Source of the DNA: Dryococelus australis | Taxonomy: Eukaryota > Arthropoda > Insecta > Phasmatodea > Phasmatidae | Direction of reading: 5' to 3' | Length of the DNA: 64,000 nt | Assembly (NCBI GenBank): GCA_029891345.1 | Contig: CM056995.1 | Location: 84,507,895-84,571,894, forward strand | In this document: one piece after another, positions 1 to 64,000 of the stretch | Numbering within the stretch: the first letter of the stretch is position 1 | Layout: each line of letters opens with the position of its first letter | Notes under the pieces: model-generated | The model's input: the letters and a program-made list of their open reading frames with translations, nothing else | The model's database searches: none | What the model was told of the DNA's origin: nothing | Translations under genes and position numbers: made by a program

Positions 1-154
1 GGCGCCATGATGCCAGGTTGACATTGTGCTTTCTGCACCTGCTCTTCCTGTTCCTCGGGAAGGTTAGCACCTTCCTCACTTGTGCTCTCCTCCAGGAGCT
101 CCTCCCAACATCGACATCATGCGGCTCTGGTTCACTTGAAAACTTCTCACCATA

Positions 155-217
155 TGCTTCCTGCTCCTCACTACGTGCTTCCAGATCCTCACTACGTGCT
201 TCCAGCTCCTCACTTAC
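155..217. repeat. Three tandem copies of a 21-bp unit
   Basis: The unit TGCTTCCAGATCCTCACTAC plus G occurs three times head to tail with one or two substitutions per copy. Because 21 is a multiple of three, it would add seven residues per copy if translated, but no protein domain supports coding here. Confidence 0.8.
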
Positions 218-619
218 AACTTGCTCTCTGCTTGCTAGAGGTGTTGGGAACATGGTTTCCACTGCATTTCCACCATTCCCACCACCTGTGCCTGTGTTTG
301 CCTGACACCTGGTGGATGTGGCCTCGTCCGGCATCGATGTTTCTTCGGCATGTGATGGGGGCACTCCTGCAGGATGTACCGGACCAACTTCCCCCTCTCT
401 CTCTTGTGCGTTCCTTGCTCGGCAGGTGGTGTGCCATCGTGGGGTGTTTGGGCACCGGGAATGTATGAGCATTGCAGAAGCAAGCACAGTAGAGGGTTAC
501 GGTTGCTGACTCTGTCCGCAACTGATTGGGGTTGTTACCGAACCCGCACACAACAACTATGTGCACGAATACAATTGATGAATATTTTTGAAGAATTATT
601 TAAGTATTAGTGTCCGGAA

Positions 620-800
620 TATGGGTAATTGTTCCATATTGCATATCGCAATGGGAATACGATACCAATATTCAGTGTGTACTATAAAGTACCCATCTTA
701 ATTATTTACTTTGCAGTCTTGTGCCGTTTCGCGTATCCTGCACAGTTCTGTTTAGCGTATTCAAATTCGGCAACTATTGATTCGTATCGCGTATCCAAGC
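620..800 (-). repeat. GATAC-motif cluster, left copy
   Basis: On the minus strand this stretch carries several short motifs of the form GGATACGCGA followed by an A/G-rich pair and GGAA or CGAA. It also contains GCAATATGGAACAATTACC, which matches GCAATATGGAACAATCACC on the plus strand near 13597-13615 with one change. The two clusters are therefore diverged inverted copies of the same short sequence family on either side of the LTR element. Function is unknown. Confidence 0.5.
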
Positions 801-994
801 TATTTATTCGCCAATTATCTCTCGCGAATAGCAAGATGGTGTGTACGGATGTATAATCACAATGTTGAATGCCAGGAGGGTTAGTCATTCCTCGCCAGAC
901 ATAAACATGTTTTTCATCGAGCATGACATTCTCAAATTGACGATACAGTGCAAAAAATGTGGGAAAGGCGAAGTGATATTAGTGGAAAACAGGG

Positions 995-2655
995 TGATGT
1001 GTTCCTGACGTCCACATATCCCTTGTGCCCGTTTGTTCCATCGCAGACGCATTAACCACACAGCAACACTTGACCGATCGACATTAGGTCGCTGTCTCGA
1101 TCAGTGCAGGTCGACAAGAATGGCATTTACACCTTTCTTGCTGCCCTGTAACTCATGACTGCAGGTCATAATATTTATCCCAAGAGGTAACTCTCGTGAT
1201 GAATGGATATGTGGCCTACACGAGTGTGTCCCGTGAAGTCACGACCATTGGAGGGTACACTGGAATAAGCGGCACCACTTATTCCCACAGCTTTCAGATG
1301 TCCATAATGTCGACGGGCACAATGGCCGGATCCGGAGTGCGACGTGGCTCCAAGTGGTATCAAAAGACGGGGAATCACATTCCTGCAGCAAGTGTAAAGT
1401 GGTGAGCAGCTTCCTAGCCACATTACTTTACAGGAGCATTTTTAGTCATTTTTAGTGGTGATAGTGCACCACAATTAATTAGAGAAACCACCCGCTCCAG
1501 CATAGGGAGTTGATAACATATCATAGAAGACGGCGAAGCTCCGCCCCTAGTGATGAAATCCGTGTGTCGTCATATTCATACACATTCCTACAATTATAAC
1601 CATTACGACACACACCGATATTAATATGTTTATTATAAGAGTGAATATGTAGTCATCTATCAAGAATGAGCCACCTGAGGCATTATTTAATTTAATAACA
1701 CCCTTCAGTGTGGTGACATAAGCGTAATATCACATTCTTAGCCATATCTGGAGCTCCGGCATTCATGAGTATGTCACCAATGTGTTTTCGTTTAGTAATC
1801 ATAATTATGTACAATGTCAGTTTCATAAATATGTTAGTTATTATGTTCCTTCTTTCATGTTTTCATTTTGGTGCTGGATATGCCGGACATGCGGCGAAGC
1901 AGACGCCATGTCGTTAGTCAGACTTCAGCACTCCAGACAACTGGCAGGGCAGACGGTAAGCTCCGTGTACCTCCCTCGACAATTCAATCTAGGCTACATT
2001 TGCTTTCATCGCAATAGTTCATGTAACTCAGGAACATTTAAGGACTTTTAGTTAACCGAGGGGAGGTCTCCCTGCATCCTGAGGTAGCATACCAGGACTT
2101 CAAGCATGATACACATTTTTACACAATTCTAACTTAAGGCCTATGTCATATTTTCCACAGTAGTGACCACCAGCAGGTCCAGAGTGCCAGGTTTGCCTAA
2201 CCAATGGTACGCATTCTCATTTGCAGCTACATTTCGTTGTACCTTTGCAGTAATAAAACAGCTAGACTAATTAGACGTGTTTTGTTGTACTAATTATTCT
2301 GAGTTCATCGGGTACTGTGCCCTCATAGGACCATCGACATTGAAGTGCCTTTCAGTGTATGTTTTGTTTTTATGGCGCCTGCCTCCCTCAAGCAGAGTAA
2401 ATTCAGTGATAATATAGGTGTGCGGAAATATTTAACATTCAACACCATTTAACTGACAATAAAATTAACTCTCCTTCATATTGACCACGTATGCATAGTC
2501 GCCGTAGGCCATCGACCGTACAAACCCATTCAACATCGTTCGCTCTACCGAACGTGGTGCCAGGCACATCACCAGTTCCTGTTCTCCACCTGCTCCCAGG
2601 TGGGACATGGACACATCACTGCACCTGTGGAGGCACAACGTGTCAAGTGGCTTTC
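995..2655 (+). repeat. 5' LTR of the Gypsy-type element
   Basis: This repeat begins TGATGTGTTCCTGACGTCCA and matches the 3' copy, which begins TGGCATGTTCCTGACGTCCA, along its whole length with many scattered substitutions and indels. The most obvious indel is an extra stretch near 2145-2215 in this copy. At about 1.6 kb the LTRs are long. The inner boundary near 2655 is approximate, because the two copies fade out over about 20 bases. Confidence 0.88.
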
Positions 2656-4300
2656 CCAACTCGGGCGAATCAAATAACAGAAGAACATCAAAGTGCAAGG
2701 TGAGCAACAACAACACATTGGTTAGTAACCTGAGACCTTCAGACACCTATCAAACAATGCTATTAAGACAGTACAGTCAACACTACAATCAACATCAATA
2801 ATATCAAGGGTTTTTATGTTTTCATTTGTCACACAATTTGTACGATTATTTTTTTGTCAATTTGTCAGATTTGTTTACACTGTAGAGTGCATATGTGTTA
2901 CGTCAACAGACACCCACTCGACACTGGAAGTGTAAATTGTATGTAAAAGTCTACCTGTACTCAACACTGCATGACAGCAATACAGCAGCACAGCAGGTGT
3001 GTATATGTAAGTGCGATAGTGTTTTGTAAACAAACACATAAGGTGTTTATCAATGTGTGCAGTAATTGGCAACATGTATCACAACAAGCAAAGTAAGGCG
3101 GTGTTTTCAAGCAATACCAGTCAGCAATTTAAGATACAAAAGCAATAAAAATTTAATTTCATTATTTCCGGAACTTTTCCAGAAAATTCTGCAGCATTTT
3201 TCAGTAATAAAATTTTCAAACTGTTCCATAATAAACAATAAACTTTCTCAGTGATTTCCCCTGGGCAGTAACAAACTTAAAGAGCAACGGTCAATTAAAT
3301 CAATTTTTAAAAATATTTCTGAGCATTTTTCAAAATAATAAGATTTTTTAATGATTTTTCATGAACTTTTCAAAAGTCAACAAAATGTTTACAGCCATTT
3401 ATAAGGAGCATTATTGCAAAGCTTTTCAAAGCTGTTGTGCGGCAATCATAAGTCAAGAGCCCACAACTAATTTTCAAGAAATATTTCAAGGTAATTTTTC
3501 TGTTTTTAAAGCAAGCAGTATAATGGGAAAACGCACGCATCAACTGGGCAGCTGGAACACGTGTTCGCAGCAGGAAAGAAAAGTGCTGGAGTAAAGGTAA
3601 ATTCCCTTCCTTGCGAGTGGTGCGACCGATGGCCAGCCGCATACCAACACAATGTTTGACCTTGAAGCCCACACTCCAGAGCACATTGCGGTATGGAATA
3701 CTGTCCGGAAACATTTGAATTGGTGTAGAAGCACAGGCAGAGCGAAACCGTTATGTTTAATGTGTGTACAGCCCACAATAGGTACAAATCCATTTGAAGA
3801 AGAATATGGCAGGGTAGGGAAACAGAATTTAAGAATTCGTAAAGAAAGAATAAACACTGCAAACAGAGCCCAGTGGGCAAAATATGGTGTTGTACCTCAG
3901 GTGATACACCAGCAATTTTGTGTGCCGACTGTGGCACAGTACAACCCACGCAAAATAAATAAGGTTTGCCAAGCAAATTTTTTGTCAATGTGAACAGTCG
4001 CATTTAATCTATTTCAACTCCACAGTAAGTGTAATTACGCATTGGGTAGGTGGCAGGTGTGCGAAACAAATAACTTGTGCAGGAAGGGGAAACAGAACTG
4101 TAATTTGTGTACAGTGTGAACGTAGTTTACATCCGGAATATTTGAGCTGGACTGAAAAGGCCACCGCAGATCAGCAAGGCCGTATTCTCTGCGAAACGTG
4201 CGAACTCATTCTTTTCCGAATGGACAAACTTTCCAAACAGTTCCTACAGAAAATTTACAAACGCATGAACAGTGTCAACAGAAAATTTGCAGACAAGTGT
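2656..4300 (+). other. Internal leader and 5' gag region of the LTR element
   Basis: Between the 5' LTR and the recognisable gag lies AT-rich sequence (2770-3600) followed by a broken reading frame. The segment at 3652-3993 encodes a 113-residue basic stretch containing two Cys pairs, and similar sequence continues in other frames to about 4310. No standard gag domain can be named. Stops and frame changes every 100-300 bases show decay. It is included as part of the element because of position and strand. Confidence 0.45.
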
Positions 4301-4654
4301 CACAAGAAATTGTGAGCGGTGAGATGTGTAGATGCAAAACACACTGGCAATGACTGACCGGGCAATTCATGGCAAATTAAGCCGCCGGGAGATTCAGCTA
4401 TGGACAATGCGCATTTCTTTGCCACGGTCAGAATTTGAGTCAGTAGTGGGGGCAGTATTGCCTACCGCACATCACTGTGAATGGGAACATTCAGAATGAG
4501 TCAGTGTGTACCAAAGCCCACTAGCACATTCAACACCCTTACCCAGAAGAACAGCAGAAAGAGACGTTACAGCCCACGCAACAAAACATCATAATAATCC
4601 AGAACTATTTTCAGCAATTACAAGAGCCGTCGAAGCCGGTACAACTCCGGCCCG

Positions 4655-5410
4655 ATTTCAATGATTACCAACATTTTTAGGCCTACCAAGTGATGACCAG
4701 CAGACATTCCTAAACGACTGCACAACACATTTAGAGATGCAGGAAGTGCCAGCAAGTGTGGTCAAATTGTATAGGGACTTAATTGGCCAGCGAAGCAAGT
4801 AATTGGTGGAAAACAATCAGTCACTATGTTATTGAGTGGGCAGAATTTCTTAGCAGCTTTCAAAGTTAATTTGCCAATACCTACAGCTCATTGCAAGCAT
4901 GGAGCGGGGTTGTGCTAGAACTGCAAAAAGCGGTGAATCCATGACCGTGTTTGCAACGAGGAAGATACGGCAAATCAAAAACTTTCGTTCACACCTGAGC
5001 AAGCATGAGATCCTCCAAGTAGTTGCGTCAACTGCAAGGGTGGAAAACAGGCTACCAATGGCACCATTAATTCACAGTAGGGCGGAGGACTTCATGAGCT
5101 CTGCCGCATTGCTGGATCAAGCCAGCCAAGAACAAAACACCGCGACTAGAGAGAGTTACAGGTATCTTTCATGCTGGAGAAAAGAAGTAGAGCAGAGGGA
5201 GCGGACAGAGGTGTAACCAGCTGTGAACAAGGTAGTAGGAGCAAGTGCATTCCGGACAAGAACATACCCCGAACCCAGGATGGCAGCACGGACATTAGCA
5301 ACTTCGGGCATGGTATGAGGCATACATGAGACGCCATTTGCGTGCATTTATTGCAAGGGAGAAGGCAAAATGCATTAGAACAATCAGTGCCCAAAATGCA
5401 ACAAACACAG
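4655..5410 (+). pseudogene. Gag pseudogene with zinc-knuckle remnant
   Basis: A frame with several stops runs from about 4655 through the open stretch 4899-5216. It is helical and charged, as Gag capsid regions are. About 125 bases further, at 5347-5400, a Cys-X2-Cys ... His ... Cys cluster (reading CIYCKGEGKMH, a stop, then NNQCPKC) resembles the nucleocapsid zinc knuckle that packages RNA. The spacing between the second Cys and the His is longer than the usual four residues, and a stop lies inside the finger, so the copy is dead. Confidence 0.6.
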
Positions 5411-5589
5411 AACATCACAAAACATGAAACAAACAGTGGGTGAAACGGGGGCGAGCCAGATTCTCACTGCCCCAGGGCAAAGGGCCCCCATGGTACAATG
5501 CCTCATCAACAAGTAGAGCAGGCAGAAATCAGAAGTCAGCAACCAATCATTCAGGAAATCAACAAAACCCAAAATAGAATTATTAGAAT

Positions 5590-5850
5590 TTCAGTACATT
5601 GAAATCAACAACCATGCCATTCATTAATAGACACAGTAGTCAGTCATAATTTAGTGCACATCGGATTCGTGGACTCGAGCAACATTACACCGAGTACACA
5701 GGTACTACACCTCACAACGAAGCAGAACACGAGGGAATCAATTGGAAGATACACTAATTACTGTCCAAATTAGAGATGTGGACACCATCACCCTAGTCCT
5801 CATGTCTGTGGACTTGATGCCATCTTGGGTATCCCCTGGCTCAGCAAACA
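5590..5850 (+). pseudogene. Retroviral-type aspartic protease remnant
   Basis: The motif LIDTVVSHNLV at about 5624-5656 matches the flap-to-active-site motif of retroviral and Gypsy proteases, normally LIDTGASHN. The catalytic Asp is kept (codon at 5630), but the Gly after Thr is replaced by Val. The downstream frame contains hydrophobic strands typical of the fold. Its position between the Gag knuckle and the reverse transcriptase supports the call. Confidence 0.65.
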
Positions 5851-6099
5851 AAAGGCCATTTTTAACCAGCCGCCCATAGGATCCATTTCGGTCTGAAGGA
5901 AAGAAGAACAGTGTACGACAACGAATCCCAACCCACTGGTAACGAACCCTGAGTGCAACTAGACGAACTCGATCATGCGGTCCCTCCGGAATATGCATGC
6001 TGGACGAACGACGCGAATTTTTGAGGCAGGAGAACCACTCCATCGAACGACCATCGCTGAGCATTGTATTCCACTAGAACATGACAGACTGATCTACTC

Positions 6100-6981
6100 T
6101 GGACCCAGAAGAACCAACCACATCAATGTGCCATCATTAAAGATCAAATTGAAGAAATGGTAGCTTATGGTGTGATTGAACCTACCCGCAGCCACTACAA
6201 AAGCGTGATCACCTTGGCACCAAAGAAAGACGGGTTGTGGTGTTTCTGTGTGGATTTCAGAGTAATCAACCAAATCACACTAAGTGCCCTGCCTCCCTAT
6301 ATAAGTGTTAAGGATGCATTGCATACCTTGGGAAAGGCTAAGGTCATAACATAATTGGACCTGTGTCACAGGTACTGGCAGGTAGCAATAGAACCTGCAT
6401 ACTGTCACAAAATGACATTCACAGCCCCAGATGGGAGGTTCCACTTCTTAGCCATGCCCTTTGGCTTGTAGTGCACAATGGCAAATTTTCAGACAGTGAT
6501 GGTCCACTTACTCGATGGGTTCATTGAAGATTTTGCCCTCGCATACCTGGATGATGTGGTCATCTGGGCCGAAACCTGGGATGACCACATACAACACCTG
6601 TCACTTGTCTCGGAGAGACTAGCCATCAATAAGTTGTCATGTACGAATTTCAAGTGCCACATTGGCCATCCATGCATACAGTTTCTTGGGCACATGGTCG
6701 ATGAGCATGTAAGCCGGCCAATACACAAGTATTTAGCCATCATTAACAACTGCGAGGCACCACACATGAGGAAGTTACAGAGGAAGTTCTTTGGGTTGGT
6801 GCATTGGCTGCGGGAAAACATACATGATTTTGCCACCACAACCGCACCACTCACTGACACGTTGTTACCCAACATAAAGTTCTTGTGGACAGCAGAACAC
6901 GAAGCAAGTTTTCAAGGGATAAAGAGCAAGTTCAGGGAATCCAACACATTGGCTCGACAAGACCCAAGTCGCCATTTATAA
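6100..6981 (+). pseudogene. pol: Reverse transcriptase pseudogene (Gypsy pol)
   Basis: The polymerase domain is easy to follow. GVIEPTRSHYKS and KKDGLWCFCVDFRVIN are fingers motifs. LDLCHRYWQVAIEP follows a stop codon at 6352-6354, then comes AMPFGL followed by another stop. The catalytic YLDDVV sits at 6544-6561. FLGHMV and the connection sequence with APLTDTLLP follow. The enzyme would copy element RNA into DNA in the virus-like particle. Two in-frame stops split an otherwise well-kept domain, so this copy is relatively recently dead compared with its gag. Confidence 0.93.
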
Positions 6982-7340
6982 CTTCAAACAGACGCAAGTG
7001 AGAATGGCTTGGGAGCAGTTCTTTATCAGATTGGGGATAACCAAGGGAAGCAGGTCATTGAATACAGCAGTGCAAAGTTTGGGGCAACTGAGGGTAGGTA
7101 CGACATGAACGAGTGAGAATATCTGGTCATAGCGTGGGCTGTGAAATGTTACAGGGCATAATAGAGTACCAATGGTTCACACTGCGAACTGACAACCGGT
7201 GCTTACTCTGGCTTCATGCCATGAAAGAAGCCAGGAGCAAATTAACATGCTGGGCACTCCTCCAAGCATACGATTTCGAGGTGGAGCACATACCAGGAGC
7301 TGATAATCATCTTGCAGATGAGATCTCACATGCGCAAAGC
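6982..7340 (+). pseudogene. pol: RNase H domain of pol, degraded
   Basis: Directly after the reverse transcriptase, the motif LQTDASENGLGAVLYQ carries the first catalytic Asp. YSSAKFGATEGRYDMNE, followed by a stop, matches the region around the catalytic Glu. RTDNRCLLWL comes next, then HIPGADNHLADEISHA, which keeps the conserved HIPG..N..AD signature with the last catalytic Asp. The domain removes RNA from RNA:DNA hybrids during reverse transcription. A stop at 7117-7119 and a frame change break it. Confidence 0.88.
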
Positions 7341-7504
7341 AGTATGGTATTGGTGGACCAAGAAGAGTGGGACGACGTACTGCCTATACAACACCCACCC
7401 GCCCAACAAATAATGAGGGCCGCATGAGCTATGCCATTATCGAGGCTCCTGAGAAAACAGAACTCGAGGTCGACGACTTGTAGGACCCCGTTTTAACTGC
7501 ACAA

Positions 7505-8460
7505 CTACAGCGTACATACACCCAACATCGTGTCACCTTCATCATGAAGAATGAACAGGAATGGTGGCGAGAGAACGACACATGCGCCGAGAGACGACTG
7601 CATCGTCCCGAAGCAGCCTGGAAGCTGTACATGCCCAAAAGTGCACGTGCACAGGTGATACATCACGCACATAATGCACGATTTGCAGGCCACCCTGGCA
7701 CATCACAAACTACAATAAATGTGCAGAAACATTTCCATTGACCCTGCGCCACCAGAGACGTTTGGCAATATGCGAGGGAGTGCGTAAAGTGTAATCTCTG
7801 CAAAAGTAGGAGAGCAGATGGAGTAACACAATAACAACCACATAAGCCGCAGGAGACATTCGATTCCATCTCGCTGGACCTGATAGGGCCATATCTTTGC
7901 ATCCCTAATGGCAAGATATTCATTTCTGTGGTGAGTGTCTTGTTATCAAGATGGGCGGAAGCATACCCCGTTTCCAGTTCACGGGAATGCATCATAGCCA
8001 GTGTACTGGAGACCGAATTCTACCCCCGATGGGGCTACCCATACACCCTCTTTACAGATAATGATACACAATTTATAGCGAAGTATTGGAGAGAATTGTG
8101 TACCAGGTGGGTAGTCCAGTATCATACAATGGCTGTTTACCACCTGCAGGCACACAACTGAAAGGATAAATCAAGACCTTAAGACTCAGTTGCGCCTGTG
8201 GGTAGGATCAAACCACGCAAGTTAGACTGAACATCTACTTGCGGCTTTGTTCACAATCAGACAGAGGGTAAACCTACCCACAGGTCAATCACCAGCAGCC
8301 ATTCTTCAGGGAAGGGAGCAGCCCCTCCTTGAAGAATTCAGAATCCGACAGGCAAATAACGATGCAACAGAGAGTGCAGGAGGCAGGCGACAGCACAGAG
8401 AGCAAGACCTGGAAAAGAGTGCATTCACCAAGGGAGGTACATAGGTCAATGGCTACCAGC
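7505..8460 (+). pseudogene. pol: Integrase of pol, degraded
   Basis: An HHCC zinc finger is visible: IHHAHNARFAGHPG at about 7659-7700 gives the histidines, and CVKCNLC at about 7780-7800 the cysteines. The catalytic core follows with FDSISLDLIGPY (first Asp), TLFTDNDTQFIAKYW (second Asp) and TERINQDLKTQLR (Glu codon at 8160), which is the DD35E arrangement. The enzyme would insert the cDNA into host DNA. Stops near 7741, 7833 and 8161 and frame changes inactivate it. Confidence 0.9.
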
Positions 8461-9540
8461 AACAACACACCCACCAAAGAGGCTCATTGACGGACAACAT
8501 GTTTACGTCCACGAGCACAGGATGAGAAGCGCAAAGCACAACTTTTGTGCAGGTTTTGCCCCTAAGTGAAGCAGACCACATGTTGTTGTAAAAGCGCTGG
8601 TGTATACAACTTACCTCATCAAGGTCAGCTGCAGGTGCAAGGTGGCCATACACTGCGACGACCTTCGCCTAGGCATCCAAGGACCCAGCATAGAAACTCA
8701 TGAGCAAGAGGAAGGGCCCAATAGCCAAGACCATGTAGCAGAAACGCCCAATGGCGGAGCAGAGGTAAGCTAAAGCACAGATGGGAGTGCTCTTCAGCAC
8801 CTTTTCCCAATGCCACACCCGGTAGTCGCCCATAAGGTTGGCATTGGAAAAAGAGGAGAAAGAGGAAGAGGTAACACTGTCTCAAACATATTATGACATT
8901 AACATCGGAGGCACTGCAAAACGAAGTGAGCTAGATCGGAGTGTCACGACACCCAGTGCAAGGACACTGCCTTCAGAAGATGTCGCACAAAGCGAGTCAG
9001 TGAGGGTAACAGCAGGGTTGATCAGCCCACAGGGAAGCTGCCCAAAATACTTCGCCACGATGCCAACAAAGACTATGATACCGGCTGATATCGTATCGGA
9101 GGAACACATCAGGGGCACAGGGAAGGTTCATCAGAAGGAACATCAAGTTAAGCTAGGGACAGTATACCTTTCCCCTCCCCAGAAGAGGGGGAATCGAATG
9201 GTCCGAAGAGCAGCGACAGCATCAGCAGCAGCGATGACGAATAGACGAAAGAGCAGGTCTCGACCCCTCCCCACCACTCCAAGCATCAGCATCTGCATCG
9301 GCCAGCATGCACCACTTGCGACAGGAACAACCCCCTTCGGCGAGCATGGGCAGTGGCTCTTCACCATCAGCAGGGTCATCACCCTGGAGCATTGGCAGGC
9401 AGCGAAGCACAGAATCATCGCAGGCCTTACAACCTGAGGCCCCCAACCAGCTACGACCCCCGACATCATGTTGCGCCTAGCTTCGTGGCAGTCCCTTAGG
9501 GGTCAGCAAGGACCAAACTGTCACCAGAGAGGGGGGCGTT
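8461..9540 (+). pseudogene. C-terminal pol tail and 3' untranslated region of the LTR element
   Basis: A frame containing VYVHEHRMRSAKHNF, ALVYTTYLIKV and VAIHCDDLRLG fits the GPY/F-like module that follows Gypsy integrases, where it helps target integration. After it comes a long low-complexity, Ser/Glu-rich stretch ending with YNLRPPTSY, a motif common near the C-terminus of Gypsy polyproteins. The open stretch 8838-9437 in another frame has no recognisable domain. There is no convincing envelope gene. Confidence 0.55.
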
Positions 9541-11099
9541 TGGCATGTTCCTGACGTCCACGTACCCCTTTTACCCGTTTGTTCCATCACAGATGCATTA
9601 GTCACACAGCAATATTTCACTAACCGATTTTAGGTCATGGTGTCGATCAGTGAAGGTCGACAAGAATGCCGTTTACACCTGTAACTCGTGGCCCCGGGTC
9701 ATAGTATTTAACATTCATCACAAGATGTAACTCTCGTGATGAATGGATATGTAGCCTACATGAGTGTGTCCTGTGAAGTCATGACCGTTAGACGCAACAG
9801 CCATTGGAAGGAACACTGGAATAAGCAGTGCTGCTTATTCCCACAGCTTAACGATGTTCATGATGTCGACGGGCCTCGTGGCCGAATCTGGAGTGAGATG
9901 TGGCTCCAAATGGTATCAAAAGATGGGGAATCACATTCCTGCAGGAAGTGTAATGTGGCGAGTGGCTCCCTAGCCGCTTTAATTACAAGGAGAATTTTTA
10001 GTCATTTTTAGTGGTGATATTGCACCACATTTAACTAGGGAAACTACCCGCTACAGCATAAAGAGTTGATAACATATCTGCCCCTAGTGATAAAATCCAT
10101 GTGTTGTCACATCCATACCCATTCCTGTAATTATAACCATTACGACACACACCGATGTTAATATGTTAATTATAAGAGCGAATATATAATCATCTATCAA
10201 GAATCAGCCACTTGAGGTAACATTTCATTTAAAATCACCCTTCATGTGTGGTGACATACTCGTGATGTCACGTTCTTAGCCATATCTGGGGCTCCGGCAT
10301 TCATGAGTATGTCACCAATGTGCTTTAGTTTAGTAATAATAATTATGTACAATGTCAGTTTCACAATCATGTTAATTATTAAGTTCCGTTTTTTTTTTTC
10401 ATTTTTCCTCTTTTGGTGCCGGATTCGCTGGACGTGTGGCGAAGCCGACGCCATGTCGTTAGTCAGACTTCAGCACTCCAGATAACTGGCAGGGCAGATG
10501 GTAAGCTCTGCTTACCACCCTCGACAATTCAATAAAGGCTAACATAACTCAGGAATATTTAAGGACTTTTATTTAGCCGAGAACAGGTCTCCCAGCATCC
10601 TGAGGTAGCATACCAGGACTTCGCGTGTTAGTACATATTATCATGTACAGTTACATTTCATTGTACCTTAGCTGTAATAAAACAGTCATATATTAATAAG
10701 ATGTGTTTTATTGCATTAACTCTCCTGAGTTCATTGGGTACTGCGCCCTCACAGTAGCATCGACATTAAAGTGTCTTTCAGTGTATGTTTTCATTTACTG
10801 CCTCCCTCAAGCAGAGTAAATTCAGTAATAATATAGGCGTCCGAAGTGGCCGACAGCTTCACCCCAAAGGAAATATTTTATATTCAACACAATTTAACTG
10901 ACAATTAAATTAGCTCTCCTTCATATTGACCGCATATCCAGAGTCGCCATAGGCTGTCGTCCGTACGACCCCATTCAACATCGTTCGCTCTACCGAATGT
11001 GGCGCCGGGCACATCACCAGTTCCTGGTCTCCGCCTGTTCCCTGGTGGGACACGAACACATCATTGTGTCTCTGGCGGCGCAATGCACCAAGGGGCTTG
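9541..11099 (+). repeat. 3' LTR of the Gypsy-type element
   Basis: Direct repeat of 995-2655 in the same orientation, starting TGGCATGTTCCTGACGTCCA right after the purine tract. It is about 100 bases shorter than the 5' copy because of indels. The terminal bases are approximate. Confidence 0.88.
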
Positions 11100-11127
11100 T
11101 TTTACTGGTGCCGATGGTGAATGGAGG

Positions 11128-11906
11128 ACTGTACTAAATGCAACTACAAAGTTTCGGCGAAACAGGGCAGTTTCGTAGGAGATTAAAATTTGTCTCCGAG
11201 CAAGATAATCGAGCTGTGTTTACTGGGGTGCCTGATCAAATACCCTCGACAGCAGACTATAGTGAACGAACGTTTGTGCTTGGGAATGACGGTCGTCGGC
11301 TGGTCGAGTTTCTGCTCAAGTGTGCATATACTGGGTGTTGATGTACAGGAAACTCACCGCTGGGCCGGGTAAAGTGGTCGAGATCGACGAGTAAAAATTG
11401 TCAAATGCAAGAACCACAAAGGACGTAAAGTTCACGCTCAGTGAGTTTTCGGGGGAGTGCAGCGGGACAATCCCACGAAACGCTTCCTAGTGCCGGTAGA
11501 AAAGAGAAACTCTATGACCCTGACCAAAATCATTCGCGAATGGATCGCTCCGGGCACTACGAGAATTTCAGGCTGCTGGTGCGGTTACAGCAACTTGGTC
11601 ATTCGCGGTTACCGTCACATGCATGTGAATCACAGGAGGGAATTTCTGTGCAGTGAAAAGAGCGGAATGGCAAACACCCGAAACACTCTAAAGGTAAAGA
11701 GGGGCGAAACATTGTAGGTGCGCACTCAAGACATTGAGCGAAGTTGGTATTCTGTGCGATACAGTATTCCCTGCTTTGGCCGATGCATGCCGCCAACATG
11801 CACCATCATAATCGGCGCAGAGGAGATGGTGGCGAAGGCTATCCTAATTTCGACGGGTATCTGTTTGTTATGGTTGTTTTTAATTTACAGGCACGAGCGA
11901 GATTGA
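11128..11906 (+). pseudogene. Merlin-type (ISXO2-like) DDE transposase relic
   Basis: The motifs VVEIDE, FGGVQRDNPTKRFLVPVEKR, LTKIIREWIAPGTT, CWCGYSNL and HMHVNHRREF, then RTQDIERSW near 11721, follow the order of the ISXO2-like transposase domain that defines Merlin elements. The first Asp (in EIDE) and the last Glu (in DIERSW) are present. The middle catalytic Asp normally found just before CW is a Gly here (ISGCW). The frame changes at least twice, and about 60 bases separate NHRREF from the DIERSW block with extra sequence. It lies immediately after the 3' LTR. It cannot encode an active enzyme. Confidence 0.72.
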
Positions 11907-12425
11907 GTTACTGTTGTAGTTACAGTTTAAAATATTGCTTGAATGGGATGTTATGTGTTTTGATTTACAGGGGTGAATGAGCCTGTGTAGCTGTTAGATT
12001 TAAATTACAGATGTGAGTGTGAATGACATGCGGTTTGTTTCAAGTTTAAATTTATGTTTAATTGAGTTGTTGTTTGAGTTAATTTAAAATTAATGTTTAA
12101 TTGAGTAGCTGTTTGATTTCAATTAAAAGAAAAGAATGAATGACTTGCTGTGTGTTTTACTATACAGGTACGAGTGAGACAGTGTAGCTGTTTGTTTCAG
12201 TTAAAAAACAAGTTTGATTGATATGATGTTTGTTTTGGTTAAAAATACAATGCTTGATTGACATGATATTTGTTTTGTATTAAAAAAAGTTTGAATGATA
12301 TTCTGTTTGTTATGGTTTAGAAGAAGTTTGAATGACATGTTGTATGTTTTGGTTTTAAAAATGTTTGAATGACATGTTGTTTGATTTGGTTTAAAAAAAG
12401 TTTGAATGATTTGCTGTTTGTGTAA
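11885..12425 (+). repeat. Degenerate short tandem array, roughly 40-bp units
   Basis: Units built around GTTTGAATGACATGTTGTTTG and a following TTTGGTTTAAAAA tract repeat about ten times with heavy divergence. Units on the right side are the most alike. This is satellite-like, non-coding DNA with no open frame of interest. Confidence 0.75.
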
Positions 12426-12426
12426 A

Positions 12427-12716
12427 CATTCATTCGCGTTCTGGAAAAAAGCCTGAAATAGTCGCGTACGTCATGATGGGTCCGCCCGGCGACGACGAAT
12501 GTACTTGCATCTATTGCATCCGCAAAACTTAGATCTGCCAGTTTCAATTATTGAGGTGAATATATCTAAAAAAAAAATTACATTCATTCCCGATCCCGAA
12601 AAGGCATAGCGCTGTCGTGTCTTTCACGACCGGTTCCAGCGGTGAAAGCAATTCCATACGCTGTTACTTTCGCAAACTTTGGACCTGCCAGTTTCGAGTG
12701 TTGAGGTAATTTATTA
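12427..12716 (+). repeat. Two tandem copies of a 154-bp unit
   Basis: Each unit starts CATTCATTC, contains a G+C-rich centre and ends with a shared block (CTGCCAGTTTC followed by TTGAGGT). The copies start at 12427 and 12581. The outer parts are well conserved while the centres differ. No coding signal is seen. Confidence 0.7.
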
Positions 12717-12764
12717 AAAAATGATTGAGTATATACAAAACATTAAAATCTAGTGTTTAAATAT

Positions 12765-13050
12765 ATAAAAAGTTGAATTTTTAACTGTACACTGTTTTAC
12801 CGTACCCTTATAGTGATTGGGTACATATAATAAAATTGTTAATTAAAATGTTATATTTATAAAAAAATTAAATTTTTAACTGTACACCGTTTTAACATTC
12901 CCTTTGAGATGCCGTACATGTGGAAAATTGCATACTAACTGGTTACATTTATAAAAAAAATTGAATTTTGAAATGTACACGATTTTGGTGTACCCTGTTT
13001 GTGAAACTTTGTATAATAAATGGTTAATAATTAACAAATATTCCCTTTTA
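12765..13050 (+). repeat. Three tandem copies of a unit of about 95 bp
   Basis: The block TTGAATTTTTAACTGTACAC followed by a GTTTT...GTACCC region occurs near 12772, 12868 and 12961. The units are AT-rich and diverged. This third array differs in sequence from the two arrays to its left. Confidence 0.7.
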
Positions 13051-13119
13051 AATTAAATTAAATAATGTATCGTGAATTGCGTTTATTTAAACAGGGATGA
13101 GAAAAAGGTGAAAAAATTA

Positions 13120-13615
13120 GTTTTTTTTGGATACGCGATAGGAACTTTTAGCTTTAGTTACTTTTGTCACCTGGATACACCATGAGAAACAAATGGGGTG
13201 ATTTACCCTATATTCCATTTTCGATTTGGATACATGATAGGAAATAATTGGGTGTAGGTCGAAATTCCCCCCCCCCCCCCCTTCCAACCCAACCCTCGGC
13301 CCAAACCGGCCGTAGGATACGTAGTTTAAACAAGTGGGTGTGGCACTAATTTCCCACTCCCGCTTGGCTAGGCATTGTCATCCTTTTCAGTCCTGCACAT
13401 TTTGTCACCTGGATACACAAAGGGGAACTTTTGGTTAAATTCAGGTTTTACAAGGTGCGCTGGATACGCAGGGGAAACTATGTATTTTATTTGGGTTTTT
13501 TCCGGATCGTTGTTGGATTGGTTATTGGCGGTTTTTTGTCTCAACATTTTTTATCATTCGATACATAATACAGTGGTTTTTGAGCGATTTAGATACGCAA
13601 TATGGAACAATCACC
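13120..13615 (+). repeat. GATAC-motif cluster, right copy
   Basis: Plus-strand motifs such as TGGATACGCGATAGGAAC, CTGGATACACCATGAGAAAC, TGGATACATGATAGGAAA, CTGGATACACAAAGGGGAAC, CTGGATACGCAGGGGAAAC and TAGATACGCAATATGGAAC are spaced irregularly over 500 bases. Related motifs lie inverted at 620-800. The spacing is not that of a simple tandem repeat. A run of 16 C at 13265-13280 interrupts the cluster. Confidence 0.55.
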
Positions 13616-13671
13616 AGTCTTTTGGATTTTTTACCCACAGATCCCTGGTGAAGCTCTCGATTTACAGCGAA

Positions 13672-14180
13672 ATGGAGGAGGAAACAGACATGGAGGATGT
13701 GGGGGTAATGGACGAGACGCTTTCGGCTACAGATGATGAGTCATCAACCTCTTTAGTACCTGGGCCATCAACTTCTTCAGCCCTGGGATCATCAACCTCT
13801 TCATTCCCTGGACAAACAACTTCTTTGTACGAATCTATGTATTTAGCATTGATTTTATTATAATAATTTTTTTTAAATGTGATTGTATTTATTATATTTG
13901 AAAGTAATATTTTTTTTTTGCCAACAGTACTGTTCGAAGATTGCAAAGGCACAGATCTACAATCGTTTCCCACCAGACGAGATCTAAAATATCTTCTGAT
14001 GTCCATCAACAGAGAGGCACAAATCGAAAATCAGCACCCGACATCACTCATGCAAAGGAAAAACAAGCATCGAGTAAGCATTCGAGGCAAATACCAACAA
14101 CAGACGTCTCTCAACATCAAAGGAAGAATCCTAAACCAATCAAGATGACTGATATTTCTCGTCGTGAATTACAGCGATAA
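13672..14180 (+). CDS. Small two-exon gene: acidic N-terminus, basic C-terminus, unknown function
   Basis: Exon 1 (13672-13826) starts MEEETDMEDVGVMDE and continues through a Ser/Thr/Gly-rich tail. A GT at 13827 and a pyrimidine-rich TTTTTTTTTTGCCAACAG acceptor ending at 13927 define a 101-base intron. Joining across it keeps the frame and leads into a strongly basic exon 2 (13928-14180) ending with SRRELQR and a stop. An AATAAA lies 42 bases later. The frame is open upstream of this ATG to 13375, and a second acceptor-like CCCACAG precedes it, so the true 5' end may lie elsewhere. I do not recognise the protein. It sits just outside the viral block and could be host, viral or transposon derived. 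Confidence 0.5.
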
Positions 14181-14221
14181 ACAACCTGAAAGACTCGTTA
14201 TAATCTTAGAAAAACAGACCA

Positions 14222-14227
14222 AATAAA
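14222..14227 (+). terminator. Polyadenylation signal AATAAA
   Basis: The hexamer lies 42 bases after the stop of the two-exon gene on the same strand, a normal distance for a eukaryotic 3' end. Confidence 0.4.
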
Positions 14228-14418
14228 GTATCAGAAATATGGTTCTGATCTTGTATTATAATTAACCTGTATATGTTGTTTATTTACAAAAAAATAAAAC
14301 ACAATTTTATACTTTTTATAGTTTTATTTTATTATATATATAGTAAAATTATAAAAATAATATATATGTATATTAATAAATAAAGATAAAAATAGCATAT
14401 AATAAGATAATATAATAG

Positions 14419-14448
14419 CATATATATATATATATATATATATATATC
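14419..14448. repeat. TA microsatellite
   Basis: About fifteen TA dinucleotides in an AT-rich spacer between the two-exon gene and the ankyrin gene. No gene is seen between 14230 and 14540. Confidence 0.9.
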
Positions 14449-14540
14449 ATTATATTACATATTATTTACATTTTGTTAACATTTGTCAATTTCCATTACC
14501 TACTGGGATACACCTATACAAGACATTGGCTCCATTTTGT

Positions 14541-15395
14541 TTAAGGTTTTGCCCCATGTTCAATTAAAATTTTGCTAATTTCTTTTGATGTTTCCCACAT
14601 AGTTGCAGTTTCACCACATTTGTCCTCTGTATTTAGGAACTCTTCAATTTTTTTTCCTCATTAGTATCCAGTGCCTTTTTTATGTAGTCCAAACACACAA
14701 AACAGTCGATTAATTTTTACTAGGTACAGCTTCGTGTAATAGAGTACTGTCATGTCCTCTAAACAAGACATTGGCTCCATTTTCTAGTAAAAAATCTACA
14801 ACATTCACTAAACTATCTTGGACTGCGAATTTCAGTAATAAGAACTTTTTCAAGAAAACCGGGCCATGTAAACTATTCTCAGCTAAATAATGCACAATGT
14901 TTTCACAATTTTCATTAGTCGCTTTCAAAATAATTTCCAGTCTTTCTGAAGTCCACCCATTGCCTCGTCCATTGTTTGCACCAAATACACAAGTACCAGC
15001 CAGTTTTCAAAATAATAATTGGCATATTCCAATACGGTTACACCCTCTGAATCTTTAGCCAAAGCATTGACACGTTCTTCTATTAGGAATTTTACAATTT
15101 CCAAATTCCCGGCCGCTGCTGCTCGCTGAATTGGGAATTCACAACCAATATCTTTTTCTTTGAAATTTAGCCTCATCTCCTTCAGGTGTATGAGTTTATC
15201 TAGCCAACCACGATAGTCAGGTAAACTCACCAGTGACAGTTCGTTCTCGTCAAACAAGTCTTGTTTGTCGCAGCTGGCTTTCGTGTCTTCACTGGCTCTC
15301 GTGGTATCTTCGCTGGATCTCATGGTGTCTTCACTGGCTTTCATGGTGTCTTCACTCTGTAGTTTGCAGAAAGTGAGTGTGATCCCTTGATTCAA
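14541..15395 (-). pseudogene. Ankyrin-repeat protein, frameshifted
   Basis: The frame opens at 15395 with a short N-terminus in which a seven-residue unit (SEDTMKA, SEDTMRS, SEDTTRA, SEDTKAS) repeats four times. Ankyrin-type units follow: CEFPIQRAAAAGNLEIVKFLI, then, after a frame change near 14925, FAVQDSLVNVVDFLLENGANV and STLLHEAV, then CGETATMWETSKEISKILI ending at HGAKP and a stop. Ankyrin repeats bind other proteins. In insect viruses and polydnaviruses such proteins often mimic the NF-kB inhibitor. Host, viral or bacterial origin cannot be settled by eye. Two frame changes and weak repeats indicate a pseudogene. Confidence 0.65.
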
Positions 15396-15890
15396 TCGTC
15401 TCGTTTTTATACACGCACTGTGCGAGATCGTCTATTTTTTCTATTGGCTGAGAAAGAAAGTAAGTTTTTTATATGGTATTGTGGGATTTGCCGACCTTGA
15501 TAAATCAAACAAAAAGATTTTTATTTATTTGACTTTCACATACACGATTAATTTCAGATGCAAAAAAAATTACTAGGATATATTAGCACGATCTTGTCAA
15601 TTAAATGAGCATAGTGTAAAAAATAATTAAGCTTAGATTTATGCGAAATGTTAAAATGTAACACCGCTTGTTTCGTTTCTGCAATCATTATGCAAGTTTC
15701 ATTGCAAACTTTTTTTACTTTTTAACTTTCAAAACATTTTCATGTAAATAACAGATGGACAAATGAGTGATCAGTTTGACTCGCGCTCTCGACCTCAGCA
15801 GTCGGGTAATCGGAGTTAGTTTTTATTTAACAAAGTTACCAAATAGTTAAGTGACCACTGATGAAACATATTTCCTTTTAAAAATTCCTT
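15396..15890. other. AT-rich spacer, no gene seen
   Basis: About 500 bases upstream of the ankyrin gene contain no open frame or motif that I can support. They may hold the promoter of the ankyrin gene, but nothing specific is recognisable. Confidence 0.4.
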
Positions 15891-15891
15891 A

Positions 15892-16562
15892 TTACTTTTC
15901 AACTTTCAGAAGAGTTTTGGCATTAGTGACGAAACTGATTGAAAACGCTTTGAGGTTTCTGAATGTCTCGGGAGATACAATAACGTTTCGTTTGTTATCG
16001 GACTCATAAACTAGTCCGATTCCATTCTCAAAAGTCCGTTCAATGTAAAATTGTTTGTAAATTAACGGTTGGACGAGAAAAGTTTTGTGATTTGTTTCGT
16101 TGACATCCAACGAAACAAATCGTTTAGACGAACCGTGAATATAGTTTGCGGATGTTCGTCCAAAAGTTCGGAAATCGTATTAAATTCTCCGAAATTTAAC
16201 AGTTTCAAATTCTTAAATATTAACCGAGTAACTACACCTCTGGGAATATTCATAGTGTATATCTTTCCTGTTTTAAAACGAATCATGCTCGCCTCTCCCG
16301 GCTTGATGATTGATGGCCGTACAGATGATATCTTTTCGCCTGTTAAACTTGATTCGTTGGTATTTGTAAAATCACCGGTTTCGGTAGTAAATTCATTTTC
16401 CAGAGGTGTGGTCATGGTGAAGATGTAGTTTTTTATTTCCACCCCACCACCTTCCTCGCCCAATTTTATTACAGAGGTGTCAAAAATGTGGTGTTTTTTC
16501 CAAAAGTATATACCGAGTGGAATTACAATAATTAAACTAATTCTGAGTAGACCCATTCCCAC
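15892..16562 (-). pseudogene. Membrane-anchored viral-like protein, unknown, one frameshift
   Basis: Reading from 16562, an N-terminal hydrophobic segment (LLRISLIIVIPLGIYFW) acts as a signal anchor and is followed by about 145 residues without Cys-rich or enzyme motifs. Near 16090 the frame changes and continues to a stop at 15892, giving about 220 residues in total. The interrupted frame, N-terminal anchor and tight spacing to the next gene fit a virion envelope protein, but I do not recognise the family. Confidence 0.5.
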
Positions 16563-16648
16563 GTAGAGTTATTTATTTCCTTTATTCGTAGTTCTTACTT
16601 TATATTGGCAAATAATAGTAAAAAATTCGAAATTACATACATCGATTG

Positions 16649-17232
16649 TCAGTTGTATCGCTGTCCATTGGGTGCCATGACAACCGAGCTCGGTACTTGC
16701 TGCACCGATGTTTGAATGGCGTTTTCATAGTATTTTACCGACAGGTAAGTGAAGAATATTGACATTATTTCTAAAATTTGAGAATAACCCAAGGTATCGA
16801 TAAAAGAATCCATAGATGTACGTATTTTTTTGGGGATCGTTTGTCTTTGGAACACCTTCCCATAATGTCTCTACATCAGCCAATACGTCTTCCTGGTAAT
16901 TTTCACGTGAATGAATATTTTTTGTGCTTGTGTCGTACAGAAACAACTTTATTCCTAAATTCCTCAATTTGAAATTTTAGGGAATGATCTTTGTATAGTA
17001 ATTTTTTCAACTGTTTAATATTTTTATTTTCTGCCTGTTGTTCATCTCTCAAAAATGTTTTAAAATTTTCGCGAGTGACGTGCGGGCCCAAACAATTTTG
17101 TTGGATAGTATACTGCTTAAGACATAAAAAATTTAAATAATGGGTTAATTGCGAAATTCTAAATTTCATTTCCGAAGCGAATTTATCACATTCAGTCATT
17201 ATCGAATATATATTTACACCTTTTAACCTCAA
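16649..17232 (-). pseudogene. Unknown viral-like protein of about 190 residues, two frameshifts
   Basis: Three consecutive segments in different frames join into one plausible product: an N-terminal helical, basic part (17232-16903), a short middle part, and a C-terminal part (16855-16649) containing a possible membrane segment around ILEIMSIFFTYLSVKYY. It follows the previous gene on the same strand with about 85 bases between them. No family is recognised. Confidence 0.45.
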
Positions 17233-17454
17233 TATGGAATCGTAAAAATATTTATTATTTATGATGACTGTCAGATGTAAAAAAATCCAAGCACAGAGGC
17301 GGATTTGGTTTTATAAATTCAACCGATTCCACAAATTCAGAATGTGTCATGTTTTTATTTAATTTTCTCCGCGTATTTAACTTTAACAACTCTCTAATCG
17401 CAAAGATAATATCACAAAGTATTGTTTTTTTTTCATACTGTAATATTCATTTAC

Positions 17455-17637
17455 TTAATTACCAGCAGCTGCAGTTCCTGAATTAGTAGCACCTCCGAAA
17501 GATGTACTCGCACAAAATTGTGTATTCACCAAGCCTTTGATTTTATTTTTAACTTTCCATAAAACAAATCCTAAAACTCCAATTAATAAAGTTGAAACTG
17601 TAATGGTAAGCGCTTATATTTGCTGTATTTTTTTCAT
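17455..17637 (-). pseudogene. Small one-pass membrane protein, one in-frame stop
   Basis: From the ATG at 17637 the frame reads MKKIQQI, a stop, then a clean membrane segment (LTITVSTLLIGVLGFVLW), a basic KVKNKIKG stop-transfer patch and a small-residue tail ending GTAAAGN. The total is about 60 codons. The features are those of a small viral envelope or entry-complex protein, but its identity is unknown. It is easy to miss because of the early stop. It is packed between neighbours on the same strand. Confidence 0.5.
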
Positions 17638-17786
17638 AGTCTCATATACAAATACAACATGTAAAAAAAATGTTTCATATAGGGTCTGGAAAAGTAGGAT
17701 AAAAAGGATAAAGACAGAAAATTGCAACATTTTAGGAAATATTTTTTAACTCATTGGTGTATTTAAAATTAGTTACAAAAAAGGAT

Positions 17787-19621
17787 TTATACTTGAATAA
17801 TTTTCAATTTATTCTTGTTTGTTGCTCTGGATAAGACTACATAAGTTTCTTCTAGCATACATTCCATCAAATTTGCATAAATGTCATTACCAATTGATAA
17901 TCCTATACTGCTCTGGACTGTATTTCCATACGTCATTTGATATGGGAAACCATATAACAAGGGTTTACTGTTTTTAGTAACTTCACATGCATATTGAAAG
18001 GCAAATTTATCTATCGTATAGAGATTCATCTTGAAGAAACATTTTGGTATCAGAAAGCAGGTTTTTCTCCTCATCACACATGAGTATTACATCTCCAACA
18101 TGTCCCAAATAATATAAAACTTCACCGATGCATACTCCATGATCATGAATTAAACTGCGGTAGGGAACACCAACGATTAGCGGCAAGTAGGCAGGTTTGA
18201 GGTTTTCTTTCTTTTCTGCTATAAATATTTCTTTATCGTTTGAAAAGAAAATCGGAATGAACCCGGGACGATTCTTGAAAATACTCTGTTTGTCCATCTC
18301 AGTCACATAAAGATGGCAGTTACTTTCCTTTTGATTTTTTTTTATTTGATTGACGACAGCAATCGACAAACTTAAATTGAAATAATTCGCTTCGATGTAT
18401 GTAAAGGCAAATAAAATGAATCCAGGAAACTTTACCAAGTTTTCCTGCACCCAATTCCAAATCTCTTTTGCATTGAGTACCAAACGTGAAGCAGTTTTGA
18501 TTTTCGGCTCAATCACAGTTGCCAACAACTCTACCGGATACTCAAAATCCAGAGTGAAACAACTCATGTTACGATTGTGTACGCCGAAATGACGTGTCAG
18601 CAGCTTCTTCCAGTTCGGAGAGGTATTTAAATTTGTCAGAAAACCCTGGTATTTCGAATCCATATTCCTAAACTGTGTGGTTAGGAAAAAAATATCACAG
18701 CATAGTCGCGAATAAGCGATATGTTGTTGGGATTGTTTGTCATAAACTGATTTAGCTGATACTGATCGCAACAAAATACAATCAAAACAGTTTACTAAAA
18801 GTGTGCTTCACCATTTGGAAATATTAAACTACAAATTTTGTTAGACATGCGCTGATCATACTGTATTCGTCAACAAACAAAACGTTGGGTGCAGCGAAGG
18901 AAATTGAATAGTCGTTATTGCATTCCATAAAAAACGAAGCTGTGTTGTATCCGAGATTGTAAAACATGCACATTTCTTGTACCACTGCAGATATTTTGTC
19001 AAGATCAATCAGTGGCAAGAGCTGCATGAATTTCAAATATTCGTAGTAACTGAATTTAGTCAACCGAATTAGGAGACATGGTAACGTCAAACCTTTTGCT
19101 AGTTTCATTTGTCGACAAATATTTCGCAATAGAATGTGTTGTGGGGTGGTGTAAAAAACTATGTATTTTTTTCTTCGAGAAAAATATGCAATAGTGTAGA
19201 TTTCCCACTGCCGGCAGGACCATTTAACATTATGTATTTAAGTGTAGCCAACTCACCATCATTCTCATCGAGCCATGTGAATTAAGTTGGTTTAACAAGT
19301 TCTTGTTCCTTTGAAAGAGTTAACTTTGCCGACATAAAATTTGTTGCTATTTCCACAGCTTTCGGTTCGGAATTCAATGAATATACAGGATAATTAACTT
19401 GTCATCGAGATTTTCACGCGGAATTTTTTGCGCCAGTAAACACATTTTATTACTACTCAGCACATCTCTAAAACATTAACTCCAGTCTCGTTTAGCCAGA
19501 AGGCCATGCTTAAAGCGTAATTTATTCTTGACGATTTTTCCAAAAATATTGATCCATGAAATGGGTTTTGTATGTTTTCCGAGGAGATTTTCGAGGAACA
19601 GCCAAATAAATAAAGAGACCA
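17787..19621 (-). pseudogene. helicase-2: SF1 helicase, Pif1-like (nudivirus helicase-2 type), decayed
   Basis: The ordered SF1 motifs are present on the minus strand. LTLSKEQELV is the Q-motif region. GPAGSGKST (19195-19221) is Walker A. VLFVDEYSMIS (about 18855-18887) is Walker B. TYGNTVQSSIGLSI is motif V, and YVVLSRATN near 17840 is motif VI. The product would be about 610 residues, similar to Pif1/RecD-like helicases. It would unwind DNA using ATP during viral replication. Frame changes near 19410, 19160, 18820 and 18050 and a stop at about 19260 break it. Nudiviruses and some baculoviruses carry such a second helicase, but a host Pif1 or Helitron-type helicase cannot be excluded on motifs alone. 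The context favours virus. Confidence 0.82.
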
Positions 19622-19820
19622 TTGTGATATTTTAAAACACTATTGATGTCGCCGGTATAATAAACAAAGTTACTTGCAAACTTGACCTTTTATAGTAGAT
19701 TTTTGTCCATAAAAATACAAACAAATATATTTTTTAGTTCGATATAGTGTAAATAAAAAGGTTATGAGTTGCAAGAAAAGGGTAATATATTCTTTTGTAT
19801 ATAAGACTCTAAATAAAAAT

Positions 19821-21336
19821 ATGGGAAGTGCGCAGAGATTTCAAAACAATAACAATTTAGGCGGTGCCAGTTTAAAAAAGGAGCCTTTAAAATTTCAGAA
19901 GGTCTGACAAATGAATACTCGAAACATTTTTTTCTTGATGACACGATAAATTTAACCGAATATGAAAACTTTATTTACAGTTTATAAAATTTATCATCAT
20001 TGATTGACTATACTTCTTTTCTATACTTTAGAGGAAAACTTCCTGATAATTTATATCAAGAAGATACAGGAAAAGGGGGATATGAGATTGGCCTATTGAC
20101 AAACGACCCACACCGCATTATTTGTGCTTTAAAACCAAAATTGTGCTGAACCATTTGATTTTTTATATAATATGGATACGGTTTCTTTTGAGAATATTAT
20201 CGACTTGGCGGAATTCGAAGAAGGAAATAGACAAATATTTCTAAATCTACCCGAATTCAAGTCCCTTAAAGTTTCTCAACCTCGTTTGAGATTTAATAAT
20301 TCCGATATATTATATAAATACAATAATTACATAAATGTTGCCGAATAGAATTCATTTAAAGACCTCGCCGATAGAATTAAAAGTTTTGACAAAGTACTCG
20401 ATACTAGTAAAACTGGATTCGTGATACTTGCGAAAAACGTACAACCTCGCGAGACTATATTTAACCAGGTTGATGCAGGTTGTTGGCTCTAAATCTGGTA
20501 AATGTATAAAACACGATTTTGAAGGATAAATAGTTTTCGTGATGAACTACACGGATGTTAATAGTTCGATTATTAAATTTTAAAATGTGGTCACTTTACA
20601 ATTATTGATGTCCACCATCAAATCGATAGTGATTTTACCTATGGGTTGGATGATCAAACTATGGCTGCAGTCAAGTCGTATATCAAGGGTAAAATTCGGC
20701 AAACCAAATATCATAAAATTTGCTAACGAAGCAATCGTGGCGAAAACGTTAGAGTACACGGCTAAAGAGATTCGTTTACAACCCAATACTGAATTGGAAA
20801 AATTGTAAATTTCCGTTCTCGACGAAGACAATGACTGGTTGGCGGCACAAATCATTAATAATTTAGATCGCCTATCACACAAGCACTTGCTGTTTTTCAA
20901 ATGCACGTCTAGGTTTTATAAATCCGATACTAGTTTGAAAAACCTTCCCATCGAGTATTTCGAGTTACAAAATAATTTCATTTTCGTTGCGCCGAATAAC
21001 TTAAAGAATAGTGTAGCGGGGACACCGAATAACGATTTGGTCGAAGTAGTGATCGATAGATGTACATCGCTAGCACTCAGTGCAGCTCAGATTCCCGTTC
21101 TCGATAAGTTAAGAGAAGAACACGTAATTGTTTATGTTCCAATTGGTAACAATTCGTACATTTATCCCTCTCGTTGTTATACTAGAGATTCTTCTTTGAA
21201 ATTCCAAAATTACAATCGAATATCAAATACAAAAACTATCACTGTGAATGACGAAATTGAATATACTGATTTGAATATTACTAAATACCAGTATTTTGCA
21301 CTCATTCGATCTGCTTCAGAGCTTTTAATAGGATAG
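19821..21336 (+). pseudogene. Viral-like protein of about 500 residues, unknown, multiple frameshifts
   Basis: Coding sequence can be followed from an ATG at 19821 through several frame changes (near 19900, 20150, 20580 and 20700) and stops (near 20346 and 20500). It ends in a long clean stretch at 20839-21336 and a stop. Amino-acid composition and codon use look like protein throughout. The last 165 residues are unbroken and show alternating strands and helices with no recognised motif. It is divergent from the helicase, with starts about 200 bases apart. A core replication or structural gene is possible, but I cannot name it. Confidence 0.5.
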
Positions 21337-21642
21337 GCAATGGAATTGATCAACAAGTACAACAATACCTTTTTGTTTCAAGTCGAAAACAATCCAGTAT
21401 CTCTGATGGACAAGACCAGGATCAAAAAGTACATTTCAAATGCGCAATATTAGCACGAAATGTTTGTTTTTCCAAACACACATTATTTTATGATATGCCA
21501 TCCAAAAAATATGTCTGCTACTAAGCGACTAAACGACGATCAAAGTTTCCAGTTTTCCTACCCATCATCCTCGTCCTCCTCTTCTTTCTCTACTCCTTTC
21601 CACTAATACATTAGTACTTGGTTTTCCAAATTAATTTTTAAA

Positions 21643-23830
21643 ATGGCAAGAATTTTGGATTTGGATGTAAGTACGGCTAATGTTATCTTTTCGTTCGAAC
21701 GAAATAACTAAAGCAAAATAGTCACGAGGGAGTGTTTGAATCCTCGGGGGAAGCTGTTTATTCACCAGTAGATTTGTATTGGCATATAGTAAACAACCAT
21801 GTATAAGGTTGGTGGATCGTAGGAAGGTTCGTGTAATAGCTATCAATAAAATGTGAAATTCGTTAAACTTGAATGATGAGCTAATCAATTACTTTGCGAA
21901 ACTTAAACGTTCTCTAATTTTCAAATTTTTCGTAATGTTTCCGAACAATTTGTTCGCGTTTTGGTGACGAATTTGGCAAAGTTTAGAAGCCAATGGTCCA
22001 AATACATGCTTATTTTTGTTATGATGGCTAGGCTAAACAATAATTTTCAGGAAAACCAACTAAATAAACTAATTTGTGGTGTTTCGTATAAAATGCGCAC
22101 CACATCCAATAGTTCCATATATCAATACATTTGTATAGACGATCTAAACACATCACTACTCAACCACAGAATCAAAGATGAAGCGATTGTCCAAACTACT
22201 AGTTCGAATAAAACACTACAATTTGTCATTAGTGAAAACCCTAAAAAATTATGTGAATGCCAACAACAATGGTGATTTTATGGTCACGGCATATTTTTAC
22301 AAACCTTCGGTGAACAAAAAATTTCCATCAAATGCCGAATATATGTATAGTGCGATTGATGGTTGACATTACGTACGTAAACCTCTCATCCTTTGTTGGT
22401 ATTCCAGGGATTTCTGCCATTTACGAGGATAAAGATCCGGGAAAAATAACCATTGACAACATGTGTGACAATCACGAGTACTATTTACATTGAATAGTAC
22501 TATTCAAAGCAATTTTATCTGATTTGTATTATTTGAGCAAGTACTTGGAAGCCATGCCCGATGGAAAACACTCACTAGTGGTGAATATTATCGATTCATT
22601 CACGGGAGATTGCAATAAAATTTTTGAAAAAGCTCTAGCCAATTTATTTAACGAAAGTAATGGTTTCCAAGTCGTTGAAAATATTCAGAGGCGCCTCGTC
22701 ATTTCAAACGCTTCCCCCGAAGTTCTAAACGATCGTTTTCAATTCGAGGATGGTGCAAACACAAAAATTTTATTCCACAAAAACTCTAGTACGCTTAAAG
22801 ATAAATAGGCTTTAGATATCGAAAACTTGAAATTGACTGCTGAATTGTATGTAGATAATTTACTATATATCGAAGAGAATTGAGAGTTTTTCTAGTTTAA
22901 TACCTCAAATACCCATAATAATAACTGCAGGTAAGTGGCATATGTATATTGTGGTGATCAACAAAGTTCGAACCAGTATAATTTACAGCAGAATACATAC
23001 TTGGACAATGAGATACTAACGATTATGATTTAATTTTTACATGGAATTTCGATAGCTTCCTTCAATACCATATTGCGATTTATAAAAAGTTATCCAACTG
23101 CTTTCTATAACAAGGTTGTAATTGCCAGCATTACCGATCTGAAGAAATATAAATTAAATGCATATTACGAATAAATCCATCATTGTGATAAAATGTTTAA
23201 TTATTTATGTGTATCTAGTTCGAGTAAAATAACTAAAGATATTGAGAGCAGGAATAGTTCAGATTGCATCCACATAATAGGTTTTTATAGTATAAATGAT
23301 AATATTATGATTTATGTGGATTCGACAAGGAACCTCTAACTACCTACTGGTGAAAACGTTATTTCTATTTCGCATAAAAATTTTGCGGTACAGATAGGCT
23401 CGCATGTTTAAAAGGATATACTATTTTATTCCACGGAATACATAATCAAATATCCTTCGAATTTGTATACAACTAGTAATCTCGACACATCCAACCAAAA
23501 GTTGAGCATGGTGGCGAAAACGAGTTATACGTGTGTTTGTTACAATTCCTTCAATCCCTTCCCCAATATTTAATATCATATATGATAGACCATCTATTGT
23601 GGTTATATGTTGGGAGTCTCTACAGAGTGTGTGTTTTCTAAATCGAAATACAACATTTAAAAAATTCGTCCGAACATATATTAGAAACAAATCCAATACG
23701 AATAATAGAAGAGGAAACTTAAATAGAAAAAACTTTAAAAAATACCCTTTTATCTATTTGGTACATTTGGGTAAAAAGAGTACTTTAGCACCCCATATAG
23801 AGTACATAGATAATTAATATAAATTTTACT
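21643..23830 (+). pseudogene. Viral-like protein of about 700 residues, unknown, heavily interrupted
   Basis: The frame opens at MARILDLDVS (21643) after about 300 bases that contain a Ser-rich stretch. The clearest open pieces are 21961-22275, 22178-22366 and 22524-22808, and coding-like sequence in one frame continues with stops to about 23560 and then in another frame to 23820. There are more than ten interruptions. The length suggests a large structural or transcription protein. No catalytic motif is visible, so no function is assigned. Confidence 0.42.
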
Positions 23831-24056
23831 ACAAATTTTTATCCATCAACCTGGGAGAAAAAAACTTTACAACCACCTGCTACAGATAAAATTATACGTG
23901 TATGAAAACGACAAAGATTTAAAAGATACTATACGTATTACAAATAACACCTTTCATTTTAAAAACAATTTTTGGGTAAAATAAAATCATAATTTTTACA
24001 TTTTTGATTAAGTGTTAAGTTGTGCTGTACTCGAAGGCACTCAATAACAGTAAGAC

Positions 24057-24393
24057 ATGGCGGCTGCCGAGATATTAGCACTGCTGAAAAAAGTTATGCT
24101 GAAAAAAGTTATAAATTTTTCAACAATTTGATTGACAATGCAAATGTTTCGAAAACTAAAACTACTACTGCTACTTTAAACACTAAATATGAACGTAAAG
24201 AGATGCTAGAATTGGGAAACAAAACTTTACAAAACACCTTGGAATGGAATTTTTTTTTTTTTAATATATGGTTATGCTGACCCTCATTACTGTGGAATTT
24301 ATGCAAATAACACAGATAATGACAGTTATAAAAATCATAATCATATTGATATTTTTAGCACTTATTGCATTCATTTATGTAAGTCATTATTGA
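24057..24393 (+). pseudogene. Small C-terminally anchored membrane protein, frameshifted
   Basis: The product starts MAAAEILALLKKVM (24057), changes frame twice through a polar helix with a Thr-rich stretch, and ends with a strongly hydrophobic segment (MTVIKIIIILIFLALIAFIY) and the stop at 24391-24393. It totals about 110 residues with one C-terminal membrane span. Tail-anchored small proteins of this type are common in insect-virus envelopes. The family is not recognised. Confidence 0.45.
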
Positions 24394-24528
24394 AAAAAAA
24401 TAATAAAAAAGAATCCTTTTAATTTTTTCTATTTCTTTTTTCTCTGTCTTGGTATATAGTGTGGTATTCAGAGTGTTGTAAAAAACTTGTAGTTGGTTTG
24501 AGAAAATTAACACGTCAAAGCGCTCCAG

Positions 24529-24835
24529 ATGGCTACAAAAATAGACGTCAACAGTTTCGCAGCGTTGACCGAAATAACTTATAACAAAGTCGGAAATAAG
24601 GATGACGATGAATCAGTTTCTCTTTTCGTCGATATGTTGACGAAAAATGTTTTATCATGTAAAGAATATGGATATTTCTTTCCCTTCATCAAGAAAGGTA
24701 TGACAAAAAATTAAAAAGGTATGTGTAAACACATTTCGCGAGATTTTCAAATTAGCCAAGGATCGACAATTACATCACACAAAGTACTCACCTGATGAAC
24801 TCTATGACTTGTTACTTCTACCCACGCATGAATAA
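24529..24835 (+). pseudogene. Unknown viral-like protein of about 100 residues, frameshifted
   Basis: The first 61 residues (24529-24714) are open, starting MATKIDVNSFAALTEI. After two frame changes the sequence ends LAKDRQLHHTKYSPDELYD, a few more residues and a stop at 24833-24835. It converges with the P74-like gene on the opposite strand, with about 40 bases between the stops. No motif is recognised. Confidence 0.42.
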
Positions 24836-24873
24836 GAACAACTACTAATTAAGAAAGTCTCTCAATTTAGATA

Positions 24874-26862
24874 TTATAAATTTTGATAAAAGGTAGACAT
24901 TTGTATAAAAGTCGCCATTACTAATAAAATAACTAATACAATAAATAAATGTATTATTTTATTGGTGAAAAATGCAGTTATTCCCGAAATTAGTATCGAA
25001 ACCCCCAGCAAATACAATCCTCTATCGATCATGTTTATTCGAGAGTTAATTTTAGATGTGTAGAGTATAAAGTCCAAAACTTGATCTGAATTTTGTGCAC
25101 TAAAAGTTTTCATTTGATTTGACCTCGTATCATCATCATTGCCACGCATATTGTTCCAATCGATGCGAGATCCATTCGAGTTGACTTTGAGGGCCAGAAG
25201 TTATTGTAAACGAAATTGCAATAGTGTTTTAAAATCGTCATCTTTTACTACTTTAGTAGGATGAATAATTGTAATAGTTTGGTTAAATATGGCATCGTAT
25301 TTTGAAAAGGCCGCTAATTTACTGGTGTCTGCATCATTATCAATAGAGGATGGTTGGATGGAAACATGATTCGCTAAATCGACAACTCCTTCGTCCGCAT
25401 TATTCCACATCATCACGAACATGATCGGTGCATAGTCCATCGTTCGAAAACCCTTAGTCCTTTTGTTTTAATTCCAATTCCAGGTTTGATATATCATTTA
25501 TGTATCTTGACCTAGTAGGTTTTGCAAGTTGAATGGATCTAATATGGTCGACCACGCATCGGCGACTGCAGTCATGATCAATACAACATCAAGTACGGGC
25601 ACCCAAGAAAGAGTAACTGCAGCAATTGCTCTAATGACGAATCCCAACATTTTCAAAGCAGTCGATATTATTGCTCTTGTAAAAAATTCTATCGTCAATG
25701 CTCTGAATAAATTAATTCCCAACTGACGATTCCAGATCTTTGCACCCGTTTCGATCATTGTGGATCCGATGTGTTTGACTAGGGTCTTGAGAACCATATT
25801 CAGACCGACCTCACCGAATAATTGCAGTAGGAACTCGTTGCTACCCAATCCTTAGATTCAAGAGATTATAATATCAGCAATAATGTCGGAAGTATCTTCT
25901 GTTCTTTTAAATCATCGGGATATTTGGTCGGTAAACCACCCATTAAACCGAGCATTTGATATTTGTCGATTGGACATTTACCATTATCTGTATATTTCAA
26001 GTGGTATGGCACCGAATCGGCTTGCAGTCCGATTCGAACACAAGTATCTTTATCGGAAACTATGGATTCGACATCGCTGGTCAGTATCAAAGGCTCCACT
26101 AGCCTACCCCCTCCCCCATACTCGGTGGTCCAAAATAAATGTCTCGGTGTTTTTTCTGTGATGCCCATGTCACTGAGTTTAAAGTCTGGATCTATGCAGA
26201 ATGCCTCGTGATTAACGAAGTTATTCCATTCCGCAACGTAATCGGGCATTTATCCTGTTGGTGGTACTTGCGGAGTCTTTACATCGTAATGATCGATTCC
26301 ATGAGCCAATTTCACGAAGTTTTATTCGATAATCGTGTACAAGTAATTTCCAATGAAAAAGCCTATTAATGTATTATTTAAATGGTTTGGGCATTCGTAA
26401 CCTGACAGAGACATGGTAAGATTATCATCTCCCACCTATGTCGCATACGGTGAAGAATCGACATCGAAACCAGTTCCTATTGTGTTTACGTGCGGAATAA
26501 TCGTGCCTTCTTTTACGCTCCAATAATCATCTATTCCCAACAGGGAGGCTTCTCGATGAACCAACATACATGCATCGCAGCGGTCGCTCCAATAGTTATT
26601 TGATCTGTGATATTTCGATTCGGGATCTTTGGTTGGAAAACATGCTCCTTGGCACACAATCACATTTGAATTACCACTCTTGAATATTTTAGGGATATCT
26701 CGAGGCATGCATGTTTTTCCCCATGGATAATGCATATTGCATCGACATGCAACACAGAATCGTTTTCCACCTTTAAGACGAATTTTAATATTTTTTATCT
26801 TTCAAAAACATTTCCCAAATCACTATAGAATTCAAGTTTGTTGGTCCGGTGAATATGGACAT
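24874..26862 (-). pseudogene. pif-0: P74 / PIF-0-like per os infectivity factor, decayed
   Basis: About 660 codons on the minus strand match the architecture of P74 (PIF-0), the envelope protein baculoviruses and nudiviruses need to enter midgut cells. The N-terminal half is Cys-rich, with CVACRCNMHYPWGKTC and VIVCQGACFP. A central region follows, with WTTEYGGGGRLVEP. Then comes a hydrophobic domain of about 90 residues ending WVPVLDVVLIMTAVADAW and a DPFN motif (25500-25848). Further on is a segment with LKVNSNGSRIDW, and finally two C-terminal membrane spans (24890-25060). The length equals the family's usual 640-700 residues. At least four frame changes (about 26775, 26440, 25860 and 25480) and several stops make it nonfunctional. 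The name is from recall of family features, not a search. Confidence 0.75.
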
Positions 26863-26911
26863 CTGATGTATATATATATTTTTTTTAGGTATATATAAGA
26901 AAATAACAAAA

Positions 26912-28048
26912 ATGCAATCACATAGTCAACCTCAAGCTCAGGGTAGTTCGAATATATTTTTGAATCTCAGTATGCATTCATCAAATCATACCATTAATCT
27001 CAATCAATCAAATGACATTAAACAATACTATCCACTCATTTACATTCATCAAAACTTAACCTCACTAGCAGTTGTAACAATTCTGTTGGCATGGAATTGT
27101 GCCTGTTTGTTTAATGAATAATGAACAATCCTGTGCAAACACACCCACTAGCGAACAGTTGTTAATTGGTGGATTGTGTGAGACTCACAAGTCAGATTCC
27201 TGCAACATCGATTATAATTTATTTCGAAAATAAAACAAAGCGATATTAAAGTCCCATCTCAAAGACGAACATTTCGGTCGACCAATGTCCCTTGTATCCC
27301 ATCCTTGTCGGACAACCATTGAAAACCTCTGCAAAACGTTCATGAATCTATTCTCCAACAACAACAGTAAATTTATCGATTCGTCGAAATTGGTCACTTT
27401 ATTCGAGTACTCTACATATCCCGAAAACATCGCTAGTACCAAAAAACTCAAACTTTTTACCAAACATGTGATCGATCACAGACTAATGTGGGCTTCGGTT
27501 TTGGATCTAGCGTGTATCGAGAATGCCAAAGTGAATATGTTTTTCGACCAGGAATAGCTATATACGAACATGGTTAAACAAAATTAATGGATCCATGACA
27601 TGATGACCTCTTTACCAAACACAGAAGTCGATATGGAGGATGGCAACAAAATGATACATTATGTGGTTCCTTAACATAGTATCCCATATTTGACATTTAA
27701 ACAATCCAAGCTACCTCTCTTCATGCGATATCAATGTCAAAGCACTCGGATACGTGGCAAACATCGAAATTTTCAACTCAAACTTGGTTTATGGTATGGG
27801 ATTTGGACTCAGGCAAGATTTGGGCAACATGGAAAAAGTCGAGTAGGACAATCGGTATCCAAAAGATGCCCAGGTCATCATCAATTCCAAACCAATCCAT
27901 CAAAACATTGACTTTTGCATATGAACTACATGGGGGTGGAGGGGCTAAAAATACAATTCGTCAAAAGAAAAATCAATTAATTTCCCAAATACATCCCAAC
28001 ACTTCTGTAAAAATAAAACACATCATATTTAAAAAATTATTTTTTTAA
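26912..28048 (+). pseudogene. Viral-like protein of about 370 residues, unknown
   Basis: The product starts MQSHSQPQAQGSSNIFLN (26912), divergent from the P74-like gene. Open pieces at 26912-27121, 27285-27557 and 27734-28048 follow each other in changing frames with coding-like composition between them. A Gln/Asn-rich N-terminus and a Gly-rich patch (YELHGGGGAKN) near the C-terminus are notable. It converges with the minus-strand gene that ends at 28056. No family is recognised. Confidence 0.45.
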
Positions 28049-28055
28049 ATTACAA

Positions 28056-28373
28056 TTATGAAAATGGAATGAACTCATCCAATATTTTCATGTTGGCCCA
28101 AGTAAAATCTTTATCGTATAAATCAAACTTGACATTACCAGAAGCATCTTTTGTAGTAGTAAATTCCACATTCTTTTTCATCATCATAAACAGTTAAAGT
28201 AGTTGCTTGTTTGCTGTCGGCAAACACGTGTACCGTTATGTTGACGAATAGGCTCGCTGGAGAATATTGTAAATGGCATCATTGCACCAATTCATCTACA
28301 AGTTTATCGATTAATTATCGAATTTCATAAAACCGATGCTCTTACAATCAGAAGCCATATTTTTCAACACCAT
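28056..28373 (-). pseudogene. Unknown protein of about 105 residues, frameshifted
   Basis: From the ATG at 28373 (MVLKNMASDCKSIGFMKF) the frame changes near 28310 and again near 28180 and ends LDEFIPFS and a stop at 28056. The middle strand-rich part (SLFVNITVHVFADSKQATT) and the end (VKFDLYDKDFTW) look like real protein. The ORFs are short, so only manual frame tracing shows it. Function is unknown. Confidence 0.4.
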
Positions 28374-28554
28374 CGTTGACGATTTGCCGCAAAATATATT
28401 TGTTGGGTTTTTTTTTCTCGATTAATACTAATTTATTTCAACTGCATCAGCGGCAATCTACCGATAACCGAGTAGATCGAAGCCATGCAATCGATTAAGT
28501 CATCTTTCATGGGCATGGGCATGGCTATTCTCTTTTGCGATTATGTATATCTCT

Positions 28555-28998
28555 TCATTTTAAACCATAGTAGAATCGATGCCGGGACTCTACAACAACC
28601 TCGAAAATGAGCCGTTTATTATGCTCGAAATACATGTTCGTCTTTACTTGTTCGATTTTAGTACATGGAGATAGGATGTCGTTATCGTTAACCGCCAACG
28701 ATATTCTGTACATGTTTGTAGACATGCTTACATTGAAGTGTGGGCTATTGAAATATTCTAGTGGCTCGGTCGAATGAACCGCGCCACAGTATATGTGCAT
28801 TTGGACATAGACCGTCTTGGATTTATTAAATGGTAGAAATACAGGCGCTGAGTCCTTACTCAAGCGGATGCGAAATCCGGCTTTGGAATCGTGGTTGAAA
28901 ATCATCCAGAAACGATGACAGTGTACGGTCGGAATGTCTTTATTGGCGTTGATCGCATGCATGTCTTCGGTGAGTTGCAGATGACAGGTAAAGACCAT
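28555..28998 (-). CDS. Uninterrupted 147-residue viral-like ORF, unknown
   Basis: This is one of the longest undamaged frames in the viral block, running from MVFTCHLQLTEDMHAIN to HRFYYGLK. It is strand-rich with six Cys/His residues, lacks a signal peptide and is followed on the minus strand by a short Met-rich frame at 28450-28530. Three bases separate its start from the stop of the upstream gene, an operon-like packing typical of compact viral genomes. It may have stayed open by chance or by selection. Function is unknown. Confidence 0.55.
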   Translation of the reverse strand: MVFTCHLQLTEDMHAINANKDIPTVHCHRFWMIFNHDSKAGFRIRLSKDSAPVFLPFNKSKTVYVQMHIYCGAVHSTEPLEYFNSPHFNVSMSTNMYRISLAVNDNDILSPCTKIEQVKTNMYFEHNKRLIFEVVVESRHRFYYGLK

Positions 28999-29001
28999 TT
29001 T

Positions 29002-30075
29002 TTATTTCAGGAACCTCGCATCGTTATTCTCTGCCTCTAAATGTTCGCCTTCACCGTCCTGTGATTTCCGCTCCACAACATCTAGGTAAATACCCACGGT
29101 TTCTACACCAAGCTTGAAAAAATGAACAAGGGGTTTTGTGTCTAGTTTCATCTTCAAGTAGTTTATCGTGGTGAACAACTTGGCCATTTTCCCATATTGT
29201 GATGTGGATCATATTTGCTCAATGATGTGTGGTCCAAAACAATTATCCAGAGGCAAAACACACTCCGAATCGCCATCCACGGTCAATTCAAACGCGGATT
29301 TGGTGCAGATTCTACCCGTCACCTCGTCCACAAATGTCTTGAACGACATGCCTTGAAAACTATTCAAGTTGAATATACCTTCAAACACAAGCACCTCGAT
29401 GAAACCAAACCAGCGTCGAATCTTTGAGCATAGTTTATTCAATTTCACTTTAGAATTTAACTTGTAATTCAAGGGAAATATCGAGTTGAACATGCACACG
29501 TGACCGGTGAAAGTGTTGTTTTTCATATCCACAATATCCACAATTTAGCAATCAGTTTGGAAATATGTTTGTCGATCGTACATGAATCGGTTCTTATGAC
29601 CAGGTTCACACCCGAGACTAGGGAGTAAATACGATTGAACGAATCAATGGCGACATTTTTTTTCGAAAAGACACAAAAATCCTAAATAATATGTGGGTAA
29701 TGTGGATGTGTCAATGTTCTTCGGTATGGGTCTGACGACGTGTGCAAAGAAATCTAGAGCGCCGATCTGAGGAGTCAATAGTTTACGATTCAAGTTTGAA
29801 ATATTTGTTCTTTTTTTCATATTATACATATTCATCATGGAAACAAGCGTGCACCAATTGCCAGTCGCAACAATCTTTTTTGCCTGTTCTTCATTATTGT
29901 CGAATGCATACAAGGCCAGCCGAATCAACAACATTGATGGGGTGAAATTTAGTTTATTGGAGAAACTATCAATGGGCTGGATATGGCCGACAAATTGTTT
30001 TAATATGTACCCCAAAAATTGATGATCGTTGACAATGTATTTGCCATCCACTTCAAAAGAGTGTAACGTACACAA
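29002..30075 (-). pseudogene. Viral-like protein of about 355 residues, near-continuous frame
   Basis: Open stretches at 30075-29644, 29541-29209 and 29187-29002 lie in exactly the same frame, so they are one gene with a few interruptions. Between the first two, the natural sequence (DSFNRIYSLVSGVNL) is in another frame, pointing to a paired insertion and deletion at about 29640 and 29550. The C-terminus is acidic (KSQDGEGEHLEAENND). Its size is in the range of viral capsid or transcription factors, but no motif allows a name. Confidence 0.5.
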
Positions 30076-30364
30076 AACGAGATCGTTTTTAAAGTTTTAG
30101 CCTTAAGGATTACGGCGAATAAACACACAGGCAAAATCAGTTCGAAACAATTTCCTTTATTTTTTTGGGTGTAACTCTATTTGTTGATGCAAAAGCAATG
30201 ACTGTGTGTTCGGCTCACTCGAATATGCGGTGATTCGAATTATTATTATTAAAATATAGAGAACCAAACACAAACGACCATTTTAGATTAAATAAACATG
30301 AATTTGGGAATTTGTCATCGAATAATCTTCCATTTTTAATCTCATCTTTTTAGAATCTTTCATC

Positions 30365-30671
30365 ATGCAGTATTTCATAACACATTCGCACAACAATGGT
30401 GGTGGTGAAGATGATTACGAGGGTGATGATGCCATTTCGATGCCATCGTAATAACCATGATCATGATGGAGTAATCTCAAATCACAATCAGATCCCAGCA
30501 CAAGTCCAAATAAATGTGAGTGAAACGAAAACACGATGGAATACCGCAGATGCCAATCAGTTTACATTTGAGAATTGTATTTCTGAGACAAGGCTTAAAA
30601 GTCACATTATATTTACAAGCCAAGTATTCTACACATTCGTTGAACTGATTCAAGTAGCGGCAAGAGAATAA
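30365..30671 (+). pseudogene. Small acidic/Asn-rich protein, one frameshift
   Basis: The product starts MQYFITHSHNNGGGEDDYEGDD at 30365. The first frame ends at 30452, but the sequence continues naturally in the next frame (NNHDHDGVISNHNQIPAQVQ) to the stop at 30669-30671. The total is about 100 residues. No domain is recognised. The 290 bases before it (30076-30364) hold no gene that I can see. Confidence 0.4.
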
Positions 30672-30721
30672 TTCCCCGTGCATGGTTGTAGAAAAACTAA
30701 AATGTTCTAAAAACGGAGGTG

Positions 30722-30722
<1 letters not shown>

Positions 30723-30803
<81 letters not shown>

Positions 30804-30820
30804 AGAGAGAGAAAAAGAGA

Positions 30821-30876
<56 letters not shown>

Positions 30877-30890
30877 TGTGTGTGTTGTTT
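30723..30890. repeat. TA microsatellite followed by GA and GT microsatellite
   Basis: About 39 TA dinucleotides (30723-30800) pass directly into a GA-rich tract (30801-30875) and a short GT run. It separates two decayed viral genes and must have expanded after integration. Confidence 0.97.
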
Positions 30891-31038
30891 TTTTTTATTC
30901 AATGTTTTTTTCAAGAGTAAAACGAAAGAAATCTTTTATCAAGAAATTTTTTCCGTTTTTTTTTTTCAAGAGTAAAATAAAACATATATTTTACTGTATA
31001 TGTACCAACTGTTGTTTGTGTATCATTCAGTGTCGACA

Positions 31039-31735
31039 ATGATGGGTTTCAACAGGGCTTTCTTAGTGGATTCTCAGGCAGTGGACGCTTACAAATCCCA
31101 GTCTGCATACATTCGAACTTATCACAGGAACCAGAGCAAGTTTCTTACACTTACTTTTGAATTTACGGTCGATGAAGGTTATGGCGATGCTCACTTAATG
31201 ATTTACATACTGATGAAGGGTATGCCGAGAAATAACTGTGTTCACGACAAAGTAGATGGATATATGGATGAAGATGTTAAAGTCCGTCGGTACTACGTCT
31301 TCGATGATGGCAGTGGAAACAAGATGGAAGAACTGTGTGATAATTGCACTCTGGATCTCGAATCGATTGTGCAAAAAATTGCAACACCATCATACTTCTT
31401 GTTTTTGTTCGCAACATAATTTGGTGTTATAACGTTTCGAAAATATATTTCCAATTTACACAAGAAGAAGAAAAGGAAGAAATTGAACACTCCTATATAT
31501 TCGAAGCTCGTTACGATCCAGTCCATGAACAATTACCTAGACAATGCTTGAAAAAAACCCAATATGTACTGAAGATTATAACATTAATCCCATCATGATG
31601 TGCACTTGCTCTCGGATTTTTGAATTCCTTTGTGAATCTTATGTAAAAAAAAACTATGATTATAATAAAAATAATTTAAACAAGTTTGTATTTGTTTTAC
31701 CTGCTATATTCGCAAATGAACTAATGCTGAAATGA
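31039..31735 (+). pseudogene. Viral-like protein of about 230 residues, two frameshifts
   Basis: The longest piece starts MMGFNRAFLVDSQAVDAYKS (31039) and stays open to 31419. It contains a strand-rich region and CDNCTLDLES. Frame changes near 31400 and 31560 lead through an acidic patch (EEEKEEIEHSYIFEARYD) to a C-terminal part ending LPAIFANELMLK and a stop. It is well preserved at the amino-acid level, but the family is not recognised. Confidence 0.48.
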
Positions 31736-31864
31736 GAGGATTCAACCAGGATTGGTAATTATCGTACAAAACCAACAAAAGTTCTCATTTGCCTTTAGAA
31801 TTTAAGTCTTGGCCAATCAGTATACCTATTTTAAATGGGAAATAAGACAGTGTCGATGCGACTA

Positions 31865-33048
31865 TCAGATTGTGTAGTTTTGTGCGAAATAAAACTTGTA
31901 TTTTTCCACTTCGATATTTAATATTTTATTAAAATATTGTTTCACATCGCAATGATATTTTATCAACTTTATGGGCGAGCTAATGGTATGTTCGAGAACA
32001 TTTTCCACATCATTTTCTATATCGTGGTGGTAAAACCATAAATTCACATTTGCAAACACGAAACCCACTTTTGGATCCAATAAAGTTTTATTATTAACAC
32101 TTTAGTATTCTTTTGTCACTACCATCCCCACCTTCGCCATCATTGTTTTTTTTTTTCTTTGGCACTTTGACTCGAATTAAAAATGAGTGAGTAAACGAAT
32201 CTTCTAAATTAGGTTTTGAAGGGTTCTGCCCGAAACACGACGATATATGCGTCTGTGTTACAAACATTACCAAAGTTCCATTTTCTCGTGGTTCGTCACC
32301 TAATTTTACGTTAACAAAACACCTTCATAAAGGAAATATGTCGGGAATATATCCCTTTGTCATCACCGATTGTTCGACTGCCAACAAGTGAATGTCGGCA
32401 AAAGACAGTGAATGATTAGAAAGTAAGGATGGAATTTATTCAAGTAACCCGATAGCGAGAAAAGCATATGATAAACAAAGTTTTCAATTTTTTCATTTTT
32501 TGCGAATAAACCAATGTGTTTTTTAATCGGTGCAATATTTGATATATAAGTCGCGAACCAAACTCGGGTATCAATCGCTGTAAACTGCAGCATTAATATC
32601 TATCTTGGTTTATGTTTCGGATATGCAAAATACTGCCAAAACGATTCGCATTTGATCAAATTGGATAGAAACTCTTTGGCGGTAGATGATAGTTTGCGAT
32701 TGTCATCTTCGTTGTTTTCAATTTTGAGCAGAAAAAATCTTTGCAAATCAGACTTCACTTTTGTAGGATTCCTTTTCTCTAAAAACGAACAAAGATAAAC
32801 ATCTTCTAAAAAATTAAAAAGCAATCATTTACCACATATGCCAACTGATTAAAATAAGTTTTTGGCTTCAACATCCAATTTGTTTCCGTATCGAGTTCTC
32901 GAACGCAAGACTTTAGAAAATCCAAATTGCTTCGAGTATACATATTTGTTGCAAATAGTCTATAGTTGTAATTGTCTTCTAGTTTATTTTTCCTACCAAT
33001 ATGTCTCAACGAAGTAATCAAGTGATTCAAGGTATATACTTGATTCAC
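31865..33048 (-). pseudogene. Viral-like protein of about 390 residues, several frameshifts
   Basis: The frame opens MNQVYTLNHLITSLRHIGRK (33048) and changes near 32815, continuing through 32824-32600 and 32593-32363. It changes again near 32380 into a part with VMTKGYIPDIFPL and MFVTQTHISSCFGQNPS, then a Lys/Asp/Gly-rich linker, and ends through 32080-31865. It is mostly helical in the N-terminal two thirds. It is divergent from the acidic gene whose ATG lies 19 bases away. Function is unknown. Confidence 0.48.
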
Positions 33049-33066
33049 ATAAAGGTAGTCTTGAGA

Positions 33067-33407
33067 TGCTGACTACATTCTTGGAAATTGAAAAGCCAAC
33101 AACTGCACCCGTCGAAATATATTTAAGTGAAAGCGAATCAGGTACCGAAATCGAATGCGAGGAAATAGTAGCATAACAATCAATTGAAGAAATTAATTTA
33201 GACGAGCTAATGTTGGAGGTATTGAGTGAAATGGAAACCAATCTCAAAGAACCTAACGAATCGACGAAGGTGGAACCGGATTCGGGCGAAATTAAAACTG
33301 AAATCGAGCTTTTTGAAAAAGGCGAAAATAATAATAGTAGAAAAATATATCGGCATAAATGTCTGCTACATCAAGTCTATTCGACGGAAATAGACTTGTT
33401 TGACTGA
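33067..33407 (+). pseudogene. Acidic protein of about 113 residues, one in-frame stop
   Basis: The product starts MLTTFLEIEKPTTAPVEIYL. The whole frame to 33407 is coding-like and very rich in Glu/Asp, interrupted only by one TAA at 33172-33174. A basic KIYRHKCLLHQVY patch follows the acidic part. Its start is 19 bases from the divergent minus-strand gene at 33048, so the two would have to share a tiny or overlapping promoter. Confidence 0.45.
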
Positions 33408-33409
33408 GT

Positions 33410-34336
33410 GGAAAAAAAAAGCTGAAATAAAAAAAGTTGTTTTAATTTGTCATGTTTGCATTTCCCTTACCATGGCTATGCTTTGCATACATGAAACACA
33501 TTGGATGATTCCCGAAAACTACGGCGATCGAATCGAGCATAAAAAAATTTCAAATTGTAACACCCATGAAAATAAGGTTTTCATGCATACAATTAACTTA
33601 TGTTATTTTTCCTGTTCTTATTGCTGCACATATTGTAATGCAAGAGTTAATGTAATATTTTTCACACATGTCACTTATATGATTTGAACTGCCTATGCAA
33701 ATTTTATTTATTTATATTTATTTTATTTTTCTTATCATGTAAGATTTTTAACACTTAGATGTATGGTGGCAATAATATTTATGTGTAATCTTGATAGGCT
33801 AGTTCATTTTTCATTGCGTATTTATTTGTATGTAATTAATATTTATTTTTGGTGTGATCTCAATTTTGTAAGTCTTTCTACTTTTTATTGTATTGTATCT
33901 CAGTTCCGAGATCACGTATTCTTTGGTTTTTATTCATTTAGGTCGTTAAAAGTGGTTCATGAGGGTGGTTTAAATAGTTTTGATCTTCATTGGCCCGCAG
34001 GTTTAAATTCTAGTTGTTGATTGGCTGGCGCTATAGGCCCCCTTAAGCTAGTGTCAGCCTACAGAGACTAACGCCCTCTTCGCTAGCAGCCTCCAACGAT
34101 GTCAGACATAGGGCAGGACCTCCTCTCTGAAGTGGACGGAGAGGCAGGACTTTAAATTAGTTTTAGGGTGTGTTGACATGTCCCTGAACCAACTTTTAAG
34201 TAAATTTGTAACCAGCAATGGAGTTTGTGACAATGGTCGCCCATTCGTAAGGTTAAGTGGTCAAGAGCTAGATTGTTTTAACACGCCGTCTATGAACGTG
34301 TAGAGCGGAATTTCACGTATCTCCATCTTAATCCTG
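33410..34336. other. Probable host or transposon insertion inside the viral block, no gene
   Basis: Composition changes here. From about 33960 to 34330 the sequence is richer in G+C, with TTGGCTGGCGCTATAGGCCC-like sequence unlike the flanking viral genes, and no frame shows a viral-like protein. The open frames at 33400-33687 and 33763-34020 are hydrophobic, low-complexity translations of AT-rich DNA. I cannot name the element. Confidence 0.4.
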
Positions 34337-34579
34337 CTATGCCAAATCCTGCAAGAATATCCTACCTTCAATCCGCTTGGTGATTAAAACATAAGTCCTG
34401 CAAAAAGATCTGACATTTTCATCTGGACCTAATTTATTTACAGTTTTATTCAGCTCGATGTCCGTTAGTATCAGTACACAAGTGACGTCATCTTGACTTT
34501 TATAAGTACGTAAATCTCTAGCACACATATGCCCACTGCAAAACCTGTGATAAGAATAGTTGCTACCAGAGCTAGACAT
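34337..34579 (-). CDS. Unbroken 80-residue viral-like ORF, unknown
   Basis: The frame runs MSSSGSNYSYHRFCSGHMCA to RIEGRIFLQDLA with four Cys residues and a balanced composition. It sits between two stretches of host-like sequence. It could be a complete small protein or the remnant N-terminus of a longer one. No motif is recognised. Confidence 0.42.
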   Translation of the reverse strand: MSSSGSNYSYHRFCSGHMCARDLRTYKSQDDVTCVLILTDIELNKTVNKLGPDENVRSFCRTYVLITKRIEGRIFLQDLA

Positions 34580-35220
34580 TTTAGTGAGAGAACAATTTGT
34601 TTTAACGTAATATTTACTACTCAGAACAGTTTAATTAATTTGATTTTGAAACCAGTAAATTCGGACTCTGGCAAGCTATGTCATGTAAATGTAAAAGGGT
34701 TCAAGTAGGCTAGGCATGACCACTTTTAGCATTGTTAAGATAGTGTGTTGTCTTTATAGCTTTTCGCATATTACTATCAGGGTTTTAAATTTTTTCTGAT
34801 CTAAACAATTACAATACAAAAAGAAATGAAAAGTAAAATAAATGAAATTTATTCAAAGGGCATATCTGTTTTATCGTTTTCTCTACTTTAGTATCAAGTT
34901 AACCCATTTCTTACCCAGTGTCTTACATTTGTGTTTACTAGAGTTTTAAATTGTCTGCCTTATTTTGACGTATCGGCCCAGGACTGCACCAGGCAATTAT
35001 ACAGAGGCAGCCTAGGTAAGATCCATCCTTTCCCACTGATTTATTGCAAGTCAGCTGTGCAGCCTGGTCACTCAAGTGTTATGTGTGTTGTCCCATTGTT
35101 GCATATGCAAATTCTACACCATACACAGCACATATCTACTTGAATACAATATGATTATATCTAATATTGGCTATCGCAACGAGGAGGCCTCATGTGTGTT
35201 CGTCACAGCTCCCTACACAC
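34580..35220. other. Spacer with host-like sequence, no gene
   Basis: AT-rich sequence passes at about 34960 into a more balanced segment (to about 35210) with no open frame of interest. It may be part of the same kind of insertion as 33.4-34.3 kb. Confidence 0.35.
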
Positions 35221-35224
35221 TATA

Positions 35225-35456
35225 TTACATATTTATATGAAATATAAGCTGTATTTCAAAATAACGGTGTGTTTCACAAGATGGTCGATTGTCTATCACT
35301 ACCGTTTCGCTGTATCGATTCGTCAGATTGACAAGTTTTATGTGATTTATCAAAGTTGAATTTCGATTGCAATGAAAACAAATGCACTCCACGAATAAAA
35401 GTAACACCTGCCGCAGTAACAACAACAATCACCCACAACCTCTTCCTATCGCGCAA
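35225..35456 (-). pseudogene. N-terminally anchored membrane protein fragment
   Basis: The fragment starts MRDRKRLWVIVVVTAAGVTF: a basic N-terminus and one membrane span, then a polar part with a Cys. A frame change near 35280 leads to a stop at 35225. Its 3' side abuts host-like sequence, so the gene may be truncated. Baculovirus and nudivirus entry-complex proteins often have this short-anchor layout, but identity is not shown. Confidence 0.4.
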
Positions 35457-35494
35457 GCATTGTTCCGTGTGATTCCAAACATGGAATAGTCAGA

Positions 35495-35779
35495 ATGTTG
35501 AAAAGTACCGATCCTTTGGAAATTGAATGGGTGTGTATCTCGACTTACCCACTCGTGTGGAACGATGACAAGTCTCAGACTCCGTACGCCTGCAAGGATG
35601 GAATCGTCATGAGCGATCTGACAACGTCCAGCTTTAAACTAAACAATTGTAAATGCAGTGCTGATATATTGGGTGTTTTCGAATTTCAGCCACACATGCC
35701 GAGATGTTTCCCATCAACCCATGTTAATTTCTTGACAAACTTTCATAAAATTCATCATATCAACAATAATAATTCATAA
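35495..35779 (+). CDS. Cys-containing 94-residue viral-like ORF
   Basis: The frame from MLKSTDPLEIEWVCIS is open for 94 residues and contains five Cys residues within a strand-rich domain (YACKDGIVMSDL, LNNCKCSADILGVFEF, MPRCFPS). The Cys pattern suggests a disulfide-stabilised secreted or envelope domain such as those of per os infectivity factors. An assignment to a particular one would be a guess. It starts 38 bases from the divergent membrane fragment. Confidence 0.45.
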   Translation: MLKSTDPLEIEWVCISTYPLVWNDDKSQTPYACKDGIVMSDLTTSSFKLNNCKCSADILGVFEFQPHMPRCFPSTHVNFLTNFHKIHHINNNNS

Positions 35780-35857
35780 GATGCATGCATTTATATATTT
35801 TTATTATTATTATGTTTAACTAGGGTTGTTGTAGTTTTAATTTACTTTTCCACAGAG

Positions 35858-36298
35858 ATGCGATACTTCATACCGGAAACTTACAAGAGAAACGAAAATG
35901 AATTGCCTATTAAATTTTGAATATTATTTTCCACAATACCTTCGTATCTCAATAAACAATCAATTTTTAAACGCACACAATTATTTTTCCAAGTGTTAAA
36001 TCAGCAATATGAAACTGAAATCTTTATGTGCGCGAATAGAAACGATTCCAATGTCGCCATATTCCATTTTCTAGCCGTGATCACGGAGATGGAGACCCGT
36101 TCAGTGGCGAAGTTCCAATATGCGCACATGCATCCCTACCTCCCTACAAAAGCATGTTTTGACAAAGATAATAAATGGTATTTGAAAAAACAACTCCGAG
36201 AAAGAGCTAACGACGTGGAAGTTATGAAGAGACAATTGTTGATTCAAGTTGCAAAAGAGGGTGTCGCCGTCAATACCACCAAAGAAAGCACAGAATAA
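35858..36298 (+). pseudogene. Viral-like protein, one in-frame stop; decayed tail to about 36580
   Basis: From MRYFIPETYKRNENELPIKF the frame is continuous to 36298 apart from one TGA near 35918. The C-terminal part is a basic helix (KKQLRERANDVEVMKRQLL). After the stop, coding-like sequence continues in other frames to about 36575 (MKFEEATQLASKETSQLQ, then NMYGSVKNTLSTYLKFF), so the original protein may have been about 230 residues. Function is unknown. Confidence 0.45.
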
Positions 36299-36604
36299 AT
36301 AAGCAACAGTTTGAAACCAAATTTCTTGTTGTTGAAGTTGAATGAAGGCAATATTGATATTCCATGTTATGTAATTTGCGTACAAAAATGAAATTTGAAG
36401 AGGCAACTCAACTAGCTTCGAAAGAAACATCCCAACTGCAAGGCATTGCTGCATTTAGAGTATAATTTAGCATCTCGAAACATGTACGGCAGTGTCAAGA
36501 ACACATTGAGCACATACTTGAAATTTTTCAAGGATTACTTTAAAATTAAATATATCGAATTTACAGAAAATTGAATGTTGATTCAAATCGATAATATGGA
36601 AAAT

Positions 36605-36695
36605 GAAGTGTATGTGTATGTGTATGTGTGTGCGTGTGCGTGTATATATATGTGTATATGTGTTTGTGTGTATGTGTGTGTGTGTTTGGTTGTAA
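36605..36695. repeat. TG/TA-rich microsatellite
   Basis: Imperfect GTGTATGTGTATGTGTGTGC-type repeats of about 90 bases. The following 300 bases (36700-36995) are AT-rich and hold no gene that I can support. Confidence 0.9.
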
Positions 36696-36995
36696 AAAAT
36701 AAATATAAATAAATAAATCTAATTTTTTTTTAAATTATTAATTTTGCTCGATTTACTGAAATTATTTTACGCGTATGTAGTAACCATTTCCAACTACTTG
36801 ACCCACTCTATGTTTTTTAAACTTGTTTAACTTTTTACTCAAACTAGTACTTTGTCTCCTCTGTCTGCATCAAATGGGTAATTATGATTTTCTATTCAAA
36901 GGACTTGGAGACCTAGTCCTGCTACGACTATGTCGTCTTTGTCTCCTTTGTTTTGGCATAACCAGGTGTGTATGTGTGTTTTTAAAATTATTTAT

Positions 36996-37475
36996 TTAGT
37001 AAAAGTTCGATAATATTACCCAAATGCAAACTGCGAGCACATACTTGTATTCATCATGGACATTTGATAAAAATTTACCCTGTTTTGTGTAAATATTACA
37101 CAACAAATTTAGTTCTTGTAAATAATGTTCGAAGCATAGAAAATTCAAAATGTTTTCTTGAATCTCTTCGAAAACTCTGTAATTTTCGTCAGGGTATAGG
37201 TTGAGTTTCAAAAAGTTGAAATATTTACCATATACACCCATTCTCCTATTTGAGCTTCGAGAAGTAAATTATCTGCGAAAATCTTAAACTTTTTTTTTTT
37301 CTGGATAACCAATTTGGGTGATTAAAGTATCGGGAAATAAATCGTAATTAAGTGCCATCGTGTCCATCTTACCGTTTGGCATAATTGACAAATCCTGCAA
37401 ACCGCTATAAATACTCGAGCCTAGAGTAGATGTAGGTCTGGCGGCAGAAGAAGATGAAGTCGACATCTTATCCAA
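36996..37475 (-). pseudogene. Unknown protein of about 160 residues, slips at an A-tract
   Basis: The product starts MDKMSTSSSSAARPTSTLGS (37475). At a run of A near 37290 the frame shifts into KFKIFADNLLLEAQIGEWV and then into GVYGKYFNFLKLNLYPDENY, ending at 36996. The Ser-rich N-terminus and helical C-terminus make a sensible single product. The family is not recognised. Confidence 0.42.
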
Positions 37476-37554
37476 AAATTATAATTGAGAATGCGATTTT
37501 CCTCATGTTCATCACCGATTTTGGGAACGTTCTATTTGTCGGGTGCGCCATCAC

Positions 37555-38476
37555 CTAATCATCATCACCATTCATTTTAGGCATTGTCATTTCGGGAGAT
37601 GTAGACATCTCATCACTGTGGTAACTATCGAAAGTCGCTGAGCGAAATTCGACGACGTAATCGTGAACATTCTTTGTATTCCTCTCTGAGTTTTTGATTG
37701 ATTGATATAACCGTGCGATTGTGTTTGAATGGTTGGCGTAAATGATTTTCACAGTTATCGTCGATGGTTTTGGAACGGGGTGGTATTTGACAATCGATTA
37801 AAGGTAATCTCGCCCTCTCTCCTTTATTGAAACCTTCAGATGGTAAGCAATTATCCTCGTCCTTTCTGGTTTCGTCATCAGCCAGGAAGCCATCATCGTC
37901 ATCACCATGATTCGACTCTTGGTAAGTGCGAATTTATGGAAACAGACTGGAATACGATTGTTTTGAAACACGATGATGGGATTTTTGGCGAGGTGCGGGA
38001 GTACCAGGAAAGGTGATCTTAGGTCCCAGCAAATGTGTTTGATTGGAATCTTATGATTGTGGGCGTCTGGGTAATGATTTGAGGGGGGGGGGGGAGTTGG
38101 TGGTCTGGGATGAGATTGTGATGCAAATATAAATTTTTTCATAAATATTTGCGAAAATGTGACATATGCAAAAAAGTACATTAACATCATTTTGATAAAC
38201 TTTATTTTTTTCTTTAGGATTAAACACCAACATAACCCCCTCGTCATTGTTTTCAAGTTTTAAACAAGTCGATAAACTCAGATCGTCATAAAACAAGTTG
38301 GCCACTTTGCGAATAACCATATTGAATATAACGATACTAAAAGGGGGTAAATCCGTAAATATTTGTGGAGGTAATTTATGTGGGTCGTTGTAACAAATTT
38401 TTAAATTACGATTGTTATATGCGTATGAAATCTGTCCAATTTTAAAATAATTGGAATCTTAATTGTTTTTGCTCAT
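37555..38476 (-). pseudogene. Viral-like protein of about 300 residues with acidic/basic tail
   Basis: The frame starts MSKNN, a stop, then DSNYFKIGQISYAYNNRN. It continues through IFTDLPPFSIVIFNMVIRKV and LKLENNDEGVMLVFNPKEKN. A run of ten G at 38083-38092 marks a frame slip. Another segment (IKHICWDLRSPFLVLPHLAK) follows, then an acidic patch (GDDDDGFLADDETRKDED) and an Arg-rich end (LREEYKECSRLRRRISL). The N-terminal two thirds look globular. A replication accessory or structural protein is possible, but no name is justified. Confidence 0.45.
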
Positions 38477-38684
38477 GGCCAAAATTTGTAATGTAGATCT
38501 GATATGAATAATTATTCATTTTTTGTAGGAGTTATAACTTATAATGAAAAAAAAAATTAAGTAATTTCATTTAGATATTTATTTTATAAATATGTATTTT
38601 ACAAATACATTGATTCATTTATGACACAAAAATATATTTATTTACATATATACCTGCAAAAACAGATTTATTTAGACAATACAA
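38477..38684. other. AT-rich spacer
   Basis: Tandem AT-rich sequence including two ATTTATTTA-like blocks. No gene is seen. Confidence 0.4.
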
Positions 38685-39327
38685 TTATTCATTTTTTACA
38701 TAAGAGTTGTTATACTGAGAATAAAATTTTCTGAAAAGATAGTTCCAAATAAAATCTACATTTGCCAGAAAACATCTTTGTTGATTTGCACTTGGATTAT
38801 GAAAACCGCAGGTGCCACATTCGATGGGAAATTTCCATGTAGCTATTACGAGTTTCTCGTCAGGCACACCCAACTACATCAGAAAGTGTATTTTTTGAGC
38901 GCCTCTCACGACGATGTGTCGGGTCCAACTTTCGTTTAGGATTTTGCGAATTGTTTCAATATTCATTACGTGGAAGATTCCAAGGTATGCCACCATATAC
39001 TTTCCGGTAGAGGTACAAATTTTGCCCAAAATCACCCAACATACTTGTACATAGGTGAGATATATGAACTGGTCTTTGAACATGAGTCATGTAAATACCC
39101 TTCTTCATAGCACATCCAAATTCTAGGGGAACGTTTTCACCAGCATAAACGCTAAATTGAATGTCGATGACTATAGTTTTATCCAGTTCAAAATCCACTT
39201 CATCCGTAGATGACATTTTGATGTAGTTTAATTGTGGAATTTCGTTCAAAGTTGTTGCTTGATTGAATTTTTCGAGTAATTCTGGCGATGACAAATCTTC
39301 TATGGTAGCTTCTTTCCAGAAGCTCAT
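38685..39327 (-). pseudogene. Paralogue 1 of a tandem gene pair, possible nuclease-like fold
   Basis: The frame starts MSFWKEATIEDLSSPELLEK (39327) and stays open for 123 residues. It includes KTIVIDIQFSVYAGENVPLE and YGGIPWNLP. After a frame change near 38990 it continues TIRKILNESWTRHIVVRGAQ, then CGTCGFHNPSANQQRCFLAN, and ends at 38685. The hydrophobic-Asp-hydrophobic-X-Phe strand near the start and the late Cys/His cluster recall an RNase-H-like DEDD exonuclease, but not all catalytic acids are visible. Clear similarity to the next gene upstream shows duplication. Confidence 0.5.
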
Positions 39328-39409
39328 CTCGTCAGAGTCCTCAGCTCACTCCTGGGGTAATTGTGTTTGTTCAATGACCATTTCAATACGAAATTAGTTT
39401 TTTCATTTT

Positions 39410-39410
<1 letters not shown>

Positions 39411-39505
<95 letters not shown>

Positions 39506-39524
39506 CACACACACACACACTTGT
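39411..39524. repeat. TA microsatellite with CA tail
   Basis: About 46 TA dinucleotides (39412-39503) followed by a short CA run. It separates the two paralogues and adds meaningless Tyr-Ile repeats to the minus-strand frames. Confidence 0.97.
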
Positions 39525-39529
39525 TTATG

Positions 39530-40499
39530 CATAAAAAAATTATTTATTGCAATATCCATTGCCCTTATCACATCTTTAGCAGTTAGATCCCAAATCAACC
39601 GAACTATGGGTAGGGCACAGTCCCAAGAAATTTTCTTTAGAATGGCATTTGCAAATTTTTCCAAGTCTATTTGAATTGCTCATGTGGCAAATAATTATTT
39701 TCTTCCTGGGCACTCTCATTTTTTTCGTAAATATCTAGCCTGCTCTTCATTTGCTATAATTATAAATTTAATCCAGGCTTCTTTCAAAATTGAACGAACT
39801 GTTTTGAGTTTGACGTTTTTCTATTTAATTTCCCAGGGTATTCTTTCATGTACAAATTGCAATTTTATTCGAGATTTTTAGACATACTCTTTACCAAGTG
39901 TATGTATGGGACAGGTCTAGTTATATACAAAATGCTTGACCCTCGTTGTGTAGCATATCCAATCTCCAATGCATATATTGTTCCCATGATATCTGCCGAA
40001 TTTAAAATCAACAACTAAAACAGAACCTAGATTAATATTTTCCAACAGCTTATGTTTTTCTTCTGGCCTTTTTCTACTCAGAGTAGGTTTTTTGTCCTCT
40101 TCACTAGAGTTGCTTGAAGACCCTGAACACCCTTCACTGCTGTTGGTACTTTCTTTGTCTTTTCCTTTTTAAACTAAATTTTTGCTCTTCCGTTATATCG
40201 AAGTCTTGTTCTTATTTTATGTCAAACTTTTTCTCTTCTTTTATATAAGACTTTTGTTCTTCCTCTACAAATTCATCAGTCGAACGTACCTCTCCTTCTT
40301 CATCACCAGTGTCACCATCAGTATTCCATGTTGAATGTCGTACTTGTTGATAATATCTCGAGTCATCTCTCGAAGAGTGTTGTATAGCTTCAGCTTCAAG
40401 TTTACCATTCAAAGGCTGTAGTTGATGCTCTTTAGGTTCAGCTCCATGTTCATTAAACACTTGTTTAAATACTACCTCGTCACTGGAAATAGTCAACAT
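39530..40499 (-). pseudogene. Paralogue 2 of the tandem pair with an extra acidic N-terminus
   Basis: The frame starts MLTISSDEVVFKQVFNEHGA (40499) and is open for 95 residues, very rich in Glu/Asp/Lys. After stops and frame changes it enters the shared domain: GSVLVVDFKFGRYHGNNICI aligns with VIDIQFSVYAGENV of paralogue 1, HERIPWEI with YGGIPWNL, and TVRSILKEAWIKFIII with TIRKILNESWTRHIVV. The end (LEKFANAILKKISWDCALP) has decayed and runs into the TA repeat. At least six interruptions make it more degraded than paralogue 1. Confidence 0.48.
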
Positions 40500-40788
40500 G
40501 AGTTATCACTGGGAAACTTCTCACAGTCACTGCAACTGCACAAATGACTTCTCTGTGATTTCCGATGCCTATATATACAAGAGTACGAAAAAAAAAATCT
40601 TTATCATGTATGGAATTACTCACTATTTTATTTTATTTTTGTCATTTCTAAAACCTGAGTTTGTGAAAGATCTCGTGACATCGCCGAAAACCATTTTGAT
40701 TTTTTCAGCATTATACACTTTAAGTAACACTGTGTTCTTATTGCAACACATTGAAGATTCCGGTGGAACGTTTTTACTGGCAATTTAA
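40498..40788 (+). CDS. 96-residue membrane-protein ORF, divergent from paralogue 2
   Basis: The product is MSYHWETSHSHCNCTNDFSV then, after a polar stretch, MYGITHYFILFLSFL and TILIFSALYTLSNTVFLL, two likely membrane segments, with a stop at 40788. Its ATG overlaps the ATG of the minus-strand gene within the four bases CATG at 40497-40500. The frame is undamaged. Either Met at the start or the internal Met at 40606 could initiate. Function is unknown. Confidence 0.42.
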   Translation: MSYHWETSHSHCNCTNDFSVISDAYIYKSTKKKIFIMYGITHYFILFLSFLKPEFVKDLVTSPKTILIFSALYTLSNTVFLLQHIEDSGGTFLLAI

Positions 40789-40832
40789 TGTTTATTTGAT
40801 CATTGCGTAATAAACTGAAAAAAATAACGCCG

Positions 40833-41968
40833 ATGGAAATTTTAAACATTATTAAAGTTGAATACGTTCACCATCCAAACAATATGCGGAAAAATATCTC
40901 TATGGTGATGGACGTTCTCAACAAACAGCCGACCTTCTTTGTGACCATACCCGAATATGGCAAAACTTTAATGATTCTCTAAATGCATAGGGGATGGAGA
41001 GGTTCAAAATCGACTTTGATTTGGATATTGTTGCATTTAATGTTGGTTGGCGAAAATAATCGCAATAGAAATTATAATTACGCCAATCTTTATCACAGTT
41101 TACACGAAAATTTGGATTTTTTTATACTGTCTTCCATGTGTTTCGATGGATACAGAAACAAAAAATCAATGCTTAAAATACTTGCGAAAAATAACTTTCC
41201 GCAAGATTATATAATGGTATTAATTAATTCGAGCATCGAAAATTAGAAAAATATTTCACAGATCTATAACACACCCCCCGGTGATAGTTTTGCTAATGCT
41301 CGAGTATCGGCAGTTGAAATTACGCGTATTGGGCCGAGAGGAAAAACAAAAAACACTTATTTCGGTAAACAAAACCACTTGGCAGTGGGTAATTGAAAGC
41401 TACAATGTCGAGGGTGGCGAGGAGGATGATAGCAGTGGGGAATTTGGTAAATGTAAGCAACATTTGAGACACAAGACACTGGGCGAGTTTATCCTAATCT
41501 ATAAAAGCGTTTTTTTTTTTCAAACAGTTACTCGTGCATAGATACATTGTATTAGTGAAAATTTCATTCAAGGAAATATGTCTGGATTTTTTCCAACGAT
41601 GGATAAAATCAACCTCGTATAAATATGTAAAAAGTTATCTACAAATTTCAATCAGAAACGATTGGTTGTGGTTACAAGGATTAATGTATGAAAAAAGACT
41701 AGGTTAATTTTATTTTTGGCAGGATAATGCAAAAAGACTGTTTTCGAAAATAGAACATCGAGATTAATCGCTGATGCGATTAATACTTGAAATGCACAAA
41801 CAAAACTATGAGAATTGGCGACAAATGACCCAGGATAATAGAGAACATTTATCATTGCTCGGATTGTATTATTTTGGAAAAGGTTTGTTTCTCAGCTGCT
41901 TAAAATTAGACAATATAATATGCCGATATGATAAAAATTGTAATAACGAATGTATTTGCAATAAATAA
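40833..41968 (+). pseudogene. Viral-like protein of about 375 residues, several frameshifts
   Basis: The frame begins MEILNIIKVEYVHHPNNMRK and keeps open after a stop at 40980 to 41246 (MHRGWRGSK to INSSIEN). It then changes into SFANARVSAVEITRIGPRGK and into the 41281-41541 piece. After 41525 it continues as YIVLVKISFKEICLDFFQRW and ends in the 64-residue piece closing at 41968. All pieces are coding-like and collinear. Its length matches viral late transcription factors, but no signature is visible. Confidence 0.42.
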
Positions 41969-42102
41969 AAAAAAAGCTCATTTTTATGGCACATTTTTGT
42001 AAAAAAAAAAAAAACGATTTTAAAAATATATTGTTTAAACCAGCATAACATTGAATATAAGACGAAAAATTAATTGTTTTTCTTCCAGTCAAACACAAGT
42101 CG

Positions 42103-42282
42103 ATGTTGTCGGACGAGACCAGCGAATACTTGCGGAATAATCTCGACTGTTTGTATTCTGCATTTCTGGCGAGAAAATACAGCCCAAATTTTTTCCTGTA
42201 TATCACTTCGATCAACATTTCTGTCTCAGTCTTGTTTATAAGTATTCTGATATACGTCTTATTTCGCGAAAAGGATTATTGA
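42103..42282 (+). CDS. 59-residue C-terminally anchored membrane protein, intact
   Basis: MLSDETSEYLRNNLDCLYSA leads to a C-terminal membrane span (SINISVSVLFISILIYVLF) and ends REKDY and a TGA. It is undamaged, and 10 bases separate its stop from the next ATG. Tail-anchored small proteins next to replication genes are typical of compact insect-virus genomes. The family is not recognised. Confidence 0.5.
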   Translation: MLSDETSEYLRNNLDCLYSAFLARKYSPNFFLYITSINISVSVLFISILIYVLFREKDY

Positions 42283-42292
42283 CTCGAGTAAA

Positions 42293-43737
42293 ATGACCGA
42301 GGTACGGGAACATATTGGGAAAATTATCAAATGCATTGAGGAAATAGGCCGAGTAACTGTCGATGCGAATCTGGATCGCATAATAATGCAACTTGTGAGC
42401 TGATATGCCACCAAATACGATCGAAACAATATTATCTCCATTGTCAGATCTAGTGAACTCGGTAAAATCACCCAACAGGAAATTTCGCCCTTTGGTTTCG
42501 ATCTTTTGTTAAAGTGTATGTTGCTCATTGGTCGGCAAAAAAGAACACAGAGCAGAGTACGATTATGGGCTGGTTGCGCAAAAAAAAAAAAGTTTGGCTT
42601 ATCGACGCATAATCTTGGACATTGACATCGACAAGGAACACGATTTCGACTTGTACAAAGAGAACCTCGTTTGATGCAATTGTGTATTAGAGTTTGTCGA
42701 GAACATTACTGCAGCCACGTTCCCATTTTACATCAAGGGGTCTTGTCTGGTGACACATCGGCCCGAAAAGGCCAACTTTCACCTAATTCTACCCATAGTG
42801 ATGGATTTCGTCAGTGCACATGTATTTTTTTTTTTGCCATCTTTTCACCTTTACTTGCAATCGAACGAGGGGTTGGAATTCAAGTATGTGTTGGACAATT
42901 CAGCACAGTGTTCCTTGCCCACTGCCCGAAATCACGTGCCTGAATGGCTGAGCACATATGATCATTTTAAAAAACCAAGTCCCATTAATATACGGACTCT
43001 AAAGGATGAGCTCGTGTCTTTTGTTCCCTTTTAAGATCCCTTCAAAGAGCATGAAGCCATCGTAGTTTCCATAACTTGAAGTTCATAGCGAGAAGTTTTT
43101 TCTTTAAAACTCGATCGGACCGTGGAATACGTCAGACGATAAACGTTCATCGATAAGGCAATCAGGAAAATGCGAAATAACAAGGAATCGATTGCGGCAA
43201 ATGGCCGTTGGGTGCAAATGGGAAACAACATTGGTGGTTATTGCGAGGAAGGTTGGGTAAAATTATCCATCGGATCGACTGAGTACAGGCTTGGATTTGA
43301 ATATATCGCTGCATATTTCGTCGTGTGTTTTTATTGAGAAATTACTCACAAAATTGAAAGTCTAAGAGGAAGTGACGATGATAGTGTAATTACCAAGATG
43401 TATGAATTGTAAAGAGTCAGCACACTCGAGACAAATTTTCAGTTTGTGACCAACCAGTTGGAGAACACTTTGTTTAACGTGGAAAAAACTGGACATTCAT
43501 CTGACATCATCTTTTCCGAGTAGGCGTTGGGAAGTGCCGAACATCAGGTTCCTTTTTACGCTCGTGAATTTTACCCCTTTAGTAAAAATCTATTGTATGT
43601 GATTGATCGTTTCGAGGAGACAATACTACAACCCAACATTGACTTTGATCATTACAAGGAAAATTTCATGCATGCAATCATAAATGGTTTATTAGCTGAA
43701 GATTCGGACTGTTTTTACGTGGCCTACACATTCTAAA
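42293..43737 (+). pseudogene. AEP-type DNA primase-like gene, decayed
   Basis: From MTEVREHIGKIIKCIEEIGR the frame runs with stops and one slip at the A-tract (42580) into RRIILDIDIDKEHDFDLYKE. The DIDID at 42618-42632 sits at the end of a hydrophobic strand, as in the catalytic hhDhD motif of archaeo-eukaryotic primases. About 50 codons later KANFHLILP matches the sXH-like second motif, and YVLDNSAQCSLPTARN resembles the third acidic motif. The order and spacing fit a viral primase that makes RNA primers for replication. The remaining 250 codons have stops near 43035 and 43340. No helicase ATPase motif follows, so a fused D5 helicase is not seen. Confidence 0.5.
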
Positions 43738-43799
43738 TATGTTATTGCAAAGCAAATAATATCGAAACTAAAAACATAAACATCATTGTTGAAGTAATT

Positions 43800-44885
43800 G
43801 AATGATGGAATAAGTGGATTTTGGGCAAGCAACAACGGTGATGACAAGATCAGCAGAAAAATAAATATTCCAAAAATGGTTCGAAACAAAGTAGAAATGA
43901 AGAATATGGCGATGGATGTGAATACGACGGAGATGAAGACTATCCTCCATGAAAACGGTTATGTTGACCTGCATCATCGGATACATTATAGAAAAATACT
44001 ACTGGCTCATCTCTGTTTGATTGGATATGTTAAATCGCGGTTATGAGACGAGCATGTTATCATTGATCGTTCGCTACATCGACAGTAAAAATTTAATCAA
44101 ATTGATTGGACATGTGTTCAAGTTTTTCAATGTGAACTGGTATGCAAAGTTCATTTTGAGCGGTTGGTACACCCACGAAAATGTAACCAATCACTTGTAC
44201 GTGGGATTCTACAAGACCGACATTCTTTACTTTTCGCTTTCGTCTTTATGTGAAGGACCTCTCAACTGGACAAACCTGCTCAACCTGTAAAAATATGTCA
44301 TCTTTGGCGAATCCAATGGTCGAGAGAGAGGTGAAAATGGGGATTCGTCTTCGAATAAAAAAAATAAATTTCTTATATCTGGACATTTTATTGACGATGC
44401 GATGTGGCAATTTGGTGTTGCTGTTTGGCAATGGAAAGTTTTCGATTGTGCACGAAAGAAAGTTGTCCTTTAGTCTCGAAATACAAGAGTACGAGGTGGT
44501 TCTCGACCATCTAGGTTACCAAGTCTTTCGCGATGGGTATGTGTTTAACCCATTACTAAATGTATTTGAAACAACTTCGCCTTCACTGACATCTCTGGTG
44601 GCTATCAAGCACCATTACGACAGTTTAAAACTGATAATGACCCTGTTATATTTCCCTCATATACAAGACCTGTGTTTCGACATCTAGCTTAAATTGCCAC
44701 ATTTATTATCACAGTTACAATACAAGTTGATGGTGATGTTATTCTGCCCAATATTTTTAACATTGTGGCTAAGCAGTATGCACTGATCGCACCTGATTTG
44801 AAACCCCTCGACTACATAGATAACAATTTTGTTGTTACTTTCAATGATTTGGCTCTAAACTACAATGGCCTCCAACACTCATAGA
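43800..44885 (+). pseudogene. Downstream coding remnant of about 350 residues, unknown
   Basis: Overlapping open pieces at 43798-44046, 44021-44290 and 44250-44687 form a plausible chain. They include YIDSKNLIKLIGHVFKFFNV, LYVGFYKTDILYFSLSSLCE and, in another frame, VLDHLGYQVFRDGYVFNPLL. A last piece in a third frame reads VTIQVDGDVILPNIFNIVAK. It may be the C-terminal half of the primase-like gene or a separate gene. No motif is recognised. The viral block ends here. Confidence 0.4.
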
Positions 44886-44984
44886 AAATTTAAAATTTAA
44901 TACCGGCTTCAAATTGGCGATTGCCTTCAAGATGTTTGTGTACTTCCTGTATTTTTAACTCAGAAATACGTGGTGAACCTGAAA

Positions 44985-45310
44985 CGAGTTACTCCAGTAA
45001 TACATTCCACATTCAACCTGCGACAACCTACGACTACCTGCAACTGATTACGAATACATGTGACCCCGTTCGACAACTTGCGACTACCTGCGAATACTTA
45101 CAACAACCTGAGACTACCTATGACTACATACGAATACCTGTGACTACCTGTGACAAACTGTGACTACCTGCGACTACTTGCGACAACCTGTGACCACCCA
45201 TGACTACTTGCGACTACCTATGTCTAACTGCGACTAATTGCGACTACATGTGACCACTTACAAAAATTTGAGACTGCTTGCAACTACCTGCGAAAACTTA
45301 CTTCATTTTC
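44985..45310. repeat. Degenerate tandem repeat of about 10-11 bp (ACCTGCGACT-like)
   Basis: Units such as CTGCGACTAC, CTGTGACTAC and CTGCGACAAC repeat about 30 times with irregular spacing. The apparent Thr/Tyr-rich reading frames here are only translations of the repeat. Confidence 0.85.
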
Positions 45311-45329
45311 TTGTAACATTGTTTCAAAT

Positions 45330-46860
45330 TATCTGTAATGGCTTTGGTAGTGCATGGTTAGAAAACAGCCAAGTAGCTCATTTTTCTTCGACTTGGTTTA
45401 CAAATTTTGGATTTTCTCAAGGAATTTTTTAGAAATTAAACATGGCCTAAGTCCATCTGGAAGAATGTAGCTTTCTGACAGTGAAAGAATTATAAGAATT
45501 GGCCCTGTAGTTTTGGTAGAGCATGCTTAGAAAGCAGTCAAGTAGCTCATTTTTCTCAGACTTGTTTTACAAATTTTGAAATTATGCAGGGATTTAAAAA
45601 AAATTAAACATAGCCTACATCCATCTGGAATAATATAGCTTTTTAACAGTGAGATAATTATAATAATCGGCCCTGTAGTTTCCGAGATCAGCCGTTACTT
45701 ATTAACACAAACTCACTTTACATCTTTAAAATATTATTAGTATATATATCAACTATACCATTCAACCAATTTCAACCAAATTTTGTATGCTGAAAGTGTC
45801 TACTACAAGCATTAATGTGCCAACACATAGCCATATTTGTCAGCCAGTTTGTAAGTGAGTGCCACAAGAAGAAAAAATTATGTTTTTATGCCATATCTCT
45901 ATTTAAGAAAAGCCGATTCATACGGAATTGACAAACAAGTAATACTGATTCACGTGACGTTCAATTATATGTTACTAGTTCCTCAGAAGCTTATTTTCTA
46001 TATGGCGGCCATATAGTTAGTTTAGAATGTTATATCGTCGAAATTATGTAATCAATTCCAACTTATTTGCAGGTAGGCAGTAGATATTACAACTATCAAC
46101 TGTGTCTAACGGAGCATATTTTTACGACATTTTGTAAGATAGTGCCACATTAATAAATAATTTTTATGTAATATCTCGGGAAACAATTGATCGGTTCCAA
46201 CTAAATTGGTCAAGCAGTTTGCATTGCAGCAGGTGGTGAAAACTGCTATTTTTAAGTATGTCAGACACATATTTCAAAGTGGTGGCTATATAAATATTCA
46301 AGTTTTGTCTATACAGAGCTTCATTTCTCTGCCATATTATAAGTTAGCCCTAGAATACAAATTAAGTTCTTGTCATATCCCAGGAAACAATTAACCCATT
46401 CGTACCAAAATTTGGCGAAGAACTGGAACTGTGGTAGGGCATATAACTATAAGAATTTTTTCAGTGTGACACATATGTTCAGAATGGTGGCTAAAAATTT
46501 ATTTTAGATTAGTGTGCTATATCTTCGAATTTATGCTATCGATTTTAGCATTTCTTTGTAAACAGGTGGTATACAATCATCGAATGTGCTAATAAATAAC
46601 ATTTTTGTCCTCCATTTGTGAAGGTCGTCACATGAAGAACATGGTTGTTTTATGGCATATCTCAGTGACTAATAAACCGACATTTACCAAATTCTGCACA
46701 CAAGCAGTGCAATGGTATGCCATGTAAATTTAAGTGTTTTAAGTGACTCAGTCATTTTCAAAAATGATGGCCCTGTAAATATTTTGGGTTACTAAACCCT
46801 CTCATTCGAAACATTAGACTGATTAAATTCGAAGTTGATGCTTGAATCGACCTTCGTAAT
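45330..46860. repeat. Diverged non-coding repeats
   Basis: A block containing AACAGCCAAGTAGCTCATTT at about 45365 recurs near 45537 (AAGCAGTCAAGTAGCTCATT) with about 175 bases between copies. A second family, with ATATCTC or ATATCCC followed by AAACAATT and a TTCC-or-TACCAA block, recurs near 45890, 46170, 46372 and 46655. This looks like an old amplified non-coding element. No open frame is convincing. Confidence 0.6.
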
Positions 46861-47156
46861 GCAGTTTGATTTCACACTAACTCATGGTACGAGGTTTTCT
46901 GGGTTCGAGTCCCAGGTAAGGCACATGTGCATTTGTAATTGTCTCACTACTGTTGCATAAGTTTCTGGTTTCACTTCTAATGATATTGCTTTCAACGAGG
47001 CGACAAGTCCTACCTACCATCAAAGTTTTAAGAAATTGTTTAAAAATTAATTGTACCCATGTTGAGGAAAGTATGTTCATGATTTATATCAGAAACTGCA
47101 TATTTGCATTGACTATGAATCCAGCGATAATTTTCATGCACTTCTTAAACAATAAC

Positions 47157-47160
<4 letters not shown>
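46861..47160. other. Spacer before LINE tail, no gene
   Basis: No coding region is supported. AACAATAACAAAA just before the T-run is the likely target sequence at the 3' insertion point of the LINE. Confidence 0.4.
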
Positions 47161-47218
<58 letters not shown>

Positions 47219-50200
47219 TGTAATGTGTTGTTGTTGTGAGCCCTGGAGTGTTCGTGTGGGGAAAAGCCCCTCCGACCGGGAGGTACATATGGGCTTGAAT
47301 GAGGATGAGGTGGCGAGAAGTGTAAGGGCGGGGCTGCTGGGGAGGAAAAATCTTACCAAGTTATTGGGGAGTGTGCTTACCTTGGAGACTGGGCACGCAT
47401 GAGGGGGAACTAATTTTTCATTTTTATTTCGGGGGCGGAAATTTATGTCAGTCAAATGTGGGAGAAATGGTGATGGGACGTCAAGTGGGGCGAAGAAAGT
47501 GACGGGGGTGATGGGGGCAGCGCTAAGTCAGCCTTGGCCTTGGCCTTCGTCAGGTGTCCGGCGGTGGTCCATGGTCCTCGGCGTCCTCTTCGTCCTCGGC
47601 GGCGGGAACCAAGTGCTGCGTTGAGAGGAGCGGACGACGAGGATACGGGGTAGGCGGTAGCGGGTTGGAAAGTTGACGGATGAGGGGGTTGGTGAGGTGA
47701 CGGGTGCAGGAGCGCCGGAAACGGTCGGTGAGGGTGGCGAGGATGGTGTGGAAGTGCGGGACGCGGGCGGTGGCGAGGACCTGGTCTCGGGTGACGGGGA
47801 GGGGGAGGCGGTGGATGAGGCGAAGGGATCGGAAGAAGATGTGGGTGGGCGGGCGGAGCGCGTGGGTGGTGACGTGGGACCAGGCGGGGCAGGCGTAGGT
47901 GAGGATGGGGATGACGAAGGTGCGGAAGACGGTCGTGCGGACGGAGGACGGGGTTCCTGCGGAAGGGAGGAGGACGGGGGCGAGGTGGATCATGGCGGTG
48001 CGGGCTTTGGTGGTGACGGAGTCGAGGTGGGAGAGGGAAGTTGAAACGGGAATCGAAAAGGACGCCGAGGTAGCGGGCTTGGGGTTTCCAAGGAATGGCG
48101 GAGGCGGAAAGGCGTGGTGGGTGATCCTCGGCGGGGTGGAGGCGGGAGAAGAGGACGGCCTCGGACTTGGAAGGATTGAGTCCGATGCCGTGGGCTAGGA
48201 GCTGGGTCTGGAGGGAGGTGAGGCCGCGGCTGAGACGGTCCCCGAGCATGTGCTCGTGGACGGAGGAGGAGAGGAGGCAGGTGTCGTCAGCGTACTGGAT
48301 CATGTGGGTACCGGGAGGGACTTTGAGGTCGGAAATGTGGAGTGAGAAGAGGAGGGGGCTGAGGATGGAGCCTTGCGGGACCCCGGCGGGAATGCGCCGG
48401 GGGGCGGAAAGGGCGCCCTCCACCCGCACCCGGTAGGAGCGATCTCCCAGGAACGAGCAGAGTAGGCGGGTGAGGTGAGGCGGGATGGCCATGGAGGAGA
48501 GGCGGGAAATGAGTTGCTGGTGCGGAACGGAATCGAACGCTTTCGCGAGGTCGAGGAGCACCATGCCCGTGTGTTGGCGCCGGGCGAACCCTGTCACCGC
48601 GACGCGTCCCACTCGGGCGATGGCGTGGGAGGTGGAGTGGAGGGGGCGGAAGCCAAACTGGTGGTTTGGGAGGATGTCGGCGGCGGAGACGGCGAGGAGG
48701 AGGCGGTTGTAGATGACTTTTTCGGCCACCTTGGAGAGGATGGAGAGGAGAGAAATGGGCCGGTATGATGAGGGGAGTTCGGGGGGTTTGCCGGGTTTTG
48801 GTATCGGGACAACGATCGCGGATTTCCAGGGGGTGGGGTAATGACACTGGAGGAGGATGGCGTTGACTAGGTGGGTAAGGAAGACGGTGGCGGTGCGCGG
48901 GAGAGCGCGAAGGAGGGGGGCCGGGATGGAGTCGGGCCCGGGGGCGGCGGATAGGCGGAGGCGAGAGAGGATGAGGAAAATTTCCCGCGGGGTCGCGAGA
49001 CGGAAAGGCGGGCGGGTGGGCAGGAGGGGAAGGGTGACGTGATCGGAGAGGGTGTAGGGATGTTCCTCGTCCTCGGAAGAGTCGGAGGAAAGCGCGGGAA
49101 GCGGGACGGAGGCGAAGGTGGTGTGAAGGAACGCCGAGATGGCCTCGGATTTCTCCGCGGCCGTCTCGGCGAGGGTAGGGGGAGTGGCGAGAGGCGGGAA
49201 GGTTGTGGGGGCGGATTTCAGGCGGCGGAGGTGGGTCCAGAGGGAACCGTCTGAGTGAGTGAGCGATTGCAATCGCAAAGTCTCCTGGTCGGCTTTCCAC
49301 TTCCGGACCAGCCGGCGGCACCAGCCCCGCAGGAGGAGGTAAGAGCTCCTATCCTGCGGGAGGCGGGATGCCTGCCAGCGGCCGCGAAAGCGGTTCCGCA
49401 GTGACAGTGCGTTGCGGATGCGCTCCGGGAGGGGAGGGGGGCCGGAGGCCGGGCGGAGGAGGGGAATGTGGGCGTTGGCGGCGGCGGTGATGGCGTCGGA
49501 AAGGAGGGAGGTGTTGCGATCGATGTCGTCGGGGGTGGAAAAGGGGGCGGCGAGGTCGAGGGAATCGTGAAGGGAGGTTTGGTAGGCGTACCAGTTGGCG
49601 GAACGGAAGTTGAAGCGAGGGAAAATGGGCCGGGCGTGAGGACGGTAGTGGATGAGGCCGAGGACTGGAGAGTGATCGGATGGGCCGGCGGCTAAGGAGC
49701 GGACGTCGGAGACGATGGGACGGTTGCCTTGAAATGGTGAAATCGAGGGTGGAAGGGCGGCGGTTGCGGTGGGCGGGGTGATAGGTGGGGGTGATGGGGG
49801 CGGTGAGCTGGAGTTTGGAGCGGCGGAGTAGCTGACGTAACGAGGTGCCCCGGCGGTTGGTGGAAGGGCACCCCCAGGACGGGTGGGATGCGTTGAAGTC
49901 CCCGGCGAGAACGACGTGTACATCGATCCTGCCGAGGGCCTCGACGGCGTCGGACGGGAAAGGAAAGTTGGGCGGGAGGTAGAGAGAGACGAGGGTGATC
50001 GGGTAGGGGCGGCCGTGCAGACGCACGGCGACCGCCTCAGCCGCGGGCGAGGTAGGAACGATACGGCGGTGATGGGCGATGGCGGATTTAAGGAGGAGGG
50101 CCACCCCACCCCCGTGACCGGTTTCGCGGTCACGGCGGTGGACGGCGTACCCCGGAACGTGGAGGGGAAGGGCGGGGGTGAGCCAGGTTTCGGTGAGGAA

Positions 50201-50330
50201 CACGACGTCGGGGCGGTGATCGCGGAGAAGGGAATGAAGGTCGGAGAGTTTGGGAAGGAGAGAGCACGTATTCCAGAGTAGGAACTTAAGGGGGGGAGGG
50301 GGGTCCATCGAAAAACTGGAGGAACACGTT
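47161..50330 (-). mobile_element. Jockey-type non-LTR retrotransposon, 5'-truncated, GC-rich
   Basis: A run of 56 T at 47161-47216 is the poly(A) tail of a minus-strand element. Upstream lies a single endonuclease-reverse transcriptase gene, with no ORF1 before it, so the 5' end is missing. The element is far richer in G+C than all surrounding DNA, with a sharp change near 47220 and again near 50340. The long tail and well-kept catalytic motifs suggest a fairly recent insertion. The target-site duplication could not be fixed by eye. Confidence 0.92.
47550..50308 (-). pseudogene. LINE ORF2: AP-endonuclease plus reverse transcriptase, two frameshifts
   Basis: From MDPPPPLKFLLWNTCSLLPK (50308), the endonuclease shows PDVVFLTETWL, VVLAGDFNASHPSWG and, after a frame change near 49730, SDHSPVLGL. 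This enzyme nicks target DNA. Reverse transcriptase motifs follow in order: PIPKPGKPPELPSSYRPISL, QFGFRPLHSTSHAI, LDLAKAFDSVPH, AGVPQGSILSPLLF and QYADDTCLL (the YADD active site). A second frame change near 48030 leads into the thumb and C-terminus with ILTYACPAWSHV, ending at 47550. The family length of about 900 residues is reached. The two frame errors make it a pseudogene, or they may be sequencing errors. Confidence 0.9.
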
Positions 50331-52930
50331 CAGGAGAATGTCCAGTTTTTCGGTTGGGGAGCGGGCAGTTACCAGTATTGATTCAGTGAGTTAGACAGAA
50401 CAAGAGTGGGTTTACACTGATTGAAGGAAGGGAGGGAGGTTATACTGGCATTAGTGGTGCTGACATATGTGTTAAGACCACGGTGTGCACTGAAATTATT
50501 TCCTAATTTTCCCTTTTTACCAGACAGAATCTCACGAGTAACCCTTACCTGCTTTCAGAACCATAACCTTCAATTACCATATCTTCATACCACTGATAGA
50601 GGAAAAAAAATGCTTTTAGTGAAGTAAAATTAAATTATACTGCAACGTGCCAATCCAGCAGTGCCAATACTTTATTCAGCTCACCAACATTTCTCGCGAT
50701 ACACGCTATTGACTTCACTGGAGTGCCCATTACAAACACGCATATACTTTACTTTGTGCGTATAGGACCTGTAACACTTGGAAAAATTGAATTATTGCTA
50801 GTTTACAAAAATAAAACTGGAAATTTTAAAATGCATATGCTAATAATTACATCATCCTGTATTCTCACTACCAACAAATTTGCAGCATAACAATTATTTG
50901 CCTTTTTTCCTGACCTAGGGGAAAATTCCCTGACATTTCCCTGATGTCTCCCTGTCATATGAAATTCCCTGACTTTTCCTGTTTTCCCTTAATTATTAGA
51001 ACAAATGTTACTTAATATAACCTAATAACACGCATAATTGTTTACAGCAATTATGCTTTTATCGAAATGAAAGGCTTATTATTAATTTTAATTCTAATAG
51101 TTGATATCCATTTGAAAAAAAATGGGGTTACAACACCCATAGCTCCCCCCTTTTGATTCGCCGCTGGTATTGGCATATGTAGTGCCTGCAATGTTAAGTG
51201 AAAGAATATTTTCTGTTTAACATCATTTTAAAGTAATTCTGATTTGTAGGATTTGTGGTATATCGTACAAATACTGACTTCAATTAGACATAAAATATAA
51301 AAGGGGAGCGTTCTGTATGCAAACTCTGCCAGAACATTGTCACTACAAATCAACTTTAAAAAAGCCGATTTACTGTTTAAAAAGAGTGGCAATATCGCTT
51401 AACAATACACCACCATAATCTTTCTGAGACCAGAGCATTACTTAATTTTAATAACGGAGAATTTTAATACTAGGTAACAAACACAAATAATATTGAGTAG
51501 CTAGTAAAATTATTTTCTTTGTATATCAGAGCTTCTGTTGTACGTTCTGCCAATACATAATCATTATCTTTCGTAAACAAGTTACAAACCACATATAAGG
51601 TGCCAGTTTGTAGCGCGAAAGTAATCTGAAACCAATATTACCTTAAAGTTTTTCAACTAAGTTGGTTTTGAGCTGTGCTTTGTTTAGTGACCGAGTGCTT
51701 CTCGTTTTTTTTATTTTCATAGCCACATGTGAATACTAATATTACGTTATGTGAGTCGCCTAAGATGCATATTGTAAATTAAAATTAAATATTTCGCCTT
51801 GGAGCCTGTCAGAATACATCAGCATAACTCGCCGAGTACAAAACAGACATGTATCGTATTGAAATAAAATTTAAATATATCTTCTAATGCCAGAAATCAA
51901 TCGCCCAAGATCAGGGGCTAGTACTTGTACTTTGTTTTCTCTATGACCCGAGGCCCGTGGCAGTGGACACTCGAAACCGAGCTGGCAACTAAAGCTGGCA
52001 ACGCTGTTCGAAGACATCACATGCACAGTCCTTGTAGTTCAGTTGTGTCGCAGCGTGCAGCACTAAACAAAGCTATCTTTACGGCAAACTATATGAAAGC
52101 CGCGACTATATCTTTGATGGCTAGAGTTTAATTGCACAGGTTAGTGTTCGTTAACGGTCACACAATAAATAATTTGTCACTTGTTTTGTTTTCTAGCAAC
52201 ATGGAGGACTGCCACAACATAGGTCAATTTCTAACTTTACAAAAATTAACACACAAAAAAACTCATTTGAATAATGTAGTCTTTGGCAGATTGAAAGCTG
52301 CCACATACAGCGACTTTTAAAATTATTTATGTGACTGTTACAACTTCCTCCAAGTCAAACGTTTATGTCTTGGCAGAGTTTATCTCTCATATGAACCTAT
52401 TTTTTTAATTAAAGAATAAACAGCAGTGTTGTTTATGCAGTGTTTTATAAAGAAACTACAAAAAAATATTATTTTTTTCAATATTCAACAATGTAATTCT
52501 TTATAATTTTTAAAATTATTTTTCCATGGAATATTTTGACCTTACCTGCAATATTATATACATAAATTCGTGTAACTAGACATCGCCACATATCTAACCC
52601 TCCCCCTTAAGTTAGTTTTTTTTTATTTCTCTTGTATTTGGTTTGGTGGTTGAAATTTTATTCAATATTGACTCATAATCTGCATATATTGTGAAAAAAA
52701 AAACTTTTGTAGCATGTTTTATATATTTTTTAAAATTGAATTTGTTCGCCTTTTCAAGGCAAGATTATCTTCACTGATTCATTTTATGAACTATTTCCTG
52801 TGTGTTTATTTAATTTCTCTTGAGAATAAAAAAAATTGAAGACACATATCGCAAATATAAGTTTTACTTTTGTGTTTGCTTTTTTGTTCTGAAAGCTACT
52901 TCGATAAATCTTTTATCCAATAATAATGTG
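50331..52930. other. Long AT-rich intergenic region, no gene supported
   Basis: No frame here shows a domain. A short run of related TTCCCTGA words lies at 50920-50990. The open frames at 51925-52131 and 52132-52320 have ordinary composition but no support. From about 52620 the sequence becomes very AT-rich, which may mark the edge of the Polinton-type relic. Confidence 0.4.
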
Positions 52931-52979
52931 AGTTTTCGCCATTTTAAAAATATAGTAAATGTATGTGTTGTTCTTTTTT

Positions 52980-53587
52980 TATTTTTTGTAAGCTTTAGTG
53001 GATAAACATTGAATTTATCGTCAGTAGAGCAAACATTTATAGAAACATCAATTTGGTTTTCTATTTTTGGAATATCATCAATTGTTATAGGATATTCAAA
53101 TTTATCTAATGGTTTCTAGATATTGAGACACACATTTTTATATTTAGATATTTTTTGTAGTCTTTTTCAGCAGGAAACAGCGCAGATTTTATTGCCCATA
53201 GAAAAAATTTAATCATCGTTCTTCACATTAATGGATACTTTTTTTATTCTCAATCACTTCTGGTATTTCAATATAAGACAAACCATTTAATGGATTATAC
53301 TTATTTATGGTTAGCTGCAACCCAATTATGCTATGTAAAGCCCAATCTGAGGTGCTTCTTTCAATGTTTTCTATTCGTGCAACTATTTCATTGGATATTT
53401 GTTTATAAATTTTATTAATGTCTCCCTCATTCAATATTGTAAATGTGTGTGAGTGAATGTCGTCGAAAATTCGAATCTCGCCAGTTATTCGACTTCGATA
53501 ATGAGCAGCAAATTTAATGTTGGACTTTACAGCTCTAAGTTTTATAAGTTGATAATGTAATATTTTAAATAATTGTTTCTTTACCAA
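52980..53587 (-). pseudogene. PolB-associated N-terminal region of a Polinton/adintovirus-type element
   Basis: The open part (53587-53228) contains SDWALHSIIGLQLTINKYNP and LSYIEIPEVIENKKSI. The sequence continues in another frame as KFEYPITIDDIPKIENQID and VYPLKLTKN. The order of an LxxxxxKYNPLxGxSYIxLP block, an IxxKK block and an FxxPxxxxDIxKxE block is one I associate with the N-terminal part of the long family-B DNA polymerase proteins of Polinton-like elements in insects. The polymerase catalytic motifs are not present, so the gene is truncated. The assignment is from memory of family pattern. Confidence 0.45.
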
Positions 53588-54180
53588 TGCAAAAAAAAAT
53601 TCTGGGCAACACTATATTAAAGTTGTTTTCAATGTTGTGTGTTGATAACCTGCACTTAAAAGCTTTCCCAACTTCGTATCTGTTACTAGTTTTTCTATTT
53701 TTGTTTTTCAAATATACACTGTTGTAAAAGGGGGAAATTTCTTTTAAAACCTTTTTAGCTTTTATATATATTATTTTGTCAATTGGAAAAGGTACTTTTG
53801 CAAGGTTTCTTTTTCTTTGTTCATTTTAAATTATTGGCATAAGAGCTGTAATTAAATCAGCTTCTCTTGAATTATGTATATTTTTTATGTTAAAGGTTAA
53901 AGCTTCAGTTCTTAATTTCAGAGCTGTTAAAACATTTAGATTATCGATAGGATTCTTAGAATTATATTATATTCTTTGAATAATATTTGCAATAAGATCA
54001 TCTTTATGTAATGCATATAAAGTTTTTATTTTTAATCCACTACCTATAATTCTCAACTGGCACAATCTCTTTTTTCTACTCACCCAATAGGCTGATTGTC
54101 TCAATAATTATATATAATAAATGTTCTTATAAGAAAAATTTATGAAGTCAGCGAATGCTCGAGTTCACTTAGAATATTTA
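53588..54180 (-). pseudogene. Unknown coding remnant upstream of the PolB-like segment
   Basis: Minus-strand translation gives coding-like stretches, including KVPFPIDKIIYIKAKKVLKE, SPFYNSVYLKNKN and, further upstream, TALKLRTEALTFNIKNIHN with LITALMPII, broken by stops. It is probably the 5' part of the same long gene or a neighbouring one. Function is unknown. Confidence 0.35.
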
Positions 54181-54379
54181 TTCTGAAAATGTGTGATTTA
54201 CACTTTTTATGCTTTGTTAGAGAATGGTTGTATACATATTTTCTGCATCACATTGCATTTTTTTTACTCACAATGTCGTTTAGCATATTCGGTATAACAT
54301 TTTTTTCAAGTGTTAAAATGCTTATCTATTGTGTTTTTGTGAGATGTGAAATCCTCGATAGATTTATTCTCCCTGCATA

Positions 54380-54658
54380 CTATGCAGGTCTTGCTTGAAG
54401 AATTGCATTGTAAATTTCCGCAAGTATTATGCAGTTTAGTATTTTTGTGCTTTTCGAAATTCCCCTGCAAACAGATTTTCCACATTCACAAAGTACTGCC
54501 TCCTTTTTTAACACATGGCGACTTCTAGAATATTCATTGTAACATATTTTACATGTGTAAATGTAATTATCTTTTGTGTGTTTATTTGACAGAAAACATT
54601 CAATGTTTCAAACTTCACCACATTTCTTACATTGCTTGTTTATACTACTATTCTTCAT
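54380..54658 (-). pseudogene. Small zinc-binding protein remnant
   Basis: From the ATG at 54658 the product reads MKNSSINKQCKKCGEV, a stop, then NIECFLSNKHTKDNYIYTC, KICYNEYSR and VLCECGKS. The CxxC ... CxxC spacing with a Phe-Leu-X-X-Lys middle is the treble-clef or zinc-ribbon pattern seen in small proteins of insect viruses and Polintons. It likely binds DNA or protein through zinc. Later sequence decays in two frames. Confidence 0.5.
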
Positions 54659-55149
54659 ATTTATTTATAAAGAAAACAATTTTATCAAGGTAAAAAATCA
54701 AACACTTTAATATAAACCATATTCATTGATAACCATTGTAAATAATTTGTATATTCTCGAGTAGCACCATTTCAGTGCTACCCAAGAAAATTGACGACGA
54801 ACTAAAATTTTTATACTCAAAGCTCTAATAATTTTTCAAACACTTCTTCTATTTGCTCTAGATATTCACTCATTTATCGAAGTTCATATTTATTGTCAGT
54901 GTTATCCAAGAGTGATAACTGCATTTTTTGAAAATTTTAATTAAATGTTTGAACTAAATTTTCGAGCTATTCGGATGCTTTATCTAATTTATAAGATGGT
55001 GGACTTGTGCCATCGCCACCTTTTTAAATGTTGGACAAACTACAAGGAAAATTAGTCGAAGTCATGTATATTTACAAAAAAAAAAAAAAATTTTATTAAA
55101 AATAATAATTTTTTTTAAACTAAGGCTTTAAAAAATGTGCTTAAGAGAA

Positions 55150-55428
55150 TTCTAGATCATGCACAGACTTTCCATTTCTTTTAAACCTCTATACTTTATA
55201 TAAACTTCTTTCTAATTTATTAGTTTCAAATAATTTTTATCGAGTATCTTGACATAGTGCTCTGGTAATGAATTTTTTAATTTGCCATCTAGAATACAAT
55301 TAATTTTTAAAACCAAAATTAAATTCGTAAATTTCAAAATCTGTTGCCCTAAACCATTTATTATTTTCTATATCTTGTAGTTTGGTAAATTCAAGTGAAT
55401 CGGTTAACTTGCAGAGAAGAGAATCCAT
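55150..55428 (-). pseudogene. Unknown protein remnant (polar, NKWF motif)
   Basis: From the ATG at 55428 the product starts MDSLLCKLTDSLEFTKLQDI and continues ENNKWFRATDFEIYEFNFG, then in other frames a Lys/Arg-rich end with FKRNGKSVHDLEF. This resembles a family of short proteins common near Polinton-type polymerases in insects, but I cannot name it. The region between it and the zinc protein (54780-55150) is AT-rich and unassigned. Confidence 0.35.
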
Positions 55429-55665
55429 TTTTTTTTAGATATTTAGGAAGATAAAATTATTAAGAAGAAGAAATAATTCGGTGCTGAAATTTTATTAAGA
55501 TAAGCTTATTTAGCTTGCAAAAGGTGTCCCTAAAACAGAGACAACTTCATATATGCAACCACACACAATATTTATATATATCTTATAAAATTATTTCCTT
55601 AAAATTTTTGTTTGCTTCATAAAAATGAATATATACATATAAAAACATATTTCCCCACATACAAG

Positions 55666-56002
55666 ATGGCTGAATCACTGGAAAAACAACTAGAGAACCT
55701 ACAACTAGAAAATGCAATAAAATTACTACATTATTTGATTTAAATAATTTAATTTTCAACAATAAAAAATTAATGTTGTATTAGACGATAAAAATGAGCC
55801 CTGGTTTTATGGTAAAGACGTTGCTGAATTTTTAGAATATCAAAATATAAAACACAACTTTTATAAAGAAGTTTGTCTAAAATATAGATCTTTTCTTCCA
55901 AAAATAGGTGGTATGCAAAATGCATACCACCTCTCTTATAATGAAGGCAAAGCAGTTTATATTAGTGAGCCTGGTTTATGTGAACTTATTTATAACACAT
56001 AA
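55666..56002 (+). pseudogene. bro: Bro-N domain protein, frameshifted
   Basis: A coiled start (MAESLEKQLENLQLENAIK) is followed, after a frame change and a gap near 55740, by VLDDKNEPWFYGKDVAEFLE with Tyr-Gln-Asn next. A divergent middle precedes YISEPGLCELIY. WFxxKDVAxxLxY and YxxExGLxELI are the two signature blocks of the Bro-N domain, a DNA-binding module of baculovirus repeated ORFs, other large DNA viruses and some transposons. The Bro-C domain is absent, so the gene is truncated. Confidence 0.75.
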
Positions 56003-56275
56003 TCAGCAAACACTAAATTTTCTATTTTGAATCTATATCATTTTGTAATGCATAATCAGCAAAAATAGTTTTATATTCTGAATCTAGATCATTTTTTAAA
56101 GCATAGTCAGGAACAATAGTCTTATAATATTTTGAATTTACATATTTTTTTATGTCTGTTTTGCATTGTTTATTCATTTTATTTAATCAGCAATAGTATT
56201 ATTTAATTGTAATTTTACATCTTCTTGTAGAGTATAATCAGCATCAATGGTTTTATGTTTTGAATCAACATCTTA
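56000..56275 (-). repeat. Coding-type tandem repeat, roughly 53-bp units
   Basis: The block CATAATCAGCAA followed by a TTGAATCTA-like end recurs about five times. On the minus strand the units translate as DSEYKTI, two variable residues, DYALKND and LDSEYKTIF, so they were probably a repeat inside the N-terminal or C-terminal part of a minus-strand protein next to the PLA2 gene. Confidence 0.6.
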
Positions 56276-56294
56276 TATATATATATAATATATA

Positions 56295-57320
56295 TTATAT
56301 ATTATACATTTTAATTCCAAAACTTAATTTTATTTTTGTGAACATTGTTGAGGCGACAGCTGCAGAAGAATTTCTACCTCCAATTGGAGTATCTTTATTT
56401 AACATGACTTCTTTTGCATCTTTTTGAAAAATTCTATCAGTTTCATGCTTAGATTCTAAATCTTTATGATCTCTATCACCAATATCATGAAGTTTACAAG
56501 CTTTGTCTAATTCATTCAATTTTGTAAATGGTCCACAGTAATTATAACCTAGCAAATGCATTTCGGACAAATTTAAATTGTTTGATGCCCACTTTATAAT
56601 GCCTTTGCCATTGTGTTCAGAATTCCAAAATGAGTGCGGAATAACATTTAATCTCGTATTAGATATGGAATTCCTTTCGTGGTATTCACAAAAAAAACCA
56701 GAAAATTTATTGTTTAGCATATTCATAATGTTTACCTTTTCATTGTAAAAATTGTTATTTCCAGCATTTTTTCTCAACATGAATAACTAATAATCTGTCA
56801 ATTAATTTTCTAACATTGTCCATCCGAATATATTCTGTCGGCAAATTATTATTTTTATATCTACTCCAAGTCTAGGAGAATATGTAAAATTCGCTCTTTC
56901 TGGTGTGTTTGGTGCTGATCTTGATGTTCTTATATAATTATTGTAAATTGGCTTAGTTATATTTGCATACTTCCAACTATTATTCCAGTTGATAGGCTTT
57001 TTAGGATAATATTCTTGGAATGCAGCATTGGTTGATAAAACAATTTCTGTGTAGTTCTCGTAGTCAATTAGAAAGTCCTTCTTTTAATGTATATTCTTTG
57101 CCTTCAACAGATAGTTTATCATTATTTTCCTTTACTTCTTTATCTCCAACTTCAAATTTATTCCCATCTCCTTGTAAACCATATGGTAACAAAATCCAAA
57201 TGCGTCAAATTTTTTATGGGTTCAATGCCCATTCACTTTTCTACATTAGACAATTTTGGGAATAATTCTCTTTCAAACTATGTTTCTTCAGGAGTCGGTG
57301 GATAATCTAAATTTTTTGCA
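56295..57320 (-). pseudogene. Parvovirus-type phospholipase A2 domain protein, Polinton/adintovirus relic
   Basis: The upstream part (57320-56820), in several frames, includes WILLPYGLQGDGNKFEVGDK and a KLSVEGKEYTLKEGL block. The open downstream part (56780-56295) contains KGIIKWASNN, LGYNYCGPFTKL and NELDKACKLHDI. GYxYxGPxxxL plus a DxAxxxHD helix is the calcium loop and His-Asp active site of the parvovirus VP1 phospholipase A2, which breaches endosomal membranes. The Tyr usually following HD is not in its expected place (HDIGDRD), and the Gly after GP is Phe. This domain also occurs in adintoviruses and insect Polintons, which the neighbours favour over a densovirus. Confidence 0.7.
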
Positions 57321-57535
57321 GGAACAGGTACTAGTGAAGTTATTAAATTTTTATTTTATTTACTTACTTGTTCTACTTTTTTGCAAATATTTTCTAATTC
57401 ACGAATTAATGGTAAAACTTTTTTTTTTTTATATTATACCTCATGGTTCTTTTTATAATTTCTATACTTCTCGATGTGCAATTTCACTCGATGAACTCCC
57501 TCTGAATCCTTCATTTATATAATTTTTTCTTATAA

Positions 57536-58835
57536 ATGAGTTATAAAAGCATTGAGATTATTGAGAGACAAACGTTCCTCCCAACTGATCAAACGAGAGG
57601 GAATTTGTATATTTACAATAATAGAATCGAGTTTGATGTTCCCATAGGAGATGGCTTTTCTTTTCCAAATGATGCCTATGTTTTGGAAGACTATCGCCTA
57701 CTAAAAAGAGATAAAGTTGGAATTAAGGCACAATACGAAAAATTAGATAGTATTGTTTGTTCTAATTTTTTTCCATTTCAGTTTTGTAGAGTAGAAGTTT
57801 AAAAACATGAATACTTTATTGGGGCTGTTGATAATCCAGAAATAACTTCCACAATGATGAATATTTTGCTTAGATCACCAGGTCAACAAAATTATTTAGA
57901 GTCTACTGGTGTTGATAATAAATTTCGAGTAAAATCTGTTCGTAGTGATAAAATAAATGAAATAATATTTCCATTAAGATATTTGTTTGGCTTTATTCGC
58001 GATAGTAATGAAGTTTACTAGAAAGATGGTTATAAAATCACTTTTTTTTTTTTTTTTTAGAAATTCATCAAATAACAATAGTTTATTTGTTTATTAAACT
58101 AAAAAAAGCAGATGGTTCAGTTGATAAAACTTATGTTGATCCAGGAAAATTGTTATCGAAAAATTAGAAAGTTTGTGGCCTATTGTTAAATACGAATCTA
58201 ACACATCAATTGTAATTATATATATAATTCATATTGTTTTCAAGTGTTGGCAATTTTTAGAAAAAGAAATACCTGCTGGGACAACTGTTTTTAACTTTGA
58301 TATTAAAGATCGGTTTCATAATTTGTAATTTGACATGCCTGATTTCGTAACTGTGGGTTTGTAAACAAATAGAAAAAATCGCGCCGAGCAATACCTGAAT
58401 GCTTCAATGTTTGATCACTGTAATGTAAGAAATATTTTTGTTAGAAATGGAAGAAATGAAATTTTTCCAAAAGAAAATTGGAATATAGATATTTAAAATG
58501 ATCTTTGTCTTAAAATGTTTCTGACTTATAATGATTATAGAAATTCTAGACCAAAATTAGATACTATATGCAAAATATAATTAACATTTTTATAAGCCAA
58601 CTACAAACTATCATGGCATTATCAATTATTATTCATTTTGGGGGCGAAGACCTTTATATGTTATTGACTGCCTACATAGAAAAACATCAGCAGTTAAAGA
58701 TAAAACAAATATAAAATTTAGTGTAGATATAAAAAAGCTGTTGAGGCTAATACAATTTGTAATGTTGTTTTAATTAGCCAACGAAATTTAACTTATGATT
58801 ATTTGAAAGAAAATATCACTGAAGAATTATAAATT
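57536..58835 (+). pseudogene. Capsid-like protein of Polinton/adintovirus type, decayed
   Basis: The first 88 residues are open (MSYKSIEIIERQTFLPTDQT). The frame then continues with stops and slips: EYFIGAVDNPEITSTMMN, RVKSVRSDKINEIIFPLRYL, VFNFDIKDRFHNL, RNIFVRNGRNEIFPKENWNI, YNDYRNS, PLYVIDCLHRKTSAVKDKTN, VEANTICNVVLISQRNLTYD. This block order (an NGxxxxxxNWNxD strand pair, then PLxVIDCxxxxxxxK, then a Val-rich strand) is one I know from abundant insect proteins linked to Polinton-like elements, thought to be capsid proteins. More than eight interruptions show decay. Divergent from the PLA2 gene. Confidence 0.55.
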
Positions 58836-59300
58836 TCTAATTTTATTAAATTGATAATATAAACGATTTTACAGAAACAAGAAAGTGTTTCGATATTTTA
58901 ATTTAATTTTTTAGACTCATAGTTGAATGGTTGCAATAAATTTTTTTTACGAATTTTTGATCAAATAAAACATCATTTTTCTAATTAAAATTTCTATTCC
59001 TAGAAAACATGAAAATTTTCCTTGAAAAGAAAGAATTTTGCTTGATGTTAGCTTAAATTGTAATGTTTTTCAAGGTGGCACAAATCCTGCTCGGACATTT
59101 TTGAAAATGTGTCTAAATTTGTTTGATTTTGGGTTAAAAATAATTAATTTTGGTGTAAATTTTCTTGTTTTTAGAATGCTTAATTTATTAAATTTCAAAT
59201 CATGATTTTGGAGCAAAAATTTTTTATTTTGGTGCAAAAAACCATGATTTTTCGATGAAAATTGAGCTGTGCTAAAACCCCCCTTTTACATCTACTCACT
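58836..59300. other. AT-rich spacer, no gene
   Basis: Low-complexity AT-rich DNA between the Polinton-type relic and the LINE. It includes a short palindromic-looking TTTTTGGTGCAAAA area near 59215-59250. Nothing coding is supported. Confidence 0.4.
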
Positions 59301-59829
59301 CCAACAGCATGACAAACCTTTCCTTCAGAAAAAGGCACAGGCAATGCATGCCACCGTGTGGAGTGTGCAAGGTCTGGCAGATTCGGCAACATCGGTGTGG
59401 GGTTAGAGGAAATAACTGGACAGACTACACAAGACATGGTCTGCACTTGAATCATGTCGGCAAGAGGAAACTTGGTGACCTCATTACGGGCAGGATTCTT
59501 TGCAGAACATGGCTTTGTTCAGAAAATACGGGTGGTTGTTAGAAACGTCAAAAATTTTTAGGCTTTAAGAAACCCATGTCCTTCAGGCCAAATTCTTGTT
59601 GTAAAGATTATTCCCTCTGTTCCATATACTGTAGGAAAAGTACGAATAAAGGAGGTACTTGTATTTTAATTACAAAACAATATTACTCCCAGTTATCATA
59701 ACCTCAAATTTCTTGTGAAGACCAGGTTTTTGAATGCTGTTCTGTTTGCTTGGAAATTAATAAAAAAATAAAAAATTAGTGATTTTAAATTTATACAGGC
59801 CCCCTTCTGCTAATTTTAGTCGCTTTATC

Positions 59830-61951
59830 AAGAAATTAGAAATGACTCTTTTGTCCATATCCATTCCCAAAGTAGAAATTATTTTATATGGAGACTTCAA
59901 TATTGATTACTTGAAAGAAAATGATAGAAAAAGAATTCCTAGACAATGTCCTTAAAACATTCGATTTGAAATCAATAGCCACATTTGCCACCAGAATAGA
60001 AGGCAATCACAGACAGCCGTTGATAACATATTTGTTGACTTGAATTTGACCGGGCTCTGTCAGTGTTTTCCAGTTGTAAAAGGATTATCAGATCACAATG
60101 CACAAACTTTGATAGTAGCACCTCTTGGTGTAATCAATGAACATCAGTACTTAAAAAAAAACCAGGCAGTATACTTTTGAAAACATCTTAAATTTCAAGT
60201 TTGACCTCAGCAATGAACTGTTGCTTTATTTATACGATACAGCTGAAACAAACGAAAAGTACAATTCATTTCTAAATTATGTCCCCATTGTTTTAAAAAA
60301 AAAATCTTTCCCTCTAAACAAGTTCATTGTAACATCATGCTAACTAAAATACTGTGGATGATGAAAAGAATACATATTTCTTGCGAGCACAAAAGAGAAT
60401 CGTACGAAATAGCCAGAGTAAGTATAGATCATAACGTAACAACTCACTATAGAAAATATTGCAAAGTTTCGAGGAAAGTCATAAAATCAGCAAAAAAGGT
60501 GTACTTAAGTTCTCTTATTCACAACTCAGAAAACAAAATCAAAACTTTGTGGTCCATCATAAAAAGTGAAACCGGAAAATCCTATGAATGAAACCTGGGG
60601 ATAAAGCTAAGAGTCAATGACATGGAGCTGTCAGATGCACCTACAGTTGCCGAAAATTTTCACTCATACTATTTAAATGTTGTAGATAACTTAAAAAATA
60701 AAGCCCCAAATAATAATTTTACAACTTCACTAAATAGAGATTACCCCTCCATAAAGCAGTTATTTACAACTTCAGGAGAAGTGGAAAAAGTAATAAAATC
60801 ATTAAAACCAAAATTATCTTGTGGTTATGGCGGCATTAGTTGCAAATTAATAAAGCAGTGTGCATGTGAATTTAGTGTCCCCTTAAGCCATATGTGTAAT
60901 GCCAGTTTTAACGCTAGTGTTTTCCCTGACAGACTCAAATGGTTAACTATCATTCTGCTTTTCAAGAAAGGTGAAAAAGTAAATGTAACCAATTATAGGC
61001 CCATTTCACAACTAACTTCCTTTTCGAAGGTAATTGAAAAAAATAATTTACAACAGACTCATGCAACATTTTGAAGAGTACATAATATTCTCAGACTCAC
61101 AATTTGGTTTCAGGAAACATACATCAACCAGTGAAGCAATATACAAGCTGATGGATAATATCCTTACTGCTCTGGACAAAAACTGCCAACAATTGGAATT
61201 TTTTGTGATCTAATGAAAGCTTTTCACTGTTTAAATCACGATGTACTCATTGACAAACTTAAAGATTGCGGAATAAGAGATGAAATGAACAAGCTAATGT
61301 GTTCATATTAATCAGACAGACAACAAGAAGTTTGTATTAGAGACAATGCATACTATGTACATTCCAAACCAGGAAGAATAAAGCACGGTGTCCTGCAGGG
61401 CTCAATTCTTGAACCTTTGCTTTTTCTTGTGTATATAAATGACTAACTTTGCCACCTTAATCCAAGCATCACTCCAATTTTTTTGCAGGCGACACCAGTA
61501 TTGTAGTCTCAGCCAGGACAAAGGAAGCACTGGGACGGTTAGCCAGTGTCACTTTTAGTCAATTAGGTCCTTGGTTTAAAGCGAACAAATTAAGCCTTAA
61601 CTTTGAAAAACATATTTCATCCAGTTCCGTACTAAAAATAGCAAATAAATAGACTTGATCGTCCACTATGATGCAGAAGAAATAAGTGGAACTGAGAATA
61701 CCAAATTTCTAGGGCTGCATGTAGACAATCACATAAATTGAAAACTTCATATCGAACAAATTTTTCCAAAACTCAGCTCTGCCTGTTTGCCCTGCGTAGT
61801 ATTGTAGTCATTTTAAACAGAGAGACTGCTGTAATTGTTTACTTTGCATACTTTCTCTTAATCATGACATATGGCGTAATTTTCTGGGGGAACTCAGCTG
61901 ATAACAATTAAGTGTTTCGTATACAAAAAAGGGCTTTAAGGATATTATTTG

Positions 61952-61983
<32 letters not shown>

Positions 61984-62140
61984 ATCTGATTCTCGTAGGC
62001 CTTTGTTCAAAAGTGCTAGAATCCTGCCTCTAGCATGTGAATATATTTATGCTTCAGTTATGTTCAGTTCCAAAAACCACAATTTATTCCATAAAAATTA
62101 TACTCTCCATAAACATAACACAAGAAATAAAGAACTAATT
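59830..62140 (+). pseudogene. LINE ORF2 pseudogene: endonuclease and reverse transcriptase
   Basis: Endonuclease remnants (ILYGDFNIDYL, then LSDHNAQ near 60085) precede a long helical linker with open pieces at 60337-60591 and 60622-61074. Reverse transcriptase motifs follow: SCGYGGISCKLIK, VTNYRPISQLTSFSKVIEK, QFGF, DLMKAFHCLNHDVLIDKL, GVLQGSILEPLLFLVYIND. The catalytic YADD position is lost (reading FFAGDTSIV by frame). In the conserved KxFDxxxH motif the Asp is replaced (MKAFHCLNH). The enzyme is inactive. A run of 33 A at 61950-61982 lies inside the coding region, an expansion after insertion. Confidence 0.82.
61950..61982. repeat. Internal A-run within the LINE
   Basis: About 33 consecutive A bases break the LINE coding region between LRILFEK and KPSDSRRPLFK. 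It is not the element's tail, because coding sequence and the true tail follow it. Confidence 0.9.
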
Positions 62141-62706
62141 TAATTACCTGTTGTCAACTTATGAATTTCACAAAAGGGACTCTTCAAGTCAGCTGTTCAA
62201 CCACTGACTCCATTACTTGCAGAAATTATGCTTTACAAATACGAAACTATTCAAAAAAAGGACTAAAATTGTTCTTAATAAGCAAAAATTTTTATTCTGT
62301 AGACGAATATTTATCATAAACACAAAACATACTTACCACTTCTTTATTTCAATCAAGACTGGAAACCCCCATGGAGATCAAGTGTGAGGTATTGTGTAAG
62401 CCAATGGAATGTGTGCACGTGCTTTGGTTTTTATTTCTTTATAGATTGGAGTGGCCCGGGACGCAGCACAAATGTGCAGAAGAAATTGAAGAATGAAGAT
62501 TAAATATTTAAAATTCAAGTTGTACTTTTTTTTTATATTTGTTTTAGAATTCGATTATATTATAATACTTTGATGTTTTGTAATTATCTGTAAATAATGT
62601 GTCCATGTTCTGTACATAATGTGTTCATGTTCTGACTTGCCGGATGTACAAAATTGTACTCGAAAAAAGACTAAATGGATGTAATAAATAAATAAATAAA
62701 AATAAA

Positions 62707-64000
62707 ATTTCACCAGGAATAATGGCATCTGCTATACGTGATGAAGCAATGCTAGACTTAAACATACTGTAAACAGATCTCGATATTTTTCCTTTCATTT
62801 TCTTTCTATTCAAACTCGTCATTTGATGAGGAGCTCAAAGAATGTGAAAATATACTTTACACCTGCATCTCCTGCGTATAACAATAATGTAACTTGCTCA
62901 TTATACATAGTTGCCATGTTGTGTCGTCTTTTGTGCTGAGACCAAATACAATAGAGACTAATACCGGACAGCTGTATACGAACAACACGGGCGAGTTTGT
63001 GAACAGCAGCAGCAGCAAACCTAGCTGCTTGAGTTGGCAAACACCCACGAACTTTGAATCTGTGTATACACACAGTGGACATAACAGGTGCATTTGCCCA
63101 CGAAATGCAGTATTCCTACAAAGTATTTTGTTTGGAACATTCATATTTTCATTTGATATTGTAGTACATGTGTTTCAATGCATGTACAGTAGTTTATATT
63201 TTTTTTAATGGCGGAAATCTCGAATAATTAGTGAACTCTACAATCTTTACAATAATAACTGTAAAATTTATCTTTTAATTTTCGGGACGCGTCTGAAGAT
63301 CTGGAACACAACGTATATGAACAGGATTCCTTTTTATTTTTTGTACATGTGTGTATGCTACATATCTATTTTTGACATATTGCTTCCTAACATCTATCGC
63401 GAATTAATACTATTATGTTGGTAATTTTTGTATAAGAATTATGTTCTAAAAACATTAGTGACCTTCCTCATTACATAAATAAATAGTGATAAAACTATAT
63501 TTGTTGCTTTAGCAAGTATGAGTAGTCGCTCTAGCTAAATTTCGATTTAATGCGCATCTCCAGCATACAAGTATCAACAATTTAAAATGAACAAATAGCT
63601 TTAGTTCCCACACAGTAAAATATTATGGTAAATTAGCTTTTTGAGAGATGCTGTTTTGCTGATTATGTGTTTGTGATCCACGATTTTGTAGTCCCAGACA
63701 AGGGAAAATTAATCCTAAATATTTATCACTACTTTTTTTTTTAATACAAGGTCATACAAATACCTTATATTTTTGTTTTACTGGCCAGTGTTGGATCTAT
63801 GACATATATGTTAAGCTTCGGAAACTTGTGTTTCATGTTATATATGCGCTGGAAATAATGAGTAAAAATATTACAAAGATATTATTAGTGGAAAAGCAAA
63901 TCCGAAAATGGAATAGATTTTGCAGAACTAATGGTGTAACTGACACAATTATGCACAGTGCAAATGCCACCTGCCATCGTAATTCGAATATGGTGAATCG
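62707..64000. other. Right flank, no gene supported
   Basis: Open frames near 62819-63208 overlap on both strands and show no domain. Composition is that of ordinary AT-rich intergenic DNA. No RNA gene was found. Confidence 0.4.

Follow-up and report, generated by a model that had tools for sequence, protein, structure and literature searches.

A probable fusion of a naldavirus with a Merlin-type transposon in the genome of the stick insect Dryococelus australis

Nimaviruses belong to the Naldaviricetes, viruses with a large circular dsDNA genome, a DNA polymerase B and other replication genes, which encode per os infectivity factors (P74/PIF-0, PIF-1, PIF-2, PIF-3 and others). The endogenous Nimaviridae group with white spot syndrome virus and use a tyrosine recombinase or a Ginger2 integrase, while the Nudiviridae are recognised by core genes, including LEF-type RNA polymerase subunits, and by their grouping with nudiviruses in trees; an Ac81 homolog is part of the Lefavirales-type core. 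Merlin transposons leave a target-site duplication of 8–9 bp.

Teratorn, in medaka, is a piggyBac–alloherpesvirus fusion of about 180 kb with 18-bp TIRs and a TTAA target; one of its subtypes is described in 30–40 copies and another in about 5, all ORFs being intact in six sequenced copies, and its transposition has been tested in cultured cells (PMC5601938, PMC10175614). Endogenous crustacean nimaviruses, also large dsDNA viruses, are described as giant transposable elements that integrate by means of a tyrosine recombinase or Ginger2 into telomere repeats, 28S rDNA or (AT)n, those of sesarmid crabs having a Ginger2-like DDE transposase and 46-bp TIRs (PMC10871703). Merlin/ISXO2 transposons are portrayed as TIRs with one transposase gene (PMC4202319).

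The window, i.e., the whole stretch of 64,000 nucleotides analysed here (contig CM056995.1, positions 84,507,895 to 84,571,894), very probably holds a damaged virus–transposon fusion: a naldavirus with one Merlin transposon, integrated by its transposase as an LTR-like provirus. Like Teratorn as published, it combines a large dsDNA virus with a DNA transposon and has inverted tips, duplications at precise ends and many copies; unlike Teratorn, it is of the Merlin type, with 8-bp duplications and direct terminal modules that bear the transposase, carries naldavirus genes, occurs at no fewer than 150 places and is decayed. With the endogenous nimaviruses as described, it shares the condition of a large dsDNA virus as a giant transposable element, but it differs from them in its insect host, in having a transposase of the Merlin type and direct terminal modules, and in the AT-rich targets of the few sites read. 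The PF12762 transposase domain, the inverted tips and the 8-bp duplication are as in Merlin/ISXO2 transposons, whereas the viral genome between two transposon copies sets it apart from those of PMC4202319. Nudivirus remnants in arthropods have broadly similar viral genes fixed in insect genomes but, as described in PMC7943256, come with no mention of transposase-defined ends or large amplification. In the open-licence papers searched, we found no Merlin–naldavirus fusion with direct terminal modules. On our reading, an insect virus lineage and a further type of transposase would join the herpesviruses of fish and the nimaviruses of crustaceans as cases of virus–transposon fusion, and a dsDNA virus would display the architecture of an LTR-like provirus. 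This opens to experiment the question of how genomes acquire large DNA viruses as residents, and that of whether a large circle can be inserted whole by a Merlin transposase.

Layout of the copy in the window

The initial annotation described a viral fossil of ~30 kb. Its viral origin stands, but not its size or its single occurrence, since copies are found genome-wide and the window contains part of one of many elements with defined ends. Homology to other copies extends leftwards to position 624, well beyond the limit first placed at 14541, and on the right side DNA common with L012 continues to at least 44937 (Table 1).

Self-comparison of the window aligns the LTRs of the Gypsy-type retrotransposon (1000–2653 with 9546–11098), which contains an RT (6472–6978), a weak RNase H (7098–7424) and an integrase core (7835–8158). 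This insertion is missing from four fetched left ends and from L044; in the window copy, it parts the left end from the remainder. In the right-hand module, the tip corresponding to the inner tip of the left module forms the element's outer right end. L014 is the exception among the 20 PIF-3 loci to the adjacency of the two sequences that flank the 1.7 kb insertion. Further to the right, the window is matched by L009, L020 and L023 (36.2–37.5 kb), L024 (39.9–41.0 kb), L015 (41.9–43.3 kb) and L012 (44.2–44.9 kb). An Rfam scan of the window gave 0 matches.

Table 1. Features of the element copy in the window and of insertions in it.
Feature	Position	Strand	Basis
Left terminus of the element, outer terminal repeat GGTAATTGTTCC...	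624..641	+	First base identical in six copies
Left terminal module, outer part	624..1008	+	81–86% identity to left modules of L047–L050 and L044
Gypsy-type LTR retrotransposon inserted in the module, ~10 kb, foreign to the viral element	1009..11090	+	Self-comparison, domains
Left terminal module, remainder	11091..13615	+	Matches modules of other copies from both element ends
Merlin-type (DDE_Tnp_IS1595) transposase piece	11445..11714	+	PF12762
Module tandem repeats, 37–39 bp	12048..12421	.	TRF; homologous arrays in L047–L050
Module inner end, imperfect inverted copy of the terminus, 22/24 bases	13592..13615	-	Terminus comparison
Ankyrin-repeat gene pieces	14713..15431	-	Pfam Ank families, best 1.3e-5, all below curated cut-offs
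Candidate helicase gene pieces (earlier Pif1-type call)	17790..19237	-	Motif-like strings by eye
P74/PIF-0 gene region, broken	23620..27119	-	PF04583 at 25501–25851; colinear with 8/8 fetched P74 loci
PIF-3 region, upstream part	33072..33555	+	Adjoins homolog of window 35253 onward in 19/20 fetched PIF-3 loci
1.7 kb insertion splitting the PIF-3 region of the window copy	33556..35252	.	Missing from 19 loci matched on both sides
PIF-3 region, with piece at 35420–35776	35253..36179	+	PF05006; matched in 20/20 fetched PIF-3 loci
Further element DNA, partly rearranged relative to other copies, matched in parts	36180..44937	.	Six loci

Viral genes and their affinity

The P74/PIF-0-like gene proposed from the sequence was confirmed by a PF04583 match on the minus strand (E 3.1e-4), which at 20.8 bits scores slightly below the Pfam cut-off of 23; the colinearity of this region with the fetched P74 loci is at the DNA level, and in all eight of them PF04583 scores far better than in the window piece. 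PIF-3, which had been overlooked, is present as well (PF05006, E 4.4e-19, plus strand). The call of a Pif1-type helicase had motif-like strings noticed by eye as its sole basis and could not be upheld: its candidate pieces (17790–18086, 18010–18807 and 18827–19237, all on the minus strand) have no relevant Pfam match at E ≤ 0.1, the sole match of 18827–19237 being weak and unrelated (DUF2129, 0.036), and 17790–18086 has no relevant PDB relative. As for a cellular or transposon protein as best match, the only profile match of P74 is viral, while the helicase candidate has no profile match.

Genes on both strands are indeed broken by stops and frame changes, to which inserted repeats are to be added. 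The paper on the host genome reports many indel errors in the D. australis long-read (CLR) contigs (PMC10268593), so that part of the frame changes may be sequencing error.

PIF-2 also occurs in the host genome, in or around other copies of the element and partly near PIF-3. Of 36 frames scanned, one, not tied to a particular copy, matches Ac81 (PF05820, E 1.4e-14). In other copies, frames with Ac81, matrixin, dUTPase and Bro-N domains lie no more than ~1.5 kb from P74, PIF-2 or PIF-3; those placed are a dUTPase frame (L031) and Bro-N frames (L018, L019). The view that the element derives from a large dsDNA insect virus of the Naldaviricetes type is supported by the per os infectivity factors P74 and PIF-3 in the window, and by PIF-2 and an Ac81-like frame elsewhere in the genome. 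The transposase at the element ends is of the Merlin type, as against the tyrosine recombinase or Ginger2 of the Nimaviridae.

A specifically nudivirus-like affinity is not shown: PIF-3 and PIF-2, used as queries for homologs, yielded only three proteins, none from a named nudivirus. These relatives, at 61% for PIF-3 and at 67% and 61% for PIF-2, suggest that such elements or free-living kin may exist elsewhere. IMG/VR scans with alignments of P74, PIF-3 and PIF-2 gave no confirmed relative, and PDB sequence searches returned nothing relevant.

Termini, transposase and copy number

Both ends were sought for six elements and obtained for four, which span 95,694, 94,344, 86,375 and 51,226 bp. 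A module, usually of 2.4–2.9 kb, bounds each of the four on both sides in direct repeat; it starts with GGTAATTG, ends with CAATCACC and carries a Merlin-type transposase. The six copies compared on the left (the window copy, L044 and L047–L050) begin at the same base next to unrelated flanks. On the right, a module in the same orientation stands beyond PIF-3, at 32 kb in L051 and L052 and at 39 kb in L053; viral DNA is common on the inner side in all three loci, and homology stops at CAATCACC in two of them and short of it in L053. Five of six further modules proved to be element ends (one left, four right) and the sixth a solo module; a reading of some terminus sites as inverted modules was rejected, because all five ends obey the same rule. 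No right end could be found for the element at C1:308.9 Mb (L069, without right terminus) and no intact left end for the element at C2:177.2 Mb (L067).

The tips are imperfect 24-bp terminal inverted repeats (GGTA.../GGTG...), in agreement with a Merlin transposon. Target-site duplications of 8 bp, read by eye, agree at 8/8, 8/8, 7/8 and 6/8 positions in the elements of 95,694, 94,344, 86,375 and 51,226 bp, respectively; their length is that of Merlin duplications, two of the four being imperfect. The solo module has a 7/8 duplication, likewise read by eye from its flanks. An exact-match test for duplications at six module sites found none; a duplication would not be expected at five of these, which are single ends. 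The targets are AT-rich at those few sites that were read. The viral genome is enclosed by transposon ends and a target-site duplication, its interior having been read in parts: the elements were fetched in pieces, and their end-to-end continuity rests on the order and spacing of markers.

The transposase piece in the window matches PF12762 at E 6e-6, its 26.8 bits falling just short of the cut-off of 27. Of ten frames from modules of other copies, nine match it at E ≤ 1e-3 (eight above the cut-off; best 7.4e-13), the exception being that of L052, without transposase match. There are 132 homologs at E ≤ 1e-5, the top one 45% identical over the whole query and several from arthropods, and the domain is the DDE_Tnp_IS1595 (ISXO2-like) one of Merlin transposases. 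Among named sources, the closest transposase is encoded in the genome of Periplaneta americana. We saw no intact transposase among the copies examined.

Genome-wide, P74 was matched in 145 of the 150 scored candidates (380 candidates in all) and PIF-3 in each of 150 (269 in all); the element is present at 150 places at least in the D. australis genome. Given independent copies at different sites, an assembly joining error is very unlikely. The 24-base terminus motif occurs, with up to 2 mismatches, at 855 + 831 genome sites; its reversed form, taken as a control, gives 1 + 0. The 1,686 motif sites would fit ~420 elements of four sites each, which suggests that solo modules are a minority.

Origin and spread of the element

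The comparison of modules comprised 14 sequences, with both modules available for three elements. In all three, the left and right modules are mutual nearest (K2P 0.100, 0.083 and 0.092; ultrafast bootstrap 98, 91 and 93), and the closest pair between elements, at 0.100, equals the least close of the partner pairs. The mutual nearness of the two modules of one element implies that both derive from one at insertion; gene conversion between them could be an alternative source of their likeness. The module tree is star-like, with internal branches of 0.056 versus terminal ones of 0.902.

We propose that an insect virus with Naldaviricetes oral-infectivity genes carried one Merlin-type transposon of ~2.5 kb, the viral genome with the transposon being probably a circle of ~90 kb. 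The putative transposase would have recognised the transposon ends and joined them to host DNA at an 8-bp staggered cut, by a replicative (cointegrate-like) route or from a head-to-tail concatemer. The whole virus would so have been inserted with one transposon copy per end, as an LTR provirus is. On balance, we lean towards a wider claim, namely, that a dsDNA virus independently evolved the provirus plan of retroviruses: a circular naldavirus whose single transposase module was duplicated at each integration, giving long direct repeats, inverted tips and duplications, and which was self-mobile and reached several hundred copies, disproportionately many of them on a single chromosome, C17, which is probably the X.

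Eukaryotic DNA transposons usually move by cut-and-paste, which speaks for the concatemer variant of this explanation, where a linear piece reaching from one module's left tip to the right tip of the module after it was cut out and pasted in. It predicts identical anatomy, 8-bp duplications and module pairing, but it requires a concatemer with modules at unit spacing, and we regard it as a tentative option; for the present data, its predictions and those of the cointegrate route are the same and the two are not distinguishable.

Integration of the Campbell type, by homologous recombination of single-module viral circles with resident Merlin modules of the host, would also yield the order module–virus–module, with duplications left from the older module insertion, and one of six module sites is indeed solo. 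It appears improbable, since partner modules would not be expected to be mutual nearest, yet they are in 3/3, and the terminus sites suggest that solo modules are few. Still less probable is a composite transposon, in which two independent Merlin copies flank the virus as cargo and the sides evolve separately. Bacterial composite transposons have this layout of two transposon copies flanking cargo, but the modules do not group by side (between-element means: left–left 0.129, right–right 0.143, left–right 0.136), and pairing occurs between the two modules of an element. A nudivirus-like genome that was endogenised passively and then multiplied by segmental duplication is scarcely credible in view of the differing flanks, the base-identical, precise ends and the 8-bp duplications, although nudivirus-like genes have been reported in dozens of taxa of arthropods (Cheng et al. 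2020, via PMC7943256).

With whole-virus insertion by the Merlin-type transposase as the preferred explanation, an ancestor of the stick insect would have acquired many insertions over a short time, and the copies would have decayed afterwards. The dN/dS values of selected open frames (0.52 for PIF-3, 0.75 for P74) indicate that some of the divergence may be older than insertion or may stem from the way in which open frames were chosen. A greater age of the window copy than of the others was considered and dropped, its mean K2P for PIF-3 (0.138 vs 0.139) being average.

Repeats make up 63.29% of the D. australis genome and are mostly unidentifiable; the available text of the host genome paper contains neither “nudivir” nor “virus” (PMC10268593). 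Estimated from 269–380 candidates of 50–90 kb, the element would occupy roughly 0.4–1% of the 3.4 Gb genome, and it may account for part of the host's unclassified repeats.

Layout and ends of the element

DNA searches show that the repeated unit extends further left than 14541, where the initial annotation had placed the limit of the viral block. Base 624 of the window is the first base also present in L044, another copy of the element, and in four fetched left ends; the flanks are unrelated. Genome-wide, the terminus motif occurs 855 times in forward and 831 times in reverse orientation (control: 1 and 0). The termini are of two types, A (GGTA) and G (GGTG), on opposite strands, and the spacing of paired sites (among 100 listed) is 1.8-3.0 kb, mostly 2.4-2.9 kb. 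The unit with inverted tips and a Merlin-type transposase is called the module here.

Beyond the per os infectivity factor gene PIF-3, the module is seen again in unchanged orientation, 32 kb off in the loci L051 and L052 and 39 kb off in L053; in other copies, PIF-3 lies 6-27 kb from the right-hand module. Viral DNA common to three right-hand loci adjoins this module on its inner side, and the homology of L051 and L052 stops exactly at its far tip, CAATCACC (L053 ends before that tip). The element is, therefore, built as module-virus-module, with the two modules in direct orientation. Both tips were read in six more modules: five are element ends that obey this rule (one left, four right), and one is solo, with a host-like flank on either side; the target-site duplication of the solo module is 7/8. 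Two ends were located for four of the six elements tried; the table gives these four with their target-site duplications.

Features of the window copy and two-ended elements elsewhere in the genome (the element spans may include later internal insertions or deletions)
Feature	Location	Span	Remarks
Gypsy-type LTR retrotransposon	window 1009-11090		splits left end from remainder of window copy
ISXO2-like transposase domain PF12762	window 11445-11714		E 6e-6
Ankyrin pieces	window 14713-15431		weak profile matches
Insertion	window 33556-35252	1.7 kb	interrupts PIF-3 region of window copy
Element	C17:80675658-80771351	95,694 bp	AATATTTT flanks both ends
Element	C17:239669660-239764003	94,344 bp	GTAATGTT flanks both ends
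Element	C17:134453068-134539442	86,375 bp	duplication 7/8
Element	C2:153677314-153728539	51,226 bp	duplication 6/8

PF12762 was matched in nine of ten frames of other modules, the L052 frame being the exception; according to PMC4202319, this domain occurs in every one of 84 complete Merlin transposases of a microsporidian genome. A search with one transposase frame as query gave 132 relatives at E <= 1e-5; among the 120 of these listed, the top one is 45% identical, and those with a species or group name come from Periplaneta americana and crustaceans, among others.

Module pairing and divergence

Fourteen modules were compared across their first kilobase (704-1000 bases each), the joined row of the window copy being left out. 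In three elements, the distance from the left module to its right partner is 0.100, 0.083 and 0.092. Modules of different elements lie on average 0.129 (left-left), 0.143 (right-right) or 0.136 (left-right) apart, and no such pair is closer than 0.100. In 3/3 elements, each partner is the nearest relative of the other (ultrafast bootstrap 98, as read in the Newick split, then 91 and 93). The two modules of each element, therefore, most likely derive from a single module when the element inserted, as happens with a cointegrate or an LTR provirus.

The module tree is star-like (internal branches 0.056 vs. terminal 0.902), as are the distances amongst copies of PIF-3 (mean K2P 0.139, sd 0.022; 19/21 copies long enough) and P74 (mean K2P 0.119, sd 0.015; 8/9 copies). 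Selected open frames give a dN/dS of 0.52 in PIF-3 and 0.75 in P74. At an insect rate near 3e-9 per site per generation, half of the within-element distance would amount to some 15 million generations, a rough figure. The LTRs of the Gypsy-type element (window 1000-2653 vs. 9546-11098) have a K2P of 0.167 (0.136 without CpG), somewhat more than the viral copies (without CpG, PIF-3 0.113 and P74 0.098), although this insertion is expected to be younger than the viral copy in the window.

Viral genes, copy number and relatives

Between 11.5 and 47 kb of the window, 131 of the 140 stop-to-stop pieces of >=65 aa were scanned singly against profiles; for the outer window, 64 pieces were picked from 155 of >=62 aa. 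PIF-3 was matched at E 4.4e-19. The P74/PIF-0-like gene of the initial annotation is present, with a profile match (E 3.1e-4) below the curated cut-off; the Pif1-type helicase also claimed there found no confirmation in the profile scan of the window pieces. P74 and PIF-3 are ~10 kb apart in the window copy and, where places were matched up by eye, often 40-54 kb and sometimes 18-29 kb apart elsewhere. Among the 36 frames scanned around P74, PIF-2 and PIF-3 are some with an Ac81, matrixin, dUTPase or Bro-N domain; dUTPase is assigned to locus L031 and Bro-N to L018 and L019, and Ac81 and matrixin come from the scanned surroundings as a whole. Microsatellites lie within the viral block ((TA)39 then (AG)n at 30723-30876; (AT)46 at 39412-39504). 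Immediately beyond the rightmost element DNA that was matched, at 45016-45681, are dense tandem arrays of 10/40/80-bp and 168-bp units, which may be the right-hand boundary of the viral part of this copy.

The assembly searched comprises 3,415,067,245 bases in 646 contigs, the window lying on C4 (262,277,254 bases). The published assembly of the host, the stick insect Dryococelus australis, as described in PMC10268593, has 3.42 Gb, 17 major scaffolds and 1,879 scaffolds in all; small scaffolds are, thus, absent from the one searched. P74 was matched in at least 145 places (145/150 scored; 380 candidates in total), PIF-3 in at least 150 (150/150 scored; 269 candidates in total) and PIF-2 in at least 39 (39/104 candidates), and 14 control genomes gave zero matches for each of the three. 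Contig C17 (326.6 Mb, fourth longest among contigs with length shown) holds 38 of the 145 P74 places vs. 13.9 expected from length, and 37 of the 150 PIF-3 places vs. 14.3, the places not being fully independent; the excess is 2.6-2.7 times. C17 is probably the X, and may correspond to Scaffold_4, the putative X of PMC10268593.

PIF-3 has one relative (61%) and PIF-2 two (67% and 61%), all on short contigs; scans of viral contigs yielded no confirmed relative. Placement of the viral part is limited here to the Naldaviricetes type, above family level. The element is a virus-transposon fusion, a kind already known from Teratorn and the Ginger2 nimaviruses; new are the Merlin transposase, the naldavirus genes, the insect host, the direct terminal modules and the very high copy number.

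Other elements in the window

A GC-rich non-LTR retrotransposon on the reverse strand (window 47455-50382; 976-aa open frame), with endonuclease and reverse transcriptase domains within the scanned set, is adjoined by a 56-base T run (47161-47216) and is apparently a young LINE insertion. To its right, very AT-rich DNA carries a phospholipase A2 domain of parvovirus type (PF08398; 56298-56786, reverse strand; E 8.3e-10); this piece may be what is left of a densovirus, or a viral element of another kind.
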